64,000 nt of DNA from Limnomonas spitsbergensis (lineage: Eukaryota > Chlorophyta > Chlorophyceae > Chlamydomonadales), in the NCBI GenBank assembly GCA_037349105.1, contig JAYJMM010000121.1:1250001-1314000 (forward strand), given 5' to 3'. The translations under genes and the position numbers were made by a program. Of this stretch, positions 1-64,000 are shown piece by piece (within the stretch, counting starts at the first letter, position 1; every line of letters begins with the position of its first letter). The notes below the pieces were generated by a model. That model did not search any database. It saw only the letters and a program-made list of their open reading frames with translations, and was not told where the DNA came from.

Positions 1-1318
1 AGCCCAACCATGGCCTAACGAACCTAGCCCAGTCGAGCCCTGCCCAGCAGCCCAACTTACCCCATCCTTTAGCCTTAGCCATGCCCACTAGTCTAGCTAG
101 CTTAGCTCTAAGGCCTCTATCTGGCCCATATCATGGCAAGGCATGGGCACTAAGGGGTTACTATGGTTGTCTGGTACCTTTCATTTATCCATGGCTAGTG
201 CACATGAGGGGCTGCAAACATCATTTGCATGCAATGGTAGTGGGCATGTGAGTCTTAACAGTGACACAAAGATATACCATGTATAGGTAGTATAGGTATA
301 TGAAAATACGCTTGGTGAGGTAGAGAAGGGATGGTGCGCATACTATATCCTTTGATTGGTCACCCTTTGTTGCTCGTCCGAACTTTGTCATGCGGTCATG
401 TACATGGACGTTAATGCCATGCAATCGTGTGTAGGGATGGTAATGCCGTATTAAGCCGTGTTTTTCGTCGCTGCCTATCCTTATGGAGCCTCACGTATTC
501 TGTACCGCAGCTCTCTGCACTCCACCTTAAGGTAGCCGATCAACAAATACCTTAACGTAAAACCGGGTAGATTTCGCTCAAACATAATTTATGATTCGGG
601 TGCACGGACCTGGATGCCCGTTAATATAAATTCAAAAATCGCCGTTGCGCGGAGTGTCATCCAGGTGCCCAGCCAGGTGCCGTTGCGCGGAGTGTCAGCC
701 AGGTGTATTAATATTATTGTACCTGATGAGCGGCGTTAAATTAAATGATCTGCAAACAAAAATGCGATTTTATTTTTATTTGTTTGGCTTCGCACAACGA
801 AAGTTTAAATTATTGTTTAGAAGGGGGTGCAGACCCTATCTGGTTTTACGACATAAAGGTATATGCATAGGTATAGAAGCTGTCTAAGGCCCTAGGGGGG
901 ATAAGGGGCTCGTAATTGACTCACTGGTACGGTTCCAATAGCTGATGAGCTAGTGTTGGTTTGTTGGTCTGTTGGACTCTTGAGATGCTCAGATGGGGCT
1001 TGAGGGGAATGCCAATACCGTAGAATGCCTTTGACTTCGCTCAAAAATAATTAATTATATAATCATAATATGACCAGCGATGCGCGGAGATGAACGCGGG
1101 TTTCCGTCGTCATCGCTGCGCGGAGAGGCGAATAGTGGTTGAAATGACCCCTACGCGGCGATAAATAAAATAAGTTTAAAAAAGCTGCTGCTGCGCGGCC
1201 GTTTTTAAATTCTTTTTAGCTGCGCGACGAAAAAAAAGAAATGTTTTTTGGAGGGTGCGCGGACCCTAAGGCGTTTTACGGTAGGCCAGGACTAGGCTGG
1301 AGTTGTATAGTGGGACAG
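1..1318. other. gene-free DNA with a degenerate direct repeat
   Basis: No credible gene. Two related blocks, about 569-870 and 1027-1280, share an order of motifs: a 'TTCGCTCAAA' stretch followed by AT-rich sequence, then GCGCGGA-type GC motifs, then a GGGTGC-GACCCTA box ending near 'GTTTTACG'. This reads as an old tandem or dispersed repeat. The two short open frames in this stretch have no family resemblance. Confidence 0.4.
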
Positions 1319-2021
1319 TCAGGTAGCCTGATAATCAGGGAAGTTCCCGGGGTATGCCAAGTGGCCAGTTTTTGCCGAGCAGGGTCTTTTTTTTGACCGG
1401 CGTACGCCGGGCGGGGGGTCTGAAAATGCCCGGCGGTGAGGTCTTTTTTTAAAGACCCGGTGCAAACTAAAGCCTCGCTCGACCACAGCGGTTTGGCACG
1501 TAATAGTGAAGGCCACATAAATGAGCTGCACCACATCGGGGATTTCAGACTCGTGGGCTCTTATAATCTGGGACAAACACGCTCGCATAGGGATCTTGGC
1601 AAAGCGATTGACGGACTCTGCAATCCAGCCCTTCAGCAACTGAAACTCAGCATCGAGCTTTGCCTCCATGGCGACACTCTCGAAAAAGGTTTTGCCACAG
1701 AAGTGGGACTTCAATGTGGCAAACTCAGAGTGGAGGTGCGAGACCAAGACGTCATCACCCATGCCCAGATATGAAGTAAAGCGGGTCAAACGCCGCGAAA
1801 GCGTCCAATACTTCCAGATTGCCAAAGCGCGACTCAAGGCCCTCCAACAACTCAGAGGCTTTCGCAGGGATCTCTGTCGTTTCTGGCTGAGGCACTGCGA
1901 TCCGCGTGAGCCAGGACATAATACCGGTATTTCCCTTTGCCTTCTTTGCGGGAGGGGGTTCTTTAGCAGTTTCTGTGCGATCGATCATCTCGACGTCGCA
2001 ATCTGAGTTGGTGTCCGTCAT
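1319..2021 (-). pseudogene. decayed hAT-type transposase, frameshifted
   Basis: Two overlapping minus-strand frames form one broken protein. The first (ATG at 2021, stop at 1755) carries a basic PPPAKKAK stretch and a segment ending LDAFAAFDPLYF, like the region before the C-terminal domain of hAT transposases and ZNF862-like derivatives. The second frame (to 1319) continues with TSYLGMGDDVL and contains QTAVVERGFSLHRVFKKR, matching the hAT dimerisation-domain signature (xxxxERxFS followed by a basic stretch). The frames overlap between about 1755 and 1837, so one indel separates them. No catalytic DDE core is present, so the element is internally deleted and inactive. CCGGCG-rich inverted motifs with GAAAATG lie on both sides (about 1390-1430 and 2070-2200) and may be remnants of subterminal repeats. 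Confidence 0.6.
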
Positions 2022-3187
2022 TTCAAGAAGATATTTTGCCGGGGAGGGTCTGGTCAGAGATGAAATCCCCCCGGCTGACGCCGGAGTTATAGTCAGCTAA
2101 ACCCCCATTTTCCCCGGCTGACGCCGGAAAGGGGTTCGCAGAATACCCGGCGAAAATGTGCCTTCGGCCCATTTTCCCCGGCGCCGGGCCCGGCGTCACT
2201 TCCCTGCTGATAATATAACCTCGACTGAGACTTACCGAATTCTACATGTAAAGCCTTGTGGAAGGGTAGCAGTGCTTAGCTTCTGGACTCGGGTTTATCG
2301 TACGTCTACGTCACTCACCCTCCCCCACCCGCATGCATCGGACAGATTCCGCAAATGCTCTGGATACCGTTTGAAACAATACCGGGTGTGGCGCTCGCTG
2401 AGACGTGAGCAAGCTCTAACTTTCGATGCAGTTGCTCTATTCAATTTGATTCCGGTAGGAGATACTATTATAAGGGATGAGAAGATTTAAAACTTTTTAT
2501 TTGTTGTGTGATGAGGGCCTATTCCATGAGACTGGTCAATTTAAGGAAGTACCGGTAGTCAATTTAAAAAAATGATGGTCATGGCTTTAGAAGCTCACCG
2601 ATTTTGACAAATTGTAACGCTTTCTAAGCTCACAGAGTGGTTACATGACAGAGGTATAAAACAAGTTTGTGAGACAGGTCTCAACGCCCCCCCCTAATTG
2701 TGTAGACACTGATTTGCATCGGGCGTATTAGGTCCCTATTCCGTATCCCGGATATATTCCGGAACCGAAGGTATTATTTACTTTACTCGACTACCCCCTT
2801 TCCTGGTACCAGTGCTATTAGTGCACATTGACACGCAGTTAACCATATTTACCTTATTACATTTACTGCTAGGACCCCGCGGTCGAACCTTTTTGGGCAG
2901 AGCCCAGAAGTGTTACGTCATAAACATTCTACTGTTAGGTCCGAATTTACATATGGTGGAATCGGACTCCTCATGCCGTACTTCATATTTGATGGCATCA
3001 GGCTCATATTTCCGAAGTGGTTGTAATTGAGCGCTCCAGAGATGGTGTAATTTCGGCCAACATGGCTCGACAGGTAAGAAAATGGCCGACACGTGTTTTA
3101 ACACAGTACCGTATTGTTAAACGGTGCGATACAATACGGTAAACAGTACGGGACTTGGACCCAAACGGTCGTTCTGGGTAACCCTGT
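2022..3187. other. intergenic stretch, no gene seen
   Basis: No credible gene. Around 2870-2935 there is a diverged copy of a repeat seen elsewhere in the window (a GGGCAGAGCCCAGAAGTGT-like core followed by ACGTCATAAAC), interpreted below as a LINE 3' tag. The rest holds only short open frames. On the minus strand this interval is the 3' flank of the proteasome gene. Confidence 0.4.
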
Positions 3188-6100
3188 CTACCACGCCCCA
3201 ATGGCATGCTTGGTCGGCTCCTTGAACAGCTGGTAGTCCCACTTCATATCCAGGCGGAAGGGCTCGCTGATGGTCACGCCGGCGGCGGTCGACTTGGCGA
3301 TCTGGAACTTGTTCACGCTCTGCTTGTCGCGATAGTAGCACACCTGTGACAGGTAGCCGGGAGGAAGGGGGTCAAGATCAATCATCCACACCTTATGAGA
3401 GGGAAATGGCTATGGCACGATAGTAGCACACCTGTGACAGGTAGCCGGGAGGAAAGGGGGTCAAGATCAATCAATCCCACCTTCTGAGAGGTGTGATCAC
3501 CGGGTTCTATGTTCCTGCCCCCTTGCTGAGGAGAGTGGCATGGCTACACCATAGTCCTGGCTGTGCACGGTAGCTGGAATTGAGCTCTGTCATTCCCTAC
3601 CAGCACCGCGTGGCTAAGCTTTCAGGAGGGTCCAGTGGGTAAGCACCATTCTACACCTGATGAGAGGAAATTGTCACGGCGTGGATGGCGGCCCACACGA
3701 CACTGTCCTCTCAGTGGGGCACAAATGTTTTTTTGGCAAAGCCCACCCGTGTGGTCAAGGGTCGCTGCGGGCGCAGCCCCCGGAGTCACCCCGTGCCTGT
3801 CAGTCAGTCAGTCAGCTGCGGGCGCAGCCCCCGGAGTCACCCCGTGCCTGTCAGTCAGTCAGTCAGCTGCGGGTGCAGCCCCCGGAGTCACCCCGTGCCT
3901 GTCAGTCAGTCAGTCAGCTGCGGGTGCAGCCCCCGGAGTCACCCCGTGCCTGTCAGTCAGTCAGTCAGCCGCGGGTGCAGCCCCCGGAGTCACCCCGTGC
4001 CTGTCAGTCAGTCAGTCAGCCGCGGGCGCAGCCCCCGGAGTCACCCCGTGCCTGTCAGTCAGCCGCAGGCGCAGCCCCCGGAGTCACCCCGTGCCTGTAA
4101 GTCAGTCAGTCAGTCAGCCGCGGGCGCAGGCCCCGGAGTCACCCCGTGCCTGTCAGTCAGTCAGTCAGCCGCGGGCGCAGGCCCCGGAGTCACCCCGTGC
4201 CTGTCAGTCAGTCAGTCAGCTGCAGGCGCAGGCTCCGGAGTCACCCCGTGCCTGTCAGTCAGTCAGTCAGCCGCGGGCGCAGCCCCCGGAGTCACCCTGT
4301 GCCTGTCAGTCAGTCAGTCAGCTGCAGGCGCAGGCCCCGGAGTCATCCCGTGCCTGTCAGTCAGTCAGTCAGCTGCAGGCGCAGGCCCCGGAGTCACCCC
4401 GTGCCTGTCAGTCAGTCAGTCAGCCGCGGGCGCAGCCCCCGGAGTCACCCTGTGCCTGTCAGTCAGTCAGTCAGCTGCAGGCGCAGGCCCCGGAGTCACC
4501 CCGTGCCTGTCAGTCAGTCAGTCAGCCGCAGGCGCAGCCCCCGGAGTCACCCCGTGCCTGTCAGTCAGTCAGTCAGCTGCGGGCGCAGCCCCCGGAGTCA
4601 CCCCGTGCCTGTCAGTCAGTCAGTCAGCTGCGGGTGCAGCCCCCGGAGTCACCCCGTGCCTGTCAGTCAGTCAGTCAGCTGCGGGTGCAGCCCCCGGAGT
4701 CACCCCGTGCCTGTCAGTCAGTCAGTCAGCCGCGGGTGCAGCCCCCGGAGTCACCCCGTGCCTGTCAGTCAGTCAGTCAGCCGCGGGCGCAGCCCCCGGA
4801 GTCACCCCGTGCCTGTCAGTCAGCCGCAGGCGCAGCCCCCGGAGTCACCCCGTGCCTGTAAGTCAGTCAGTCAGTCAGCCGCGGGCGCAGGCCCCGGAGT
4901 CACCCCGTGCCTGTCAGTCAGTCAGTCAGCCGCGGGCGCAGGCCCCGGAGTCACCCCGTGCCTGTCAGTCAGTCAGTCAGCTGCAGGCGCAGGCTCCGGA
5001 GTCACCCCGTGCCTGTCAGTCAGTCAGTCAGCCGCGGGCGCAGCCCCCGGAGTCACCCTGTGCCTGTCAGTCAGTCAGTCAGCTGCAGGCGCAGGCCCCG
5101 GAGTCACCCCGTGCCTGTCAGTCAGTCAGTCAGCTGCAGGCGCAGGCCCCGGAGTCACCCCGTGCCTGTCAGTCAGTCAGTCAGCCGCGGGCGCAGCCCC
5201 CGGAGTCACCCTGTGCCTGTCAGTCAGTCAGTCAGCTGCAGGCGCAGGCCCCGGAGTCACCCCGTGCCTGTCAGTCAGTCAGTCAGCCGCAGGCGCAGCC
5301 CCCGGAGTCACCCCGTGCCTGTCAGTCAGTCAGTCAGCCGCGGGCGCAGCCCCCGGAGTCACCCCGTGCCTGTCAGTCAGTCAGTCAGCCGCGGGCGCAG
5401 CCCCCGGAGTCACACCGTGCCTGTCAGTCAGTCAGTCAGCCGCAGGCGCAGCCCCCGGAGTCACCCCGTGCCTGTCAGCCTGTCAGTCAGCCGCGGGCGC
5501 AGCCCCCGGAGTCACCCCGTGCCTGTCAGTCAGTCAGTCAGCCGCGGGCGCAGCCCCCGGAGTCACCCCGTGCCTGTCAGCCTGTCAGTCAGCCGCGGGC
5601 GCAGCCCCCGGAGTCTTCCCGTGCCCCCGGAGTCACCCCGTGCCCCCGGAGTCACCCCGTGCCTGTCAGTCAGTCAGTCAGTCAGCCTGTTCATTCTGGA
5701 ACATACCGGAAACTTTGTGCGCTTCAGCGCAAATCCGCCGACTACATTTACAAAGGTTATTCCTGACGGACCTCAAAGGCTGAGGTGCAGACATGAGAAA
5801 CTCACCTCCCAAGGCTGGATCTCTCAGCGCATACGCTGTGAGGTGTCACGCGTCGGCTGCAACTTTGCGTCTCTATTTCAATTCAATGCGCATAAATACC
5901 AACACGCACTTGCCCAGCGATATAATTGCAGCAAATGTTTTCAAATCCTGCAAAATGGAGACAGGGTTTGCATGGGGTCCAGGTGACTCCGTCCGCACCT
6001 GCACCTGCCCTCCGAAAAGTCGCATACCCGACTCCTCTGCCGTTTTTCGTGCTGCGCAGCAGCACCTCTGACTACCGGTACTTGTTCCGTTTGCTTGTAT

Positions 6101-8621
6101 ATGACAGGTATGGGATCAACAAAATAGTAATCTAGGTGGATGCAAGCTTGCATTCCTGGGTGACAAATAGCCACGGGAAGGCGGTGAACACGATCATGAT
6201 CCGGGTGCGTCCAAGCCTGCAAGCGATTGGACCCCCCTCCCATCCTCCTCCACCTCCTCCTCCTCTGCTCCCCAGTCCCCACTCATGCTTCCACCCCACC
6301 ACATAGAGCCAACATGCTCAGCTACCCCTCAGCTCCTCCCAGTGATATTCTTGTTAGCGATTTATTGCCCTAGGGCGATTAAATATTATTTAAGAAGGGC
6401 ACAATTGACTCCCTGATCGCCAAGATCACACATTTTCACACTGGTAATTCCACACTTTTTCACACCAGTACGCATTTGAAATGATTCCTAGATATGAAAA
6501 GAAATTCCTCCTCTCCCACCTTGAGGGCGTCGTGGATAAGGGCAACAGCCTCCTCCTCGCTCATGTCGTCGCGTTGTCGCTCGCGGAACAGCGGCCGGGC
6601 GAGCTGGCTGGCGAAGCCTGCATGGAAGGAGAGGGGGGCGATGAGGTGGCGAGTAACAGGGGAGATCCATCGGAGAGAGGCGGGGCAAATGCAACCGCAT
6701 GGACCGTGAGGTGGAGATACATACTAGGGCAGGAGAGGGACAATTTAGTAAGGGGCAGTCAACCAACTACCAGGTCTCACACCTTGGGAGGTGTGAATCC
6801 CTTCTGACCTCAAACTCGATCAGTACAAGAAATGTTAAGCCTGTGACATGACCTGGAGAGTGGACTACGAGCATACCGGAGGCTCCACAACCACAACCAT
6901 CCCACCATCACCCAACTCTATCGCCCCGTCCCAATGCCCCATCATCACTCGACAGCCCGTGGATCCCCAACTCGTTCCCACCCACATCAGGCCCCCTCCC
7001 ATTCACACCCTTGTCTCACTACCCACCTCCCTCCCATTCACACCCTCCTCCCACTATCCCCCCCCCCCCTCCCACCATCAGTCCTCCCTCTTACCCTGCC
7101 CCCTACCTCCCCCCCAACTGACACAATGCTCCCCCCCCCTCCCTCCCATTCACACCATCCTCTCACTACCCCCCCCCCCCCTCCCATTCACACCATCCTC
7201 CCACTACCCCCCTCCCTCCCATTCACACCATCCTCTCACTACCCCCCCCCTCCCATTCACACCATCCTCCCACTACCCCCCCCCTCCCATTCACACCATC
7301 CTCCCACTACCCCCCTCCCTCCCATTCACACCATCCTCCCACTACCCCCCTCCCTCCCATTCACACCATCCTCCCACTACCCCCTCCCTCCCATTCACAC
7401 CATCCTCCCACTCCCCCCCTCCCCCCATTCACACCATCCTCCCACTATCCCCCCCCTCCCATTCACACCATCCTCCCACCACCCCCTCCCTCCCATTCAC
7501 ACCATCCTCCCACTACCCCCCTCCCTCCCATTCACACCATCCTCCCACTACCCCCCTCCCTCCCATTCACACCATCCTCCCACGACCCCTCCCCCCCATT
7601 CACACCATCCTCCCACTATCCCCCCTCTCCCATTCACACCATCCTCCCACTACCCCCCCCCCCCTCCCATTCACACCATCCTCCCCCCCCCCCCCCCCCC
7701 CCCCCCCCATCCCCATCCCCTCCCATTCATACCATCCCCCCCCTCCCCCTCCCATTCACACCATCCTCCCACTACCCCCCCCCCCTCCCACCATCAGTCC
7801 TCCCTCTTACCCTGCCCCCTACCTCCCCCCCAACTGACACAATGCTCCCACCCTCTCCCACCCAAACCGCACCCCGCCCATCCTCCTCCCCACCCTCCTC
7901 CTCCCCCTCACCTGTTGTGACGTGCGAGTCAACGTAGTGCGTGCCCTGCATGGTCACCATGCCGAGGAAGGGCACTCCACCCACCACCAGGGAGTTCCAC
8001 AAAGGGTTCATCTTGTTGCGCCGGTTGTACATCACACGGTTCAGGTACGAGTACACCTGGAAGCAAAAAAGTGGGGACGTACATCATACGGCTGAGGTGC
8101 ACATGCATATGAAAGTTTGAAAATTGTATGGTTGTACATCACCGGACAGAGACACAAGTACACCATGACATATCATGCTGTACAACATGTCCACGAGGTA
8201 CGAGCATACCAGGATGTACACATTACAGAGAAAAAGCTGCCAACAGCTTGAGTCGCTTCGTTTTTCATGATTATGAATCAATCATTTACATCCAATTAAA
8301 ATGAAGCATCAGCATGGTTGCATACCGGTATGGCAATGCTGGGGTACGAGGACACTTGGAAATAAGTTTCAGTGCTGCACATCAAGGGCTGTGGTAGAGA
8401 GACATCACAACATGTGAAATAAACCTGCTCAACACCCCACACTTCATTCAGGGGGTGTCAACTGAATCCTATCATTCAAGACAGGGCCTATTCAGGGGGT
8501 ATCAACTGAATCCTATAATTGAAGACAGGGCATTGAGGACCTATTCATTTTGCAAGCCCGTTCACACCTGAGGGGGAGTCAGCTGGATCCCGTCATCGGT
8601 GCAGTAGTCATCCGTAGTGAG
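3188..8621 (-). CDS. PSMB4: 20S proteasome subunit beta type-4, C-terminal half (4 exons)
   Basis: Non-catalytic beta subunit of the 20S proteasome core (PSMB4; PBG1 in plants). Four minus-strand exons join in phase: 8621-8568 (LTTDDYCTDDGIQLTPPQ; 5' edge approximate), 8056-7912 (VYSYLNRVMYNRRNKMNPLW, then LVVGG, GTHYVDSHVTT), 6617-6520 (GFASQLARPLFRE, MSEEEAVALIHDALK) and 3343-3188 (VCYYRDKQSVNKFQIAK, GVTISEPF, ending AIGAW and TAG). All inner junctions are AG/GT. About 150 residues are recovered, matching the family's C-terminal half including the YNRRNK, HVTTGF and YRDKxxVNKFQIAK blocks. The N-terminal half, with the TGTSV-like first strands, is not found upstream, where a Gln-rich gene begins within about 250 bases. 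The locus is therefore 5'-truncated, interrupted or misassembled. The large introns hold the 51-bp and C-rich arrays. Confidence 0.88.
3416..3485 (-). repeat. duplicated acceptor edge of the last proteasome exon
   Basis: About 70 bases repeat 3330-3395 nearly base for base, including the AG acceptor, the first codons (VCYY...) of the last PSMB4 exon and the pyrimidine-rich tract upstream on the minus strand. The copy lies at the 3' side of the intron and cannot continue the reading frame, so it is a decoy 3' splice site about 85 bases before the real one. Confidence 0.8.
3765..5690. repeat. 51-bp minisatellite with higher-order structure
   Basis: About 37 copies of a 51-bp unit: three to four GTCA repeats, then CAGCCGCGGGCGCAGCCCCC, then GGAGTCACCCCGTGCCT. 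Because 51 is a multiple of 3, very long frames stay open on the plus strand; they are not genes. Unit variants recur in the same order: a unique CCTGTAAGTCAG variant at about 4097 reappears at about 4858, so a block of about 761 bp was duplicated. The array lies in the last intron of PSMB4. Confidence 0.95.
5685..6075 (+). repeat. dispersed repeat, copy 1 (about 390 bp)
   Basis: Clearly related to 11616-12035. Shared blocks include TTCTGGAAC, ACCTCAAAGGC(T/C)GAGGTGCAGA, ATGAGAAACTC, AAGGCTGGATC, and a tail with GGGTTTGCATGGGGTCCAGG and GCTGCGCAGCAGCACCTCTGA. There is no intact protein and no visible terminal repeats. Probably a mobile-element or pseudogene remnant; this copy sits in a PSMB4 intron. 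Confidence 0.75.
6985..7830. repeat. C-rich array (minus strand G-rich), about 31-34 bp unit
   Basis: About 22 copies of a unit built around CCATTCACACCATCCTCCCA plus a run of C and CCTCCC, broken by a pure poly-C tract at about 7684-7708. The flanks at about 7070-7135 and 7780-7850 are near-identical to each other (ACCATCAGTCCTCCCTCTTA, then ACTGACACAATGCTCCC), so the array is bracketed by a direct repeat. It lies in a PSMB4 intron; the sense strand of that gene is G-rich here. Confidence 0.93.
8077..8540 (-). repeat. decoy exon edges in the proteasome intron between 8057 and 8567
   Basis: Degraded copies of both neighbouring exon edges. Copies of the acceptor edge of exon 8056-7912 (plus-strand form GGTACGAGTACACCTGGAAG) appear at about 8190-8216 and 8341-8366, with related TACATCA-CGG pieces at about 8077-8160. 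Copies of the donor edge of exon 8621-8568 (plus-strand form GAGGGGGAGTCAGCTGGATCC) appear at about 8451-8480 and 8492-8520 as CAGGGGGT(G/A)TCAACTGAATCC. Confidence 0.75.
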
Positions 8622-8831
8622 CTCGTAAACAGGGTATCCATGGCATCATAACTGTATACCGTAGCTTTGATTTGCGTTCCCTCGGGTAAGAAACAACAAT
8701 TTCTTTTAATGCTGTCGTCAGGACAAAGTATCGACCAAACTCTAAATTCCTGAATGACAAAGGCGATCGGTGATGAGCATTTTCATGGATCCCTCACCCC
8801 CTAACAAATTAAAATATAAATGAAGGCAAAT

Positions 8832-9540
8832 TTAAATTATAAAACAGACAGGTCCCGGTCCCATAATGCACCTTCGGTTCGCTAAACAAAAGCTGAGGTA
8901 AGGAACTGCCATAATCTGCTGGTACTGCTGGTGTTGCGTGTACTGCGCATAGTATTCTGCCTCCAGGCGGCGCCGCTGCTCCTCCCCCTCCTCCTCCTCC
9001 TCCTCCTCTTCGCTGCCCTCCTCGCCCTCCCCCTCCTCCGGACCTGAGGAGGAGCCGTCAGAGGAGGTTCCGGAGGATGACGAAGCGCCAGCCTGGACAT
9101 TCCCCAGGAGGGCAGGGGGGACTGATGCGGCGTACTGCCAAGGACCATACTGCTGCTGCGGTACACATTTTCCTGGCATGCCCGGCTGGCACTGCACGAG
9201 CTGCTGGCCAGCATGAGGAGCGTACAGCTGGCCTACCGCTGAGGGCACGCCCGGGAATGGATAACCGTACTGCCCACCGGATGGCGGCATGGGAAAGCCC
9301 GGTGGTGGAAAGCCATACTGCCCACTGGTTGGCATTACAGCAGGCAGCAGGCCCGGCTGCCTCTGCTGTTGCCCCTGCTGTTGGTGTTGCTGCTGCTGCT
9401 GCTGCTGCTGCAACAGCTGTTGCATGTACTGCTGCTGCTGCAAGTACTGCGACTGGACCGGCAGCTGGCCAGGCTGCTGAACCTGCTGCTGCAGTGTGTG
9501 CTGCTGGGGAGGCGGTATGTACTGCTGAACGTACAGCCCA
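8832..9540 (-). CDS. Gln-rich low-complexity protein, large exon (partial gene)
   Basis: A minus-strand frame enters from about 9540 with a VQQYIPPPQQH-like start and an HTLQQQVQQPGQLP stretch. It continues through QQQQYMQQLLQQQQQQQQ, Pro/Gly/Tyr-rich repeats (GQYGFPPPGFPMPP, GGQYGYPFPGVP), a Ser/acidic tract (SSSSGTSSDGSSS, then runs of E) and a terminal EAEYYAQYTQHQQYQQ. The frame stops at 8832; the last 20 or so residues could instead be intronic. Composition suggests an intrinsically disordered, prion-like nuclear or RNA-associated protein; no folded domain is visible. Possible acceptors are after TTTTAG (about 9561) or after TACGTTCAG (about 9530). The 5' end is unresolved. Confidence 0.5.
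9380..9450 (-). repeat. CAG/CTG triplet tract encoding polyglutamine
   Basis: CTG-rich on the plus strand, CAG-rich on the coding minus strand, giving an eight-Gln run and further QQQ blocks inside the Gln-rich exon. A coding microsatellite expected to vary in length. Confidence 0.85.
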
Positions 9541-9541
9541 T

Positions 9542-9790
9542 GAAATTCGACCCCAATCTAAAACCATATTTACCATACTACGAGCATATAATTGATCAAA
9601 ACCCCAACGAGTAGCAGAAAAACGTAAAATATATAATTGTTTACTGCTACCCGGGGATAAAGCCGTAGCGGATAAAGCACCTGCAATAACTAAACCAAAG
9701 GGTAATGTTTTGACTCCCCAAGGTATAAATAAAAAAATACCTGATAAAAGAGCCGATGATTCTCTAAAGCGCACTGCGGCCCTTCACCTA
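9542..9790 (-). pseudogene. nad5: nuclear copy of mitochondrial nad5 (3' part)
   Basis: AT-rich segment unlike its neighbours. On the minus strand it reads SSALLSGIFLFIPWGVKTLP, then GLVIAGALSATALSPG and RWGFDQLYARSMVN, ending LDWGRISW. The hydrophobic helices and the (K/R)W-FD-(L/V)Y block match the C-terminal region of NADH dehydrogenase subunit 5, and codon use is strongly A/T-ending. Only about 75 codons remain, cut off at both sides: a NUMT. It merges directly into the Gln-rich exon, so organelle DNA may supply the acceptor region there. Identification as nad5 is by family resemblance read by eye. Confidence 0.6.
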
Positions 9791-9823
9791 AGGTGGAGGA
9801 GCCGCGGCGTAACTCCTCGAGCT

Positions 9824-9876
9824 CCAAGCAGCCGCCCGGGCAATAAGCTACGCTGCTTGCCCGGGCGGCAGCTTGG
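9824..9876. repeat. GC-rich palindromic hairpin
   Basis: A 20-base arm starting CCAAGCAGCCGCCCGGGCAA pairs with TTGCCCGGGCGGCAGCTTGG across a loop of about 13 bases, with one or two mismatches. A second short pairing around CTCCTCGAGCTCC lies just to its left. Such GC hairpins in AT-rich surroundings are characteristic of Volvox organelle genomes, which supports an organelle origin for 9542 to about 10020. The AT-rich sequence at 9890-10020 has no recognisable gene. Confidence 0.8.
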
Positions 9877-10235
9877 ACCTCTTGGAGCCGCTTCTTTAAA
9901 TGTTGCCGAAAAACTATTCGTAAACAACTTAATACCTCACCGAAGCCCTTTAAGAATCTTTATTTCCTTAAATACAAATTAGAGAACACTTAAACTAGCC
10001 TTTATTCAGAATTTAGTTGAATGTTTAATCCATAGTAATCCATAGCTGCCGGTCATACACCTGGCCACTGAGAGGCCTCGGTAATGACGGGCATGCCAGA
10101 AGTGCCTGTGGAGGGGGTACAGAGCCACATGTCAGAGTGGCGGAATTTCAACTGAGTTTATCATCAGGAGATTTCGAAAACCATGGATTTTGGGAATCTG
10201 GATTTTAACACAACAGTGTTGAAACCAGCCGTTTT

Positions 10236-10392
10236 GAACGCCGTGGATTTGCAACACCATGGATTTGCAACACCATGGATTTGCAACACCATGGATTTGC
10301 AACACCATGGATTTGCAACACCATGGATTTGCAACACCATGGATTTGCAACACCATGGATTTGCAACACCATGGATTTGCAACACCATGATT
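10236..10392. repeat. 18-bp tandem array
   Basis: About 8.5 near-perfect copies of GCAACACCATGGATTTGC. The unit is a multiple of 3, so several frames stay open; not a gene. Degenerate continuations flank it (about 10175-10235 and 10393-10470). Confidence 0.95.
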
Positions 10393-10633
10393 TTAAACAC
10401 CGTTCTTTCTACACCATCGATTTCCAAAAACATGGATGAACAGCGCCGGATGAATTTCAACACCGTGGTACCAAACCGAGAAAGACCAAGCGTGCCTTGG
10501 CAGATTAATCATAAACGGCGTATGTCTCCGCTTAGAGAGGCAGACCGAACCGACCCGATCCGTAAGGGAAAACTGATCCCCAACCCTTCGGTAGACAGGC
10601 CCCCAATTGTATAAAGTATACATGCCCCCATAC

Positions 10634-10733
10634 CTGAAAAGCTGCAGCATCCGCCATACTGCTGGAAGGTCCCTTGCTTCTGTCGCAATGGTGGCCTCCT
10701 CTGCGAAGGCTGCTGCTGGTACAAGTGCTGCAG
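10634..10733 (-). CDS. possible Gln-rich upstream exon
   Basis: The minus strand after a CCTCAG acceptor reads LQHLYQQQPSQRRPPLRQKQ, then GTFQQYGGCC, ending at a good donor (TTTTCAG|GTATGG). The style matches the 8832-9540 exon, and the two are separated by the 18-bp array and the organelle insertion. The exon ends one base into a codon, and no acceptor of matching phase was found at the next exon, so a further exon or another model is possible. Confidence 0.35.
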
Positions 10734-11615
10734 CTGAGGCTACAGCTGCGGCTGCTTCCGTAAAGGCTGCTGCTAGGCTACCACGCCCTAACAGCCCCAA
10801 CGGACCGGCAGTCTCCCGCTTTATTTAAATGTGAGCGGTTGCAGAGTGGTAAGGAGCGGTGACAGAGTAATTAGGAGCGGTGGCAGAGTGGTTGGGAACG
10901 GTGATTTTTAGGTGCGATGCATGGGAGGCAGCTGCGTGGGGCTGCAGTCTCGCTGGGAAGGAGACTACCGCATGGCTGGCCATGCAACTGCAGGTGCTAC
11001 TGCGGTGCACCTGCATGGACGCAGGCGCAGTTATCTTGGATGAAGTAGCAGCCTGGGTCGAAATAGTCGGAAGGCTGCGATGGTGCTGAGGGCAACAGAT
11101 GTGCTCAGATGCGGGAGTGTGGGATAACGCGTGGGCTGTCGCTCGGGAGGGCTCGTCGGTCCAAGCAAAGGGAGGCGGACGTGATGATGATTCCGAGAGG
11201 GAGTTTGAAGATTGAACAATCCTGCTGCACCTTCAGTAAGTGGTATGAACGGTGTGTAATATTTGATTCCACGATTGTTGTAAAAGGGAGAGTCAACACG
11301 AGTCTTTATGCCCCTACTTTACACGAGGGGCACCCCCGAGTTATTTGGTACATTAGCTTGCAGGTGTTGGGGAAAGCGTCACGTTGCGTGGCGATGCGGA
11401 ATGTGGATAAAGAACACTGCCGTACACATGGCCGTGGATACGCCATTTGATATTGGTGCAGGTGAGTGTGGGCCTCTTTCCAGTCCTTGGTATCCCGCCC
11501 CTCCACGTCCCCCCACTCCTTAAACAACTAGCAGTTCACACTGTTTATACTGCCTTTTCCATCCATCGTCTCCGACGTTTCCTTGAAAACAGTCCACCCG
11601 ACTGCCGGCCTGCGC

Positions 11616-12035
11616 CCGATGTTTCTGGAACGTCCCGGATACTTTAAGCGCTACAGTTCAAATCAACCGGATGTATTTGTTAAGGTTGTTCATGTCAAAC
11701 CTCAAAGGCCGAGGTGCAGAAATGAGAAACTCGACTACCAAGGCTGGATCCCACAGCGGATGACGTAAGGTGTCGTCACGCTGTCCCCTGGTGTCACGCG
11801 ACAGGCCGACAGCTGTGGCTTTGCTTCTCTATGCGCAATTCGATACGCATCATTAAAAACACGCACTTAGCCAGCGATAGAGTTGTGACAAATATTTTGA
11901 AATCCTGCAACATGGCGAGGGGGTTTGCATGGGGTCCAGGTGACCCCGTCCGCACCTGGCTGCGCCTGCCCTAGTCACATACCCGGCTGCTCTGCCGTTC
12001 CTTTTGCTGCGCAGCAGCACCTCTGATTACTTGTA
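11616..12035 (+). repeat. dispersed repeat, copy 2
   Basis: Partner of 5685-6075; the same block order with roughly two-thirds identity judged by eye and a tail of about 12 bases ending in the GCTGCGCAGCAGCACCTCTGA-like motif. This copy has an insertion of about 40 bases around 11770-11810. Confidence 0.75.
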
Positions 12036-12554
12036 TTTTCTGTTCTTTGCACTCCTCGACTTAGATGCATTATCGTCTCCCTCTCTTATGCACCACACGA
12101 CGGTGTTTTGTTGTAAATGACGGCGTAAACTTCAGTGTGGACGACATATGCAATTTTGTGCCGACACTTGCCCTATGTAGTATTGTACCGGTTGTTGCTA
12201 TTTTGAATCATCTCGATGAGACTGGCAGGTCTGCTGCATTACTCCACTTTCACCTCACCTTGCTTGCATGGCTGCGCACAGCTGGCAGTACATGCAGCCA
12301 TCATTATGTTTGCCGACGTGGCCGAGCTTCATTTCAGCATGGCCCAAATGTGTAACGTCATAAACATGCAGCCATCTCGAGGACCTGGATGGCAGTTCCT
12401 CCACCACTGATGAACAGCCTCTTTATTATCATCTTCAGAGGTTTCAGCAGATGCGGGTTGCGAGAATGGGGCATAGCCAGCAGCACTCTTTACTTGTCTT
12501 TCGTCAAGTAATGTCAATAAGGCAGAGATCATAGAGTTTGGCAGCCGCTTAGCA

Positions 12555-13915
12555 ATTCTAGTTCTTGGGCATCATTCAGCTCGTAAGCGGCGGCATGAAG
12601 AGGGCCATGGAGGGTAGAGAGGCGCCTTTGGCTGCCGCACCGTACCGCATTCGCCACAAGGCAGCCAAGGTGGGCCTAGGGCGCCATCTTCCAACCCGCA
12701 TCAGGTTGGCAACTGTGTACGCAGCGCCTGCGGCCAACTGCGGCGATGTGGTGTGGGCCACCAACCACCTTCTGCCGCGGCAATGTCTCTCCAGCAAAAT
12801 GCAGTCCAGCTTGCTTCAGCACCTACGCCAGGCTGCGGGGCTGCCTGCATCAGCCGCAAGTTGGGAGTCCTGAGAGAGCTGCAGCTCCAGCCACTACAGC
12901 GAGACTGGTGGACCCATATCCTCTGCTTCTACAATGCAGCGGTGGCACCAGCAGCGAAGCAGTACAGCCCTCTCATGGCTCTAGCCTTGGCAGCAGAAAT
13001 GCAGCTTGCAGTCAGCCAGGGCACTGGCGGCCGCACCTAGTGCTCTGATCTGCTGGGTGCACTGGAGGAGCTGGAGCGAGGGGCAGCCACCCCCACCTTG
13101 CACAAGGCAGCAGCTGCCCTACAGCGCCTACCCGTCACATAGGTGTTGACACTCGTTGACGCAGCCTACGAGCAGGCACAACTGGACGCAAGCGGCGGTG
13201 GGGACCCCAGGGACCCTACCACCGAGCACATATCTGCGGCGACCTACCGCGCATGGTTCCAGCCCACGGCGGGTGCCGTGCTGGCGGAAGCCAGGAGCCG
13301 CACTAGCCAGAGGGAGTGTGCTTGTGTGCGCATAAATTTGCGAATGCGGCTCAGCGCGATCAGCACGGCTGAAACCAGAGGACGGCGCAACGGTCAGCGG
13401 CGCGAGGCACGTTGCTGCCAGCGGTGTTGCGCACGGTGGGATAGCGAGCAGGAGTGGAGGATACGCTACATGCTTGCTTCCAGTGCCCTAGTGTTAGGGA
13501 GCAGTTACAGGAGTGGGCAGGTCCTCCTTGCTCTTGTGGACTGTCATGTGAGCATTGTTGAGGGTAAGTCTCTAGAATTCTGAGGCGCCGGTCACGTTTG
13601 CCTTTCCGGCCTTCCCTTTTTTTTTGCCCCCTTTTTAGTTTCTTCTCTTCTCCCTTCTGATCAGTGGGGCGCCCTCGCAGTCAAGCAGGGGTGGGATTTG
13701 CTTGCTTTTGTGGGTTTTGTTGAGGGCTTTGTTGAGGGCTAGCTTCTAGTGGAACTCAGGTGTCGGACTTGGTCTTCTTTGCCTTCCCGGCCTTTCCTTT
13801 TCTTCCTGCACCCCCCTCTTCCTTTTACTTTCCTCTCTTTTCTCCATTCTGAACAGTGGGGCGCCCATGCGGCCGAGCTCTGAGCGGGCCCAGAGGTGTA
13901 ACGTGATTGACTTGC
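12555..13915 (+). mobile_element. LINE fragment: ORF2 C-terminal region plus 3' end
   Basis: Broken non-LTR retrotransposon. The plus strand reads RHKAAKVGLGRHLPTRIRLA, then NCGDVVWATNHLLP (post-RT region), then LRELQLQPLQRDWWTHIL and FYNAAVAPAAKQ, then REC and CCQRC, and finally a degenerate EDTLHACFQCPSVREQL zinc-knuckle region (about 13450-13520). Stops and frameshifts interrupt it. The 3' part (13540-13915) is pyrimidine-rich, with a CTTTCCGGCC motif twice, and ends in GCGGCCGAGCTCTGAGCGGG followed by CCCAGAGGTGTAACGT. The same 3' end recurs on the minus strand at 48624-49060 and 49165-49690. Confidence 0.75.
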
Positions 13916-14930
13916 TTGCCTTTCGCCGCTGCTTAACTGCCTCTGACGCCACTGAAACAGCATCAGGCCAGCAAAAACAGCGCATGGCAGAGCCTGACGC
14001 TGAGCGGAACATCGGAGAACTCGGTTACCTCCCCCGCTTCGCCCCAGCCTCCGCTGCCCTGCCGCCACCCTGTCCAAGTTTCAGCTTGCCACCCGAGTTG
14101 GGTCTGCCTACCAGGTAACCAGATCCAGTTACCTTACAGCCAGTACCTTCAGTCTTCAGACGAGTCGAATCATTGGATTTAAACAGAGGGAACATATCAT
14201 AGAAGAATTATACCTAAGCAGAGCACGTCCCAACGAGAGATCAGAATCATCTGTCTCGCCGAGACGCAACAGTTTGAACTGAGATGTCTCCGACATCTTC
14301 GGAAGGCACATCCGAAGATCAGGGCAAGTGAGACCATATCAGAACATATTCAAAGCCCAGGAGGCATTAGGCCAACCTTGCACACCCGTGGCCAGTGCTG
14401 TCGAGCGCTGAGTCCACCTCTGTGGCTGTGGAGACAAGTCCCTCAGCAATGGCATGCAGCCCTTCTTTCATGCTCATAGCTTAAAACGAGTGAAGAGTAG
14501 GGGGCGTTACCCTCTTAGTGAAAAGCCTAGTCTAGCCAGCCAGTAGGGTCCGGCCCGATCAGCCGCTGTCTCGCCAACTGTGCGGTACGTAGTTACTTGA
14601 CAGCTTGCTTGCTTTACATCAGCTGTACTTTGTACCGCAGTGTACCTTAATTATGAGTATCAGATACCTGTATAAGGACTCCTTTTGTGAGTGCACCATA
14701 TTGGCGCATTTACGGGTTTATGGTGCGACACATACCTTACCTTGGGAGGGACCCCGCTCTAGCCTAGCTAGGTGAAGCTCTCTCTGGGTGCTTAGAGTGT
14801 GAAGATGATGTTTGGGGAGGACCCACCACCACTCGCACACTTTATTCTTCCATATTACCGGCGGTGCTTGGCCAGGGTAGGCAAAACCCTCAAGGGCGGT
14901 AATATGTTAAGCCCCCTCAATCATTGAATG
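13916..14930. other. gene-free stretch
   Basis: No protein family, tRNA or repeat recognised. The sequence is of ordinary composition with short frames only. Confidence 0.35.
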
Positions 14931-14935
14931 GAATA

Positions 14936-16010
14936 AGGGTTTACAGCCCGATTCTGATAGGTGGGGGAACTTGTTTCCTCCGTGGAGGAAATTTTCCTCC
15001 ACCCAATCTCGTGGAACAGGTGTGGAGGAACGGGTGGAGGAACTTTCGAAAGAAAAAAACATGTACAAAACCATCAGTTTCAGGCGAAGGGGGGGGGGCA
15101 AAAACCAAAAAATGGACCCCATGCCCCTATTTTGTAGAGCTTAACGAGAGCGTTCCATAGCTGTTTTTTAAATGTTTTTTTGCCCAGGGGGGTGGGAGAT
15201 ATGGGGGGGGGGGCAAAGTTGGGGGGGGGGGGGGGGCGTCTCCCAAAAATTCCAACATTTTGCTTTCAAACTTCGTATCTTATTTTCTTTAGGTCTGTTG
15301 AGGCTGACAGCGGCACCTCTGTGTTCTTCTTGCCAACATGAGTCCATTTACAGAGTGTGCATGGCACGGATGGCAGCTTCTGCGATACCACGCGATTCGA
15401 AGACTGTTGGCATGTCATCACCTAACGAATTGAAATATAACAGTAGAAGCGCCTTGACGAGCTGATAAAAAAACACCCCTTACATGCCCTGTAATTTTGA
15501 ATTTCGACTAAGATATTCGAATTTCAATGGGTTCCGGAGGCGGGGGTGGGGAGGGGTGGGGGGGTGGTAGGCTCGTTGGGTGCTCGTTTTGGGGGGGGGG
15601 GCATGGGGTTTCTGGCTTTTCCTTTTGCCCTCCCATCGGTTTCAGGTGGTCAAAAAGAAAACCAACCATAAAAAACCAACCGCTTGCAAACGCAATTTCC
15701 GGGTTTCAAATAAAAACCAACTCAGAATAAAACCAAATCCGACTAAACATACGGTACTTCCTCTGGCTTCTTCCCTAGTCGGTCTCCTAGGGAGAGTAAC
15801 AGAACGATATGCAGAAATAAAATACACTGTAAGGAAGAATGCACGAAAGAAATTAAACAGGTAGCAGGAAGGAGCGTTGCGAAGATCTCCTATACATAAC
15901 TCCAACCTTCGCCATTCTTCCTCCATCTCACGCCTCGTGGAACAGGGGTGGAGGAACTTAAAAAAACGTTCGTGTTTTCCTCCACCAATCAGAATCGGGC
16001 TTTTACACCT
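14936..16010. mobile_element. non-autonomous DNA element with TIRs (about 1.07 kb)
   Basis: The left end (from AGGGTTTACAGCCCGATTCT at 14936) and the right end (reverse complement AGGTGTAAAAGCCCGATTCT, ending near 16010) form inverted repeats of about 34 bases with few mismatches, continuing as GAT(A/T)GGTGG(G/A)GGAA. Just outside lie near-identical direct repeats, CCCCTCAATCATTGAATGG at 14912-14930 and CTCCTCAATCATTTAATGG at about 16033-16052. The interior has poly-G tracts and a direct repeat (CTCGTGGAACAGG-GTGGAGGAAC) near each end, and no transposase. The family is not identified. Confidence 0.7.
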
Positions 16011-16570
16011 TCAAATACGTTCATATCTTCAGCCTCCTCAATCATTTAATGGCTGAACGTACGGCATATACCGGATTAAAATGCTGTCTCTGATGAAGGG
16101 TGTTCCTCGTGGTATCTATCACAGGCATGGGTTGGTCCCAACTCCCGAGTCTGTTCATTCGGTGGTTCCAAGTGAAAGGTTTGTCAACTAGGTTAATAAT
16201 CATTGTATGGGCTCCTCACTCAAAATTCGAATTCGGATTAAAAGTCCAGAAAGTACACTGTCTATACTTGTCCTGACAAGTCTTCAACGTGTATATACCT
16301 GAATGAAGCCACAAATAAGTTCCAGCTCCAGCTCCATGTACTCCAGGTCAGCCTAACTGACTGATTAATGACAATTTCTGGACAGAGAGCCTGAAGGCTC
16401 TTCTTGCCCTCCCCCAGAAAGTTGTAAACCCTTGCGGCCCATCAGCATCCCAATTGGGGAGTAGGGTCACATATGCAAGCCCCAGGCACATCCCATCAAG
16501 CGTTTACGCGCCGACATAACACTACGGGAAACAACACAGTTGCCGACAACGCCGCTACCTCAGGACTTTT

Positions 16571-16754
16571 TCAATCTTCTCCATCGACAGGCAAACCAGC
16601 AAAGTCGTTGAGGCCACGATCGCATACATCATCGCTATTCTCATCCTCCTCCTGGTCGCTGTCGTTGTCGCCGCCCTCTGCCAAACTGGCACTCGGGCTG
16701 GGGGTATCCAGCCACCTCTCCACTGACGCTCTCATAGTGCCCGTGCCCTCAGAC
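16571..16754 (-). CDS. possible acidic C-terminal exon
   Basis: After a CTCTTAG acceptor the minus strand reads SEGTGTMRASVERWLDTPSP, then an acidic GGDNDSDQEEDENSDD stretch and LNDFAGLPVDGED, ending in TGA. The composition is coding-like and resembles the acidic tails of nuclear proteins or transposases. Upstream on the same strand, 16774-16870 (GYLRGCADNFLAPN, KNDFDVRISE) may belong with it. No family assigned. Confidence 0.25.
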
Positions 16755-16879
16755 TAAGAGCATTCAGGGTTATTCAACATTCAGAAATGCGGACGTCAAA
16801 GTCGTTTTTGATATTTGGTGCCAAAAAGTTGTCCGCGCATCCCCTCAAATACCCGTGTGAAGCGGGGGGGAAATGAGTA

Positions 16880-17640
16880 GGTAGGTGGGTGGGTATGTAG
16901 GTGACTGAGCAAAAAAATACCTCAGGTTGAAAGAAATTGGTGCAATGGATTATATGCACAATCTGTGTGATGTATTCACCGTGCCAAAAGTGTGAATTCT
17001 GACTTCCCCCCCGAATATCCGTTCCGTCAGCTACAACTCACGTATGACAGCAACTAGACAGCGTCAGGGCAACCACAGCACAACCCGCACCTGCATTACT
17101 CCCGTCCAGACATCCGCACTGAACAAAGCTCCCGTCAGGGAACACGCCCACTCCTTCCTGGTTCCTAACCACTTCCAAATAATAACACCAATGACCACTT
17201 TAAGTGATTAGCGCACCACTTGCCACCCGGCCACGCAAGCACTTTGCGTCACCACTTTTTTCGACCCAGTTTATTTCGCAGTCGCCCCACTCTTTCCTTC
17301 TGCGGGCTCGCCTAAGTATTTTCTTCTACATGCCGCCCCTCAACGCGCAACCACTTTGATTCCCCTCTACGCACATACTACAGTCCTGTAGACTTATTTT
17401 GCCTCAGCAAACGAGGTAGAAAAATAGCTTTCAGCTAAAGCGTGCTACACTGGAGAATTTTTTGAACTGGAAAAAAATCTTGCGGAGGCAAAGAGCGTCT
17501 ACGGTAAGCAAGAGAGCACCAGAACAGATCAACCCACCCCTGGCCAAAACACACACAGAGCACAGACAAACTCAAAAAGCAAAGGCCAGAAGAAAAGAAA
17601 GGAGGAAGCTAGCTAGGTGAAAGAATACAATAAACAAGAA
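16880..17640. other. gene-free stretch
   Basis: No gene or repeat family recognised. It leads into the 21-bp array; on the plus strand it may be 5' flank or intron of the membrane-protein gene. Confidence 0.3.
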
Positions 17641-17647
17641 ATAATGC

Positions 17648-18350
17648 TCAGATGCCCTAGAATCATGGTCAGATGCCCTAAAATCATGGTCAGATGCCCT
17701 AGAATCATGGTCAGATACCCTTGAGTCATGGTCAGATGCCCTAGAATCATGGTCAGATGCCCTAGAATCATGGTCAGATGCCCTAGAATCATAGTCAGAT
17801 GCCCTAGAATCATGTTCAAGTGCCCTAGAATCATGGTCAGATGCCCTAGAATCATGGTCAGATGCCCTTGAGTCATGGTCAGATGCCCTTGAGTCATGGT
17901 CAAGTGCCCTATCATCATGGTCAGATGCCCTAGAATCATGGTCAGATGCCCTAGAATCATGGTCAGATGCCCTTGAGTCATGGTCAGATGCCCTAGAATC
18001 ATGGTCAGATGCCCTAGAATCATGGTCAGATGCCCTAGAATCATGGTCAGATGCCCTTGAGTCATGGTCAGATGCCCTTGAGTCATGGTCAAGTGCCCTA
18101 TCATCATGGTCAGATGCCCTAGAATCATGGTCAGATGCCCTATCATCATGGTCAGATGCCCTAGAATCATGGTCAGATGCCCTAGAATCATGGTCAGATG
18201 CCCTTGAGTCATGGTCAGATGCCCTTGAGTCATGGTCAAGTGCCCTAGAATCATGGTCAGATGCCCTAGAATCATGGTCAGATGCCCTAAAATCATGGTC
18301 AGATGCCATGGAATCATGGTCAGATGCCCTAAATTCATGGTCAGATGCCC
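17648..18350. repeat. 21-bp tandem array
   Basis: About 33 copies of ATGGTCAGATGCCCTAGAATC, with variant classes (CTTGAGTC, CTATCATC) recurring in the same order, so blocks were duplicated. The unit is divisible by 3. On the minus strand an ATG at 18309 opens a 245-residue heptad-repeat frame (RASDHDS) that ends in a hydrophobic tail of about 22 residues at 17572. The array lies just upstream of the acceptor at 18461 and is probably intronic or non-coding. Confidence 0.95.
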
Positions 18351-18461
18351 TTATCTTCTTTCTGTCATGTTATTAATGCTGAACCTAATAACTTTGCAAG
18401 AAGGCTGGTACTAAGTGCGCCATTCTAGCAACTCTTAGTTGTTCTTCCCCTTCCCGCAGAT

Positions 18462-19148
18462 ATTCGTCTCTTCGTGTGGGCCTCCATGACCATGCAGGGC
18501 GGCTTGCGTCCAATGGGGCTGTTGCAACACAATGTGGATATGATGCAGACGCTTGTGTCAGCCGTCAGCCTCATCGTGATGTTCCTGGCTTGGCAATACT
18601 CAAAGCCAAGCCTCAAGGATCTCCTGCCCGACAACGCATTCTTCGCGTGCCAACTGGTAATGTTCCTTGAGATTCTCATCTCAGGGGACCTGCTGGACAA
18701 GCTCAAGATTAACGAGAGCACGAACCCTCATGAGTTGTTCCTCGTCGCCATTTGGATATGTTTGGCGGTGGGACCCTTCTCGTGGTGCTTGCGCGGCACC
18801 ATTGGGCTGAAAGTCGTCCTGACCATGCTTGTGGCCATCAATGCCACAAGCATGGTCAATGCCACAAGCATGGTCATGGACAACGCGGGAAAGATGGTCA
18901 AGACCTTCAAGAACAACCTGATCAACGTCATCTTGGTGTCGGCATTGTTACTGAACATTGTATCCATCATGAAGCTGATGCAAAAGAACACGGCACTAGC
19001 ATCCCCCTCAGCAACATGGCAGCCACACCCGCCGCAATCTTGTCGCACCCGCCCATGTCGTGGCATGCATAGTCCGCCCCAAAGCTTGATTGTTACCATT
19101 GTCTTAAAGATCTTGCACGGTCCGGCTGAAAGCCAGTGGAAATTTTAA
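18462..19148 (+). CDS. multi-pass membrane protein, unknown family
   Basis: One long plus-strand frame follows a clear acceptor (CCCCTTCCCGCAG), reading IRLFVWASMTMQGGLRP; the first ATG is at 18486. Four to five hydrophobic helices are visible: MMQTLVSAVSLIVMFLAW, FFACQLVMFLEILI, LFLVAIWICLAVGPFSW, LKVVLTMLVAI and NVILVSALLLNIVSIM, separated by short charged loops (SLKDLLPDN, DKLKINESTN, DNAGKMVKTFKNN). The C-terminal tail is Ser/Pro/Cys-rich and ends with TAA at 19146. It is probably the last exon of a gene whose upstream exons were not found, or a single-exon gene. No family recognised; the clustering of hydrophobic segments makes chance coding unlikely. Confidence 0.6.
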   Translation: MRLFVWASMTMQGGLRPMGLLQHNVDMMQTLVSAVSLIVMFLAWQYSKPSLKDLLPDNAFFACQLVMFLEILISGDLLDKLKINESTNPHELFLVAIWICLAVGPFSWCLRGTIGLKVVLTMLVAINATSMVNATSMVMDNAGKMVKTFKNNLINVILVSALLLNIVSIMKLMQKNTALASPSATWQPHPPQSCRTRPCRGMHSPPQSLIVTIVLKILHGPAESQWKF

Positions 19149-20145
19149 GTTTGAATTATTGCAATTACTGCGTGATAGCACTTGCCAGTTCGGCACATTT
19201 TGGCTTCATGGTTGTGCAGTGTTACGAGACGGTGGTGTGACATTCTTTTATCATCTTATGAGGGTCAATATACTCAATGGTCAATTACCCTGACGGTTTC
19301 ATTATGCAAAAAGTTGATGGTAATCTACCGTTAATTCCAAGTTACTAGCGATATAATCAACTGCTTATAAAGTGGTAATCTGGGACATACAAAGTGTATT
19401 TCCCTTCAGGTCTGGTGAACTTCTCGATGATGAGAAATCCAATTTAGGTCGAAGGCCCCTATGCTGCCGGAGCACATGAAGGCCAGATCAGGGTCCTTTT
19501 AACGCCAGCCCGAGGCAACAACGAAGCTGAAACAAGAAAATCAATTTAGGTCGAAGGTCCTCAATCTGCCGGGGCACATGAAGCCAGACCAGGGTCCTTT
19601 TAACACATGCAAGCCCGAGGCGACAGCAAAGCTGCAAACAAAATCTCTAGAACGGCAAAGCAAAAAGTTCTTAGAATGCCAGACCTCGAGGCCCACTGCA
19701 ATTCGACGGTTGGTACATTCAGCTTCTTCCTTGAGGCAGATCACGTTCTGCAACTTCACCTATATATGCGCCTACGGTCTAAGAAGTTGCTCTGATAATA
19801 TCGCTTGCAACGTTGCACGTTGCACGCGTCTCCCTATTTCCCCCTACTTCCCCCCACACATTTTCTCCCTATGTAGTTGCTATTCCCCCCCCCCTCACAT
19901 AAGTCAAGCGGTAAAACAAAAGAATATATCATTGCTCTAGCTACAACATGCCAGCTTCCTATCCTTGCTAGAGACAGTGAGGCTCCAGTATCGAGAGGAC
20001 TCGTGCATCGGTTGCATAAAAGTAGCAAGCATCCAGGTGGGTTCACACTAAACTTCCGTGAATTTGGCCAGGCCTTGCTCTAGCGTCTCCAAAGCGAGTT
20101 TAAACAAATGTAAACGCGATTGCAAAGGGTTGTGATGTGATACAA
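19149..20145. other. gene-free stretch around the 19.4-19.6 kb duplication
   Basis: Apart from the duplication at 19440-19640 nothing is recognised. The composition is of ordinary non-coding type. Confidence 0.3.
19440..19640. repeat. tandem duplication of about 100 bp
   Basis: AATTTAGGTCGAAGG, then CTGCCGG-GCACATGAAG, CCAGATCAGGGTCCTTTTAA and AGCCCGAGGC occur twice in the same order (19440-19535 and 19541-19640). Confidence 0.85.
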
Positions 20146-20795
20146 CGGGGCCAGGCCGCCAGGGTACCCAAACCCCCGAGGGTAAGGAGCTTTATGCCCT
20201 TCGTCCATTCTGATCTGGTCATCAGCATGGGGCGAATACTGGGGCCAACCTACAGCTGAACCAACGCCTTGTGCCCTTTGCCAGCTGTTCCCAATCGCGC
20301 CAGCCCATACCGGCAAGCGGCATGGGGCGCATGCGGAGGCCATGCCATCAACAACCGCACCACAGCTTGGTGCCTTTGAGCTGCGGCCCGATCATCGCCT
20401 GTCCATTCTGGAAGTCAGCGCGGGGCACACGTCGGGGCCATTGCAGCAACAGCCGCAACGACGCCTCATGCGCCCTACCGTCAATCCCATTATGTCCTTG
20501 CTGACAGTCTGCTCTGACGCACTTCGAAAGCAGTGCCCTGGGCAGTGCCCTGACGGCCAGACCAGTGCCTGCTGCTGGTCCAATGTCTGGCTGGGGCAGT
20601 GCGCTGCCCTCGGAGGAGCACAATCTCGATATTCTCGGGCATGCAGCTGTCCACCAGGCTGGGTCAGGATCTCAGACATTGGAGCCACTGCTTGCACACT
20701 CCATGCCGCAACCCAGCGGCTGTTGATGCTGTACGGCTGCCTCGCTTCCGCGCAGCCAAGAGTTTGACTGAGGGTACTCGGGTCGAGGTCGTGGA
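20146..20795 (-). pseudogene. ankyrin-repeat gene relic
   Basis: The minus strand carries decayed pieces of the same protein as the intact gene at 50782-52125, in the same order. VAAWSVQ and RAAHCPSQTLDQQQALV correspond to AAWSVCRQW and RAAHCSSLNVDQPALV of the intact copy. RLLLQWPRRVPRADFQNGQA corresponds to the LLLQWPEHAPRADCQNG repeat. Further repeats are broken by frameshifts and stops. Confidence 0.75.
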
Positions 20796-21985
20796 TGCAA
20801 GTTGAGTGTTTGGGCTTCATCAATACCTGTGATCGGGGGGTCCATTGGACAGCGGGGTTCTCTCGCATAATGACTGTCCAATGTTGGAGCAGCTCTGATA
20901 CTGCCACTGTCGAGTCACGCATCGTCAACTTGTGTATACCGTAATGTCCTTTCGGCAAGTGAGTGAGTGAGTGAGTTACATTCGTCATTTTGAAATTGGC
21001 GACATAGTATTTCGAGTTCGACAGTTATGGGGTAAGAGTCACTCTCCTTCCAAGCATTTTTATTGGTGGTGTGCATGTACGGCACTTGTCGCTCGTGGCC
21101 TCTTCGGCCATGAGACTCGTGCGCTAAATCACGCCATAGTCCCCCCACTGCCTCCCACGTAGCATCTTTGAAAAATTTTAATACGCATTCGTCTATTTAC
21201 ATGGAAAATCAGCTGCATGGCTGACGGCTAGGTCCCGTTCCCCCGACACCGTGGACAATTTCGTATTTCTTGCCTCGAGGACCCCGTCCAATTTTAGCCT
21301 CATAGTCCGGTCGCAATATATCAATTGGAATCCACCCAACAAAGGTTGTATCAAGATCGAAGTCGGAGTCAACACATTTTTACTTTCGGTTTACCACTTG
21401 CACTTACGTGGCACCTACCTTGGAGCATCGAGGTCAGTGTTCACCTCCCTTCCTCCCTTTGAAATCACAAATAGTGTTTTAAACTAGAAAATAAAGGTGT
21501 GCATCGCTTGCTATCGTTTCCGGTCCTCACGCTCTCCTGCCGGAGGGAGAGGCAGAACACATCCGTGCAGTCCAATCCCGTGTGGACAACAACGTCTTGC
21601 AGGGTTGAAAACACCTCATTATAATCTTGATCAGCATCATCTCATTATCATCTTGAACAGCATCATCCTGCCGACAAGCATCAGCCGAAGAGGATCAGGT
21701 GGTTCTTTCGCCCCCAATCGACAGGCCGACAGTCCAGCCTCAGCCAGTCCTCCATCTCAGAGGCATGAAACCTACCGGAACCAATGTGAGTCCTCTAGTC
21801 CTCATTGCCTCCTGACAGCACCAGCATCGTATCCTGATCATGCTGGCGCTGTGTGAGGTGGACTAGGCCTTGCTCATGCACTATCCAGGGAGGCCACCTC
21901 AAGAGGGGGGGGTTGCATGGGATCATCTCTGCATTGACATGTGGGAATTCTGAAGGTTGGGAACGATACGAGTTGAACAGATAAT
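20796..21985. other. gene-free stretch
   Basis: No gene recognised. It contains a short GTGA run (about 20958-20975). Confidence 0.3.
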
Positions 21986-21994
21986 TTGATGTGC

Positions 21995-22510
21995 ATGCAT
22001 GCAAAGCGAACCCTCATGCACATCATGTGCATGCATGGCGCATATTCGTCATGTGCATGCGTGGCGCATATTTGTCATGTGCATGCATGGCGCATATTCG
22101 TCATGTGCATGCATGGCGCATATACGTCATGTGCATGCATGGCGCATATACGTCATGTGCATGCATGGCGCATATACGTCATGTGCATGCATGGCGCATA
22201 TACGTCATGTGCATGCATGGCGCATATACGTCATGTGCATGCATGGCGCATATACGTCATGTGCATGCATGGCGCATATACTTCATGTGCATGCATGGCG
22301 CATATACGTCATGTGCATGCATGGCGCATATACGACATGTGCATGCATGGCGCATATACGTCATGTGCATGCATGGCGCATATACTTCATGTGCATGCAT
22401 GGCGCATATACTTCATGTGCATGCATGGCGCATATTCGTCATGTGCATGCATGGTGCATGTACGTCATGTGCATGCTTGGCGCATATACGTCATCTGCAT
22501 GCTTGGAACA
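21995..22510. repeat. 26-bp array of alternating purine-pyrimidine sequence
   Basis: About 19 copies of CATGTGCATGCATG followed by GCGCATATACGT. Each unit is two strictly alternating pyrimidine-purine blocks of 14 and 12 bases, a composition prone to left-handed Z-DNA, and includes GCATGC and TGCATGCA palindromes. Degenerate CATGCATGCAG-type copies continue to about 22640. The 26-bp unit rotates through all frames; the Cys/His/Met-rich frames here are not genes. Confidence 0.95.
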
Positions 22511-23083
22511 TAGTCATCGTGTCCATGCACGCAGCTTAGTTATCATGTCTATGCATTCAGTTCATGACGCTCATGCATGCAGCCTATTTGTCATGCTCAT
22601 GTATGAAGCTTGTTTTCATATCCATGCATGCAGCCTACCGGTGCTAGTACCAACTTTGTCTCCTCATGTCTGTGCCCAGTGTTTGCATAGACACCACAGG
22701 TTGCCCAGGTTATCTGCCCTCGTGATCACTTTGTTTAGGGTTGTTCAGCTACAATTCAGCTACATCATGGCCTACGACCGTGGGGTCCAGGTGCAGCAAG
22801 CCCTGCTCCTAGGGCCACTGGCTATACGCCTGTCAAGGTTGGGTCCCAATCAATACAGTTATGACCGCCTGGCGGCCCCCCTTACTTGCATTGGCAAGCA
22901 CTTAACTTACCAGTGCTCCTGATTAAGACCTTGAAGGGCTCACTTAGAGAGCAGAGTGACCTGATGCCACTTAGTCATGAGGCATCTGCATGATGTTACT
23001 TGATGCAGCAGTATAACACAGCACACAATGTAATAATACTGACAGAGTGCTGCCTGCTTTTTCCCCTGCCCTTTTGGTTGCAG

Positions 23084-23247
23084 TCTGGCAGCAACAGCTT
23101 GAGTCCTGAACTTGCTTCTGACACCGCCAATGCCGACGAGGAGCGGCAGCAGCAGCAGGAGGAGGAGGAGGACGCTCTGGGTGCTGCCATCAGCTCTCCC
23201 CAGCAGGGCAAGGCCTCGACATTGTGGGGGAAACGCTTGGGGCGGAA
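23084..23247 (+). CDS. single exon of an unidentified acidic/Gln-rich protein
   Basis: After a strong acceptor (CCCTTTTGGTTGCAG) the plus strand reads SGSNSLSPELASDTANADEE, then RQQQQEEEEDALGAAISSPQ and GKASTLWGKRLGR, to a consensus donor (GGCGGAA|GTGAGT). It ends two bases into a codon. The region is low-complexity and probably disordered; no domain seen. The donor edge CATTGTGGGGGAAACGCTTG is echoed in every unit of the array that follows, which supports this being a genuine exon. Neighbouring exons of the gene were not found. Confidence 0.55.
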
Positions 23248-23534
23248 GTGAGTACTGCTGCATGGGGTAGGAGGGATTGAAATGTATGGGTAGGATCTAC
23301 AGGTTGACATCCGGGCTTGTCTGCCAACTATGGCGTCAAAGAGCAGCTGCAGCATCATTAGCAGCCACAGCATGCCCAGGGTGTTCAGCAGACTGAGGTT
23401 TGGGCTCGCTGCCGACTTAAGCGGCAAAGAGCAGCTGCATCATTATTAGCAACAGCACCAGCAGCACCAGCACCAGCAGCAGGAAGCTCTGGGAGTTCAA
23501 AGCAGCTATCCGAAAGAGGACACGACTTTGTGAC

Positions 23535-24595
23535 ATGCTTGGGGATACAACTGGGGCGGAAGAGTGTAGAGGGGGAAAGAGGGCGTGGCAGGCAACTAGG
23601 TGGTCAAAGCAGCTATCCTAGAAAGGGGGACATCTTGTCATTGTGGGGTATACAACTGGGGCGGAAGAGTGTAGAGAGGGAAAGAGGGAGTAGCAGGCAA
23701 CTAGGTGGTCAAAGCAGCTATCCAAGAAGGGGGGGGCATCTCGTCATTGTGGGGGATACAACTGGGGCGGAAGAGTGTAGAGGGGGAAAGAGGGCGTGGC
23801 AGGCAACTAGGTAATCAAAGCAGCTATCCTAGAAGGGGGGGGCATCTCGTCATTGTGGGGTATACAACTGGGGTGGAAGAGAGTAGAGGGGGAAAGAGGG
23901 CGTGGCAGGCAACTAGGTGGTCAAAGCAGCTATCCTAGAAGGGGGGACATCTCGTCATTGTGGGGGATACAACTGGGGCGGAAGAGTGTAGAGGGGGAAA
24001 GAGGGCGTGGCAGGCAACTAGGTGGTCAAAGCAGCTATCCTAGAAGGGGGGACATCTCGTCATTGTGGGGGATACAACTGGGGCGGAAGAGTGTAGAGGG
24101 GGAAAGAGGGCGTGGCAGGCAACTAGGTGGTCAAAGCAGCTATCCTAGAAGGAGGGGACATCTCATCATTGTGGGGGATACAACTGGGGGGGAAGAGAGT
24201 AGAGGGGGAAAGAGGGCGTGGCAGGCAACTAGGTGGTCAAAGCAGCTATCCTAGAAGGAGGGGACATCTCATCATTGTGGGGGATACAACTGGGGGGGAA
24301 GAGAGTAGAGGGGGAACGAGGGCGTGGCAGGCAACTAGGTGGTCAAAGCAGCTATCCTAGAAGGAGGGGACATCTCATCATTGTGGGGGATACAACTGGG
24401 GCGGAAGAAAGTAGAGGGGGAAAGAGGGAGTAGCAGGCAACTAGGTGGTCAAAGCAGCTATCCTAGAAGGGGGGACATCTCATCATTGTGGGGGATACAA
24501 CTGGGGCGGAACAGTGTTGAGGGGGAAAGAGGGCGTGGCAGGCAACTAGGGGTGATCAAACAAGCCATCCAAAGGGGGGACATGACCTGGTCATG
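23535..24595 (+). repeat. 106-bp minisatellite derived from the preceding exon's donor edge
   Basis: About ten units containing CATTGTGGGGGATACAACTG then GGGCGGAAGAGTGTAGAGGG, and a GGCAGGCAACTAGGTGGTCA spacer. The first part mirrors the exon end and donor at 23218-23255. More diverged copies lie at about 24615-24640, 24965-24995 and 25105-25150, the last also retaining the GTACTGCTGCATGGGG intron sequence found just after the real donor. Confidence 0.88.
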
Positions 24596-24599
24596 AAGG

Positions 24600-26068
24600 G
24601 AATGGACGAAATGGAGGCGTCTGGGGCAGAAATAAGTGAAGGGGGGAGGGAGTGTTTCTCTTTCCGGCTTGAATTCCACCTGCAACAGGCCTAAAGAGGC
24701 CTGATTGGGACCAAACCTGGACTGGCCTACGACTGGTGGCCAAAGCAGCATGGCTGGCCACAAATGGGGCCCCATGCTTGAAGCTCGTGTGTAGCTGACA
24801 TGTAGCTGAGTCACGAAACAAGGAACACATGGGGGGAACTACATGCTCTGAGTGCGTAGAGCAGCTCTTTCAGGGAAAACAAAAACTAGGGGCCCCTAGG
24901 GGCGTGGGGGTTAAGGGAACAGCGCAGATCGGGGATGAATGTGGCTCTTCCAAGGAGATAATGACCTCTTTGGGATGGAAGCGTGTGGTGTAGAAATAAG
25001 TAGGGCTGTAGGGGGGGGGGGTGAGGCAAGGATATGCGCCGAGCTGCTCTATCTTCGAAGGTACGAAAGAGAATTGGAGAACAAGACTTCTTCGCCATGA
25101 AGGAAGAACTTGGGGCAGTAGTGGGTACTGCTGCATGGGGGGAGGGAGGCAAGTTTTGAGTGGCGCTTCTTTGGCAGTGGTACTTCTTTGGGAGTGGTAT
25201 GGTGCTGATTCTGTTGTTTGTGTTCATGTTTGTGTTACCGGAGTTGCAGACATATTTCAATGGTATGATGGTTCTGAAGGGAGCAGCTACATGAAAAGTG
25301 GATGTGTTGTCCACTGGAATATTTTCTCTTTAGGGGGCAAGGAATGAAAAAAATTGACAAAAGCGAGGTGGGAGCAAGAAACGGTTGGAAACCCCCATCC
25401 TCAACAATTATAGAGCTTGACAAGAGCTTTCCATATCTGGTCTTAAAATGTTTTTTGGCCCAACGGTAACTGAGGTGCAGAGAGCCAAACAATGAGGACT
25501 TGGTAGATTTCACAAAAGCTTATTTTCCGAAGAACATTTCAACCCCGAGAAAAGTGCATGATATGGAGATCTCACAGCATAGGGTAGGGCCAGGGCTTTC
25601 CAACGCCTCCCTGTGCATGGTCAACGGTCAACGTTAAGGACCCGGTCATCGCATGTCAAACTAGGAGGGGGGGGGTCCATGCCCCTAAAAAAACGTTTGT
25701 TTTATTCTTGAGGGTTTGAGTTGGCTGGTAGGTAGATCCGTAGATGGGCTGGTGCAGGATCCGGCCGGGGTCTCGCAGACTCGCACTTGCCTTATTTCGC
25801 GCCGAATTATAACAACCCTTTATTTGGGAACCTGTCGTTCCTGGGGAAACGGGCCCGAGGAAAAATGAACCGAGGAAAAGCGGGAGGGTCGTCCGGGGAT
25901 GCCGGAAAGAAGCGACAGTAGTGTGGATGTTCTCCGGCTGGGCGATTGTGGGCGGGGGGGCTTAAATTGTTGTCCGGCTGTTGTTCAGCACGGTTGTTCT
26001 GCAAGATTTTTATCGCGTTCAGTTCGCCTCTGTATCTTTAGTCATAAACTCTTTCTCTGTGTGCCCTC
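24600..26068. other. mostly intergenic; 5' flank of the gene at 26069
   Basis: It holds one member of a dispersed repeat pair (about 24685-24800, matching 28425-28525: ACCAAACCTG, GGCC-AAAGCAG-ATGGCTGGCC, GTGTAGCTGACAT-TAGCTGA) and a copy of the ACGCCC/GGGCGT hairpin repeat (about 24885-24930). No coding sequence recognised. The pyrimidine-rich 25980-26068 just before the ATG is presumably 5' UTR. Confidence 0.4.
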
Positions 26069-29000
26069 ATGGCAGTTGTAAACCCAGCTCCTGAAAAAAT
26101 ACCGCGTCCCAACTCCCAATGTTTGCAGCTTCGCAGCCAGGGTGATGGGCTTCGAGAAATTGAAACGGTGCGAACCTACTCAAGCGATCGATCGACCGGA
26201 TCGACGCTACATAGATTCATAAAACAACCGGGAGAGAAAAATGTAGTGACCCTATCACACTTTTTGGAAAACCCGTCAAAAACTGACTTGTCCCCTGGTT
26301 CCAGGCTGATGCGGCCGTTGGAAATGCTCAAGCTTACATCCGCGCCCCGGGCCAAGCAGGATGCCAGGCAGCTCAAACGCTGTCCTAGCAGTGGTCGTGT
26401 GCAAGCCGTCAAGGCTCAACACGCCCGACCAACATCAAGGTACGCCATCCTCAACGCACAACAATGACAACATGGTCCACTTGGGTAAAAGGAGGGTACT
26501 GGGCAGGCATTCAAGGCGCAACACCCTCGGCCAGCATCAAGGTAGGCCATCCTCAACGCACAACAATGACAACATGGTCCACTTGGGCAAAAGGAGGGTA
26601 CTGGGCAGGCATTCAAGGCGCAACACCCTCGGCCAGCATCAAGGTAGGCCATCCTCAACGCACAACAATGACAACATGGTCCACTTGGGCAAAAGGAGGG
26701 CACTGGGCAGGCATTCAAGGCGCAACACCCTCGGCCAGCATCAAGGTAGGCCATCAACGCACAACAATGACAACATGGTCCACTTGGGCAAAAGGAGGGC
26801 ACTGGGCAGGCATTCAAGGCGCAACACCCTCGGCCAGCGTCAAGGTAGGCCATCAACGCACAACATGGTCTCCCTGATCCACGCACCTGCTCGTGTGTTT
26901 ATTTCTTCATGGTCCACTCGGGCAGAACTGAGGTCCTAGGCAGGCATCCAAGGCTCAACACGCTCAACCAACATCTAGGTCTAGGCCATCAGCGCACAAC
27001 ATGGTCCAGTTGGGCAGGATAAGGGTACTGGGCCGTCGGCGTGTGCAGGCAGGCAAGGCATGTCATGGTTTAAGCAGGCTCCCTAGCAGGGGTCGTGGGC
27101 AAGTTGTCCAGGCGCAGCATGTCTGGACACTATCTGGGTAGGCACTCGCTGCAAACATGGTCCACTTGGGCAAATGGAGGGTGCCAACTCCGTTGGCAAG
27201 GCTCAACATGCCTAGCCACCATCGAGTTAGGCTAGCAACTAATGCACACCATGATCTGGATGGGTGAAATAAAGGTGTTCCTGTTCATTTGTATCACCTT
27301 GCACCTTTGACGCAGCACGTTTTAACCCTCCCCCCCTAGGTCGCCCAACATGGGCCGGGCGGTGGCGGCAGCTTTGTCAGCGTACCGTGGTGCCCCGGCT
27401 GCTGGCCGCTCCGGCCTTTATGAGGTAGAGCATAGCTCAGACTCCATAAAGGCATCGACTGCGGAGGAAAACTGGTGCGTGGACGGGGGCAGAGCTGATA
27501 GGGGCAGAGCTGATTATAGGGGTTGCGTGCGAGCCGCTACCGTGGTGCCTGGCTGCTGGTCGCTCTGGCCTTCACGAGGTATAGCATAGCTCAGACTCCA
27601 TCAAGGCATCGACTGCGGAGGGAAACTGGCGCGTTGACAGGGGCAAAGCTGGGTTTAGAGGTAATGTGCTAACCTCGGTGACCCTGCTGCTGGCCCGTCC
27701 GGCCTTCATGAGGTGGAGCACAGCTCAGACTCCATGAGGGTATCGACAGCTGAGGGAAACTGGTGCGTGGATGGGGGCAGAGCATGGTGTTAATTCACCT
27801 CCATCCATGTGACACAGCTCCTGGGCGCGTGGGCCCCTTACTCCTTTTAAATTTCGGATGTTTGCTAGCCGCGGTGACCCATCTCCCGTCCACCCTGGCC
27901 TTAATGAGTTGCAGCATAGCTCTCCCTCTATGAAGACTTCTACTGAGGAGGAAGAGTGGTGCGTGGGCAGGGACAGAGCTGGGCTTAGCGGATGTGTGCG
28001 AGCCGCGGTGACCTGGCGACCAGCTGCTCTAGCCTCCATGAGGTGGAGCTTAGCTCAGACCCCATGAAGGCATTGACCGCGAGAGAAAAGTGGTGTATGG
28101 ACAGGGGCAAAGGCGCATACCGTAGCTGATTTAGATGTGTGAGTCACGGTGCCCTGTATCGTGACGGTCTTGGCTTAGAAAGAAAGAAAGCTACGCCCAA
28201 TTAGGGCGTGGAGGTTAAGGAACCAGAGCAGCTTGGGGCTGAAGCCACATCTGCGCCGTTACCATAAGGCAAGAAGAAAGAAGCAACTCCCTCACCGCGG
28301 TTTCCTCTTGCTTAAATAAGATAGAGCGTAGCTGACCCTCGATTAACGCCTTGATCAGTGTTTATTTTTTCGGCTACCAGTCCACCTTCGGCAGGCCGCC
28401 CCGCAGCCGCCGAAGGCTGGATTGAGGCCAAACCTGTACCAGCCTACAACTAGTAGCCAAAGCAGTATGGCTGGCCAGAAATGGGGCTGTCGGCTAAAGG
28501 CCGGAGTGTAGCTGACATATAGCTGAAAGACAAAAAAGAAACGCTGGCCTTGACTGCGGAGGAAAACTGGTGGGTGGACAGGGTTGCTGATTCTTAGGGA
28601 TTTTACGAAAACTGGTGGGTGGATAGGGTTGCTGATTCTTAGGGTTTTACGAAAACTGGTGGGTGGATTAACTGGTGGGTGGATTAACTGGTGGGTGGAC
28701 AGGGTTGCTGATTCTTAGGGATTTTACATACTGGTACTGCGGACCTCTGTCTGCCGGTCGCTCTCGCCTTGATCAGGTGCAGCATAGCTATTTTTCTAGG
28801 GAGGTCTGGTCCGTGGAAGAAAACTGGTGAGTGGGCAGGGGCTGAGCCGTCAGGGGCAGACGTGACTTTAAAGGTTGTGTGCAAGCCGTTACCGCGGAGC
28901 CCCGGTTTCCAGCTGCTCCGGCCTTGATGAGGTTGAGCGTATCTCTGTGTTGAAGAGGGTCTTGACCACAGAGGAAAACTGGTGAGTGGATTGTGGCTGA

Positions 29001-30110
29001 GTCATGTGGAAGGTGGTCAGAAGCTGAAGACAGGCTCGTATAAGCTGGCTCCTGATAGGGCAGCGAGGCAGGCCTGATTCATGTGTGAAAAAACAGCACG
29101 CGTTGCTAGGCAGCATGTGTGACCGGTGGTGCTTGAATGGCCAGTGCCCCTTGTCCTGGAAGCTGACCAGAAGCTGATGGCAGGCTCGTAGAAGCTGGCT
29201 CCTGATGGGGCAGTGAGGCAGGCCTCATGTGAATGTGTTTATCAGTGCACACTGGTGTGACGCCGCCTCAAATTTGAATTCGAATTTGAATTCGAATGTG
29301 TGGTGCGCAGGCGGCGAGCTGAGGAGGCCATGAAGAAGTCCTTCAGCAACTCTCAACAGGTGGGTGTCACGGGGCGTTGGTTTTATAATGCATCACTGCT
29401 TTATCAACCTTTCGGTTGCGGTTCAGCTACATGTCTTGTGCGCATCAGTTACATCTCAGCCACCATTCAGCCACAACCTCTCCTTCAGCCAACATGGCTA
29501 GGTGCAGGAAGCTTAGTTGCCTGGACCTCCGGCTGTAGATGGTAGGGTTTAGGACAGGGTTTACCACAGGTTTTAGGGTTTATGACAGGGTTTTGGGGTT
29601 TACCCTGACCCCTAAACTAGGCATACAAATCGACACTGTGGACTGGCCTTGGTGCCTTCACTCTGAATTGGGGTTAAGAATGGTGCATACCCGCTGGGCC
29701 CTGCTGGACGTCCGGCCGCTTGGGGCTAGTAGGGGATGAGCAAGCTCAATTCCAGCTACCATACACAGCTGGGACCATGGTGCAGGCACGTCACCCTCCT
29801 ACGTGAGGGGGGCAGGAACATGGAACCCGGCGATGTAGACAAGGGAAGCGCGAGAGGATCGTTTGGCGGGTTCAATCCCTCAACCTTACGGTATGGATGC
29901 CACCTGTGTTGTACCCCATCTACATGTTGTTGTTACAAACTTGACGCAACCACCGACAGCCTTTTGCGAAAGGGCCAGGCAGAGCGAAACTAGAGAATTT
30001 TTCAAACCTGTCCACTGCCGTATACCCTGACCTTGCCCCCCTCTGACGCTTTCAGAAACATGAGTCAACCAATCGGCAGCCCTCGCACAGCCTTGTGCAC
30101 AAGAGTGCCG
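26069..30110 (+). CDS. unknown protein, exons 1-4 (N-terminal part)
   Basis: Four plus-strand exons join in phase: 26069-26439 (ATG start; MAVVNPAPEKIPRPNSQCLQ, then LHRFIKQPGEKNVVTLSHF), 27340-27474 (RSPNMGRAVAAALSAYRG, LYEVEHSSDSIKASTAEENW), 29311-29359 (RRAEEAMKKSFSNSQQ) and 30056-30110 (KHESTNRQPSHSLVHKSA). All junctions are AG/GT, and each donor edge is echoed by decoy copies in the following intron, which independently marks the exon ends. They give about 203 residues, basic and Ser-rich, with no known domain. Exon 4 ends one base into a codon, while the next well-supported exon (from 31013) needs two, so either an exon is missing, there is a one-base indel, or two genes adjoin. Confidence 0.55.
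26440..26870 (+). repeat. about 103-bp array of exon 1 donor-edge copies
   Basis: Four to five units contain ATTCAAGGCGCAACACCCTC then GGCCAGCATCAAGGTAGGCC, copies of the exon 1 end and donor (GTCAAGGCTCAACACGCCCG, ACCAACATCAAG|GTACGCC). Every unit keeps an AAG|GTAGG donor. Diverged copies continue at about 26940-26985 and 27190-27235. Confidence 0.9.
27475..29000 (+). repeat. about eight degraded copies of exon 2's donor edge
   Basis: Copies of GCTCAGACTCCATAAAGGCA followed by GAGGAAAACTG|GTGCGT occur at about 27545-27640, 27675-27780, 27885-27975, 28020-28100, 28550-28580 (with three mini-duplications to 28720), 28755-28835 and 28910-28990. Two distal copies (28829, 28985) carry GTGAGTGG, a better donor than the true one. 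The 28190-28260 part is a hairpin-repeat copy, and 28425-28525 is the partner of 24685-24800. Confidence 0.85.
29545..29605 (+). repeat. degenerate telomere-like tract
   Basis: TAGGGTTTAGGACAGGGTTT, then one exact TTTTAGGG (the chlamydomonadalean telomere unit) among GGGTTT variants. Short and degenerate, possibly coincidental. Confidence 0.3.
29670..29890 (+). mobile_element. SINE-like dispersed repeat, copy 1
   Basis: About 220 bases shared with 48412-48620: GGTGCATACCCG(C/T)TGGGCCC, GCTCAATTCCAGCTACCAT, GTGAGGGGG-CAGGAACATGG, AACCCGGCG. A GGCGGGTTCAATCCCTCAAC stretch near the 3' end resembles a tRNA-type B box, suggesting a tRNA-derived SINE. No open frame is shared by the two copies. Confidence 0.6.
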
Positions 30111-30960
30111 GTATGGGGACGGGGAGGAAAGGGTGAGAGGGAGGGGAGGGGTACCAATTTGAATGTGGGGATGGGAGGGGATGGGGGGCAATGTTGAATA
30201 ACAGAAGGTAAGAGGGGTAATGAAAGGTGAGAGGGGGGGGTGGGGGATTTCAAGAGTGCCGGTATGGTGTCGGGGAGGTAAGAGGCAGCACTGTGTTTTA
30301 GAGTTTCAAGTTATGGCTGTGAATCCTGAAAAAGGAGAATGGAGCTTTTCCTGGCTGAGAATGTTGGAGGAAATCACCTGGGTGGTATAAAGCGACCATG
30401 GGTGGTATGCCAAGGTGTTGTTGTGCTCCCTCATATGCTAGGAGTGACGGTACGGGAACGGGGAGGTAAGAGGGGGGGAGGGGGGTCAATTTGACTTTTA
30501 GGACGCGAGGGAGAGGGGGCAAATTTGAAAAAAGAAAGTAAGAGGGGGGGGTGGGGGGGCATTTCAAGAGTGCTGATACAGGGACCTGAAGGTAAGAAGG
30601 GGGGAAGGATCAATTTGAATGTTGGGACGTGAGGGGGGTGGGATAACGTTATGAATAACAGAAGGTAAGAGGGGGGGGGGGGAGGGGGGGGATTACAAGA
30701 GTGCCGGTTTGGGGACTAAGATGTAGCCCTGTTTGTCAGGGCCTAGCTGTGAATCCTGAAAATAATCATGAAAAGGATTATGGAGCTTTGTGTGGCTGAG
30801 AATTCTTGAGGAAAGCACTTGGGTGACATGAAAATGCCCTAGAGCAGGGTGACATGATAATGCCCTAGGGCTGCATCAAATACTTATTGGGCTCCAGTCC
30901 ATCACCGCAGCTGCCGAGTGATTTCAAGCTGACCGTGTAGGACTCCCGGATTATAAAATG
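30111..30960 (+). repeat. degraded copies of exon 4's donor edge and exon 5's acceptor edge
   Basis: Copies of the exon 4 end CACAAGAGTGCCG|GTATGGGG lie at about 30249, 30441, 30564 and 30697, each followed by purine-rich GGGGAGGTAAGAGGGG sequence. Two copies of GTGAATCCTGAAAA...ATGGAGCTTT (about 30318 and 30748) form another repeat. At 30905-30945 a degraded copy of exon 5 (ACCGCAGCTGCCGAGTGATT) precedes the real one. Confidence 0.75.
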
Positions 30961-31013
30961 CACCAGTCATTGATGTGTGAACGCATGTTACTCTTTCCCC
31001 TGCCTGCCCCAGG

Positions 31014-34000
31014 ATGTCGACGGCCCCAAGCAGCACTGCAACGGCTGAGATCCGCCGCCGCAGCTTGCCGAGTAATGTCAAGCGGACTGCGGTGGACGCT
31101 CGGCCGGCTCTCGGGCGAGACTCGACAAGAGACCACGACATACGCGGGCTGTTGGACGATCCGCGCATCCTGAAGGTGGGAAAGAGTGTGGGGTGGAGGG
31201 TGGAGTGCCCACCTGCACCCCCGGGCTGTCTGCACCTACTGGAAGGCAAGCTGAGCAGTAACAGCTGCAACACTCGCTTCCCCTTCTCCCCTTATTTACA
31301 TGCCCTCTTTCAACACCCTTCTCCTCCCCCCCCCAGTTCGCCCGCTCTGCCGTGCCCACGTTCACCCCTAGGCCGTCTGCGCCGACTGGAAGGCAAGCTA
31401 AGCAACAACAGCCGCAACACTCTCCTCCTCTCCTCTTCCCTATATCTCATCCCTTATTTCCAGCCCCCCTTTTAATCCCTTCTCCCCCCCCACACACACA
31501 TCAGGCCGCTCACTCACATGCATCCCCGGCCGCCTGCTGGAACCAAAGCTGAGGAACAACAGCCGCAACACACGCCCCCCTTCCCTCTCATCCCTTCTTT
31601 ATACCTCCCCCCCCTCCCCCTTATTCCCCTACTTCTCCCCCTCCAGGCCGCTCACTCTGCCGTGCCTACATGTACCCCCGGCCGCTTGCGTCTGCTGGAA
31701 CGAAAGCTGAGCAACAACAGCCGCACCAACAGAGCCCCCTCCAGCCCTCGAGGGGGTGGCGCACCGCCCTCCATGCTCTCCAGGAGCTCCGTGGTGGATG
31801 AGGGTGTTGTCATGGCAATGCCTGAGCCAGGGGCGGCACCCTTTGCAAACAATGTTGCAGGCGCTGCTGCTAATGCCAATGATGCAGCTACAGCGAGCCC
31901 TGCACATGGTACTGCTAACGCTGGTGATGAAGCTGCAGCATACACTGCATCGGTGGTTCTGGACGAGAGCATTCTATCGGCTGTGGCAGACAGAGGAGTG
32001 GCGGACAGAACGGACACTGTGCGTACTTCTGCCGGCGCTGTTAGTACCGCAGCTACCGCCAGCGCTGTACATGCTGCTGCCGATGACAGTGATGAAGCTG
32101 CTGCGTATACTGCGGCGGTGGTTCGGGATGACAGAATAGTAACAGCTTTGGCAGACGAAGGGGCAGCAGGTACTGCCAACGCTACACATGCTTCTGACGT
32201 CGGCAGTGTAGCAGCTACAGCCAATGCTGCACATGCTACTGCTGACGCCAAAGATGAAGTTGCAGCGTATACTGCAGCGGTGGTTCAGGATGAGAGCATA
32301 GTAACGGCGTTGGCGGACAGAGGGGCAGCAGCTACTGCCAACGCTGCACATGCTTCTGACGCCAGAAGCACTGCAGCTACAGCCAGCTCTGCACATGCTA
32401 TTACCAATGCTAGTCGTACCGCTGCTACAGGGAGAGCTGCTCATGCTACTGCTGACGCCAGAAGTACTGCAGCCAGCCAGCCCTTGACATTCTCTGCGGC
32501 CCGCGCGGCATTGCCAGGGGAAAGTACCCCATCGCTGGGGCTTAGTCGGATCCCACACCCTGGCAGCCCTGGCCCCAGCGCCGGCCCCAGCCCCAGGACA
32601 ACTGCTGACGCGAGCTGCATCCCGCATGCCTCCAGCCTCAGCCCCAGGACAACTGCTGACGCAAGCCGCCTCCCGCATGCCTCCAGCCCTGGCCCCAGCC
32701 CCAGGACAATCAATGATGCAAGCCGCATCCCGCATGCCTCCAGCCGTGGCAGTGCCGACCCCAGCCACATGACCACCGATGATGCAAGCCACATCCCGCA
32801 TGCCTCCAGCCGTGGCAGTGCCGACCCCAGCCACATGACCACCGATGATGCAAGCCGCCTCCCGCATGCCACCAGCCCCAGACCCAGGACAACCGGTGAT
32901 GCAAGCCACATCCTGCCTGCCACCAGCCCTGGCCCTCACACACGAGCCAGTCTTCTCGCTGCCAGCGAAAGGCCAGGCCTCAGCATGAACGCGAGAGCCA
33001 GCCCAATCGGGGCCGGTGCGCGGCCAGTGGCCATTGCGGATCCAAGCAGCCATCACTCCATCAGCTCAGGCCCTAGCACCAGCCCGATTGCTGACAGCGC
33101 CCGGCCATTGGCTAGTGCTGAACCTCCCAGCATGGGCACCAGCCCGAGCAGAGAGGGCGCCCGCTCCATGGCCAATGCTAATCATCATAGCATGGGAACC
33201 AGCCCGATTACTGACGCCGCCCGCACCATGGCCAGCGTGGATGCCCGCAACATGAGCACCAGCCCGATGGCTGACAGCGCCCGCACCATGGCCAATGCTG
33301 AGTCAAGCCACCTCCCTCTGGCCAGCAGCCCGCCAGCACCACACATGAGAAATATGACAGGAACAGGCGCCGCAGCAGGCCTGGCTGTCTTGGCCCCTGT
33401 GGCGGGAGTTACAACAGCAGGCGTCATGTCTGCAGGAGTTACGGCAGCAGGAGTTACAATGGCGGTTACAAGACCTGTCCCGGCTGGGGCAGCGGAGAAG
33501 GGGATCATTCAACCCTTACGGTCCTCGCATGTTGCTGCTCCTGGAGTTGCTGCTCAAGGAGCTGCTGCTACTGCCACTGCTGCTGGGCAGAGCACCTCTA
33601 CGGCGCCATGGGCCCCCATTGTCGAGTCAGCATCTGCTGGAGATCTCGCAGGACAGGAGGCAAGCTCAGAGGAGGAGTTGGCGGTTTCGGAGGAGGAGTC
33701 GGCAGAGCCGGAGTGGCAGCTGGAGCTGGGTGGGCAGGAGGTGTGTGGTTAGGGTTAGGGTGGGAGCAGGGATGGAGAGAGGAGGAGGACAGGGAGTGCA
33801 GGACTGCAGGGTTTGGGGTTCAGGTGGGAGAAGGTGGGGGGTGTGGGGGGGGGGGGGGGGGGATAGGAGGTCAGGGAGTGGCACCTGGAGCTGGTTGGGC
33901 AGAAGGTGTGGTTAGGGGTTGGGTGGGAGCAGGGATGGAGAGAGAAGGAGGACAGGGAGTGCAGGACTGCAGGGTTTGGGGTTCAGGTGGGAGAAGGTGG

Positions 34001-37000
34001 GAGAAGGTGGGTGTGTGTGTGGGGGGGGGGGGGGGGGGGGGGATAGGAGGTCAGGGAGTGGCACCTGGAGCTGGGTGGACAGGAGGTGTATGGTTAGGGG
34101 TTGGGTGGGAGCAGGGATGGAGAGAGAAGGAGGACAGGGAGTGCAGGACTGCAGGGTTTGGGGTTCAGGTGGGAGAAGGTGGGTGTGTGGGGGGGGGGGG
34201 GGATAGGAGGTCAGGGAGTGGCACCTGGAGCTGGTTGGACAGGAGGTGTGTGGTTAGGGGTTGGGTGGGAGCAGGGATGGAGAGAGAAGGAGGACAGGGA
34301 GTGCAGAACTACAGGGTTTGGGGTTCAGGTGGGAGAAGGTGGGGGGGGGGGGTAGGAGGTCAGGGAGTTGCAGCTGGAGCTGGGGGAGACAGGAGGTACG
34401 GTGTTTGGGGTTCGGGTGGGAGCTGGGGGGGGGGGGGAGACAGGAGGTCAGGAAGTGGCAACTGGAGCTGGGGGAGACAGGAGGTACGGTGTTTGGGGTT
34501 TGGGTGGGGGCTGGGGGGGGGGGCAGACAGGAGGTCAGGAAGTGGCAACTGGAGCTGGGGGAGACAGGAGGTTCGCTGTTTGGGGTTTGGGTGGGAGCTG
34601 GGGGGGGGGGGGCAGACAGGAGGTCAGGAAGTGGCAACTGGAGCAGGGGGAGACAGGAGGTTCGCTGTTTGGGGTTCGGGTGGGAGCTGGGGGGGGGGGG
34701 GCAGACAGGAGGTCAGGAAGTGGCAACTGGAGCTGGGGGAGACAGGAGGTTCGCTGTTTGGGGTTTGGGTGGGAGCAGGGGGGGGGGGAGACAGGAGGTT
34801 TGCTGTTTGGGGTTCGGGTGGGAGCAGGGGGGGGGGGAGACAGGAGGTCAGGAAGTGGCAACTGGAGCTGGGGGAGACAGGAGGTTTGCTGTTTGGGGTT
34901 CGGGTGGGAGCTGGGGGGGGGGGGGAGACAGGAGGTCAGGAAGTGGCAACTGGAGCTGGAGGAGACAGGAGGTTTGCTGTTTGGGGTTCGGGTGGGAGCA
35001 GGGGGGGGGGGAGACAGGAGGTCAGGAAGTGGCAACTGGAGCTGGGGGAGACAGGAGGTTTGCTGTTTGGGGTTCGGGTGGGAGCTGGGGGGGGGGGGGA
35101 GACAGGAGGTCAGGAAGTGGCAACTGGAGCTGGGGGAGACAGGAGGTTCGCTGTTTGGGGTTCAGGTGGGGGCTGGGGGGGGGGGGGAGACAGGAGGTCA
35201 GGAAGTGGCAACTGGAGCTGGGGGAGACAGGAGGTTCGCTGTTTGGGGTTCAGGTGGGGGCTGGGGGGGGGGGCAGACAGGAGGTCAGGAAGTGGCAACT
35301 GGAGCTAGGGGAGACAGGAGGTTCGCTGTTTGGGGTTTGGGTGGGGGCTGGGGGGGGGGGGGCAGACAGGAGGTCAGGAAGTGGCAACTGGAGCTGGGGG
35401 AGACAGGAGGTTTGCTGTTTGGGGTTCGGGTGGGAGCGGGGGGTGGGGGGGGAGACAGGAGGTCAGGAAGTGGCAACTGGAGCTGGGGGAGACAGGAGGT
35501 TTGCTGTATGGGGTTCGGGTGGGAGCTGGGGGGGGGGGGGAGACAGGAGGTCAGGAAGTGGCAACTGGAGCTGGGGGAGACAGGAGGTTCGCTGTTTGGG
35601 GTTCGGGTGGGAGCAGGGGGGGGGGGGGAGACAGGAGGTCAGGAAGTGGCAACTGGAGCTGGGGGAGACAGGGGGTTTGCTGTTTGGGGTTTGGGTGGGA
35701 GCTGGGGGGGGGGAGGGGAGACAGGAGGTCAGGAAGTGGCAACTGGAGCTGGGGGAGACAGGAGGTTCGCTGTTTGGGGTTTGGGTGGGAGCTGGGGAGG
35801 GGGGGGGAGACAGGAGGTACGGTGCTTGGGGTTTGGGTGGGAGCTGGTGGACAGATGGTGTGGTGTTAGATATGGAGAAGATGGAATCAAGATAAAGCAA
35901 AGCAGTTGCCGGATGCAGAGTGGCAGCTGGATGTGAGGGACAGGAGGTGTGGGTCCAGGGTGTAGGTGGGAGCATGTGTGTCCTGATAGGGTTCAGGTGG
36001 GCCTGCCAGTTTTTACTGTACTGATTATTTCCTGGCTTGCGGTACAGGTGGGCTTGCCTGATGGTGTGGAGATCTCATTTTTCGTTTACTCACCATCTCC
36101 TGGCTTGCTGTGTAGGTGGGCTTGCCTGATGGTGTGGAGATTATGCCAATTATCTCAGAGTCTGACGACGCGGAACGGACGTCGATGAGTGGATTAGACT
36201 TCCTGCCTCCCTTACGAGTAAGACTGTTTTTCCAAAGGGGGATTTAGTGGGGTTGAGGAAGGTGTTGAGAAGGAAGGCACATGAATGGGTGGACTGACCA
36301 CGCTGCCTCTGATACACGTAAGACTCTTTATGTGTGTGGGGGGGAGAGGACGGGGAATGCGCCCCGCATGAGGGAGGGTTGAGGAAACAGTGCACCAAGG
36401 GTAGCCTGAACATCCTGCCTCCCTTACACTAAGACTCGGTAAGACTCTTTGGGAGGAAAGGAAACGTAATGAGGGTTGTGGGAGGTGTGTGGAACGAACG
36501 GACGTCGATGGATGGATTAGACATCCTGCCTCCCTTGCACGTCAGACTATTTTGCAGATGGGGATTTTGTGGGTTTGAGGAAGGTGTTGAGAAGGAAGGG
36601 ACATGAGTGTGTGGATTGGCTTTGCTGCCTCTGATACACGTAAGACTCTTTATGTGGGGGGGGGGAGAGGACGAGGAATGCGCCCCGCGTAAGAGTGGGT
36701 TGAGGAAGCGGTGCACCCTGGGTGTATGAGTCATCTTGCCTCCCTGACACATGAGACTATTTTGTAGGTGGGGATTTTGTGGGGTTGAGGAAGGTGTTGA
36801 GAAGGAAGGGACATGAATGTGTGGATTGGCTTTGCTGCCTCTGATACACGTAAGACTCTTTATGTGTGTGGAGGTGGGAGAGGCCGGGGAATGCGCCCCG
36901 CATGAGCCCCGTCATGCAGGCACTCAGGTATCTCTGATTATGCTGCTGAATTGATCTGTGTTTCGATTTTTGTTTCTGCATGAGGATGAGATGTATCGGA

Positions 37001-40000
37001 CAGCTGTCCAACACTCAGCCCCATCTTCCCGGCCATTATCGAGGCACTCGAGGGCCTCCATGTATGATGCCATGGCTACCCCTGTATTTTGATTTGTATT
37101 ACGATCTATCTCCTGCAGGAAAATGAGTCTTATCGGCCTGAGGTCCAGCCCACAGCCTCGTCATCCCGGCCATTATCCAGGCACTCGAGGCTCCCTGCCC
37201 ATATTGCTGAATTATATTGTGTTTGAATTGCTTTCTGCAGGAAAATGAGTCTTACAAGCCAGAGGTCCTGCCTACCGCCACGTCATCCCGGCCAGTATCC
37301 AGGCACTCGAGAGCCTCCATTTATGACGCCACAACAACTTCTGTCAACACCCCTCGGGCTGAGGGCGAGACGATAGCGTTCACTGCAGGTAGGATTTTCG
37401 TTTTAAATGAATGAACTCTTTGAAGCGTGGATTCGCATTTTTTTCGTTTGTTCATTTGAGATGACGCCATTGCTCCCCCCCGGACTGAGGGCGAGACATC
37501 AGTGGTTGCCGTTAGGATTTCAGTTTTTCTTGTTTGTTTTTGTTTGTTTGTGATGAGGCCATGACAACCCCTGTTAACTCCCCCCGGGCCGAGGGCGAGA
37601 CAACAGCGTTGCCTGCAGGTAGGATCTCAGTTATTTGTTTGTGATGATGCCACTACAACCCCTGTGAACTCCCCCCGGGCCGAGGGCAAGACAACAGCGT
37701 TGCCTGCAGGTAGGATCTCAGTTCTTTGTTTGTGATGATGCCACTACAAACCCTGTGAACTCCCCCCGGGTCGAGGGCAAGACGACAGCGTTGCGTGCAG
37801 GTAGGATCTCAGTTCTTTGTTTGTGATGATGCCACTACAACCCCTGTGAACACCCCCCGGGCTGAGGGCGAGACGACAGCGTTGCCTGCAGGTAGAATTC
37901 CAGCGTGGATTCGTCTTTGTGTTTGTTTACTTGTAATGACGCCATATGACACCTCCCGTGAACCCTCCTCCCCGGGCTGAGGGCGAGACGACAGCGTTGC
38001 CTGCAGCCGTTTAGCTTGTAAATGAATGAACTCTTTGAAGCGTGGATTCGGATCTTTTTTCGTTTGTTCATTTGTGATGGCGCCATTGCTTCCCTTGGGC
38101 TGAGGGCGAGACAACGGCGTTGCCTGCGGGTAGGATTCCAGTTTTTTCCGTTTGTTTATTTTTGATGAAGCCACGATAACTCCTGTCAACACCCCCCGGA
38201 CTGCGGGCGAGACAACAGGGTTGCCTGCAGGTAGGATTCCATTTTGTGTGATGACGCCACAATAGCCCCTGATAACACCCCTCAGACCGGTACAGCCGGT
38301 AGGATTTCAGTTTTAAGTAAATGAGTACTCTTTGAAGCGTGGATTCGTTTTTCTTTGTTTTCTGATGACGCCACAACAACACCTGATAACACCCCTCGGG
38401 CCGAGGGCGAGACAACAGCGGTGCCTGCAGCCAGTGGGATTTCAGTTTGTAAATCAATACACTCTTTGAAGCGTGGATTTGGTTTTCGTGTCTGTTCTCG
38501 ACCCCGTGCATATCCCACACTTGTTTGACCTCATCTTCTACTGCTGCTGCTGCTATCCCAGGTGAGATGACCTCCACCCAGTCAAGCACTTCAAGCCAAG
38601 GCGCCTCACACGATGGCAGAACCGCCGGCAGCGGCGGCATCTCTACCGACCACTACCACCGCACCTCGGCCCCGTGCATATCCCACACTTGTTTATCTCA
38701 TCTTCGTCTACTGCTACTGCTGCTGTTCCAGGCGAGATGACCTCAACACAGTCAAGCACCTCAAGCCAGGGCACCTCTCACGACGCCAGACCAGCCGGCG
38801 GCGGCGGCGGCACCTCTGCCGACCGCTACCACCGCACCTCGGCCCCGTGCATATCCCTGCGCTTCTCAGGAACGCCCGCTCAGCCCGCCCTACCTGGTTC
38901 CGCTGCGGCGGCCGTCTCCTTTGACGGATCGCCGTCGGGCTTTGCAGCAGCTGCCCGGGCGATTCCTCATGCTGCCGCCTCTGCGGATGGGTCTCCGAGC
39001 AGGGCAGGTGTCGGGAGGCATTCATCCTCCGTGGGCGTTGCTGGCTCGCCAGGGGGGGCGGCGCGGAATGTGGCAAGCTGGAGCAAGAGGATGATGCGCG
39101 TCATGTCTGGTCGAGGGTGAGGCAACTATGTTTATGTACATCTTGAAGGTTTATGTGCATCTTGAGGGTTATGTACATCTTGAGGGTTTATGTACATCTT
39201 GAGGGTTTATGTACATCTTGAGGGTTTATGGACATCTTGAGGGTTTATGTACATCTTGAGGGTTTATGTACATCTTGAGGGTTCATGTAGATATTGAGGG
39301 TTAATGTACATCTTGAGGGTTTGTGTACATCTTGAGGGTTTATGTACATCTTAAGGGTTTATGTACATCTTGAGGGTTTATGTACATCTTGAGGGTTTAT
39401 GTGTTTCTTGAGGGTTCATGTACATCTTGAGGGTTTATGTAGATCTTGAGGGCTAACGTAGATCTTGAGGGTTAGTCTACATCTTGAGGGTTTATGTATA
39501 TCTTGAGGGTTTATGTAGATATTGAGCGTTTATGTGTATCTTGAGGGTTTATGTACATCTTGAGGATGATGTACATCTTTAGGGTTTATGCACATCTTGA
39601 GGGTTTATGTACATCTTGAGGGTGTATCTACATCTTGAGGGTTTATGTGTATCTTAAAGGTTAATGTGTATCTTGGGATGACCCTTGTTATGTCTGGTCG
39701 CGGATGAGGCAATTGTTTTGGATGTTGAGGGCTTGTGTGCATTTTGGGATGATGCAAGGGGTGGGTGAGGGGCATTGGTCCTGAGCAGGGGTGTGGCTGG
39801 CTCGCAGGTGTTTGCGTGGGGGGGGGGGGGAGGCGCAACTGGGGGAGTTGGAGCAAGAGAGTTATGCATGTCATGTCTGGCCGCGGGTGAGGCACTTGAA
39901 CTGGCAGCTGGAACAGTGGGATGATGCGAGTCATGTCAGGAAGCAATCGGTGTCATCTGTCATGTAATTTGTATCACATTGCTTCACCTGAAAACCAAAG

Positions 40001-41382
40001 GAAATGACCGGGGGGCGTATTGTGGCAAGACTTGACTCTGACGCCCATTGCAGTCCTCTTTGAATTTTGGTGGAGAGGGCAGGGGAAGTACTCAACAGGG
40101 CATTGCAATCCACATTTAATTTACTTGGTTATAATCACGTGACCAGACAGGGCTCTGCGGCTTATTGCTGCCTCTGTTGTTGCTGCTGTTGTCGTTGCTG
40201 TTGCTTTACTAGGACAAGGCCCCTTCAGAACCCCCTCCCATGTTGCAGATTGTTACTATTGTTGCTGTGTCAGGACAAGACTTTACTCAGCCCCCTCTTC
40301 CCCTCATGTCGCCTCCTGTGTTGCGGATTGTCCCTATTGCTGCCTCTGCTCTTGCTGCTGCTGCTGATACTCATGATGATTCTGTTGTTGTTGCTGCTGC
40401 TGCTGATGCTCGTATGCTTCTGCTGTTGCTGCTGATGATGCTCATGCTGATCCTGTTGTTGTTGCTGCTGATTCGGATGCTCATGCTGCTGCTTCTGCTG
40501 TTGCTGATGATGCTCATGCTCATGCTGATGTTGTTGCTAATGTTACAGGAAAACATCTGACGCCGCACCTGTGAGCATTGTGCAAGACGGTGTGCATCGC
40601 ACGTCGAGCAGCACCTTTTCCCCTGGGGGTGAGGGTCAGGTCAGTGAAATGGAGAGGGAAAACGCCCATCCCCAAGACTATCTTGACCGGGCCTTATCTC
40701 ATCTTGATTGTGCCCTGTCTGATGTTGATTTGGCCTCATCTCATCTTGAGCCTGCCTGAAACACACTGAACTAGGCTGCCAACACACAAAAGGAGCAAGA
40801 AGGTGTGTCGCATTACAACGTTTGATGTGATAATGCATGTCACATTGTGCTCCACTCCCGCCTGTCAGGCGCAGCCGTTTGAGGTGGGCAGCACACCTGC
40901 CAACACACAAAAATAGCACAAACGTGTGTCGCATTCTAACGTTTTATGTGACAACTCCCACCCGTCAGGCGCAGCCGTTTGAGGTGGGCAGCGCGCCTGC
41001 CGGCCCCCCCTTGATGTTCAGGAAGGCTTCCTTGCAGAGGTAAGCGGAAAGGTGTGAATCCCAGATCAGGGTTTGGTTTACGTTGCTAATCTTATCTGAA
41101 CCCTGGCCGTTCGTAGTTGATGTTAAGGAAGGCCTCGTTGCAGTGGTATGAGGAATGATGTGAAGCTGATGAATGGTGTGAAACTGAAGAATGGTGTGAA
41201 GCCAGAGCAGGGTTTGGGTTGGGTTGCTAATTTAATCTCACCCCTGCCCGTTATTTGTCGATATTCAGGGGGGGGCTCGTTGCAGCGTTGTGCTACTCCC
41301 CCACCTGCTGCTTCTGTTTCTGCTGCTGATACTTATTTTATTGCTGCTGATGCTGCTGCTGCTGCTGCTGACATGGATGTTT

Positions 41383-41418
<36 letters not shown>

Positions 41419-41466
41419 ACATGGATGTTATTGCTGCTGCTGCTGCTGCTGCTGACATGGATGTTA

Positions 41467-41499
<33 letters not shown>

Positions 41500-41760
41500 A
41501 CATGGATGTTATTGCTGCTGCTGCTGCTGACATGGATGTTATTGCTGCTGATGCTGATGCTGCTGCTGCTGCTGCTGCTGACATGGATGTTATTGCTGCT
41601 GATGCTGCTGCTGCTGCTGCTGACATGGATGTTATTGCTGCTGATGCTGATGCTGCTGCTGCTGCTGACATGGATGTTATTGCTGCTGATGCTGCTGCTG
41701 CTGCTGCTGACATGGATGTTATTGCTGATGCTGCTGCTGCTGCTGCTGACATGGATGTTA

Positions 41761-41802
<42 letters not shown>

Positions 41803-44800
41803 ACATGGATGTTATTGCTGCTGATGCTGCTGCTGACATGGATGTTCTTGCTGCTGCTGCTGCAGGTACAGTTTCGGCCTGTTTGGTCGCCCGGATCAAC
41901 CAACCTCACCCGCAGCAACAGCCACCAGCTCTGCTGCTCCCGCTGCTGCTGGAGCTGGTGCTGCTAGTGGGGTTGGGGGTGCAGCTGCTGCTCCTGGCTC
42001 CTCTGTCAAAACCTCAGGGAGCATGGGCCGCCGCCTGCTATCCAATATCAGTATGCCGTTGAGACCCAAGCCAACACCGCCACCGCCGCCACCCAAGACA
42101 TTGGTGAGCAAGGCAGGGGAGGGGGTGGACTCAGGATCAACTGTCCCCACTGCTGTTGTTGCTGCTGTTGCTCCAGGGTAAAGTCACCTCCAGCACACCA
42201 ACCCTGCAGCGTTCTGGCTGCTACATCTATCCCTGCTGCTGTTGCTTTTGTTGCGGCTGTTGCTGTTGCGGCTGTTGTTGCATCAAGGCAATGCTCTCTT
42301 AACAATACCCCCTGCCAAGCCGAACCTGCAACTCTCTGGCTGTTACTGCTGCCCCTACAGCTGTTGCTGATGTTTATGTTGCTGCTGTTGCTGCTTTAGG
42401 GTAAATCTACCTCTGCCAAGCCAAACCTGCAACGCTCTGGCTGGTACTGCTGTCCCTACAGCTGTCGTTGTTGCTGCTGATGTTGCTGATGTTGTTGTTG
42501 CTGTTGTTGCGCCAGTTTAAAGCTACTTCTGCCAAGCCGAACCTGCAACGCTCTGGCTGTTACTCTGGGCTGGTGGGATCGTACCGCTCCCAAGAGGGAG
42601 ACCCGTGTAGTACTGAGGCAGGCCCATCTTGTACCCCACTGACTGAGGAGGAACGGCAAAAGGTGTGTTTCGTTAGAATTGTAGATAGGGTCTGGTGTTT
42701 AGGGATATCATACTCAATGCTAAGGCGATAGAAGATGAGTGACTCACAGACACGTGCAGTACTGAGGCAGGCCCGTTCTGTACCCCACTGACTGAGGAAG
42801 AGCGGCAAAATGTGTGTTCCTTAACCCTAAAATCCTAAACCATAAACCCTGAAAGCCCATGCTGCGCTCCACTGACTGAGGAATAGCGGCAAAAGGTTTG
42901 CTCCGTTTTTTTGTAAGGGTGCACGTTCTGCTTCAAATTCTGAATCCAAACGGTGGCAGCAGGAGAGTAGGTCGAACACGTGCAATTCTGAGGCGCACCC
43001 GTCCTGCACTGACCAAAGAGGAATGACAAAAGGTGTCGGGTTTTGTTCAGACTGCAATGCTCTGGGTACGCCCTCCGGCTTTGGGTGCATTATTTTCAGG
43101 CTTAAAAGAAAGGGGCGGGATTGCTCCCTTTTTAGGTTGGGATATACGGTATTCGTCGCTGAGGCAGTACAGGATGAGTTAATGACCTTACACCTGTGGG
43201 CCCTGCTGAAGCTGAGGCAGTACAAGTTGGGTGATGCAGACAAGTGCAATACTGAGGGAGGCCTATCATGCGCACTGCCTCTTGACTGGCTAACTGCCTC
43301 TTGAACGGCTAATTTGCCTCCTGAACGACTAACTGCTTCTTGAACGCCTGATAAAGCTGAGGGAGGCCTGTCATGCGCACTGCCTCTTGACAGGGGGTAC
43401 ACGGGAAACTGGTCTGTCCAATAAGGCAGCCCTCGCGGCCGAGCCCTTTTGAGCAGGGCCTGGAGGCGTCATGTCTGTAGCTTGTGATTCATGCCGGCTC
43501 TCATTCTCCTCCCGCTGCCCTTTTAACGTGCAAGTGGCCCTGCTGAAAGGCTGGCTGGTGTGATATATTATGCTGTTGGACATCATGGCTGATCTGATAT
43601 ATTATGCTGGTGGATCCCATGCGTGCAGGTGGCCTAGGCTCAGTTGGCCCTGCTAAATCGACTGGCTGGTGCACATCATGGCTGATCTGATCTATTATGC
43701 TGGTGGATCCCATGCGTGCAGGTGGCCTAGGCTCAGTTGGCCCTGCTAAATCGACTGGCTGGTGCACATCATGGCTGATCTGATCTATTATGCTGGTGGA
43801 TCCCATGCGTGCAGGTGGCCTAGGCTCAGTTGGCCCTGCTAAATCGACTGGCTGGTGCACATCATGGCTGATCTGATCTATTATGCTGGTGGATCCCATG
43901 CGTGCAGGTGGCCTAGGCTCAGTTGGCCCTGCTAAATCGGCTGGCTGGTGCACATCATGGCTGATCTGATCTATTATGCTGGTGGATCCCATGCGTGCAG
44001 GTGGCCTAGGCTCAGTTGGCCTTGCTAAATCGGCTGGCTGGTGCACATCATGGCTGATCTGATCTATTATGCTGGTGGATCCCATGCGTGCAGGTGGCCT
44101 AGGCTCAGTTGACCCTGCTAAATCGACTGGCTGGTGCACATCATGGCTGATCTGATCTATTATGCTGGTGGATCCCATGCGTGCAGGTGGCCTAGGCTCA
44201 GTTGACCCTGCTAAATCGACTGGCTGGTGCACATCATGGCTGATCTGATCTATTATGCTGGTGGATCCCATGCGTGCAGGTGGCCTAGGCTCAGTTGGCC
44301 CTGCTAAATCGGCTGGCTGGTGCACATCATGGCTGATCTGATCTATTATGCTGGTGGATCCCATGCGTGCAGGTGGCCTAGGCTCAGTTGACCCTGCTAA
44401 ATCGACTGGCTGGTGCACATCATGGCTGATCTGATCTATTATGCTGGTGGATCCCATGCGTGCAGGTGGCCTAGGCTCAGTTGGCCCTGCTAAATCGACT
44501 GGCTGGTGCACATCATGGCTGATCTGATCTATTATGCTGGTGGATCCCATGCGTGCAGGTGGCCTAGGCTCAGTTGACCCTGCTAAATCGACTGGCTGGT
44601 GCACATCATGGCTGATCTGATCTATTATGCTGGTGGATCCCATGCGTGCAGGTGGCCTAGGCTCAGTTGGCCCTGCAAAATCGGCTGGCTGGTGCACATC
44701 ATGGCTGATCTGATCTATTATGCTGGTGGATTCCATGCGTGCAGGTGGCCTAGGCTCAGTTTGCCCTGCGAAATCGGCTGACTGGTGCACATCATGGCTG

Positions 44801-47337
44801 ATCTGATCTATTATGCTGGTGGATTCCATGCGTGCAGGTGGCCTAGGCTCAGTTGACCCTGCTAAATCGACTGGCTGGTGCACATCATGGCTGATCTGAT
44901 CTATTATGCTGGTGGATCCCATGCGTGCAGGTGGCCTAGGCTCAGTTGGCCCTGCGAAATCGGCTGACTGGTGCACATCATGGCTGATCTGATCTATTAT
45001 GCTGGTGGATTCCATGCGTGCAGGTGGCCTAGGCTCAGTTGACCCTGCTAAATCGGCTGGCTGGTGCACATCATGGCTGATCTGATCTATTATGCTGGTG
45101 GATCCCATGCGTGGATTTTAGGTGGAGGCGGGGCATGCTCAGTTGGCCCTGCTGAGAGGCTCACTGGTCAATCTCATAATAATTCTGCCCCTGCTTCCTG
45201 TAGGTGGACGCAGAGCATGCTCAGTCTGTCCAGCTGAAAGGCTGCCTGGTGCACATCATGGCTGTTATGTTGTAGATAAAGCTGGTGGATCCCATCCTCA
45301 GTTGGCTCAGCTGAAGGGCTGGCTGTTGTGCATCATACCGGATACTTAATCTTTCCCTGCTCCTTTTAGGTGGAGGCTGAGCAAGCTCAGTTGGCTCAGC
45401 TGAAAGGCTGGCTGGTGGACACCAAGGCCCCGTGGAAGCAACACTCCGCGCGCATGGTGCAGCAGGTAGGAGGAGGAGGAGGATATGATACAATACATTA
45501 TGATACGATATGATACTGAAGGATAGACATGTCACGTGCCTCGACAGAAATGGGCGGCTTACTTAATCCACGCACTTGTTTGCCTATCTTTTATTTATTT
45601 TATTGGAGGGAGGTAACAGGACACGACATAATGCAAAACAATACGGCATGGTACGGCACGATGCAACACAGGTGTATCTGGATTGTAGTGCCAAGATGTG
45701 GCTGATACGGCATGATACAGCACAATGCGGCACAGGTTTAGCCGGTTGTGCTACCAAAGTAGCGAGATACGGCATATACGACTCAGTTTTTTGCGGAATT
45801 GTACTGTCAAATGACATTGCAGAATTGTACTGCCAATCACATTGCGGAATCGTACTGCCAAATTACTGCAACGATACGGCATGGACTTTGCAGATTGTTC
45901 CACCATGCATCCTTGACAGCGGGGACGAAGAGGAGGACGATGACAAGGTGTCAGCAGCAGCGGGCAGCACCGCCCCTCCCTTTACGCCCTCTTGACTGCT
46001 CCCTCTCACCGCCGTTTCCGACTGCCCCAATCCCCAACCTCTGCCCAATCTCACTATTCCCTCCTGGTTGGGCATTCCTGATAAAGGGGATGTGTTCGAG
46101 GAAGAGGACGGCGATATTGTAAGTTGTCAGCATCAGCAGGTAGCAACACTGACCCCTCCCTGAATTACTGCTCCATTCCCTGACTTCTGCCCCCTCCCTC
46201 TAGGGCATCCCTCTATCTCACTGCCCTATTCCCTCACCTCTGCCCCCTTACCTCTCCCTCTTCCACTGTCCCCTCCCTCTAGGGTATCCTTGACAAAGAG
46301 GACGAGGAGGAGGACGGTGATAAGGTGCCAGCAACAGCAGGCAGCGCCGCCCCTCCCAAACGACCTCGGAAGGTTCTCATGACTCAGAGCATGGCAAGGT
46401 AGGAGCCCCTGGTAGGAATGCATCATTGTGTTGTGTTTACTGTTTCAGTCAGCTGTCTGGGCTTTGTTTGAGTGGCAGCACCGCCCCTCCCAAACGACCT
46501 CGGGAGGTCCTCATGACTCAGAGCATGGCAAGGTAGGAGGGCATATTTTTTGTGTGTATCATTTTAGTCAGGTGTCTGGGCTTTGTTTGAGTGGGAGCAA
46601 CGTCCCTCCCACACCGGTGAGGGCCCTGATGACCAAGGCAGCACAATCCGGCAAAACCTGTTTCGTATCCAGAGCGGATAGCTGCTCTGCTCCGGATAAT
46701 GAAATACTGCTCCGAGCCTCCGATACAGCCATGGTAACGGCGCTGACGCGGCCCAGGCCCATGTCGCGTCGTTTCCTTAATCCTCACGCCCCTGCGGGGC
46801 GCAGTTTTCTTCTTTCTTTCTTCCGACACGGCTCACCAGGCAGGAAAAAAGTGGGGACTGAGTAGGGGCCTGAAGACTCAGAGCATGGCAACGTGGGACG
46901 TGCATCATTTGGCTTCCTTCCCCGATAAGTTAGGCGGGCAGCACCACCCTTCCTAAACAGCCTTTGAAGCTGCTAGTGAGCTGCTAGTGACTGTAAGGCA
47001 AAGTAGGGCTGCCAGATTTAGTAGTTTGGATTTGACCATGCATGCTGCTGGGACAGTGCTGGTGTTGTCGTTGGCTGTGCTGCATGCTGGCACGCTGCTG
47101 ATGCTGCTGGTAGTGCGTGCTACGATGACGGTGTTGGTGCTGCTGGGGGTGCTGTCGTGTGATTTTGACCACGCATCCGGCAAGTTGGGACTGCCGAATA
47201 ATTGATGTCCACCCCTCTGATAAAAATTACGGATCTAAGTGATCTTTAGACTTGACGCTGGAATTTGAATCTGAGGCATGGACTCTCTCTCCCCCGCGTC
47301 TCCTTTCAGGCCCAAAGGACTCATGGGACTGATGTGA
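31014..47337 (+). CDS. large Ala/Ser/Thr-rich protein, exons 5-16 (about 1,225 aa)
   Basis: Twelve plus-strand exons join with consistent phase: 31013-31175, 31647-33740, 36116-36217, 37241-37388, 38732-39116, 40549-40639, 40969-41039, 41866-42103, 42516-42662, 45370-45465, 46283-46398 and 47310-47337 (TGA). All junctions are AG/GT. In order: a short ordered start (DHDIRGLLDDPRILK, then GRLRLLERKLSNNSR); a 698-codon exon of imperfect repeats (three of about 60 residues around AAYTAAVVxDxxIVTALAD, then about 22-residue DASRIPHASS units, then SPxxDxARxMA units); a WSKRMMRVMSG block; PPPPPP; a TEEERQKVEAEQAQLAQLKG helix; an acidic stretch; a PPKRPRK nuclear-localisation-like motif; and the C-terminus MARPKGLMGLM. 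No family recognised; probably a nuclear or scaffold protein. ATG 31014 may be internal, because a strong acceptor directly precedes it. Confidence 0.72.
31206..31646 (+). repeat. three degraded copies of exon 6's acceptor edge
   Basis: Copies at about 31210-31275, 31337-31425 and 31504-31570 repeat the pyrimidine tract, AG, and first roughly 60 bases of exon 6 (GCCGTCTGCGCCGACTGGAA, AAGCTAAGCAACAACAGCCG). Spacing is about 150 bp. Each copy has indels or stops that break the frame; only the fourth, at 31647, keeps it. Confidence 0.88.
33741..35870 (+). repeat. G-rich minisatellite derived from exon 6's donor edge
   Basis: About four longer units (around 150-180 bp) then about eighteen units of about 85-90 bp. 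The core GTGGCAACTGGAGCTGGGGG, AGACAGGAGGT, TTTGGGGTTCGGGTGGGAGC copies the exon 6 end and donor (GTGGCAGCTGGAGCTGGGTG, GGCAGGAG|GTGTGTGG, GGTGGGAGCAGG). Each unit carries an uninterrupted run of 8 to 17 G. Long open frames on both strands here are array artefacts. Intronic; the sense strand is G-rich. Confidence 0.92.
35985..36115 (+). repeat. two copies of exon 7's acceptor edge
   Basis: At 35998 (CAG|GTGGGCCTGCC) and 36047 (CAG|GTGGGCTTGCCTGATGG, then TGTGGAGAT) before the true exon at 36116. The second copy is near-perfect for about 28 bases and then diverges. Confidence 0.85.
36218..37240 (+). repeat. copies of exon 7's donor edge and exon 8's acceptor edge
   Basis: Donor-edge copies (CTGCCTCC-TTAC-GTAAGACT type) lie at about 36303-36330, 36410-36440, 36490-36550 (including GGACGTCGATG-ATGGATTAGAC), 36625-36650, 36725-36760 and 36835-36860, alternating with a repeated GGGGTTGAGGAAGGTGTTGA spacer. 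Acceptor-edge copies of exon 8 lie at 36975-37075 (TCCCGGCCATTATCGAGGCA) and 37118-37195 (CAG|GAAAATGAGTCTTATCGGCC). Confidence 0.88.
37389..38731 (+). repeat. about nine copies of exon 8's donor edge and one of exon 9's acceptor edge
   Basis: The exon 8 end (GATGACGCCAC, AACACCCC-CGGGCTGAGGGC, GAGACGACAGCGTTGCCTGC, AG|GTAGGAT) recurs about every 90-110 bp at about 37460, 37551, 37643, 37733, 37827, 37936, 38078, 38164, 38258 and 38364. Most retain GCAG|GTAGG. At 38563-38660 the exon 9 start is copied (GAGATGACCTCCACCCAGTC) with its own CCCAG acceptor; it keeps high similarity for about 130 bases. Confidence 0.9.
39125..39690 (+). repeat. 19-bp tandem array
   Basis: About 29 copies of TTTATGTACATCTTGAGGG, starting within 10 bases of exon 9's donor. 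After it, three copies of the exon 9 donor edge (GAGCAAGAG, ATGTCTGG(T/C)CG(A/C)GG|GTGAGG) lie at about 39675-39710, 39848-39895 and 39905-39940. Confidence 0.92.
40165..40548 (+). repeat. GCT/GTT triplet-rich tract before exon 10
   Basis: Imperfect GCTGCTGTT(GAT) triplets ending at the acceptor of exon 10 (TGTTACAG). Frames are open but out of phase with the exon. Confidence 0.8.
40855..41290 (+). repeat. copies of exon 11's edges
   Basis: Acceptor-edge copy at 40862-40910 (GTCAG|GCGCAGCCGTTTGAGGTG, GGCAGCACACCTGCC) before the true exon at 40969. Donor-edge copies lie at about 41118-41150 (TTGATGTTAAGGAAGGCCTC, GTTGCAG) and 41256-41290 (ATATTCAGG, CTCGTTGCAG). Confidence 0.85.
41325..41864 (+). 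repeat. CTG triplet array with ACATGGATGTTATTG interruptions
   Basis: Runs of (GCT)4-13 separated by GACATGGATGTTATT about twelve times, ending at the acceptor of exon 12. Purely triplet, so all frames are open (Ala/Asp-rich or Leu-rich); none is in the phase of exon 12. An intronic trinucleotide repeat, expected to be length-variable. Confidence 0.92.
42165..42515 (+). repeat. three copies of exon 13's acceptor edge
   Basis: At about 42174-42235, 42310-42355 and 42397-42455: GGTAAATCTACCTCTGCCAA, GCC-AACCTGCAACGCTCTGG, each followed by Leu/Ala-type triplet sequence. The true exon at 42516 follows a GTTGTTGCGCCAG acceptor. Confidence 0.87.
42700..43400 (+). repeat. four to five copies of exon 13's donor edge
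   Basis: Copies of GTACTGAGGCAGGCCC, CCACTGACTGAGGAGGAACG, GCAAAAG|GTGTG at about 42752-42820, 42850-42900, 42975-43040, 43235-43275 and 43345-43390. Those at 42811 and 43034 keep a GTGTG donor. Confidence 0.85.
43530..45369 (+). repeat. 93-bp satellite amplified from exon 14's acceptor edge
   Basis: About 16 near-identical 93-bp units (43585-45115), plus diverged single copies at 43529, 45121, 45203 and about 45290. The unit GTGCAG|GTGGCCTAGGCT, CAGTTGGCCCTGCTAAATCG, ACTGGCTGGTGCACATCATG copies the exon 14 start (TAG|GTGGAGGCTGAGCAAGCT, CAGTTGGCTCAGCTGAAAGG, CTGGCTGGTGGACACC). The unit is divisible by 3 and leaves a 535-residue minus-strand frame open, which is an artefact. Confidence 0.93.
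45880..46282 (+). repeat. two copies of exon 15's acceptor region
   Basis: At 45895-45985 (TTTGCAG|ATTGTTCCACC, ATCCTTGACAGCGGGGACGA, GAGGAGGACGATGACAAG) and 46065-46160 (GGCATTCCTGATAAAGGGGA, GAAGAGGACGGCGATATT). Each is long enough to read as an acidic exon, but only the third copy (46283) has both edges and the phase. Confidence 0.82.
46399..46950 (+). repeat. copies of exon 15's donor edge
   Basis: At 46470-46540 a near-perfect copy of the last roughly 65 bases of exon 15 with donor (CGCCCCTCCCAAACGACCTC, GACTCAGAGCATGGCAAG|GTAGGAG). Weaker copies lie at about 46590-46640, 46865-46895 and 46935-46975. Confidence 0.88.
46955..47183 (-). pseudogene. ankyrin-gene fragment inside the last intron
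   Basis: The minus strand reads HDSTPSSTNTVIVARTTSSI, SVPACSTANDNTSTVPAAC, matching the Ser/Thr-rich N-terminal part of the gene at 50782-52125. DNA similarity is about 90% over some 125 bases (47041-47165 against 51790-51915). A small piece of a paralogue lies antisense within the large plus-strand gene. Confidence 0.8.
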
Positions 47338-47413
47338 TAACGCCGCTTTTTGTCTGCCGGAGCTTCAGCTACGCTTCAGCCATGTCCCGGCCAGCGGCTT
47401 GGTGCTTGGGCCG

Positions 47414-47562
47414 CTGTCCGTAGGACGCGGGCGACTCCTGTCGCTGCCTGCCGTGCCTCCCCTAGACGGGGCATCACATTTGATACATGGGACTTGTGCC
47501 CAAGGACGCTGTCCGTAGGACGCTGGCGACTCCTGTCGCTGCCCGCCGTGCCTCCCCTAGGG
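47414..47562. repeat. duplicated 55-bp block
   Basis: CGCTGTCCGTAGGACGC-GGC, GACTCCTGTCGCTGCC-GCCG, TGCCTCCCCTAG occurs at 47440-47466 and neighbourhood and again at 47508-47562. Confidence 0.7.
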
Positions 47563-47809
47563 CATTCACAGCACACCTCAGGGGGCCCTCCTCAGACAAA
47601 GGCTCGGCTGCATCGGCGTGCAACTGTCCCGTTGGCAACACTCGCTGTGTCGCCCCTTGGTGCTGGCCGCTGTATTTTTCATGGTGCTGGCCACTAGGTC
47701 TTCCTCTGGGTATTCGCCTCAACGCCCTCCCCTGCACGCTGGCTTGTGGGCCTCCCCCCCCTACTAGGGGGTCCCTGTCCGCTGCACACTTCTCTGGCCC
47801 TGGCGGAAC

Positions 47810-48230
47810 CTTTTTGAGCAGGGCCCAGAGGTGTAACGTCATTGACATTTCTTTGGCCGCTGGGAAATATGCCTCGCTTGAATGCTGTTGGCCACAGCGA
47901 ATTCCCCTAGGTGCCTTTTGTTGCCCCGATGGTCCGATGCCCTCGCTACCATGGAGGGTACCATGACGTCTGTCAAGCGTTTGCTTCAGTTGGCTCAGGA
48001 CCGTCAGAAGGTGCAAGCTGACCTTCACCGTCAGTCCCATTTGTTGTGTGCGTTTTGCAGCAGCTGGTGTCAAGTTTGAATTTGTGGGCATTGTGCATGG
48101 AGCTTGATATGGGCTGGCGAATGATGGGGCCGCTTGATTCCTAGCGTGCATGGGTGTTGATGTCAATGACATGACACCTCTGGGCCCTGCTCAAACGGGC
48201 TCGGCCACGTGGGCGCCCAACTGTCCGGTT
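47810..48230. mobile_element. LINE 3' tags in opposite orientations
   Basis: Plus orientation at 47812-47858 (TTTTTGAGCAGGGCCCAGAG, GTGTAACGTCATTGAC) and minus orientation at 48162-48225 (GTCAATGACATGACACCTCT, GGGCCCTGCTCAAACGGGCT, CGGCCACGTGGGCGCCCAAC). They match the terminus of the 12555-13915 element. Confidence 0.65.
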
Positions 48231-48411
48231 GGGTGTTGATGTGCAGCCACAAGGGCTTGGCAGCGTGGTCAGGGCAAGGGGTGAACAATAGGAGGCTCTG
48301 GTTTTGCTTTACATTCTGTTTCTGCGTTATTGGACTGCATGCACGAGTTGTGCCAGCCATTGAAGGATTTAATATGCATGGTGTTTGTCAATCACAATTA
48401 ATAAACAGTTA

Positions 48412-48620
48412 ATAACGGTGCATACCCGTTGGGCCCTGCTGAACGCTCGGCCGCGTGGGGCTGGTGGGGAATGACTAGGCTCAATTCCAGCTACCATGCA
48501 CAGGCTGGGCCATGGTGCAGCCATGCCATCCTCCTATGTGAGGGGGCAGGAACATGGAACCCGGCGTTCTAGGCGGTGGGAGAGAGGATAGTTTGGCAGA
48601 TTCGACCCCTCAGCCTTAAG
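48412..48620 (+). mobile_element. SINE-like dispersed repeat, copy 2
   Basis: Partner of 29670-29890. It ends where a LINE 3' tag (48624) begins. Confidence 0.6.
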
Positions 48621-48623
48621 GTC

Positions 48624-49060
48624 AATAACGTTACACCTCTGGGTCCGATTAAAGTTCAGCCGCGTGGGCGACCAACTGTCCACAGAAAACAAATGAACTA
48701 AAAAGAAGAGGGGTGAAAAGGAACAAACGGAAAGGCCGGGAAAGCAAAAAAGACCAATTCAGATACCTGAGTTCCACTAACGACTAGCCCACAACAAAGC
48801 CTACAACCTCCTCCCCCAGAAAGCATAAAATCAAGCGTATCCCACCCCTGCTTGGCCGCGGGGATGCCCCACTGATCAGAAGGGAGAAGAGAAGAAAGTA
48901 AGCAGGGGGCAAAATAAAAGAGGATGACCAAAAGGGAAGGCCGGAAAGGCAAACGAGAGATGCGCCTCAGAATTCTGAGACACTTACCCTCAACAATGCC
49001 CACAGCACAGTCCACAAAAGCAAGTGCCTCAGCCTTTAGGTATGGACCCCGCCAGTGTTG
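48624..49060 (-). mobile_element. 5'-truncated LINE 3' end
   Basis: Reverse complement of 13540-13915: same order of TGTGG/TTGTTGAGGGTAAGT, AATTCTGAGGCGCC, CCTTTCCGGCC, TCTGATCAGTGGGGCG and terminal GGGCCCAGAGGTGTAACGTT. No protein remains. Confidence 0.65.
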
Positions 49061-49164
49061 TACCACTGGACCATTCCCCCTCTGACAAGGCTTGTGCTCA
49101 CACATCAGTCAAAGCCTTTCCTATGACTTGATGTTTGCCAACGTGGCTGAGCTTAAGTTACGCA

Positions 49165-49690
49165 GGCCCAGAGTTCAATAACGTTACACCTCTGGGCCCG
49201 CTCAAAGCTTGGCCGCGTGGGCGCCCAACTGTTCAGAAGGGAGAAAAGAAGAAACTAAAAGGAAGAGGGGGGGGGAAGGAACAAAAGGAAAGGCCGGAAA
49301 GGCAAAGAAGACCAAGTCCGACACGTGAGTTCCACTAGAGTCTAACCCTCAACAATGCCTACAGCACAGTCCACAGAGGTGTAACGTTATTGACAGCACA
49401 GTCCACAAAAGCAAGTTCATCCCACCCCTGCTCAGCCTGGCACAGCTGGTGGAAGGTAGTGACAGCGCCCGGAGGACCTGACCACCCCCGCTCCCGTAAC
49501 TGCTCCCTGACACTAGGGCACTGTAAGCAAGCATGTAGCACATCCTCCACCTCCTCGCTATCCCCCCATGCCCAACACCGCTGGCAGCAGCGTGCCTCTC
49601 GCCGCTGACCGTTGCGCCGTCCCCTGGTACTGTCAGCCGTGTTGATCGCGCCGAGCAGGCTCAGAGGTGGAAAGGCTATAACGCATCAGT
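49165..49690 (-). mobile_element. 5'-truncated LINE copy with zinc-knuckle remnant
   Basis: The minus strand from about 49690 reads CCQRCWAWG, EDVLHACLQCPSVREQLRER, GWSGPP, the C-terminal knuckle of the LINE, then the 3' end down to the GGGCCCAGAGGTGTAACGTT terminus at 49165-49210. More terminal tags lie at 49855-49905 and 50155-50330. Confidence 0.7.
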
Positions 49691-50781
49691 CAAAGCCTTT
49701 AAAGGGAATACAATTTGTGGTCTATCCAAGTTTACCACCTTCAAATGAGAGGATTCCGTTCCCTCCACCTTGTGCCCTCAGATGACTTGATTGATTTGGT
49801 TACATCTCTGGACCAAACTTAATAGGACAGGGTGGGCCACGTGGGCGCCCACTTTATGTCTGCCAACGTGGCCGAGTTTTTTTAAGCAGGGCCCAGAGAT
49901 GTATTGTAATTATAGCGATTATAGATTTCGTTTCGGTTGGAGGGTTTGTTTTTTGGTAGCTGGCTGCAAAGCTTCTGACAAGAACACGCACGACTTCCCA
50001 GATGCGAACAGCCTTTACACTGTCTCTGATAATGGCGATATGTCTCAAAGGACAGGCGAATCTGCCTATCGCAGAGCAGAATCGGAAGGCTCAAGGTCTA
50101 GATACCAAAAACCAAAACCCGAAACTTTCACCCAAAACATGATCCATAATCGCTTTCACGTGGGCGCCCAGCTGTTTCGATGTATGCTAGGTGGCCGAGC
50201 TTTATTTAAGCAGGGCCCAGAGGTGTCACGTTATGACGTGGGCGCCCAGCTGCTTTTAAGTGTCAATGACATTACACCTCTGGGCCATGCACAAAAAGGC
50301 TCGGCTGCAAAAAGGCTCGGCCAGCTGTTTTGACGAGTGCCAGGTGGCCATACAACGTTGTCATCAGATACTATGCTGACACGAAATTCAATTTCAGTCA
50401 AACACAATGGACTTGGTTGCTGGGGAGCAAGATAGGGATTACCGGTGGGCGTCAGGACACGCAGGCCCACATGACCAGACGACCAACCACTACGAGGCAT
50501 CAGGGACGACGGCACCGTAATTTAAATACTACCACTGCTAACAACATCTTGAACCTATTTCGGTATATGATACATCCTAGTGATAAAACCATCCTTAAAA
50601 AGTGATGAAGAAAATAATATGCGATCCACTATAGTCGTGGATCCAGAGTTAGGGACGTAGAATCTTAGAACCAGTGTCTTTGATCCAGATTTTTTTAGAT
50701 CCAGAGTGGAAGATCTACCGATCAAGAGTCCTGGATCCAGAGATGTGGATCCGGATGTCATGGATCTGACGTCGTGGATCC

Positions 50782-52125
50782 TTAGCAGACGTAGCATATG
50801 GACCTCACCCCCACATAGTGCAACCTATCCCTCAAAAGCTGCAGGACCGCATCATGGCCGTTCTCCTCTGCGAGCATCAACGCCCTCCCGCCTTGGCAGT
50901 CGGCTCGGGGCACGTTCTCCTCCCAATCCAGCAGCAGCCGCACCACCGCCTCGTGCCCGCTCTGTGCTGCGCTGACGAGCGCCTCGCCGCTCTGCGAGTC
51001 GGCGCGGGGCGCGTGCTGATGCCACCCCAGGAGCAGCCGCACCACCGCCTCGTGGCCATTCAAGGCGGCCTGCACCAGCGCCTCGCCGTACTGGCAGTCT
51101 GCGCGGGGTGCGTTCATCCTCCAGTCAAGCAGAAGCTGCACCATCTGCTGCTGGCCCCTAGAGGCGGCGGAGACGAGCGCCGTGCCGTTCTGGCAATCGG
51201 CGCGAGGGGCATGCTCCGGCCAATCCAGCAGCAGCCGAACCACCGTGTCATGCCCCTGGTCTGCGGCTGCCACAAGCGCGTCTCCGCCCCGGCAGTTGGC
51301 GCGGGTCGCATGCTCCGGCCATTGTAGGAGCAGCCGCACGACTAGCTCGTGGCCACTTTCCGCCGCAGCGACCATCGCCTGGCCGTCGCGGCAGTCTGCC
51401 CTGGGCGCGTCCTCCCGCCAGCTCAGCAGCAGCCGCGCCAGCGAGCAGTTCCCGCTCCCTGCCGCAATCACCAACAGGCCTCCGCCGTAGCAGTCCGCCC
51501 GGGCGCCCGGCATGCCCAGCAGCGCCCGGACCAGAGCCGGCTGGTCCACGTTCAGGCTGCTGCAGTGTGCGGCGCGGCGCAGCGCGCTGTTCGGGCAGCC
51601 GTGCACCCCAACCAGGGTTTGTGCGAGGTGAGCAGGGCAGTCGCGCAGGCAGTCACGCCACTGTCGGCATACGCTCCAGGCCGCAAAGCGCAAAAACCCA
51701 CCATGCGGGCTGGCGAGTTGCCATGCGCCCGCTCGGCTGAGGCTGAGACCGAGCAGGTGGGTGTCCAGGTCGTGGATAGTGCTGGTACTGCATGCTGCTG
51801 CGACAGTGCTGGTGCTGTCGCTGGCTGTGCTGCATGCTGGCACGCTGCTGCTGGTACTGGTAGTGCGTGCTGTGATGACGGTGTTGGTGCTGCTGGGGGT
51901 GCTGTCATGGACGGCGCTGACGCGGGTGTTGGTGGCGGCGGGGGTGCTATTGCATGCTGTCGTGCTGTTGGTGGCGTGGTAGGCGGTGCTGCAAGAAGTC
52001 ATGGAAGAGTCCATGATAGGGATGCTGGTGCTGGTGCTGGTCTCCAGTGGGTCATCTGATGCGGCATCAGCAGCAACGACAGGAGAAGCAGCAGCGGGAG
52101 TCTGTGCCGCTGATGTCGTCGGCAT
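50782..52125 (-). CDS. ankyrin-repeat protein with F-box-like N-terminus
   Basis: Intact single-exon minus-strand gene, 447 residues from the ATG at 52125. Residues 1-130 are Ser/Thr/Ala-rich and disordered. About 135-185 carry LLGLSLSRAGAWQLASPHGG, FLRFAAWSVCRQWRDCLRD, an F-box-like helix pattern with the A-x-VC-x-x-W signature. From about 190 come eight 33-residue ankyrin repeats of the form ALVSAAQSGHEAVVRLLLDW, ENVPRADCQGG. F-box plus ankyrin architecture suggests a substrate-recognition subunit of an SCF-type ubiquitin ligase, but the F-box call is inference. GC-rich and repeat-conserved; related to the relics at 20146-20795 (-) and 46955-47183 (-), so it belongs to a local or dispersed family. 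Six in-frame codons upstream of the ATG remain open, but no earlier ATG is present. Confidence 0.85.
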   Translation of the reverse strand: MPTTSAAQTPAAASPVVAADAASDDPLETSTSTSIPIMDSSMTSCSTAYHATNSTTACNSTPAATNTRVSAVHDSTPSSTNTVITARTTSTSSSVPACSTASDSTSTVAAACSTSTIHDLDTHLLGLSLSRAGAWQLASPHGGFLRFAAWSVCRQWRDCLRDCPAHLAQTLVGVHGCPNSALRRAAHCSSLNVDQPALVRALLGMPGARADCYGGGLLVIAAGSGNCSLARLLLSWREDAPRADCRDGQAMVAAAESGHELVVRLLLQWPEHATRANCRGGDALVAAADQGHDTVVRLLLDWPEHAPRADCQNGTALVSAASRGQQQMVQLLLDWRMNAPRADCQYGEALVQAALNGHEAVVRLLLGWHQHAPRADSQSGEALVSAAQSGHEAVVRLLLDWEENVPRADCQGGRALMLAEENGHDAVLQLLRDRLHYVGVRSICYVC

Positions 52126-53640
52126 GCTCCGGGTATGAGGTATCAAGGCGCCGCTCCTGGTTTAAAGAGCCTTAATGAGTCGGAAGGTCCGAGGCGCAAC
52201 TTGCCAACTGAGGTTGAGAGGGGAAGGTGAGGCCGTGAGTGACGCTCCAGGGTATTCAATGGGAATGGGTTCTCCTTATGGAACTCAAATGGTTGCCAGC
52301 AGGTTAGGGGTTGTAATACCGTATACAGTGGGTTCGTCTATGTCGGCTTTCAATCCAAGCACTGGCCAGCGGGCTGGGAGCGAGATCAGGTATAGCCAGC
52401 TCATCGTCGACCGTGCACGATCACGTGCACTGGAAATCAGGGAAATCGTGTCATTGGGCTCCTGGTCGGTGGGACCAAGGGTGTGACTGCAATTAAGTCC
52501 ACTGATTGTCACTTTGTATACAAGGGGAGGCGCCGATGCCTCATCAGCAGCTTGCACTGACGTCCAATGACCTCGAGACTAGTAAATAGTAATCCTCTTT
52601 TTCAAGTCTCACGACTGTAAAGAAAGCATGATGGATGGGTGCTCGAGGCTGACTCTCACCTCCGTTGTCCAAATCCGCGATCCGTGTCTGACAAACTTAA
52701 GCATTTTCAGCCGCCCCGATGAATTGCACATCCAAGTTAGGTAGGCATGGATCGCTGTCTCAGGTCAAACTTGTTGCACTTTCCGCTGCTGCAGCTTGTC
52801 AACTTCGCCTGTTTTCTTGTATCGACCTAACGTTTATGCCGTCAGCAAGGCACTGGAGGTCGACGGGGCCACCGGGGTACAGGGTGTCCACGTCCTCGGG
52901 GCCAACCATGTTGGACTGACCAAGCGACACTGATTACGCGGAAGGCCTCATTGGCCTGTCCCTTCATGTCAGCTGATTGATATGGCATACGGCCCCGATG
53001 AACTGGCCTTGGGGGGCGCATTGGGTGTAGCTGCTGTAGCTGAGCCAGTACCGGTATTGTATCAGATTTCTTTTTTTGCAGCCCCGGCCCCAACCAGTTT
53101 GGCAGTCTTTACCCTAGCACACAATTAAGGCTTTCAATGTCTTATTTTGCGCGAGTGCCTTAGCCCCTCGCCAGTCTAGCAGCCCTGGTGCATATGCATG
53201 CACACATGCATGGCGGCTTAACGGCATAAGCGGCCCAGCGAGCCTATCGCAGGACAGCTCCCTTTAAAAGCTCTCTTTGTTCGATTTCTCATTTGCTGTT
53301 GTTGCGATCCATTCTTGCAGCCCGACGGCGGGCTACTGAAAAACATTCTGGTGCCCGGAACTGGAGACGACCAGCCTGAAAAAGGGGATACTGAAAAGCT
53401 TGATGTTGCTGGATGTTGGCAAAGGGCTTGCTGTTACAGGGTGTTCACAAAGGGCAAAACTAGGACTAAACTAGATTGTTGTGTCGCGGCTGAGGGGTGC
53501 ACCCTAAGGAATGGGTGACCCAAGCAAAAAGAACATGGCGCAGTCAAACGCACGGTGCAGTCATACGTTGTGACAGTTGGTGTTGCCCTCCATCCTGAGG
53601 GTAGTGGACTACAACAACCCAGCAGTGATCCGTCTGGCCC
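52126..53640. other. intergenic, one possible light-harvesting-protein relic
   Basis: Contains the 5' flank of the ankyrin gene. Apart from the LHC-like fragment at 52832-52917 (-), nothing is recognised. Confidence 0.35.
52832..52917 (-). pseudogene. possible chlorophyll a/b-binding protein exon relic
   Basis: After a CTTGGTCAG acceptor-like site the minus strand reads SNMVGPEDVDTLYPGGPVDL, QCLADGIN. The YPGG-x-(F/V)D-x-x-x-LAD pattern resembles the segment before the third membrane helix of LHC proteins (usual form YPGG-FDPLGLADD). Only about 28 codons, with conserved positions lost; resemblance by eye. Confidence 0.35.
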
Positions 53641-53689
53641 TGGCCAGGGCACGCAATAATTGCAACGGGTGACAGTGACAGAGCAAACT

Positions 53690-54440
53690 AGCAGAATCGA
53701 GAGGCACTGGTGGCAGCTCCGCCTGCTGCCAATTGGGGGGTCATGAAGGAGCTGCAGATCCAGCCCTTACAGCGCAGTTGGTGGCAGCATGTACTTCGCT
53801 TCTACAACGCAGCGGTCGCACCAGCAAAACAGCAAGACAGCCCACTCATGGCGGCAGCCATGGCGGCCGACATGCAGCTCGCTGTCAGGCAGGGCACCGG
53901 AGGGCGCAATTGGTACAGTGATTTGCTAGGTGCCTTGCTAGAGCTGGAGCTGGGATCAGCCGATCCCAAACTGCGTCAATTAGCAACTGACCCACAGCCG
54001 CTGCCTGTCAGAGAGGTGCTAGCGCTAGTTGATGCAGCATACGCGCAGGCGCAGCTGGATGCAGCTGGCAGAGGGGACCCCAGAGATCCTGCCACTGAAC
54101 ACAGGTCTACGGCCGCCTACGGCACCTAGTTTCAGTCTACGACGGGCGCCGTGCTGGCGCAGGCCAAGGGCCGCACCAGCCGAAAGGAGTGTGCTTGCGT
54201 GCGCACAAACGTAAGATTGTGGCTCAGCGCCGTCAGCACGGCTGACACTCGAGGACAACGCAGTGGTCAGCAGCGTGACAGGCGGTGCTGCCTGCAATGT
54301 TGGGCTAGGGGAGACGGCGACCATGTGGAGAACGCGCTACATGCTTGTTTTCAATGCCCCAGCATGCAAGATCGACTTAGAGAGCGGGGATGGGCAGGTC
54401 CTCCGAACGAGAGGAGAGAAAGAGTATGCTGAGCTGCGAT
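53690..54440 (+). mobile_element. LINE fragment (ORF2 C-terminal region)
   Basis: Second copy of the element at 12555: VMKELQIQPLQRSWWQHVLR, FYNAAVAPAKQQDSPLMAAA, DLLGALLELELG, VDAAYAQAQLDAAGRGDPRD, then ECACVRTNVRLWLSAVST and CCLQCWARGD-HVENALHACF, QCPSMQDRLRERGWAGPP. A TAG at about 54128 and a frame change interrupt it. It is better preserved than 12555-13915 and lacks the RT catalytic domain. Confidence 0.78.
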
Positions 54441-54535
54441 CGAGGTTGTTGAGCAGTGCCTCGGGGGCCAGAGCGCATGACAGCAAGGCAGCAGCGGTAC
54501 GAGGACAGTCCGTAGCTAGCCATAGCTGCTCCTGA

Positions 54536-54645
54536 TTTCGGCACACAGTCTCCGGCCTTGGTTAAGTCCACAAAGGCCACATACAGCTTGCCACGGCCTC
54601 CAGCTGCCCTGCGCGCATGAACTGTATGCCTCAAGAGGAAAGCAA
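54536..54645 (-). mobile_element. reverse-transcriptase fragment, opposite strand
   Basis: The minus strand reads RGKLYVAFVDLTKAGDCVPK, the conserved YVAFVDLTKAFDxVPR block of non-LTR reverse transcriptases with F changed to G. Its orientation is opposite to the adjacent LINE fragment, so this is a rearranged or independent copy. Confidence 0.65.
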
Positions 54646-54859
54646 CCTAGAGCTTGCTTAGGCAACTCTGAAATCCGAACTGTTCAGGAGGAATGTGTTT
54701 GTAGCCTCGTGCAAGTTTGCCCACTGATCAGTCATGGCGGTGTTAAGCATGCTAGCATGCAGCCGGCATATGTAACATGCTGGTGATGGCAATCACATGC
54801 TGGTAATTACGGACGTCGAGCCTTCAAGGGTTCTCCCTTGCCCCCGGTAATTGAAAAAA

Positions 54860-54910
54860 CAAAATATAAAACTACGCCCGCTGGAACTAGGGCGTGAAGG
54901 ATAAGGAAAC
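54860..54910. repeat. ACGCCC/GGGCGT hairpin repeat
   Basis: ACTACGCCCGCTGGAACTAG, GGCGTGAAGGATAAGGAAAC: a short stem-loop with a following A/G-rich tail. Related copies: 28188-28240 (+), 24885-24930 (+), 46780-46815 (-) and 58277-58320 (-), with AAAG/CTTT tracts next to the stem. A short interspersed family. Confidence 0.55.
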
Positions 54911-55180
54911 AGTGTGGCATGGGCTTCTTTTAGAAAGGCTGAATCCAGGCATGACTAGCTGCCAGGCAGGCAGGCACTAGGCATTCCCCCTACACCGCCA
55001 TCGATGTCACCAGCCGCTCCTTAGTGCAACATCATGTCACTGACATAACACCTCTGGGCCCTGCTCAAAAAAGCTCGGCCACGAGGGCGGCCAACTGTCC
55101 CGTTGGAAGAAAAGAAACTGAAGGTAAGAGGGAAAGAAGGAGAAGAACACAAAGGAGAAAGAAATGCTCCTTAGTGCAGC

Positions 55181-55641
55181 CAAGGTAGCACGATATAGTC
55201 CTTGGGGCCATTATATCATATCATATCAGCAATATGAAATGATATATTAAATATTATATGATATGGTATCAACTTCTCCATGCATGGGCATGGGAATGGT
55301 GAATTGGTATTGAGTTGGGAAAAGGGGTTTTCTGCCATGCCAACAGTGCTACACCAGAATAGGCCTACTTGTTGCAAGATTTTGCGACACATCAAGCAGT
55401 TACCATGGAAAATGTGGATGCATGGGCACATGGTGACCCTTAGGCCGTAGGGGTCAGTGGGACCGCTCGCATGCTACATGTTGCCACGTCAGTATGTATG
55501 TGAATGGGGTCGAGGTTAGTGTACCTGCCGAATGCATGTCAAGGGTAATGTAAATTCATTTTTTGACAGCAAAATATGATATGGTTTTTTGACCATATCA
55601 TATCATATCATATCATATCATGTCCATATCGTGCTACCTTG
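55181..55641. mobile_element. hAT-type MITE, 461 bp, with 8-bp target duplication
   Basis: The ends are inverted repeats: CAAGGTAGCACGATAT at 55181 and ATATCGTGCTACCTTG ending at 55641, a 16-bp TIR without mismatch. Flanks are AGTGCAGC (55173-55180) and AGTGCAAC (55642-55649), an 8-bp target duplication with one change, as expected for the hAT superfamily. The interior is AT-rich with ATATC pentamer runs near both ends in opposite orientation, so the whole element can fold. No transposase. Confidence 0.85.
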
Positions 55642-55649
55642 AGTGCAAC

Positions 55650-56804
55650 ATGTCCCTGTTAAGACTCCCTGATGGCCTGATCACATAGTGTTGCTACCTG
55701 CCTGCTCCCCCTCGGGTGGGAGTCGTCGTCCACCAAGAATCCAAGGCCAGCTCGCAAGGGTCCAAGGCCAGTTGATGATTAGAAGGTAGCTGCCATACCG
55801 TCCAGGCCCGCCGCGGTATGCAAAAGCTTTTTGTAATGCAAAAACCCTGTGAAGTTTGACACTGTGACTGCAAGAACGAGGCTAAGTAGCTGCTCGGCGG
55901 ACACGCCCAGGTCTTCATGCATGGCCCCAGGCAGGTCATGTCAATGACCTACCGGTATGCAAGATGCCCTCACTGTTTGCTCGGATCGGCCGTCGGCGGC
56001 ACGGGCATGCATGCTGGTCAAGGTTTGGTCCTGCTGATGATCGGTCCTGTTGCGGCATCGATCTGCCACTCTGCCAGTCACCTTGCCAAATGTGCTCTGG
56101 TGACGTAGCACCAGAATGAAACGGGCACCCGTCAGAGCCCACCGATATTTGCCAGCCCTCTGATGCCAATTATAGATAGGGCCCAGATGTTTGGCATTTG
56201 CCGATGGTCCCCGAGTCGGTCCCACCCTACACCCTGGCAGTATATCATATCTCCGACAATGACAATGAAATATAGCATGCAATTACTACGACCCCTTCCA
56301 CCTCGACAATGCCAACGGTGTGTAATGGCCATGTTTTAATATCACGTAAACTTTTCGTAGCCTACATCGCACTCTTGTTCGTAGCAAATACGGTACTATT
56401 CCATTACCTTCCCTAACAATTCACTCCCGAATAAGAATATCTCCCCTGGCATTCATATTAGGGCGCCCTCGGCAGTCCATGCGGGAGAAAAGGAGAAATC
56501 AACACACTTACTATTATCAAGGCCGGACACAATCAACCGCAGCCCATACGCTGCCGCCGGGCAATTTTCAAGCGAGCGCCAGCTAGCTTCTGCCACCACC
56601 CCCTCCCTGTCCCCGGACCACCTACATTGTTCTGCTGCTGCATATGGAAGGTATATGCACCGCTTGATCCGCAACAGCTCCTTCCACGTCGTCAATCACC
56701 GCTTCTGCACCTACCACCAATCCATTGATTGCCAGCACCGCCTTAGTCATAACAGCACAGGTTGACACGGGGGCAACTCGCTGTCCGCCTGGGCCGACCG
56801 CACC
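55650..56804. other. intergenic; 5' flank of the RRM gene
   Basis: No gene recognised. A weak GGGCCCAGATGTTTGGCATT tag near 56167 may be a LINE-tag remnant. A stop in frame upstream of 56805 supports the chosen ATG. Confidence 0.4.
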
Positions 56805-59800
56805 ATGATGGGCGATGGGTACAACTCGGGAAACGCAGGGCAGCTCCATCTGAATGCCATGCATGTGGTCAGCGACCTTGCTGCCAACAGCAGCAACCCC
56901 GGCCATAACCCATACATGAACAGCAGCGCGACAGGAGCCCATGCGCACTATGGCTGGATCCCGGGCATGGCCTCTGCTGCCGGCCAGGGCCTCGGCTTGG
57001 GACACGGCGAGCCGATGGATGGAGCAGCAGCAGGAATGGTTCAACATCAGGTCACTGCCGCAGTCACGCGCACAATCTTTGTCACGGGGTGAGAGGTAGC
57101 GAGTCGGCTGGGTCGCTGATACCCACCCGGTGCCGTGGCTGGGTGGGAAGGGTATCTGCCTCAAATAGAGTAGCATGCATGATAACAAGCAATGAATGTG
57201 AAGGGGTGGACGATTGTAAGGGTGTAAGCTGTCGCTTCACCACCTGGCGATGTGTTGCGTCGCGAACAACATACCGTGTCGTCTGCATAGAATCTTCCGA
57301 AATTGTAGATAATGATCTGCCCCCCCCCGAGGTGATGTAACCAGCAGGTTCAAAATCCTTCAAGTTACAGTCCTGCTCGTCGGGTCCTGCACCTAACTGG
57401 TGTCAACAGTGATCGACGACATGCCGACGAGATATACACGTCTAGGTTTCAAAATTTGCACACAAATGTAGTTCGTGCAGCATGCATGGATTTGCTGTGC
57501 AGTGTTATGCATGGATCTGCCATGCAGTGCCATGCATGGATCTGTCGAGCAGTCTCATGCATGGATATACTGTGCATTATTGTGTCTGGATCTGTCAAGC
57601 AGTCTCATGCATGATCTGCAGCGCAGTGTTATGCATGGATCTTCCATGCAGTGTCCCGTATCGATCTTCCATGCAGTGTCCTGTATGGATGTTCCATGCA
57701 GTGTCCTGTATGGATCTTCCATGCAGTGTCCCGTATCGATCTTCCATGCAGTGTCCTGTATGGATGTTCCATGCAGTGTCCTGTATGGATGTTCCATGCA
57801 GTGTCCTGTATGGATGTTCCATGCAGTGTCTAGTATGGATCTTCCATGCAGTGTCCTGTATGGATCTTCCATGCAGTGTCTAGTATGGATCTTCCATGCA
57901 GTGTCCTGTATGGATCTTCCATGCAGTCTCTGTATGGATCTTCCACGCAGTGTCCTGTATGGACCTTCCATGCAGTCTCCTGTATGGATCTTCCATGCAG
58001 TGTCCTGTATGGATGTTCCATGCAGTCTCCTGTATGGATCTTCCATGCAGTCTTTTGTATGGATCTCCATGCAGTGTCATGCATGTACATGTTGCCTTGT
58101 ATGGCCCTATATTGCTGTATATTTATGCATGCCTGCTGCTGTCCATCTTCAGGTTTCCTTTGGATGTGCGTGATAGGGAGCTACACAACCTGCTACGATT
58201 CTTTCCGGGCTACGAGGCCTCACAGGTATGTTTTGGAGGGGGGCATAGTTAGCCCAGGCTGTGCTGTTTTCTGAACTATCACGCCCCCACGGGGCGTAGC
58301 TTTCTTTCTTTCTTTGTTTTGGAGCACCTGACCCGCCAGCTCCAGCAATTGCAACGGTTTCTATCTTGCCAGGAGGCCTCGCAAGATAGCAGCGGGACCC
58401 AGAATTGTATGTTATAGCTAGGTGATGGAGAGGAGTAGGACGAGCATGGCACAGTGGTTACTGGCCAGCAGTGCAAGAGGGAACAAGAGGAGCAGCATCA
58501 TTTTGGTCCAGCTCATGTCATTTTGGTCCAGCCTCAATTGCCATTCTCGCACACTTTGATTGTTTGTTTCCAGATCCATGCACGAGGCGGAGCGCCCCAA
58601 GGCTTTGCACTTTTTGACACGTCAGCCCATGCCTGGGCAGCTCTCGAGATCATTACGCAGGTGTGTGGATGGGTGGGTGGCACGCGGCAAGCAGGTGGGT
58701 GGATGGGTGGGTGGCACGCGGCAAGCGGATGGGTGGATGGGTGGGTGGCACGCGGCAAGCAGGTGGGTGGATGCGTGGGTGGCACGCGGCAAGCAGGTGG
58801 GTGGATGGGTGGGTGGCATGCGGCAAACAGGTGGGTGGATGGGTGGGTGGCACGCGGCAAGCGGGTGGGTGGATGGGTGGGTGGCACGCGGCAAGCGGGT
58901 GGATGGATGGGTGGGTGGCACGCGGCAAGCGGGTGGGTGGATGGGTGGGTGGCACGCGGCAAGCGGGTGGGTGGATGGGTGGGTGGCACGCGGCAAGCGG
59001 GTGGGTGGATGGGTGGGTGACACGCGGCAAGCGGATGGGTGGATGGGTGGGTGGCACGCGGCAAGCGGGTGGGTGGATGGGTGGGTGGCATGCGGCAAGC
59101 GGGTGGGTGGATGGGTGGGTGGCACGCGGCAAGCGGGTGGGTGGATGGGTGGGTGGCATGCGGCAAGCAGGTGGGTGGATGGGTGGGTGGCACGCGGCAA
59201 GCGGATGGGTGGGTGGCACGCGGCAAGCGGGTGGGTGGATGGGTGGGTGGCATGTGGCAAACAGGTGGGTGGATGGGTGGGTGGCACGCGGCAAGCGGGT
59301 GGGTGGATGGGTGGGTGGCACGCGGCAAGCGGGTGGATGGATGGGTGGGTGGCACGCGGCAAGCGGGTGGGTGGATGGGTGGGTGGCACGCGGCAAGCGG
59401 GTGGGTGGATGGGTGGGTGGCACGCGGCAAGCGGGTGGGTGGATGGGTGGGTGGCACGCGGCAAGCGGATGGGTGGATGGGTGGGTGGCACGCGGCAAGC
59501 GGGTGGGTGGATGGGTGGGTGGCACGCGGCAAGCAGGTGGGTGGGTGGCACGCGGCAAGCGGGTGGGTGGATGGGTGGGTAGGGAGTTTTCTCAATATAA
59601 CTGTTCATTCGAGTTGTGGCTGGTGGGTCTAGGGCAGGTGAGTTGGTGGCAGGTAGGTGGGTAGGGAGTAAGTTGAAGCATAACTGATTATGTGAGCTGT
59701 GGCTGCTGGGTCAAGGGCAGGTGAATGGGTGGCAATTGGCAGGTGGGTGGCGGGTGGGTGTAAGTGGGTTAGTCTTAACCTCACTGATCATGTGAGCTGT

Positions 59801-62800
59801 GGCTGCTGGGTCAACGGCATGTGAGTGGGTCAGTAGGGAGTAAGTCTCAACCACGCTGATCATTCAAGCTGTGTCTGCTGGGTCAGCGGCAGGTGAGTGG
59901 GTGGCAGGTGGGTGACATGTGAGGGGTGGTGCGAGACACTGGCGAGTGGCAGTAGGGTCGATGGCTGGTGGTTTATGCCAGGTTGGGTGGTATTGGGTGC
60001 GTGACAGGTGGGTGAGTGAGTGAGTGGATGGTGGTTAGGTTGCGGTTGTGTGGGTGTTGGGTGCCTGATGGGTGGGTGTCACAAGGTAGGGTGAGTGATG
60101 CGTGGGGGTGGCTGAGTGTAGGTGGGCAGGTGACAGATTGGTGGGTGGCAGGTAGGTGACAGTCCGGCAGTTGTGTGGATGGGCATTTGTGTGTATGGGC
60201 ATTTGTGTGGATGGGCATTTGTGTGGATGGGCATTTGTGTGGATGGGCATTTGTGTGGATGGGCATTTGTGTGGATGGGCATTTGTGTGGATGGGCATTT
60301 GTGTGGATGGGCATTTGTGTGGATGTGCATTTGTGTGGATGGGCATTTGTGTGGATGGGCATTTGTGTGGATGGGCATTTGTGTGGATGTGCAGTTGTGT
60401 GGATGGGCATTTGTGTGGATGGACATTTGTGTGGATGGGCAGTTGTGCACTGTGCAGTCCACCTCATTGTATGGAGGTCAATGGCTCCCGCAACCTCCAC
60501 CTAACCTCTGCAGGTACCGTTTGACCACAACCTCCATCTGCGCTGCGAGACGGCGCACGAGGCACAAATCTTTAAGACATGATCCTTTAATCCACACGTA
60601 ATCGTTTTAAACATTTGATCGACCCTCCTGACCTCTGCAGGCCCTGTTGACTGCAACCTCCATCTGCGCTGCAAGATGCCACACAAGAAAAAAAGGAAAT
60701 TGACACGCTCTTTCAATCTGCATTGTTTGCAATCATATTTTAACAACCTTCCTGATCTCTGCAGGTACCTCTTGACCACAACACCCTCTTACGCTGCGAG
60801 ATTGCGCACAACAAAAAACATATCATCGACAGTCTCTTTTAATCTGTTTTTTTTGCACCGGTAATTATGTTTGATCGGCACTTTTGACACCAGCAGGTAC
60901 TTTCTGACCGCACCCCCCACTTGTGCTGCAAGATTGCGCACACGAAAAAAAACATACCGGTGTAATTGACAGGATCTCTTAATCTGCATTGTTTGTAATT
61001 ATATTTGATCAACCTTCCTGATCTCTGCAGGTACCTCTTGACCGTGCCCGCCAACTTCCGCTGCGCCCGTAGGGCACATAAGGCAAAAATCACATTGAGA
61101 GGTTCGTCTCCTCAAAATGTTTGTCATTATATTTGATCGACCCACCTGAAACTCCCTAGTTTTCCTCGACTGCACCTCCTGCAGGTCCCCTTTGACCGCA
61201 ACCTCCACCTACGCTGCGAGATTGCTCACAAGGACATGTACATTCAGGAAAATGACACCAGCATCCGCCGCTCCGTCCCGCTCCCCAACCACCTCCTGGC
61301 GCTGCTGTACAACCCGCTGACGGCGCAGGCTATCGACAGCATCCACGCAGCGGCTGCCGCCGCTGCCGCTGGCGGTGGGCCGATGATGTCCGTCGGCCCC
61401 GTCCCGGGTTCAGGGTCCAGTCAGCAACAACAACATCATGGGATGGTGGCGATGCCCGGCGGTGTCGGCGGCATGCCGATGGGCCTGCCGCTCGGCTCCT
61501 TTGCGAGCATGCACGGCCGCGGAATGGGGTCGGCGAACGTGGTCCGGGCGTTTGTGGGCGCGGCCGGCGGGGCCCAGAGGCTCAACTTCGCACCCACTGT
61601 GTGAGTGTCCGGCTTTAGAGTACAGGGCAGTGTAAGTGTCGGGGTTTAGGGTCCAGGGCAGGTTCCGTTGTTTTATAGGTTTCTGGTTTCTTTGTTTCTG
61701 TTGCAAAGAACGTCACTGTATGATTGTCCAGGTTAAGGGTACAGGACACTGTGAGTGTCCAGGTTCAGGGTACAGGACACTGTGAGTGTCCAGGTTTGGG
61801 GTACAGGACACTGTGAGTGTCTGTTTAGGGTACAGGGCAGTGTGTGAGTGTCCAGGTTTAGGGTACAGGGCAGTGTGTGAGTGTCCAGGTTAAGGGTCCA
61901 CGCACCTGCCGACTCGTCTGCTGCTACACCTGCTGACTCGCCTGCTGACTGACATGCTGGCTCATATGTATGATCTGCTGACTTACATGCTGACGCACCT
62001 GATGACTCGCATGCTGGCTCGTCGGCTGCCACGCCTGCTGACGCACCTGATGACGCACCTGATGACTCGCATGCTGGCTCGTCGGCTGCCACGCCTGCTG
62101 ACGCACCTGATGACGCACCTGATGACTCGCATGCTGGCTCGTCGGCTGCCACGCCTGCTGACGCACCTGATGACGCACCTGATGACTCGCATGCTGGCTC
62201 GTCGGCTGCCACGCCTACTGACGCACCTGATGACGCACCTGATGACTCGCATGCTGGCTCGTCGGCTGCCACGCCTGCTGACGCACCTGATGACTCACCG
62301 GCTGACATACCTGTTGACTTATCTGCTAACCCACCTTCTGATTCACATGCTGACTCACCTGCTGACTAACCTCCTTCCGGTTGCCTGCTGACTCACCTCC
62401 TTCCGGTTGCCTGCTGACTCACCTCCTTCCGGTTGCCTGCTGACTCACCTCCTTCCGGTTGCCTGCTGACTCACCTCCTTCCGGTTGCCTGCTGACTCAC
62501 CTCCTTCCGGTTGCCTGCTGACTCACCTCCTTCCGGTTGCCTGCTGACTCACCTCCTTCCGGTTGCCTGCTGACTCACCTACCTCTGGTTGCCTGCTGAC
62601 TCACCTCCTGCTGGTTGCCTGTTTTCCCTTGCAGCAATAGGGGTGACCAGCCACCCTGCAACCTTCTGTTCATCGGCAACCTGACTGACCATGTCGCCGC
62701 TGACTCACCTGCTGACTCACCTGCTGACTCACTTGCTGACTCGCCTGCTGACTAAATGCTGACTCACCTGCTGATTCATATGCTGACTCGCCTGCTGTCT

Positions 62801-63454
62801 CTTGCCTGTCTTCCCTCGCAGCAATAAGGGTGACCAGCCACCTTGCAACACCTTGTTCATCGGTAACTTGAGCGACCATGTCGCTGACGACGAGCTGATG
62901 GCGTTGTTTGAGGTGAGACACGGGAATGCCGGACCTCCTGAAATGGAAATAGGCGATACTGAAAGAGGGATAGTGGAAGCTGAGCTGCCTTCCATTCCCG
63001 CTGCCTTTGCTGATGGCGTTGTTCTAGGTTAGTGACAGAAACGTTCAACCAACAAAAGTATAATATAAATAGTACTAATTTAATTCAGAAATAGATGCGG
63101 ATCTGCCTCATGTCCCTGCTTTATTTTTTGGCAAAACCAATGAGGAGCTGACCGTTGAGCCGCAGTTCCCCCAGGCTTGCAGTAGAGGGTCCATCTGACA
63201 GCTGGTGGTCACCTCTTCTCTTCCCTTACTGATTTCCAGTTGCTGTCACTGCCTTGCACAGTTCCTGATCTCCCGTGTTATCACTGCCTTGCCGGGTTCC
63301 TGATTTCACGGTTCTTTATTTTCCGGATCCTGATTTTCCGGTTCCTGATTGCCCGGTTCCTGATTTCCCGGTGCTGTCACTGCCTTGCCCGCTGCTCTCA
63401 CTTCAGGTCCAACCTGGGTTCAAGCAGCTGAAGCTTGTGAGGGGCCCCAAGCAG
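56805..63454 (+). CDS. RNA-binding protein with two RRMs (RBPMS/scw1-like), 3' end beyond window
   Basis: Six plus-strand exons join in phase: 56805-57088, 58153-58225, 58574-58660, 61185-61600, 62822-62912 and 63407-63454, with AG/GT junctions. RRM1 spans exons 1-4: TRTIFVTG (RNP2), FPLDVRDRELHNLLRFFPGY, QGFALFDTS (RNP1) and HLRCEIAHKDMYI. After a linker rich in Ala, Gly, Met and His (QQQQHHGM, PGGVGGMPMGLPLG), RRM2 starts with NKGDQPPCNTLFIGNLSDHV, ADDELMALFE and QPGFKQLKLVRGPKQ; the rest lies to the right. This domain layout matches the plant and fungal RBPMS/couch-potato/scw1-like family, which binds mRNA. Residues 1-90 are low-complexity. The ATG at 56805 is chosen because an in-frame TGA lies 45 bases upstream. 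Confidence 0.87.
57478..58090. repeat. 25-bp tandem array in intron 1 of the RRM gene
   Basis: About 24 copies of TTCCATGCAGTGTCCTGTAT plus GGATC, the first few more diverged. Rotates through frames; not coding. Confidence 0.94.
58661..59585 (+). repeat. 33-bp G-rich array starting at exon 3's donor
   Basis: About 27 copies of GTGGGTGGATGGGTGGGTGG, CACGCGGCAAGCG. The donor itself (CAG|GTGTGTGGATGGGTGGGT) is the start of the first unit, so the 5' splice site lies within the repeat. The unit is divisible by 3, giving long frames on both strands that are not genes. A looser GGTGGGTG-rich region continues to about 60130. Confidence 0.94.
60168..60450. repeat. 16-bp tandem array
   Basis: About 17 copies of GTGTGGATGGGCATTT in intron 3 of the RRM gene. 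Confidence 0.94.
60505..61184 (+). repeat. five copies of exon 4's acceptor edge
   Basis: Copies start at 60514, 60641, 60765, 60897 and 61031 before the true exon at 61185; spacing is 124-154 bp. Each has a CTCTGCAG-like acceptor, then GTACCTCTTGACCACAAC-type sequence and CTGCGCTGCGAGA. The first (VPFDHNLHLRCETAHE) is the most intact but runs into TGA after 22 codons. None has a usable donor in frame. Confidence 0.92.
61601..61900 (+). repeat. about eight copies of exon 4's donor edge
   Basis: The exon 4 end and intron start (CCCACTGT|GTGAGTGTCC, TTTAGAGTACAGGGCAGTG) recur every 30-40 bp as ACACTGTGAGTGTCCAGG, GGTACAGG. Most copies keep GTGAGTGT, a strong donor. Confidence 0.88.
61905..62632. 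repeat. 60-bp and 26-bp arrays in intron 4
   Basis: Five to six copies of a 60-bp unit (GCACCTGATGACTCGCATGC, TGGCTCGTCGGCTGCCACGC, CTGCTGAC...) to about 62300, then about ten copies of TTGCCTGCTGACTCACCTCC, TTCCGG (26 bp). Both share a CTGCTGACTCACCT core. Confidence 0.92.
62635..62755 (+). pseudogene. truncated duplicate of exon 5 with its own acceptor
   Basis: After CCCTTGCAG the sequence reads, in the correct phase, NRGDQPPCNLLFIGNLTDHV and then runs into CTGACTCACCT repeats (AADSPADSPADSLADSPAD) and a TAA at 62753. It copies the first 60-odd bases of the true exon 5 at 62822 with a few substitutions. If spliced from exon 4 it would end the protein inside RRM2. Confidence 0.88.
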
Positions 63455-63477
63455 GTGAGAAAGGTTCAGAGCCAAAG

Positions 63478-63745
63478 TCATGCCCCATGCCCCATGCCCC
63501 ATGCCCCATGCCCCATGCCCCATGCCCCATGCCCCATGCCCCATGCCCCATGCCCCATGCCCCATGCCCCATGCCCCACGCCCCACGCCCCACGCTCCGT
63601 GCTCCGTGCTCCATGCCCCATGCTCCATGCTCCATGCCCCATGCCCCATGCCCCATGCTCCATGCCCCAAGCCCTATGCCCCATGCTCCATGCTCCATGC
63701 TCCATGCTGCCCCATGCTCCATATGCTCCATATGCCCCATGCCCA
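63478..63745. repeat. 7-bp tandem array
   Basis: About 35 copies of CCCCATG, with CTCCATG variants toward the right end, in intron 6 of the RRM gene, 24 bases after the donor. Open in all frames; not coding. Confidence 0.95.
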
Positions 63746-64000
63746 CCTGTCAGTAGCTTGGCGGGGTTGGACAACACCGCCTCAGCTTCATGCTCACACA
63801 CATATGCCTTGCACTCCACTTCCAGCCTCTTGCCACATGCCTCTCGCCTCTTGCCCTCCTGCCTCATGCCCGCATGTCCACATACAAGCATGCAAATCGC
63901 CCTCCCCTGCACCAGCGACTGTATTACCTATATTGATCTATGCCTCCTGACAAAACGAATATTAATTTCCCATCATGACCCATGAGGCCGTGACCCATGC
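63746..64000. other. intron sequence to window edge
   Basis: No exon of the RRM gene recognised before the window ends; the next exon should begin with the third strand of RRM2. Confidence 0.4.

Follow-up and report, generated by a model that had tools for sequence, protein, structure and literature searches.

The window, i.e. the whole 64,000-nucleotide stretch of Limnomonas spitsbergensis DNA analysed here, carries PSMB4 on the reverse strand, a gene at 26-47 kb and an RBPMS-like RRM gene on the forward strand, and an exon at 23.1 kb around which repeats were recognised by inspection within 23147-23568. On the donor side, copies of the exon end and the donor site are located just within the downstream intron, and on the acceptor side, copies of the acceptor and the exon start are located just upstream of the exon (Table 1). 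Splice edges were placed at 41 positions in the window, 16 in PSMB4 and the RRM gene and 25 in the 26-47 kb gene. Ten of the former are backed by alignment to solved relatives and six (8056, 61601, 62822, 62913, 63407 and 63455) were placed by frame and splice consensus only; the exons of the 26-47 kb gene were delineated by reading frame only and its 25 edges placed by eye, partly having been picked for visible copies.

Table 1. Splice edges, exons and repeat arrays of the window with their associated copies
Feature	Coordinates	Strand	Details
PSMB4 last-exon acceptor, edge 3343, with upstream copy 3409-3431	3343..3431	-	Copy is part of a direct repeat with 88-bp spacing (3330-3402 / 3418-3491, 93% identical)
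51-bp x 37 array in PSMB4 intron	3767..5663	.	
PSMB4 acceptor edge 8056 with copy 8130-8163	8056..8163	-	Edge placed by frame
Donor edge 26440 with eight downstream copies inside its intron	26380..27226	+	Copies partly in array of 102-bp unit (26409-26865); ninth match 28873-28889, past the next exon
Exon 27340-27424 with serial copies of its 3' end and donor	27340..28931	+	Copies 27538-27578, 27677-27712, 28890-28931
Acceptor edge 31647 with three upstream exon-start copies	31205..31706	+	Copies 31205-31250, 31339-31397, 31516-31548
Long open exon starting at 31647, nine TRF rows	31884..33713	+	Periods 162, 162, 51, 66, 51, 60, 15, 15, 21
Donor edge 33741 with 21 downstream copies	33681..35946	+	Arrays of ~88-160 bp units
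Exon 36116-36217 with acceptor copy upstream and four donor-side copies downstream	36048..36841	+	Acceptor copy 36048-36073; donor-side copies 36410-36841
Exon 37241-37388 with two acceptor-side copies upstream and nine donor-side copies downstream	37018..38430	+	Acceptor-side copies 37018-37040, 37119-37178; donor-side span 37476-38430
Acceptor edge 38732 with copy 38564-38620	38564..38790	+	
Donor edge 42663 with four downstream copies	42604..43280	+	
Acceptor edge 45370 with 20 upstream copies	43535..45465	+	Most copies in 93-bp x 16.6 array (43572-45113), unit includes exon-start copy
Exon 46283-46398 with three start matches upstream and three end matches downstream	45468..46969	+	Start matches 45468-45483, 45909-45965, 46097-46140; end matches 46474-46532, 46875-46891, 46937-46969
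RRM gene, five exon-start matches upstream of exon, true acceptor 61185	60488..61233	+	Matches 60488-60503, 60514-60566, 60642-60687, 60768-60811, 60905-60942
RRM gene acceptor 62822 with copy 62635-62694	62635..62881	+	Edge placed by frame
RRM gene donor 62913 with short copy 63009-63023	62898..63023	+	Edge placed by frame

At least one copy with a score of at least 26 lies within 2.5 kb of 21 of the 41 window edges, and the 97 copies counted bear out the sequence-only reading, which had claimed more than 50; the maximum score in the inverted control is 24. PSMB4 and the RRM gene account for 9 copies at 5 of 16 edges and the 26-47 kb gene for 88, mostly in arrays, at 16 of 25. The shuffle control likewise upholds the copies, as 11 of 27 window edges queried with 45 bp exceed all 100 dinucleotide shuffles, and the same 11 also exceed every intron of the other genes.

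The pattern recurs in conserved (proteasome) genes beyond the window, elsewhere in the genome. The search beyond the window gave 38 proteasome coding segments at 19 places, 18 of these on other contigs, with 76 ends in all; edges were assigned to 60 ends by splice consensus, phase and sometimes frames read by eye, with exon use inferred from homology and reading frame, and 16 were omitted as gene starts or ends or as unresolved. Two edges are judgement calls (a GC donor in locus L031 and an acceptor in L032), and placement in the proteasome genes and in the window was not blind, the copies having been viewed beforehand.

Exon-edge copies in the introns of this species are real and widespread. 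A copy with a score of at least 28 lies less than 1 kb away on the expected side at 15 of 76 splice edges in conserved genes, compared with 0/76 in inverted orientation (Fisher p = 3e-5) and 0/60 on the opposite side of the exon (p = 1e-4); when the threshold is lowered, the inverted control does yield hits (1/76 at score 26, 3/76 at 24). Both intron boundaries are affected (10 of 36 acceptors, 5 of 40 donors), and the proteasome hits, ten in number, fall in 7 of the 19 loci, three of them in L031. Exon-edge queries against the introns of other loci reach this score in 4 of 1520 cases, a comparison of edges that also bears on introner elements (near-identical introns scattered through many genes). 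A cruder test without placed edges, in which the 45-bp ends of the proteasome segments were used as returned (score of at least 27), agrees: a match to the 3' flank was obtained for the last 45 bp of 7 of 38 segments, and one to the 5' flank for the first 45 bp of 7 of 38, i.e. 14/76 on the correct side, against 0/76 on the wrong side, 0/76 inverted and 1/76 for the segment middle. Direct orientation also prevails more generally, with 212 near direct repeats (less than 500 bp apart) versus 4 inverted in 264 kb with tandem arrays masked, such arrays covering 26% of the 264 kb. Of 30 edges, 27 have their nearest copy at a spacing of 59-300 bp.

The decay of the copies was examined on the pooled 60 proteasome and 41 window edges, including those placed by eye. 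The copies align through the exon-intron boundary at 30 edges (103 copies), and in the arrays at 26440, 33741, 37389 and 45370 the repeat unit itself spans the boundary. Identity is 0.81 in the exon part and 0.71-0.74 in the intron part, the intron fit being uncalibrated against unrelated sequence, and of 29 untied edges 25 have the more identical exon part. This would follow if decay affects the copy alone in the exon part but both sides in the intron part. Mismatch between copy and exon at codon positions 1, 2 and 3 is 0.120, 0.138 and 0.224, the pattern that neutral decay of a copy would produce against an exon under constraint, in a set of 38 copies from 16 edges that includes near-identical array copies. 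It is extremely improbable that the copies serve as alternative coding exons arisen by tandem duplication. Some do remain open (e.g. 60514-60566 and both acceptor-side copies of L027), but in-frame stops occur in 12 and indels in 16 of the 38, positions 1 and 2 have diverged as a neutral copy predicts, many copies carry just part of the exon, and the conservation of frame and amino acids that marks a tandem alternative exon was not found among the 38 copies examined.

At 11 of 17 edges the nearest copy resembles the exon more closely than do the copies farther away. The claimed decay with distance holds only as a tendency, the correlation being negative at 10 of 11 multi-copy edges, and it is reversed in the RRM array (+1.0). 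Array copies at 26440, 37389 and 33741 and in L027 have common differences from the exon, indicating that several arose by copying of other copies instead of each independently from the exon. Three of the locus pairs are paralogues; among them, L026 and L027 have one old copy in common, an acceptor-side duplication whose junction is identical in both, and the number of units differs between the two, L027 having an extra one (read by eye).

Exon edges are not privileged in this respect, as intron 45-mers are copied about as often. Direct copies were found for 0.200-0.205 of intron 45-mers (locus average) versus 0.188 of exon edges and, outside arrays, for 0.113-0.147 of 734 intron 45-mers versus 12 of 71 edges (p = 0.18 and 0.60); the control comprises overlapping 45-mers drawn from 19 introns of 13 loci, those of the window among them, so that the Fisher values are approximate. 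When noncoding sequence of the proteasome loci is taken more broadly, the fraction outside arrays is 0.049 (score of at least 27), and edges appear approximately threefold enriched over it. Simulations of splice-blind duplication, built by the authors with assumed parameters, gave edge/intron ratios of 0.85-1.09 in four settings and 0.32 in the first simulation, run at a low duplication rate, whereas a fourfold boost at boundaries gave 1.59. Copies of exon middles are rarer than simulated (1/76 observed versus 0.035-0.123 predicted), suggesting that duplications extending far into exons may be less frequent, or of smaller length, than was assumed.

The view that the copies are more regular than random tandem duplication is thus not sustained, intron segments being copied equally often and the splice-blind simulation fitting the ratio. 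A process linked to splice sites that adds exon-edge copies, with introns growing outward from exons, would account for the polar placement of the copies, the drop in similarity with distance and the excess of edges over the broader noncoding background, and is nevertheless very unlikely: the equal copying of intron segments and the ratio expected from a boundary boost both argue against it, the common differences of array copies are absent from the exon, and polarity is expected from any tandem duplication across an edge. What stands of the proposed outward growth is that duplications crossing exon edges do add intron sequence; growth specific to exons is not supported.

A role of the copies as decoy splice sites under selection, which had also been proposed and which would serve to tune splicing, is highly improbable. 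Edge-weighted, donor copies keep GT intact in 0.85 of cases and acceptor copies keep AG in 0.75, the value for exon dinucleotides generally being about 0.69-0.70. However, the rest of the copy decays neutrally, the GT/AG of the master is itself fixed, which raises apparent retention, and base identity at GT/AG (0.87-0.88) does not significantly exceed that of the adjacent 12 exon bases (donor 0.82, p = 0.084, 14 edges; acceptor 0.87, p = 0.78, 16 edges). There may be a weak donor effect on GT retention.

The copies are therefore best explained, with a probability of about 0.86, by tandem arrays of minisatellite type, some of which happen to extend over a splice site, the exon unit being kept by selection. 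Such duplications would occur throughout the noncoding DNA of this genome. Where the splice site falls inside a unit, one exon-edge copy would remain in the mRNA and be held by selection, the exon-proximal splice site presumably being the one used, and the other would become intronic and decay at the neutral rate, with further array turnover producing more copies; replication slippage or unequal exchange is the probable molecular step. Duplications in coding sequence appear to survive only if the frame is kept. The repeats in the long exon from 31647 are frame-keeping duplications within coding sequence, their TRF periods all being multiples of three, and the periods of intron arrays include values like 19, 26, 88, 91 and 160. 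The array before edge 45370 is a fresh minisatellite, and the 51-bp array in the PSMB4 intron, in which no exon-edge copy was detected at the threshold used, represents this repeat process operating clear of splice sites.

The mechanism is not new, as its anatomy is that of the amphioxus "mirages" (PMC3087553), which are known in the Adh3, TnC, globin and PGBD5 genes and which, as suggested by RT-PCR, leave splicing undisturbed (PMC3087553, PMC3902484). As in mirages, the tandem unit spans the exon-intron boundary, 5' and 3' intron boundaries are both affected and AG/GT is often kept; what is new here in comparison with amphioxus is the green-algal host, the age and degradation of many of the copies, and a frequency estimate of about one conserved splice edge in five. 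For the unstable repeat number that is a further trait of mirages, the comparison covered the paralogues L026 and L027, which differ in unit number. Tandem duplication across exon edges is what took place, and the supposed relation to duplication models of intron gain was right. Short tandem duplication is also the mutational step of the AGGT model, in which an exonic AGGT segment is duplicated to give both sites of a new intron, whereas here existing splice sites are duplicated. In a potato RdRp gene (PMC4974935), a duplication across an existing intron-exon boundary similarly supplied splice signals, but it made a new intron, whereas here existing introns gain sequence.

A broader proposition, in our estimate unlikely, is that introns of this lineage continue to grow in large part through splice-straddling minisatellites, which would affect roughly one in five conserved edges and sometimes supply new splice sites or exons, with exon edges as slowly changing references for copy-by-copy dating and possibly weak selection on the donor GT of copies. 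Exon edges change slowly and intronic copies decay, so that each such duplication would be a datable fossil of intron lengthening, and the frequency of copies would permit intron growth by tandem duplication to be measured directly. Such a genome would also reveal how the spliceosome copes with nearby duplicate sites and how often duplications become new introns or exons, and would extend mirages beyond cephalochordates.

Observations that count against a splice-blind view are the deficit of exon-middle copies and a small, unexplained excess of intact donor GT (0.85 vs 0.69), together with the threefold edge excess over the 0.049 background and the ratio of 0.32 in the first simulation.

Splice edges, i.e. 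exon ends at a donor or an acceptor, were placed at 41 positions in the window, which belongs to a eukaryotic assembly of 260.2 Mb in 124 contigs. Of these, 16 fall in PSMB4 or the RRM gene, 10 with alignment support and 6 placed by frame and consensus; the other 25, in the 26-47 kb gene, were placed by eye with the copies in view while choosing. The top solved relative of the PSMB4 fragment is chain u of 7qve (8.4e-31; next chains 1.4e-18), which we take to be the spinach proteasome and which fits a host probably of the green lineage. The RRM gene is RBPMS-like, its exon joins 1-3 matching the RBPMS2 alignment. At 21 of the 41 edges the intron side carries copies of the exon edge no more than 2.5 kb away (97 copies), and the inverted control fell below threshold at all 41. 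In a stricter comparison of 27 window edges, 11 outscored the full set of 100 shuffles as well as each intron of the other genes. Since the edges of the 26-47 kb gene were picked with copies visible, the less biased evidence is the sample outside the window.

A proteasome family search provided 38 coding segments from 19 genome places beyond the window. For the segments as returned, at a score of at least 27, the last 45 bp had a copy in the 3' flank in 7/38 and the first 45 bp in the 5' flank in 7/38, with segment middles at 1/76 and wrong-side and inverted pairings at 0/76 each. Sixty proteasome edges, placed after the copies had been viewed and hence not blind, were pooled with the 16 window edges. 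At a score of at least 28, correct-side copies were present at 15/76 (proteasome 10/60, window 5/16), with none inverted (0/76) or on the other side (0/60), and edge queries against introns of unrelated loci gave 4/1520. Looser thresholds gave 15/76 correct-side against 1/76 inverted (score 26) and 16/76 against 3/76 (score 24). Edge copying is thus a property of the genome and not peculiar to the window, and the claim of the sequence-only reading that introns carry copies of the adjoining exon edges with their splice sites is confirmed in the window and extended to proteasome genes. Three pairs of duplicated proteasome genes lie on different contigs (L026/L027, L033/L034 and L029/L041; best exon blocks about 88-90% identical) and are either paralogues or the outcome of a past segment or genome duplication.

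The exon edges were also compared with other noncoding sequence. Against the whole noncoding part of the proteasome loci (score at least 27), where the direct-copy rate is 0.049 when arrays are left out and 0.123 when they are counted, edges appear about threefold enriched outside arrays. A comparison restricted to placed introns is regarded as fairer; 45-mers were taken every 15 bp from 19 introns with both edges placed, and direct copies sought within 1 kb. The intron rate is 0.43-0.45 pooled (dominated by large arrays), 0.11-0.15 outside arrays and 0.20 as a locus average, against 15/76 for edges overall, 12/71 outside arrays and a locus average of 0.19. By this comparison, the fairest made, exon edges have no special status. 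In the 264 kb around the window, tandem arrays of at least 2.5 copies occupy 26%; with these masked, repeats less than 500 bp apart comprised 212 direct and 4 inverted, and random non-array 45-mers (score at least 30) had a direct copy at 0.126 and an inverted one at 0.008.

Splice-blind tandem duplication, with constrained exons and length-balancing deletions, was simulated in four settings of 24 replicates each, giving edge/intron ratios of 0.85-1.09; a fourfold boundary boost raised the ratio to 1.59 and 30% acceptance of boundary-crossing events lowered it to 0.33. In a first simulation of 6 replicates, three settings had yielded 0.83-0.96, and the setting with the lowest duplication rate, in which events were few, 0.32. 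When duplications start at 0.006-0.01 per site per substitution per site, the simulation yields an edge rate of 0.15-0.23, close to the observed value of 0.20, but exon-middle copies (1/76) are fewer than the predicted 0.035-0.123.

Several units at edge 26440, and likewise at 37389 and 33741, have common differences from the exon, and have therefore descended from one another by array turnover and not each from the exon. In the paralogues L026 and L027, an acceptor-side copy read by eye ends at the same exon position and is joined to the same stretch of intron; the duplication is therefore older than their split. L027 has one further unit, also read by eye. The nearest copy is typically about 150 bp away (median; range 59-770) and no more than 300 bp away at 27/30 edges. 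The proposed decay of copies with distance is seen as a tendency: similarity and distance are negatively correlated at 10 of the 11 multi-copy edges, the RRM array being a clear exception.

The same duplication process is also at work in coding sequence, as in the long exon starting at 31647 all nine tandem-repeat rows, some overlapping, have periods divisible by three, whereas intron and intergenic periods include 16, 19, 26, 34, 88, 91 and 160. Only frame-keeping events are seen in this exon, which is the selective filter required for an explanation by splice-blind duplication.

Boundary-crossing alignments comprise 103 copies reaching the splice site at 30 edges. Identity is 0.81 in the exon part and, as raw fitted values, 0.71 (donor) or 0.74 (acceptor) in the intron part, with long shared intron-side stretches in the printed alignments. 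The exon part is the more identical at 25/29 untied edges, as expected if the exon is constrained while both intron parts drift. Mismatches at codon positions 1, 2 and 3 are 0.120, 0.138 and 0.224 (38 copies, 16 edges); for neutral copies of a coding exon one expects roughly equal divergence at the first two positions and greater divergence at the third, where the exon changes too. Were the copies alternative coding exons, neither this pattern nor the in-frame stops (12/38) and indels (16/38) would be expected. At the splice bases identity is 0.87-0.88; the 12 closest exon bases give 0.82 at donors (p = 0.084) and 0.87 at acceptors (p = 0.78). An unaltered GT is kept by 0.85 of the copies and an unaltered AG by 0.75, compared with an average of 0.69-0.70 for exon dinucleotides, and this second comparison leaves room for a small retention effect at donors.

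Tandem repeats across exon-intron boundaries have been described in amphioxus, in the genes for Adh3 and globin, under the name 'mirages'; they occur at both 5' and 3' boundaries, many of them contain AG/GT, and their unit number varies (PMC3087553). Imperfect mirages are described in the lancelet PGBD5 gene (PMC3902484), and in potato a new intron was made by duplication across an intron-exon boundary (PMC4974935). Mirages have the same anatomy as the present case, a likeness of sequence, splicing behaviour aside. A search of open-licence papers with a few phrasings found no green-alga account. The earlier observation stands and its interpretation does so in part; the interest of the pattern lies in its apparent frequency and in what could be measured through it.

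Coordinates of features (window positions unless stated)
Feature	Position	Strand	Remark
Long exon	starts 31647		within one 758-codon open frame; repeat periods 162, 162, 51, 66, 51, 60, 15, 15, 21 (some rows overlap)
RRM-gene exons	58154-58225, 61185-61598, 62823-62912		no Pfam family, each submitted singly
Ankyrin-repeat open frame	50785-52161	-	459 codons; Ank_2 2.5e-48; one tandem repeat inside has a period (99) divisible by three
nad5-like fragment	9637-9783	-	apparently a nuclear mitochondrial insertion
Direct repeat	47039-47159 / 51789-51909		93% identical, 4.75 kb apart, non-tandem
Short dispersed repeats	48161-49416, 50261-50305, 55035-55079		mutually alike; possibly a mobile element
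GC-AG intron, probable	L031, about 1556 (gene strand)		proteasome gene; by eye
Open frame	71147-80224 of the 264 kb stretch	-	3026 codons; in L003-L004

The nad5-like fragment aligns over 33 residues with NADH-ubiquinone oxidoreductase chain 5 (E 1.5e-9), matching chain V of 9f5x, presumably from Chlamydomonas.
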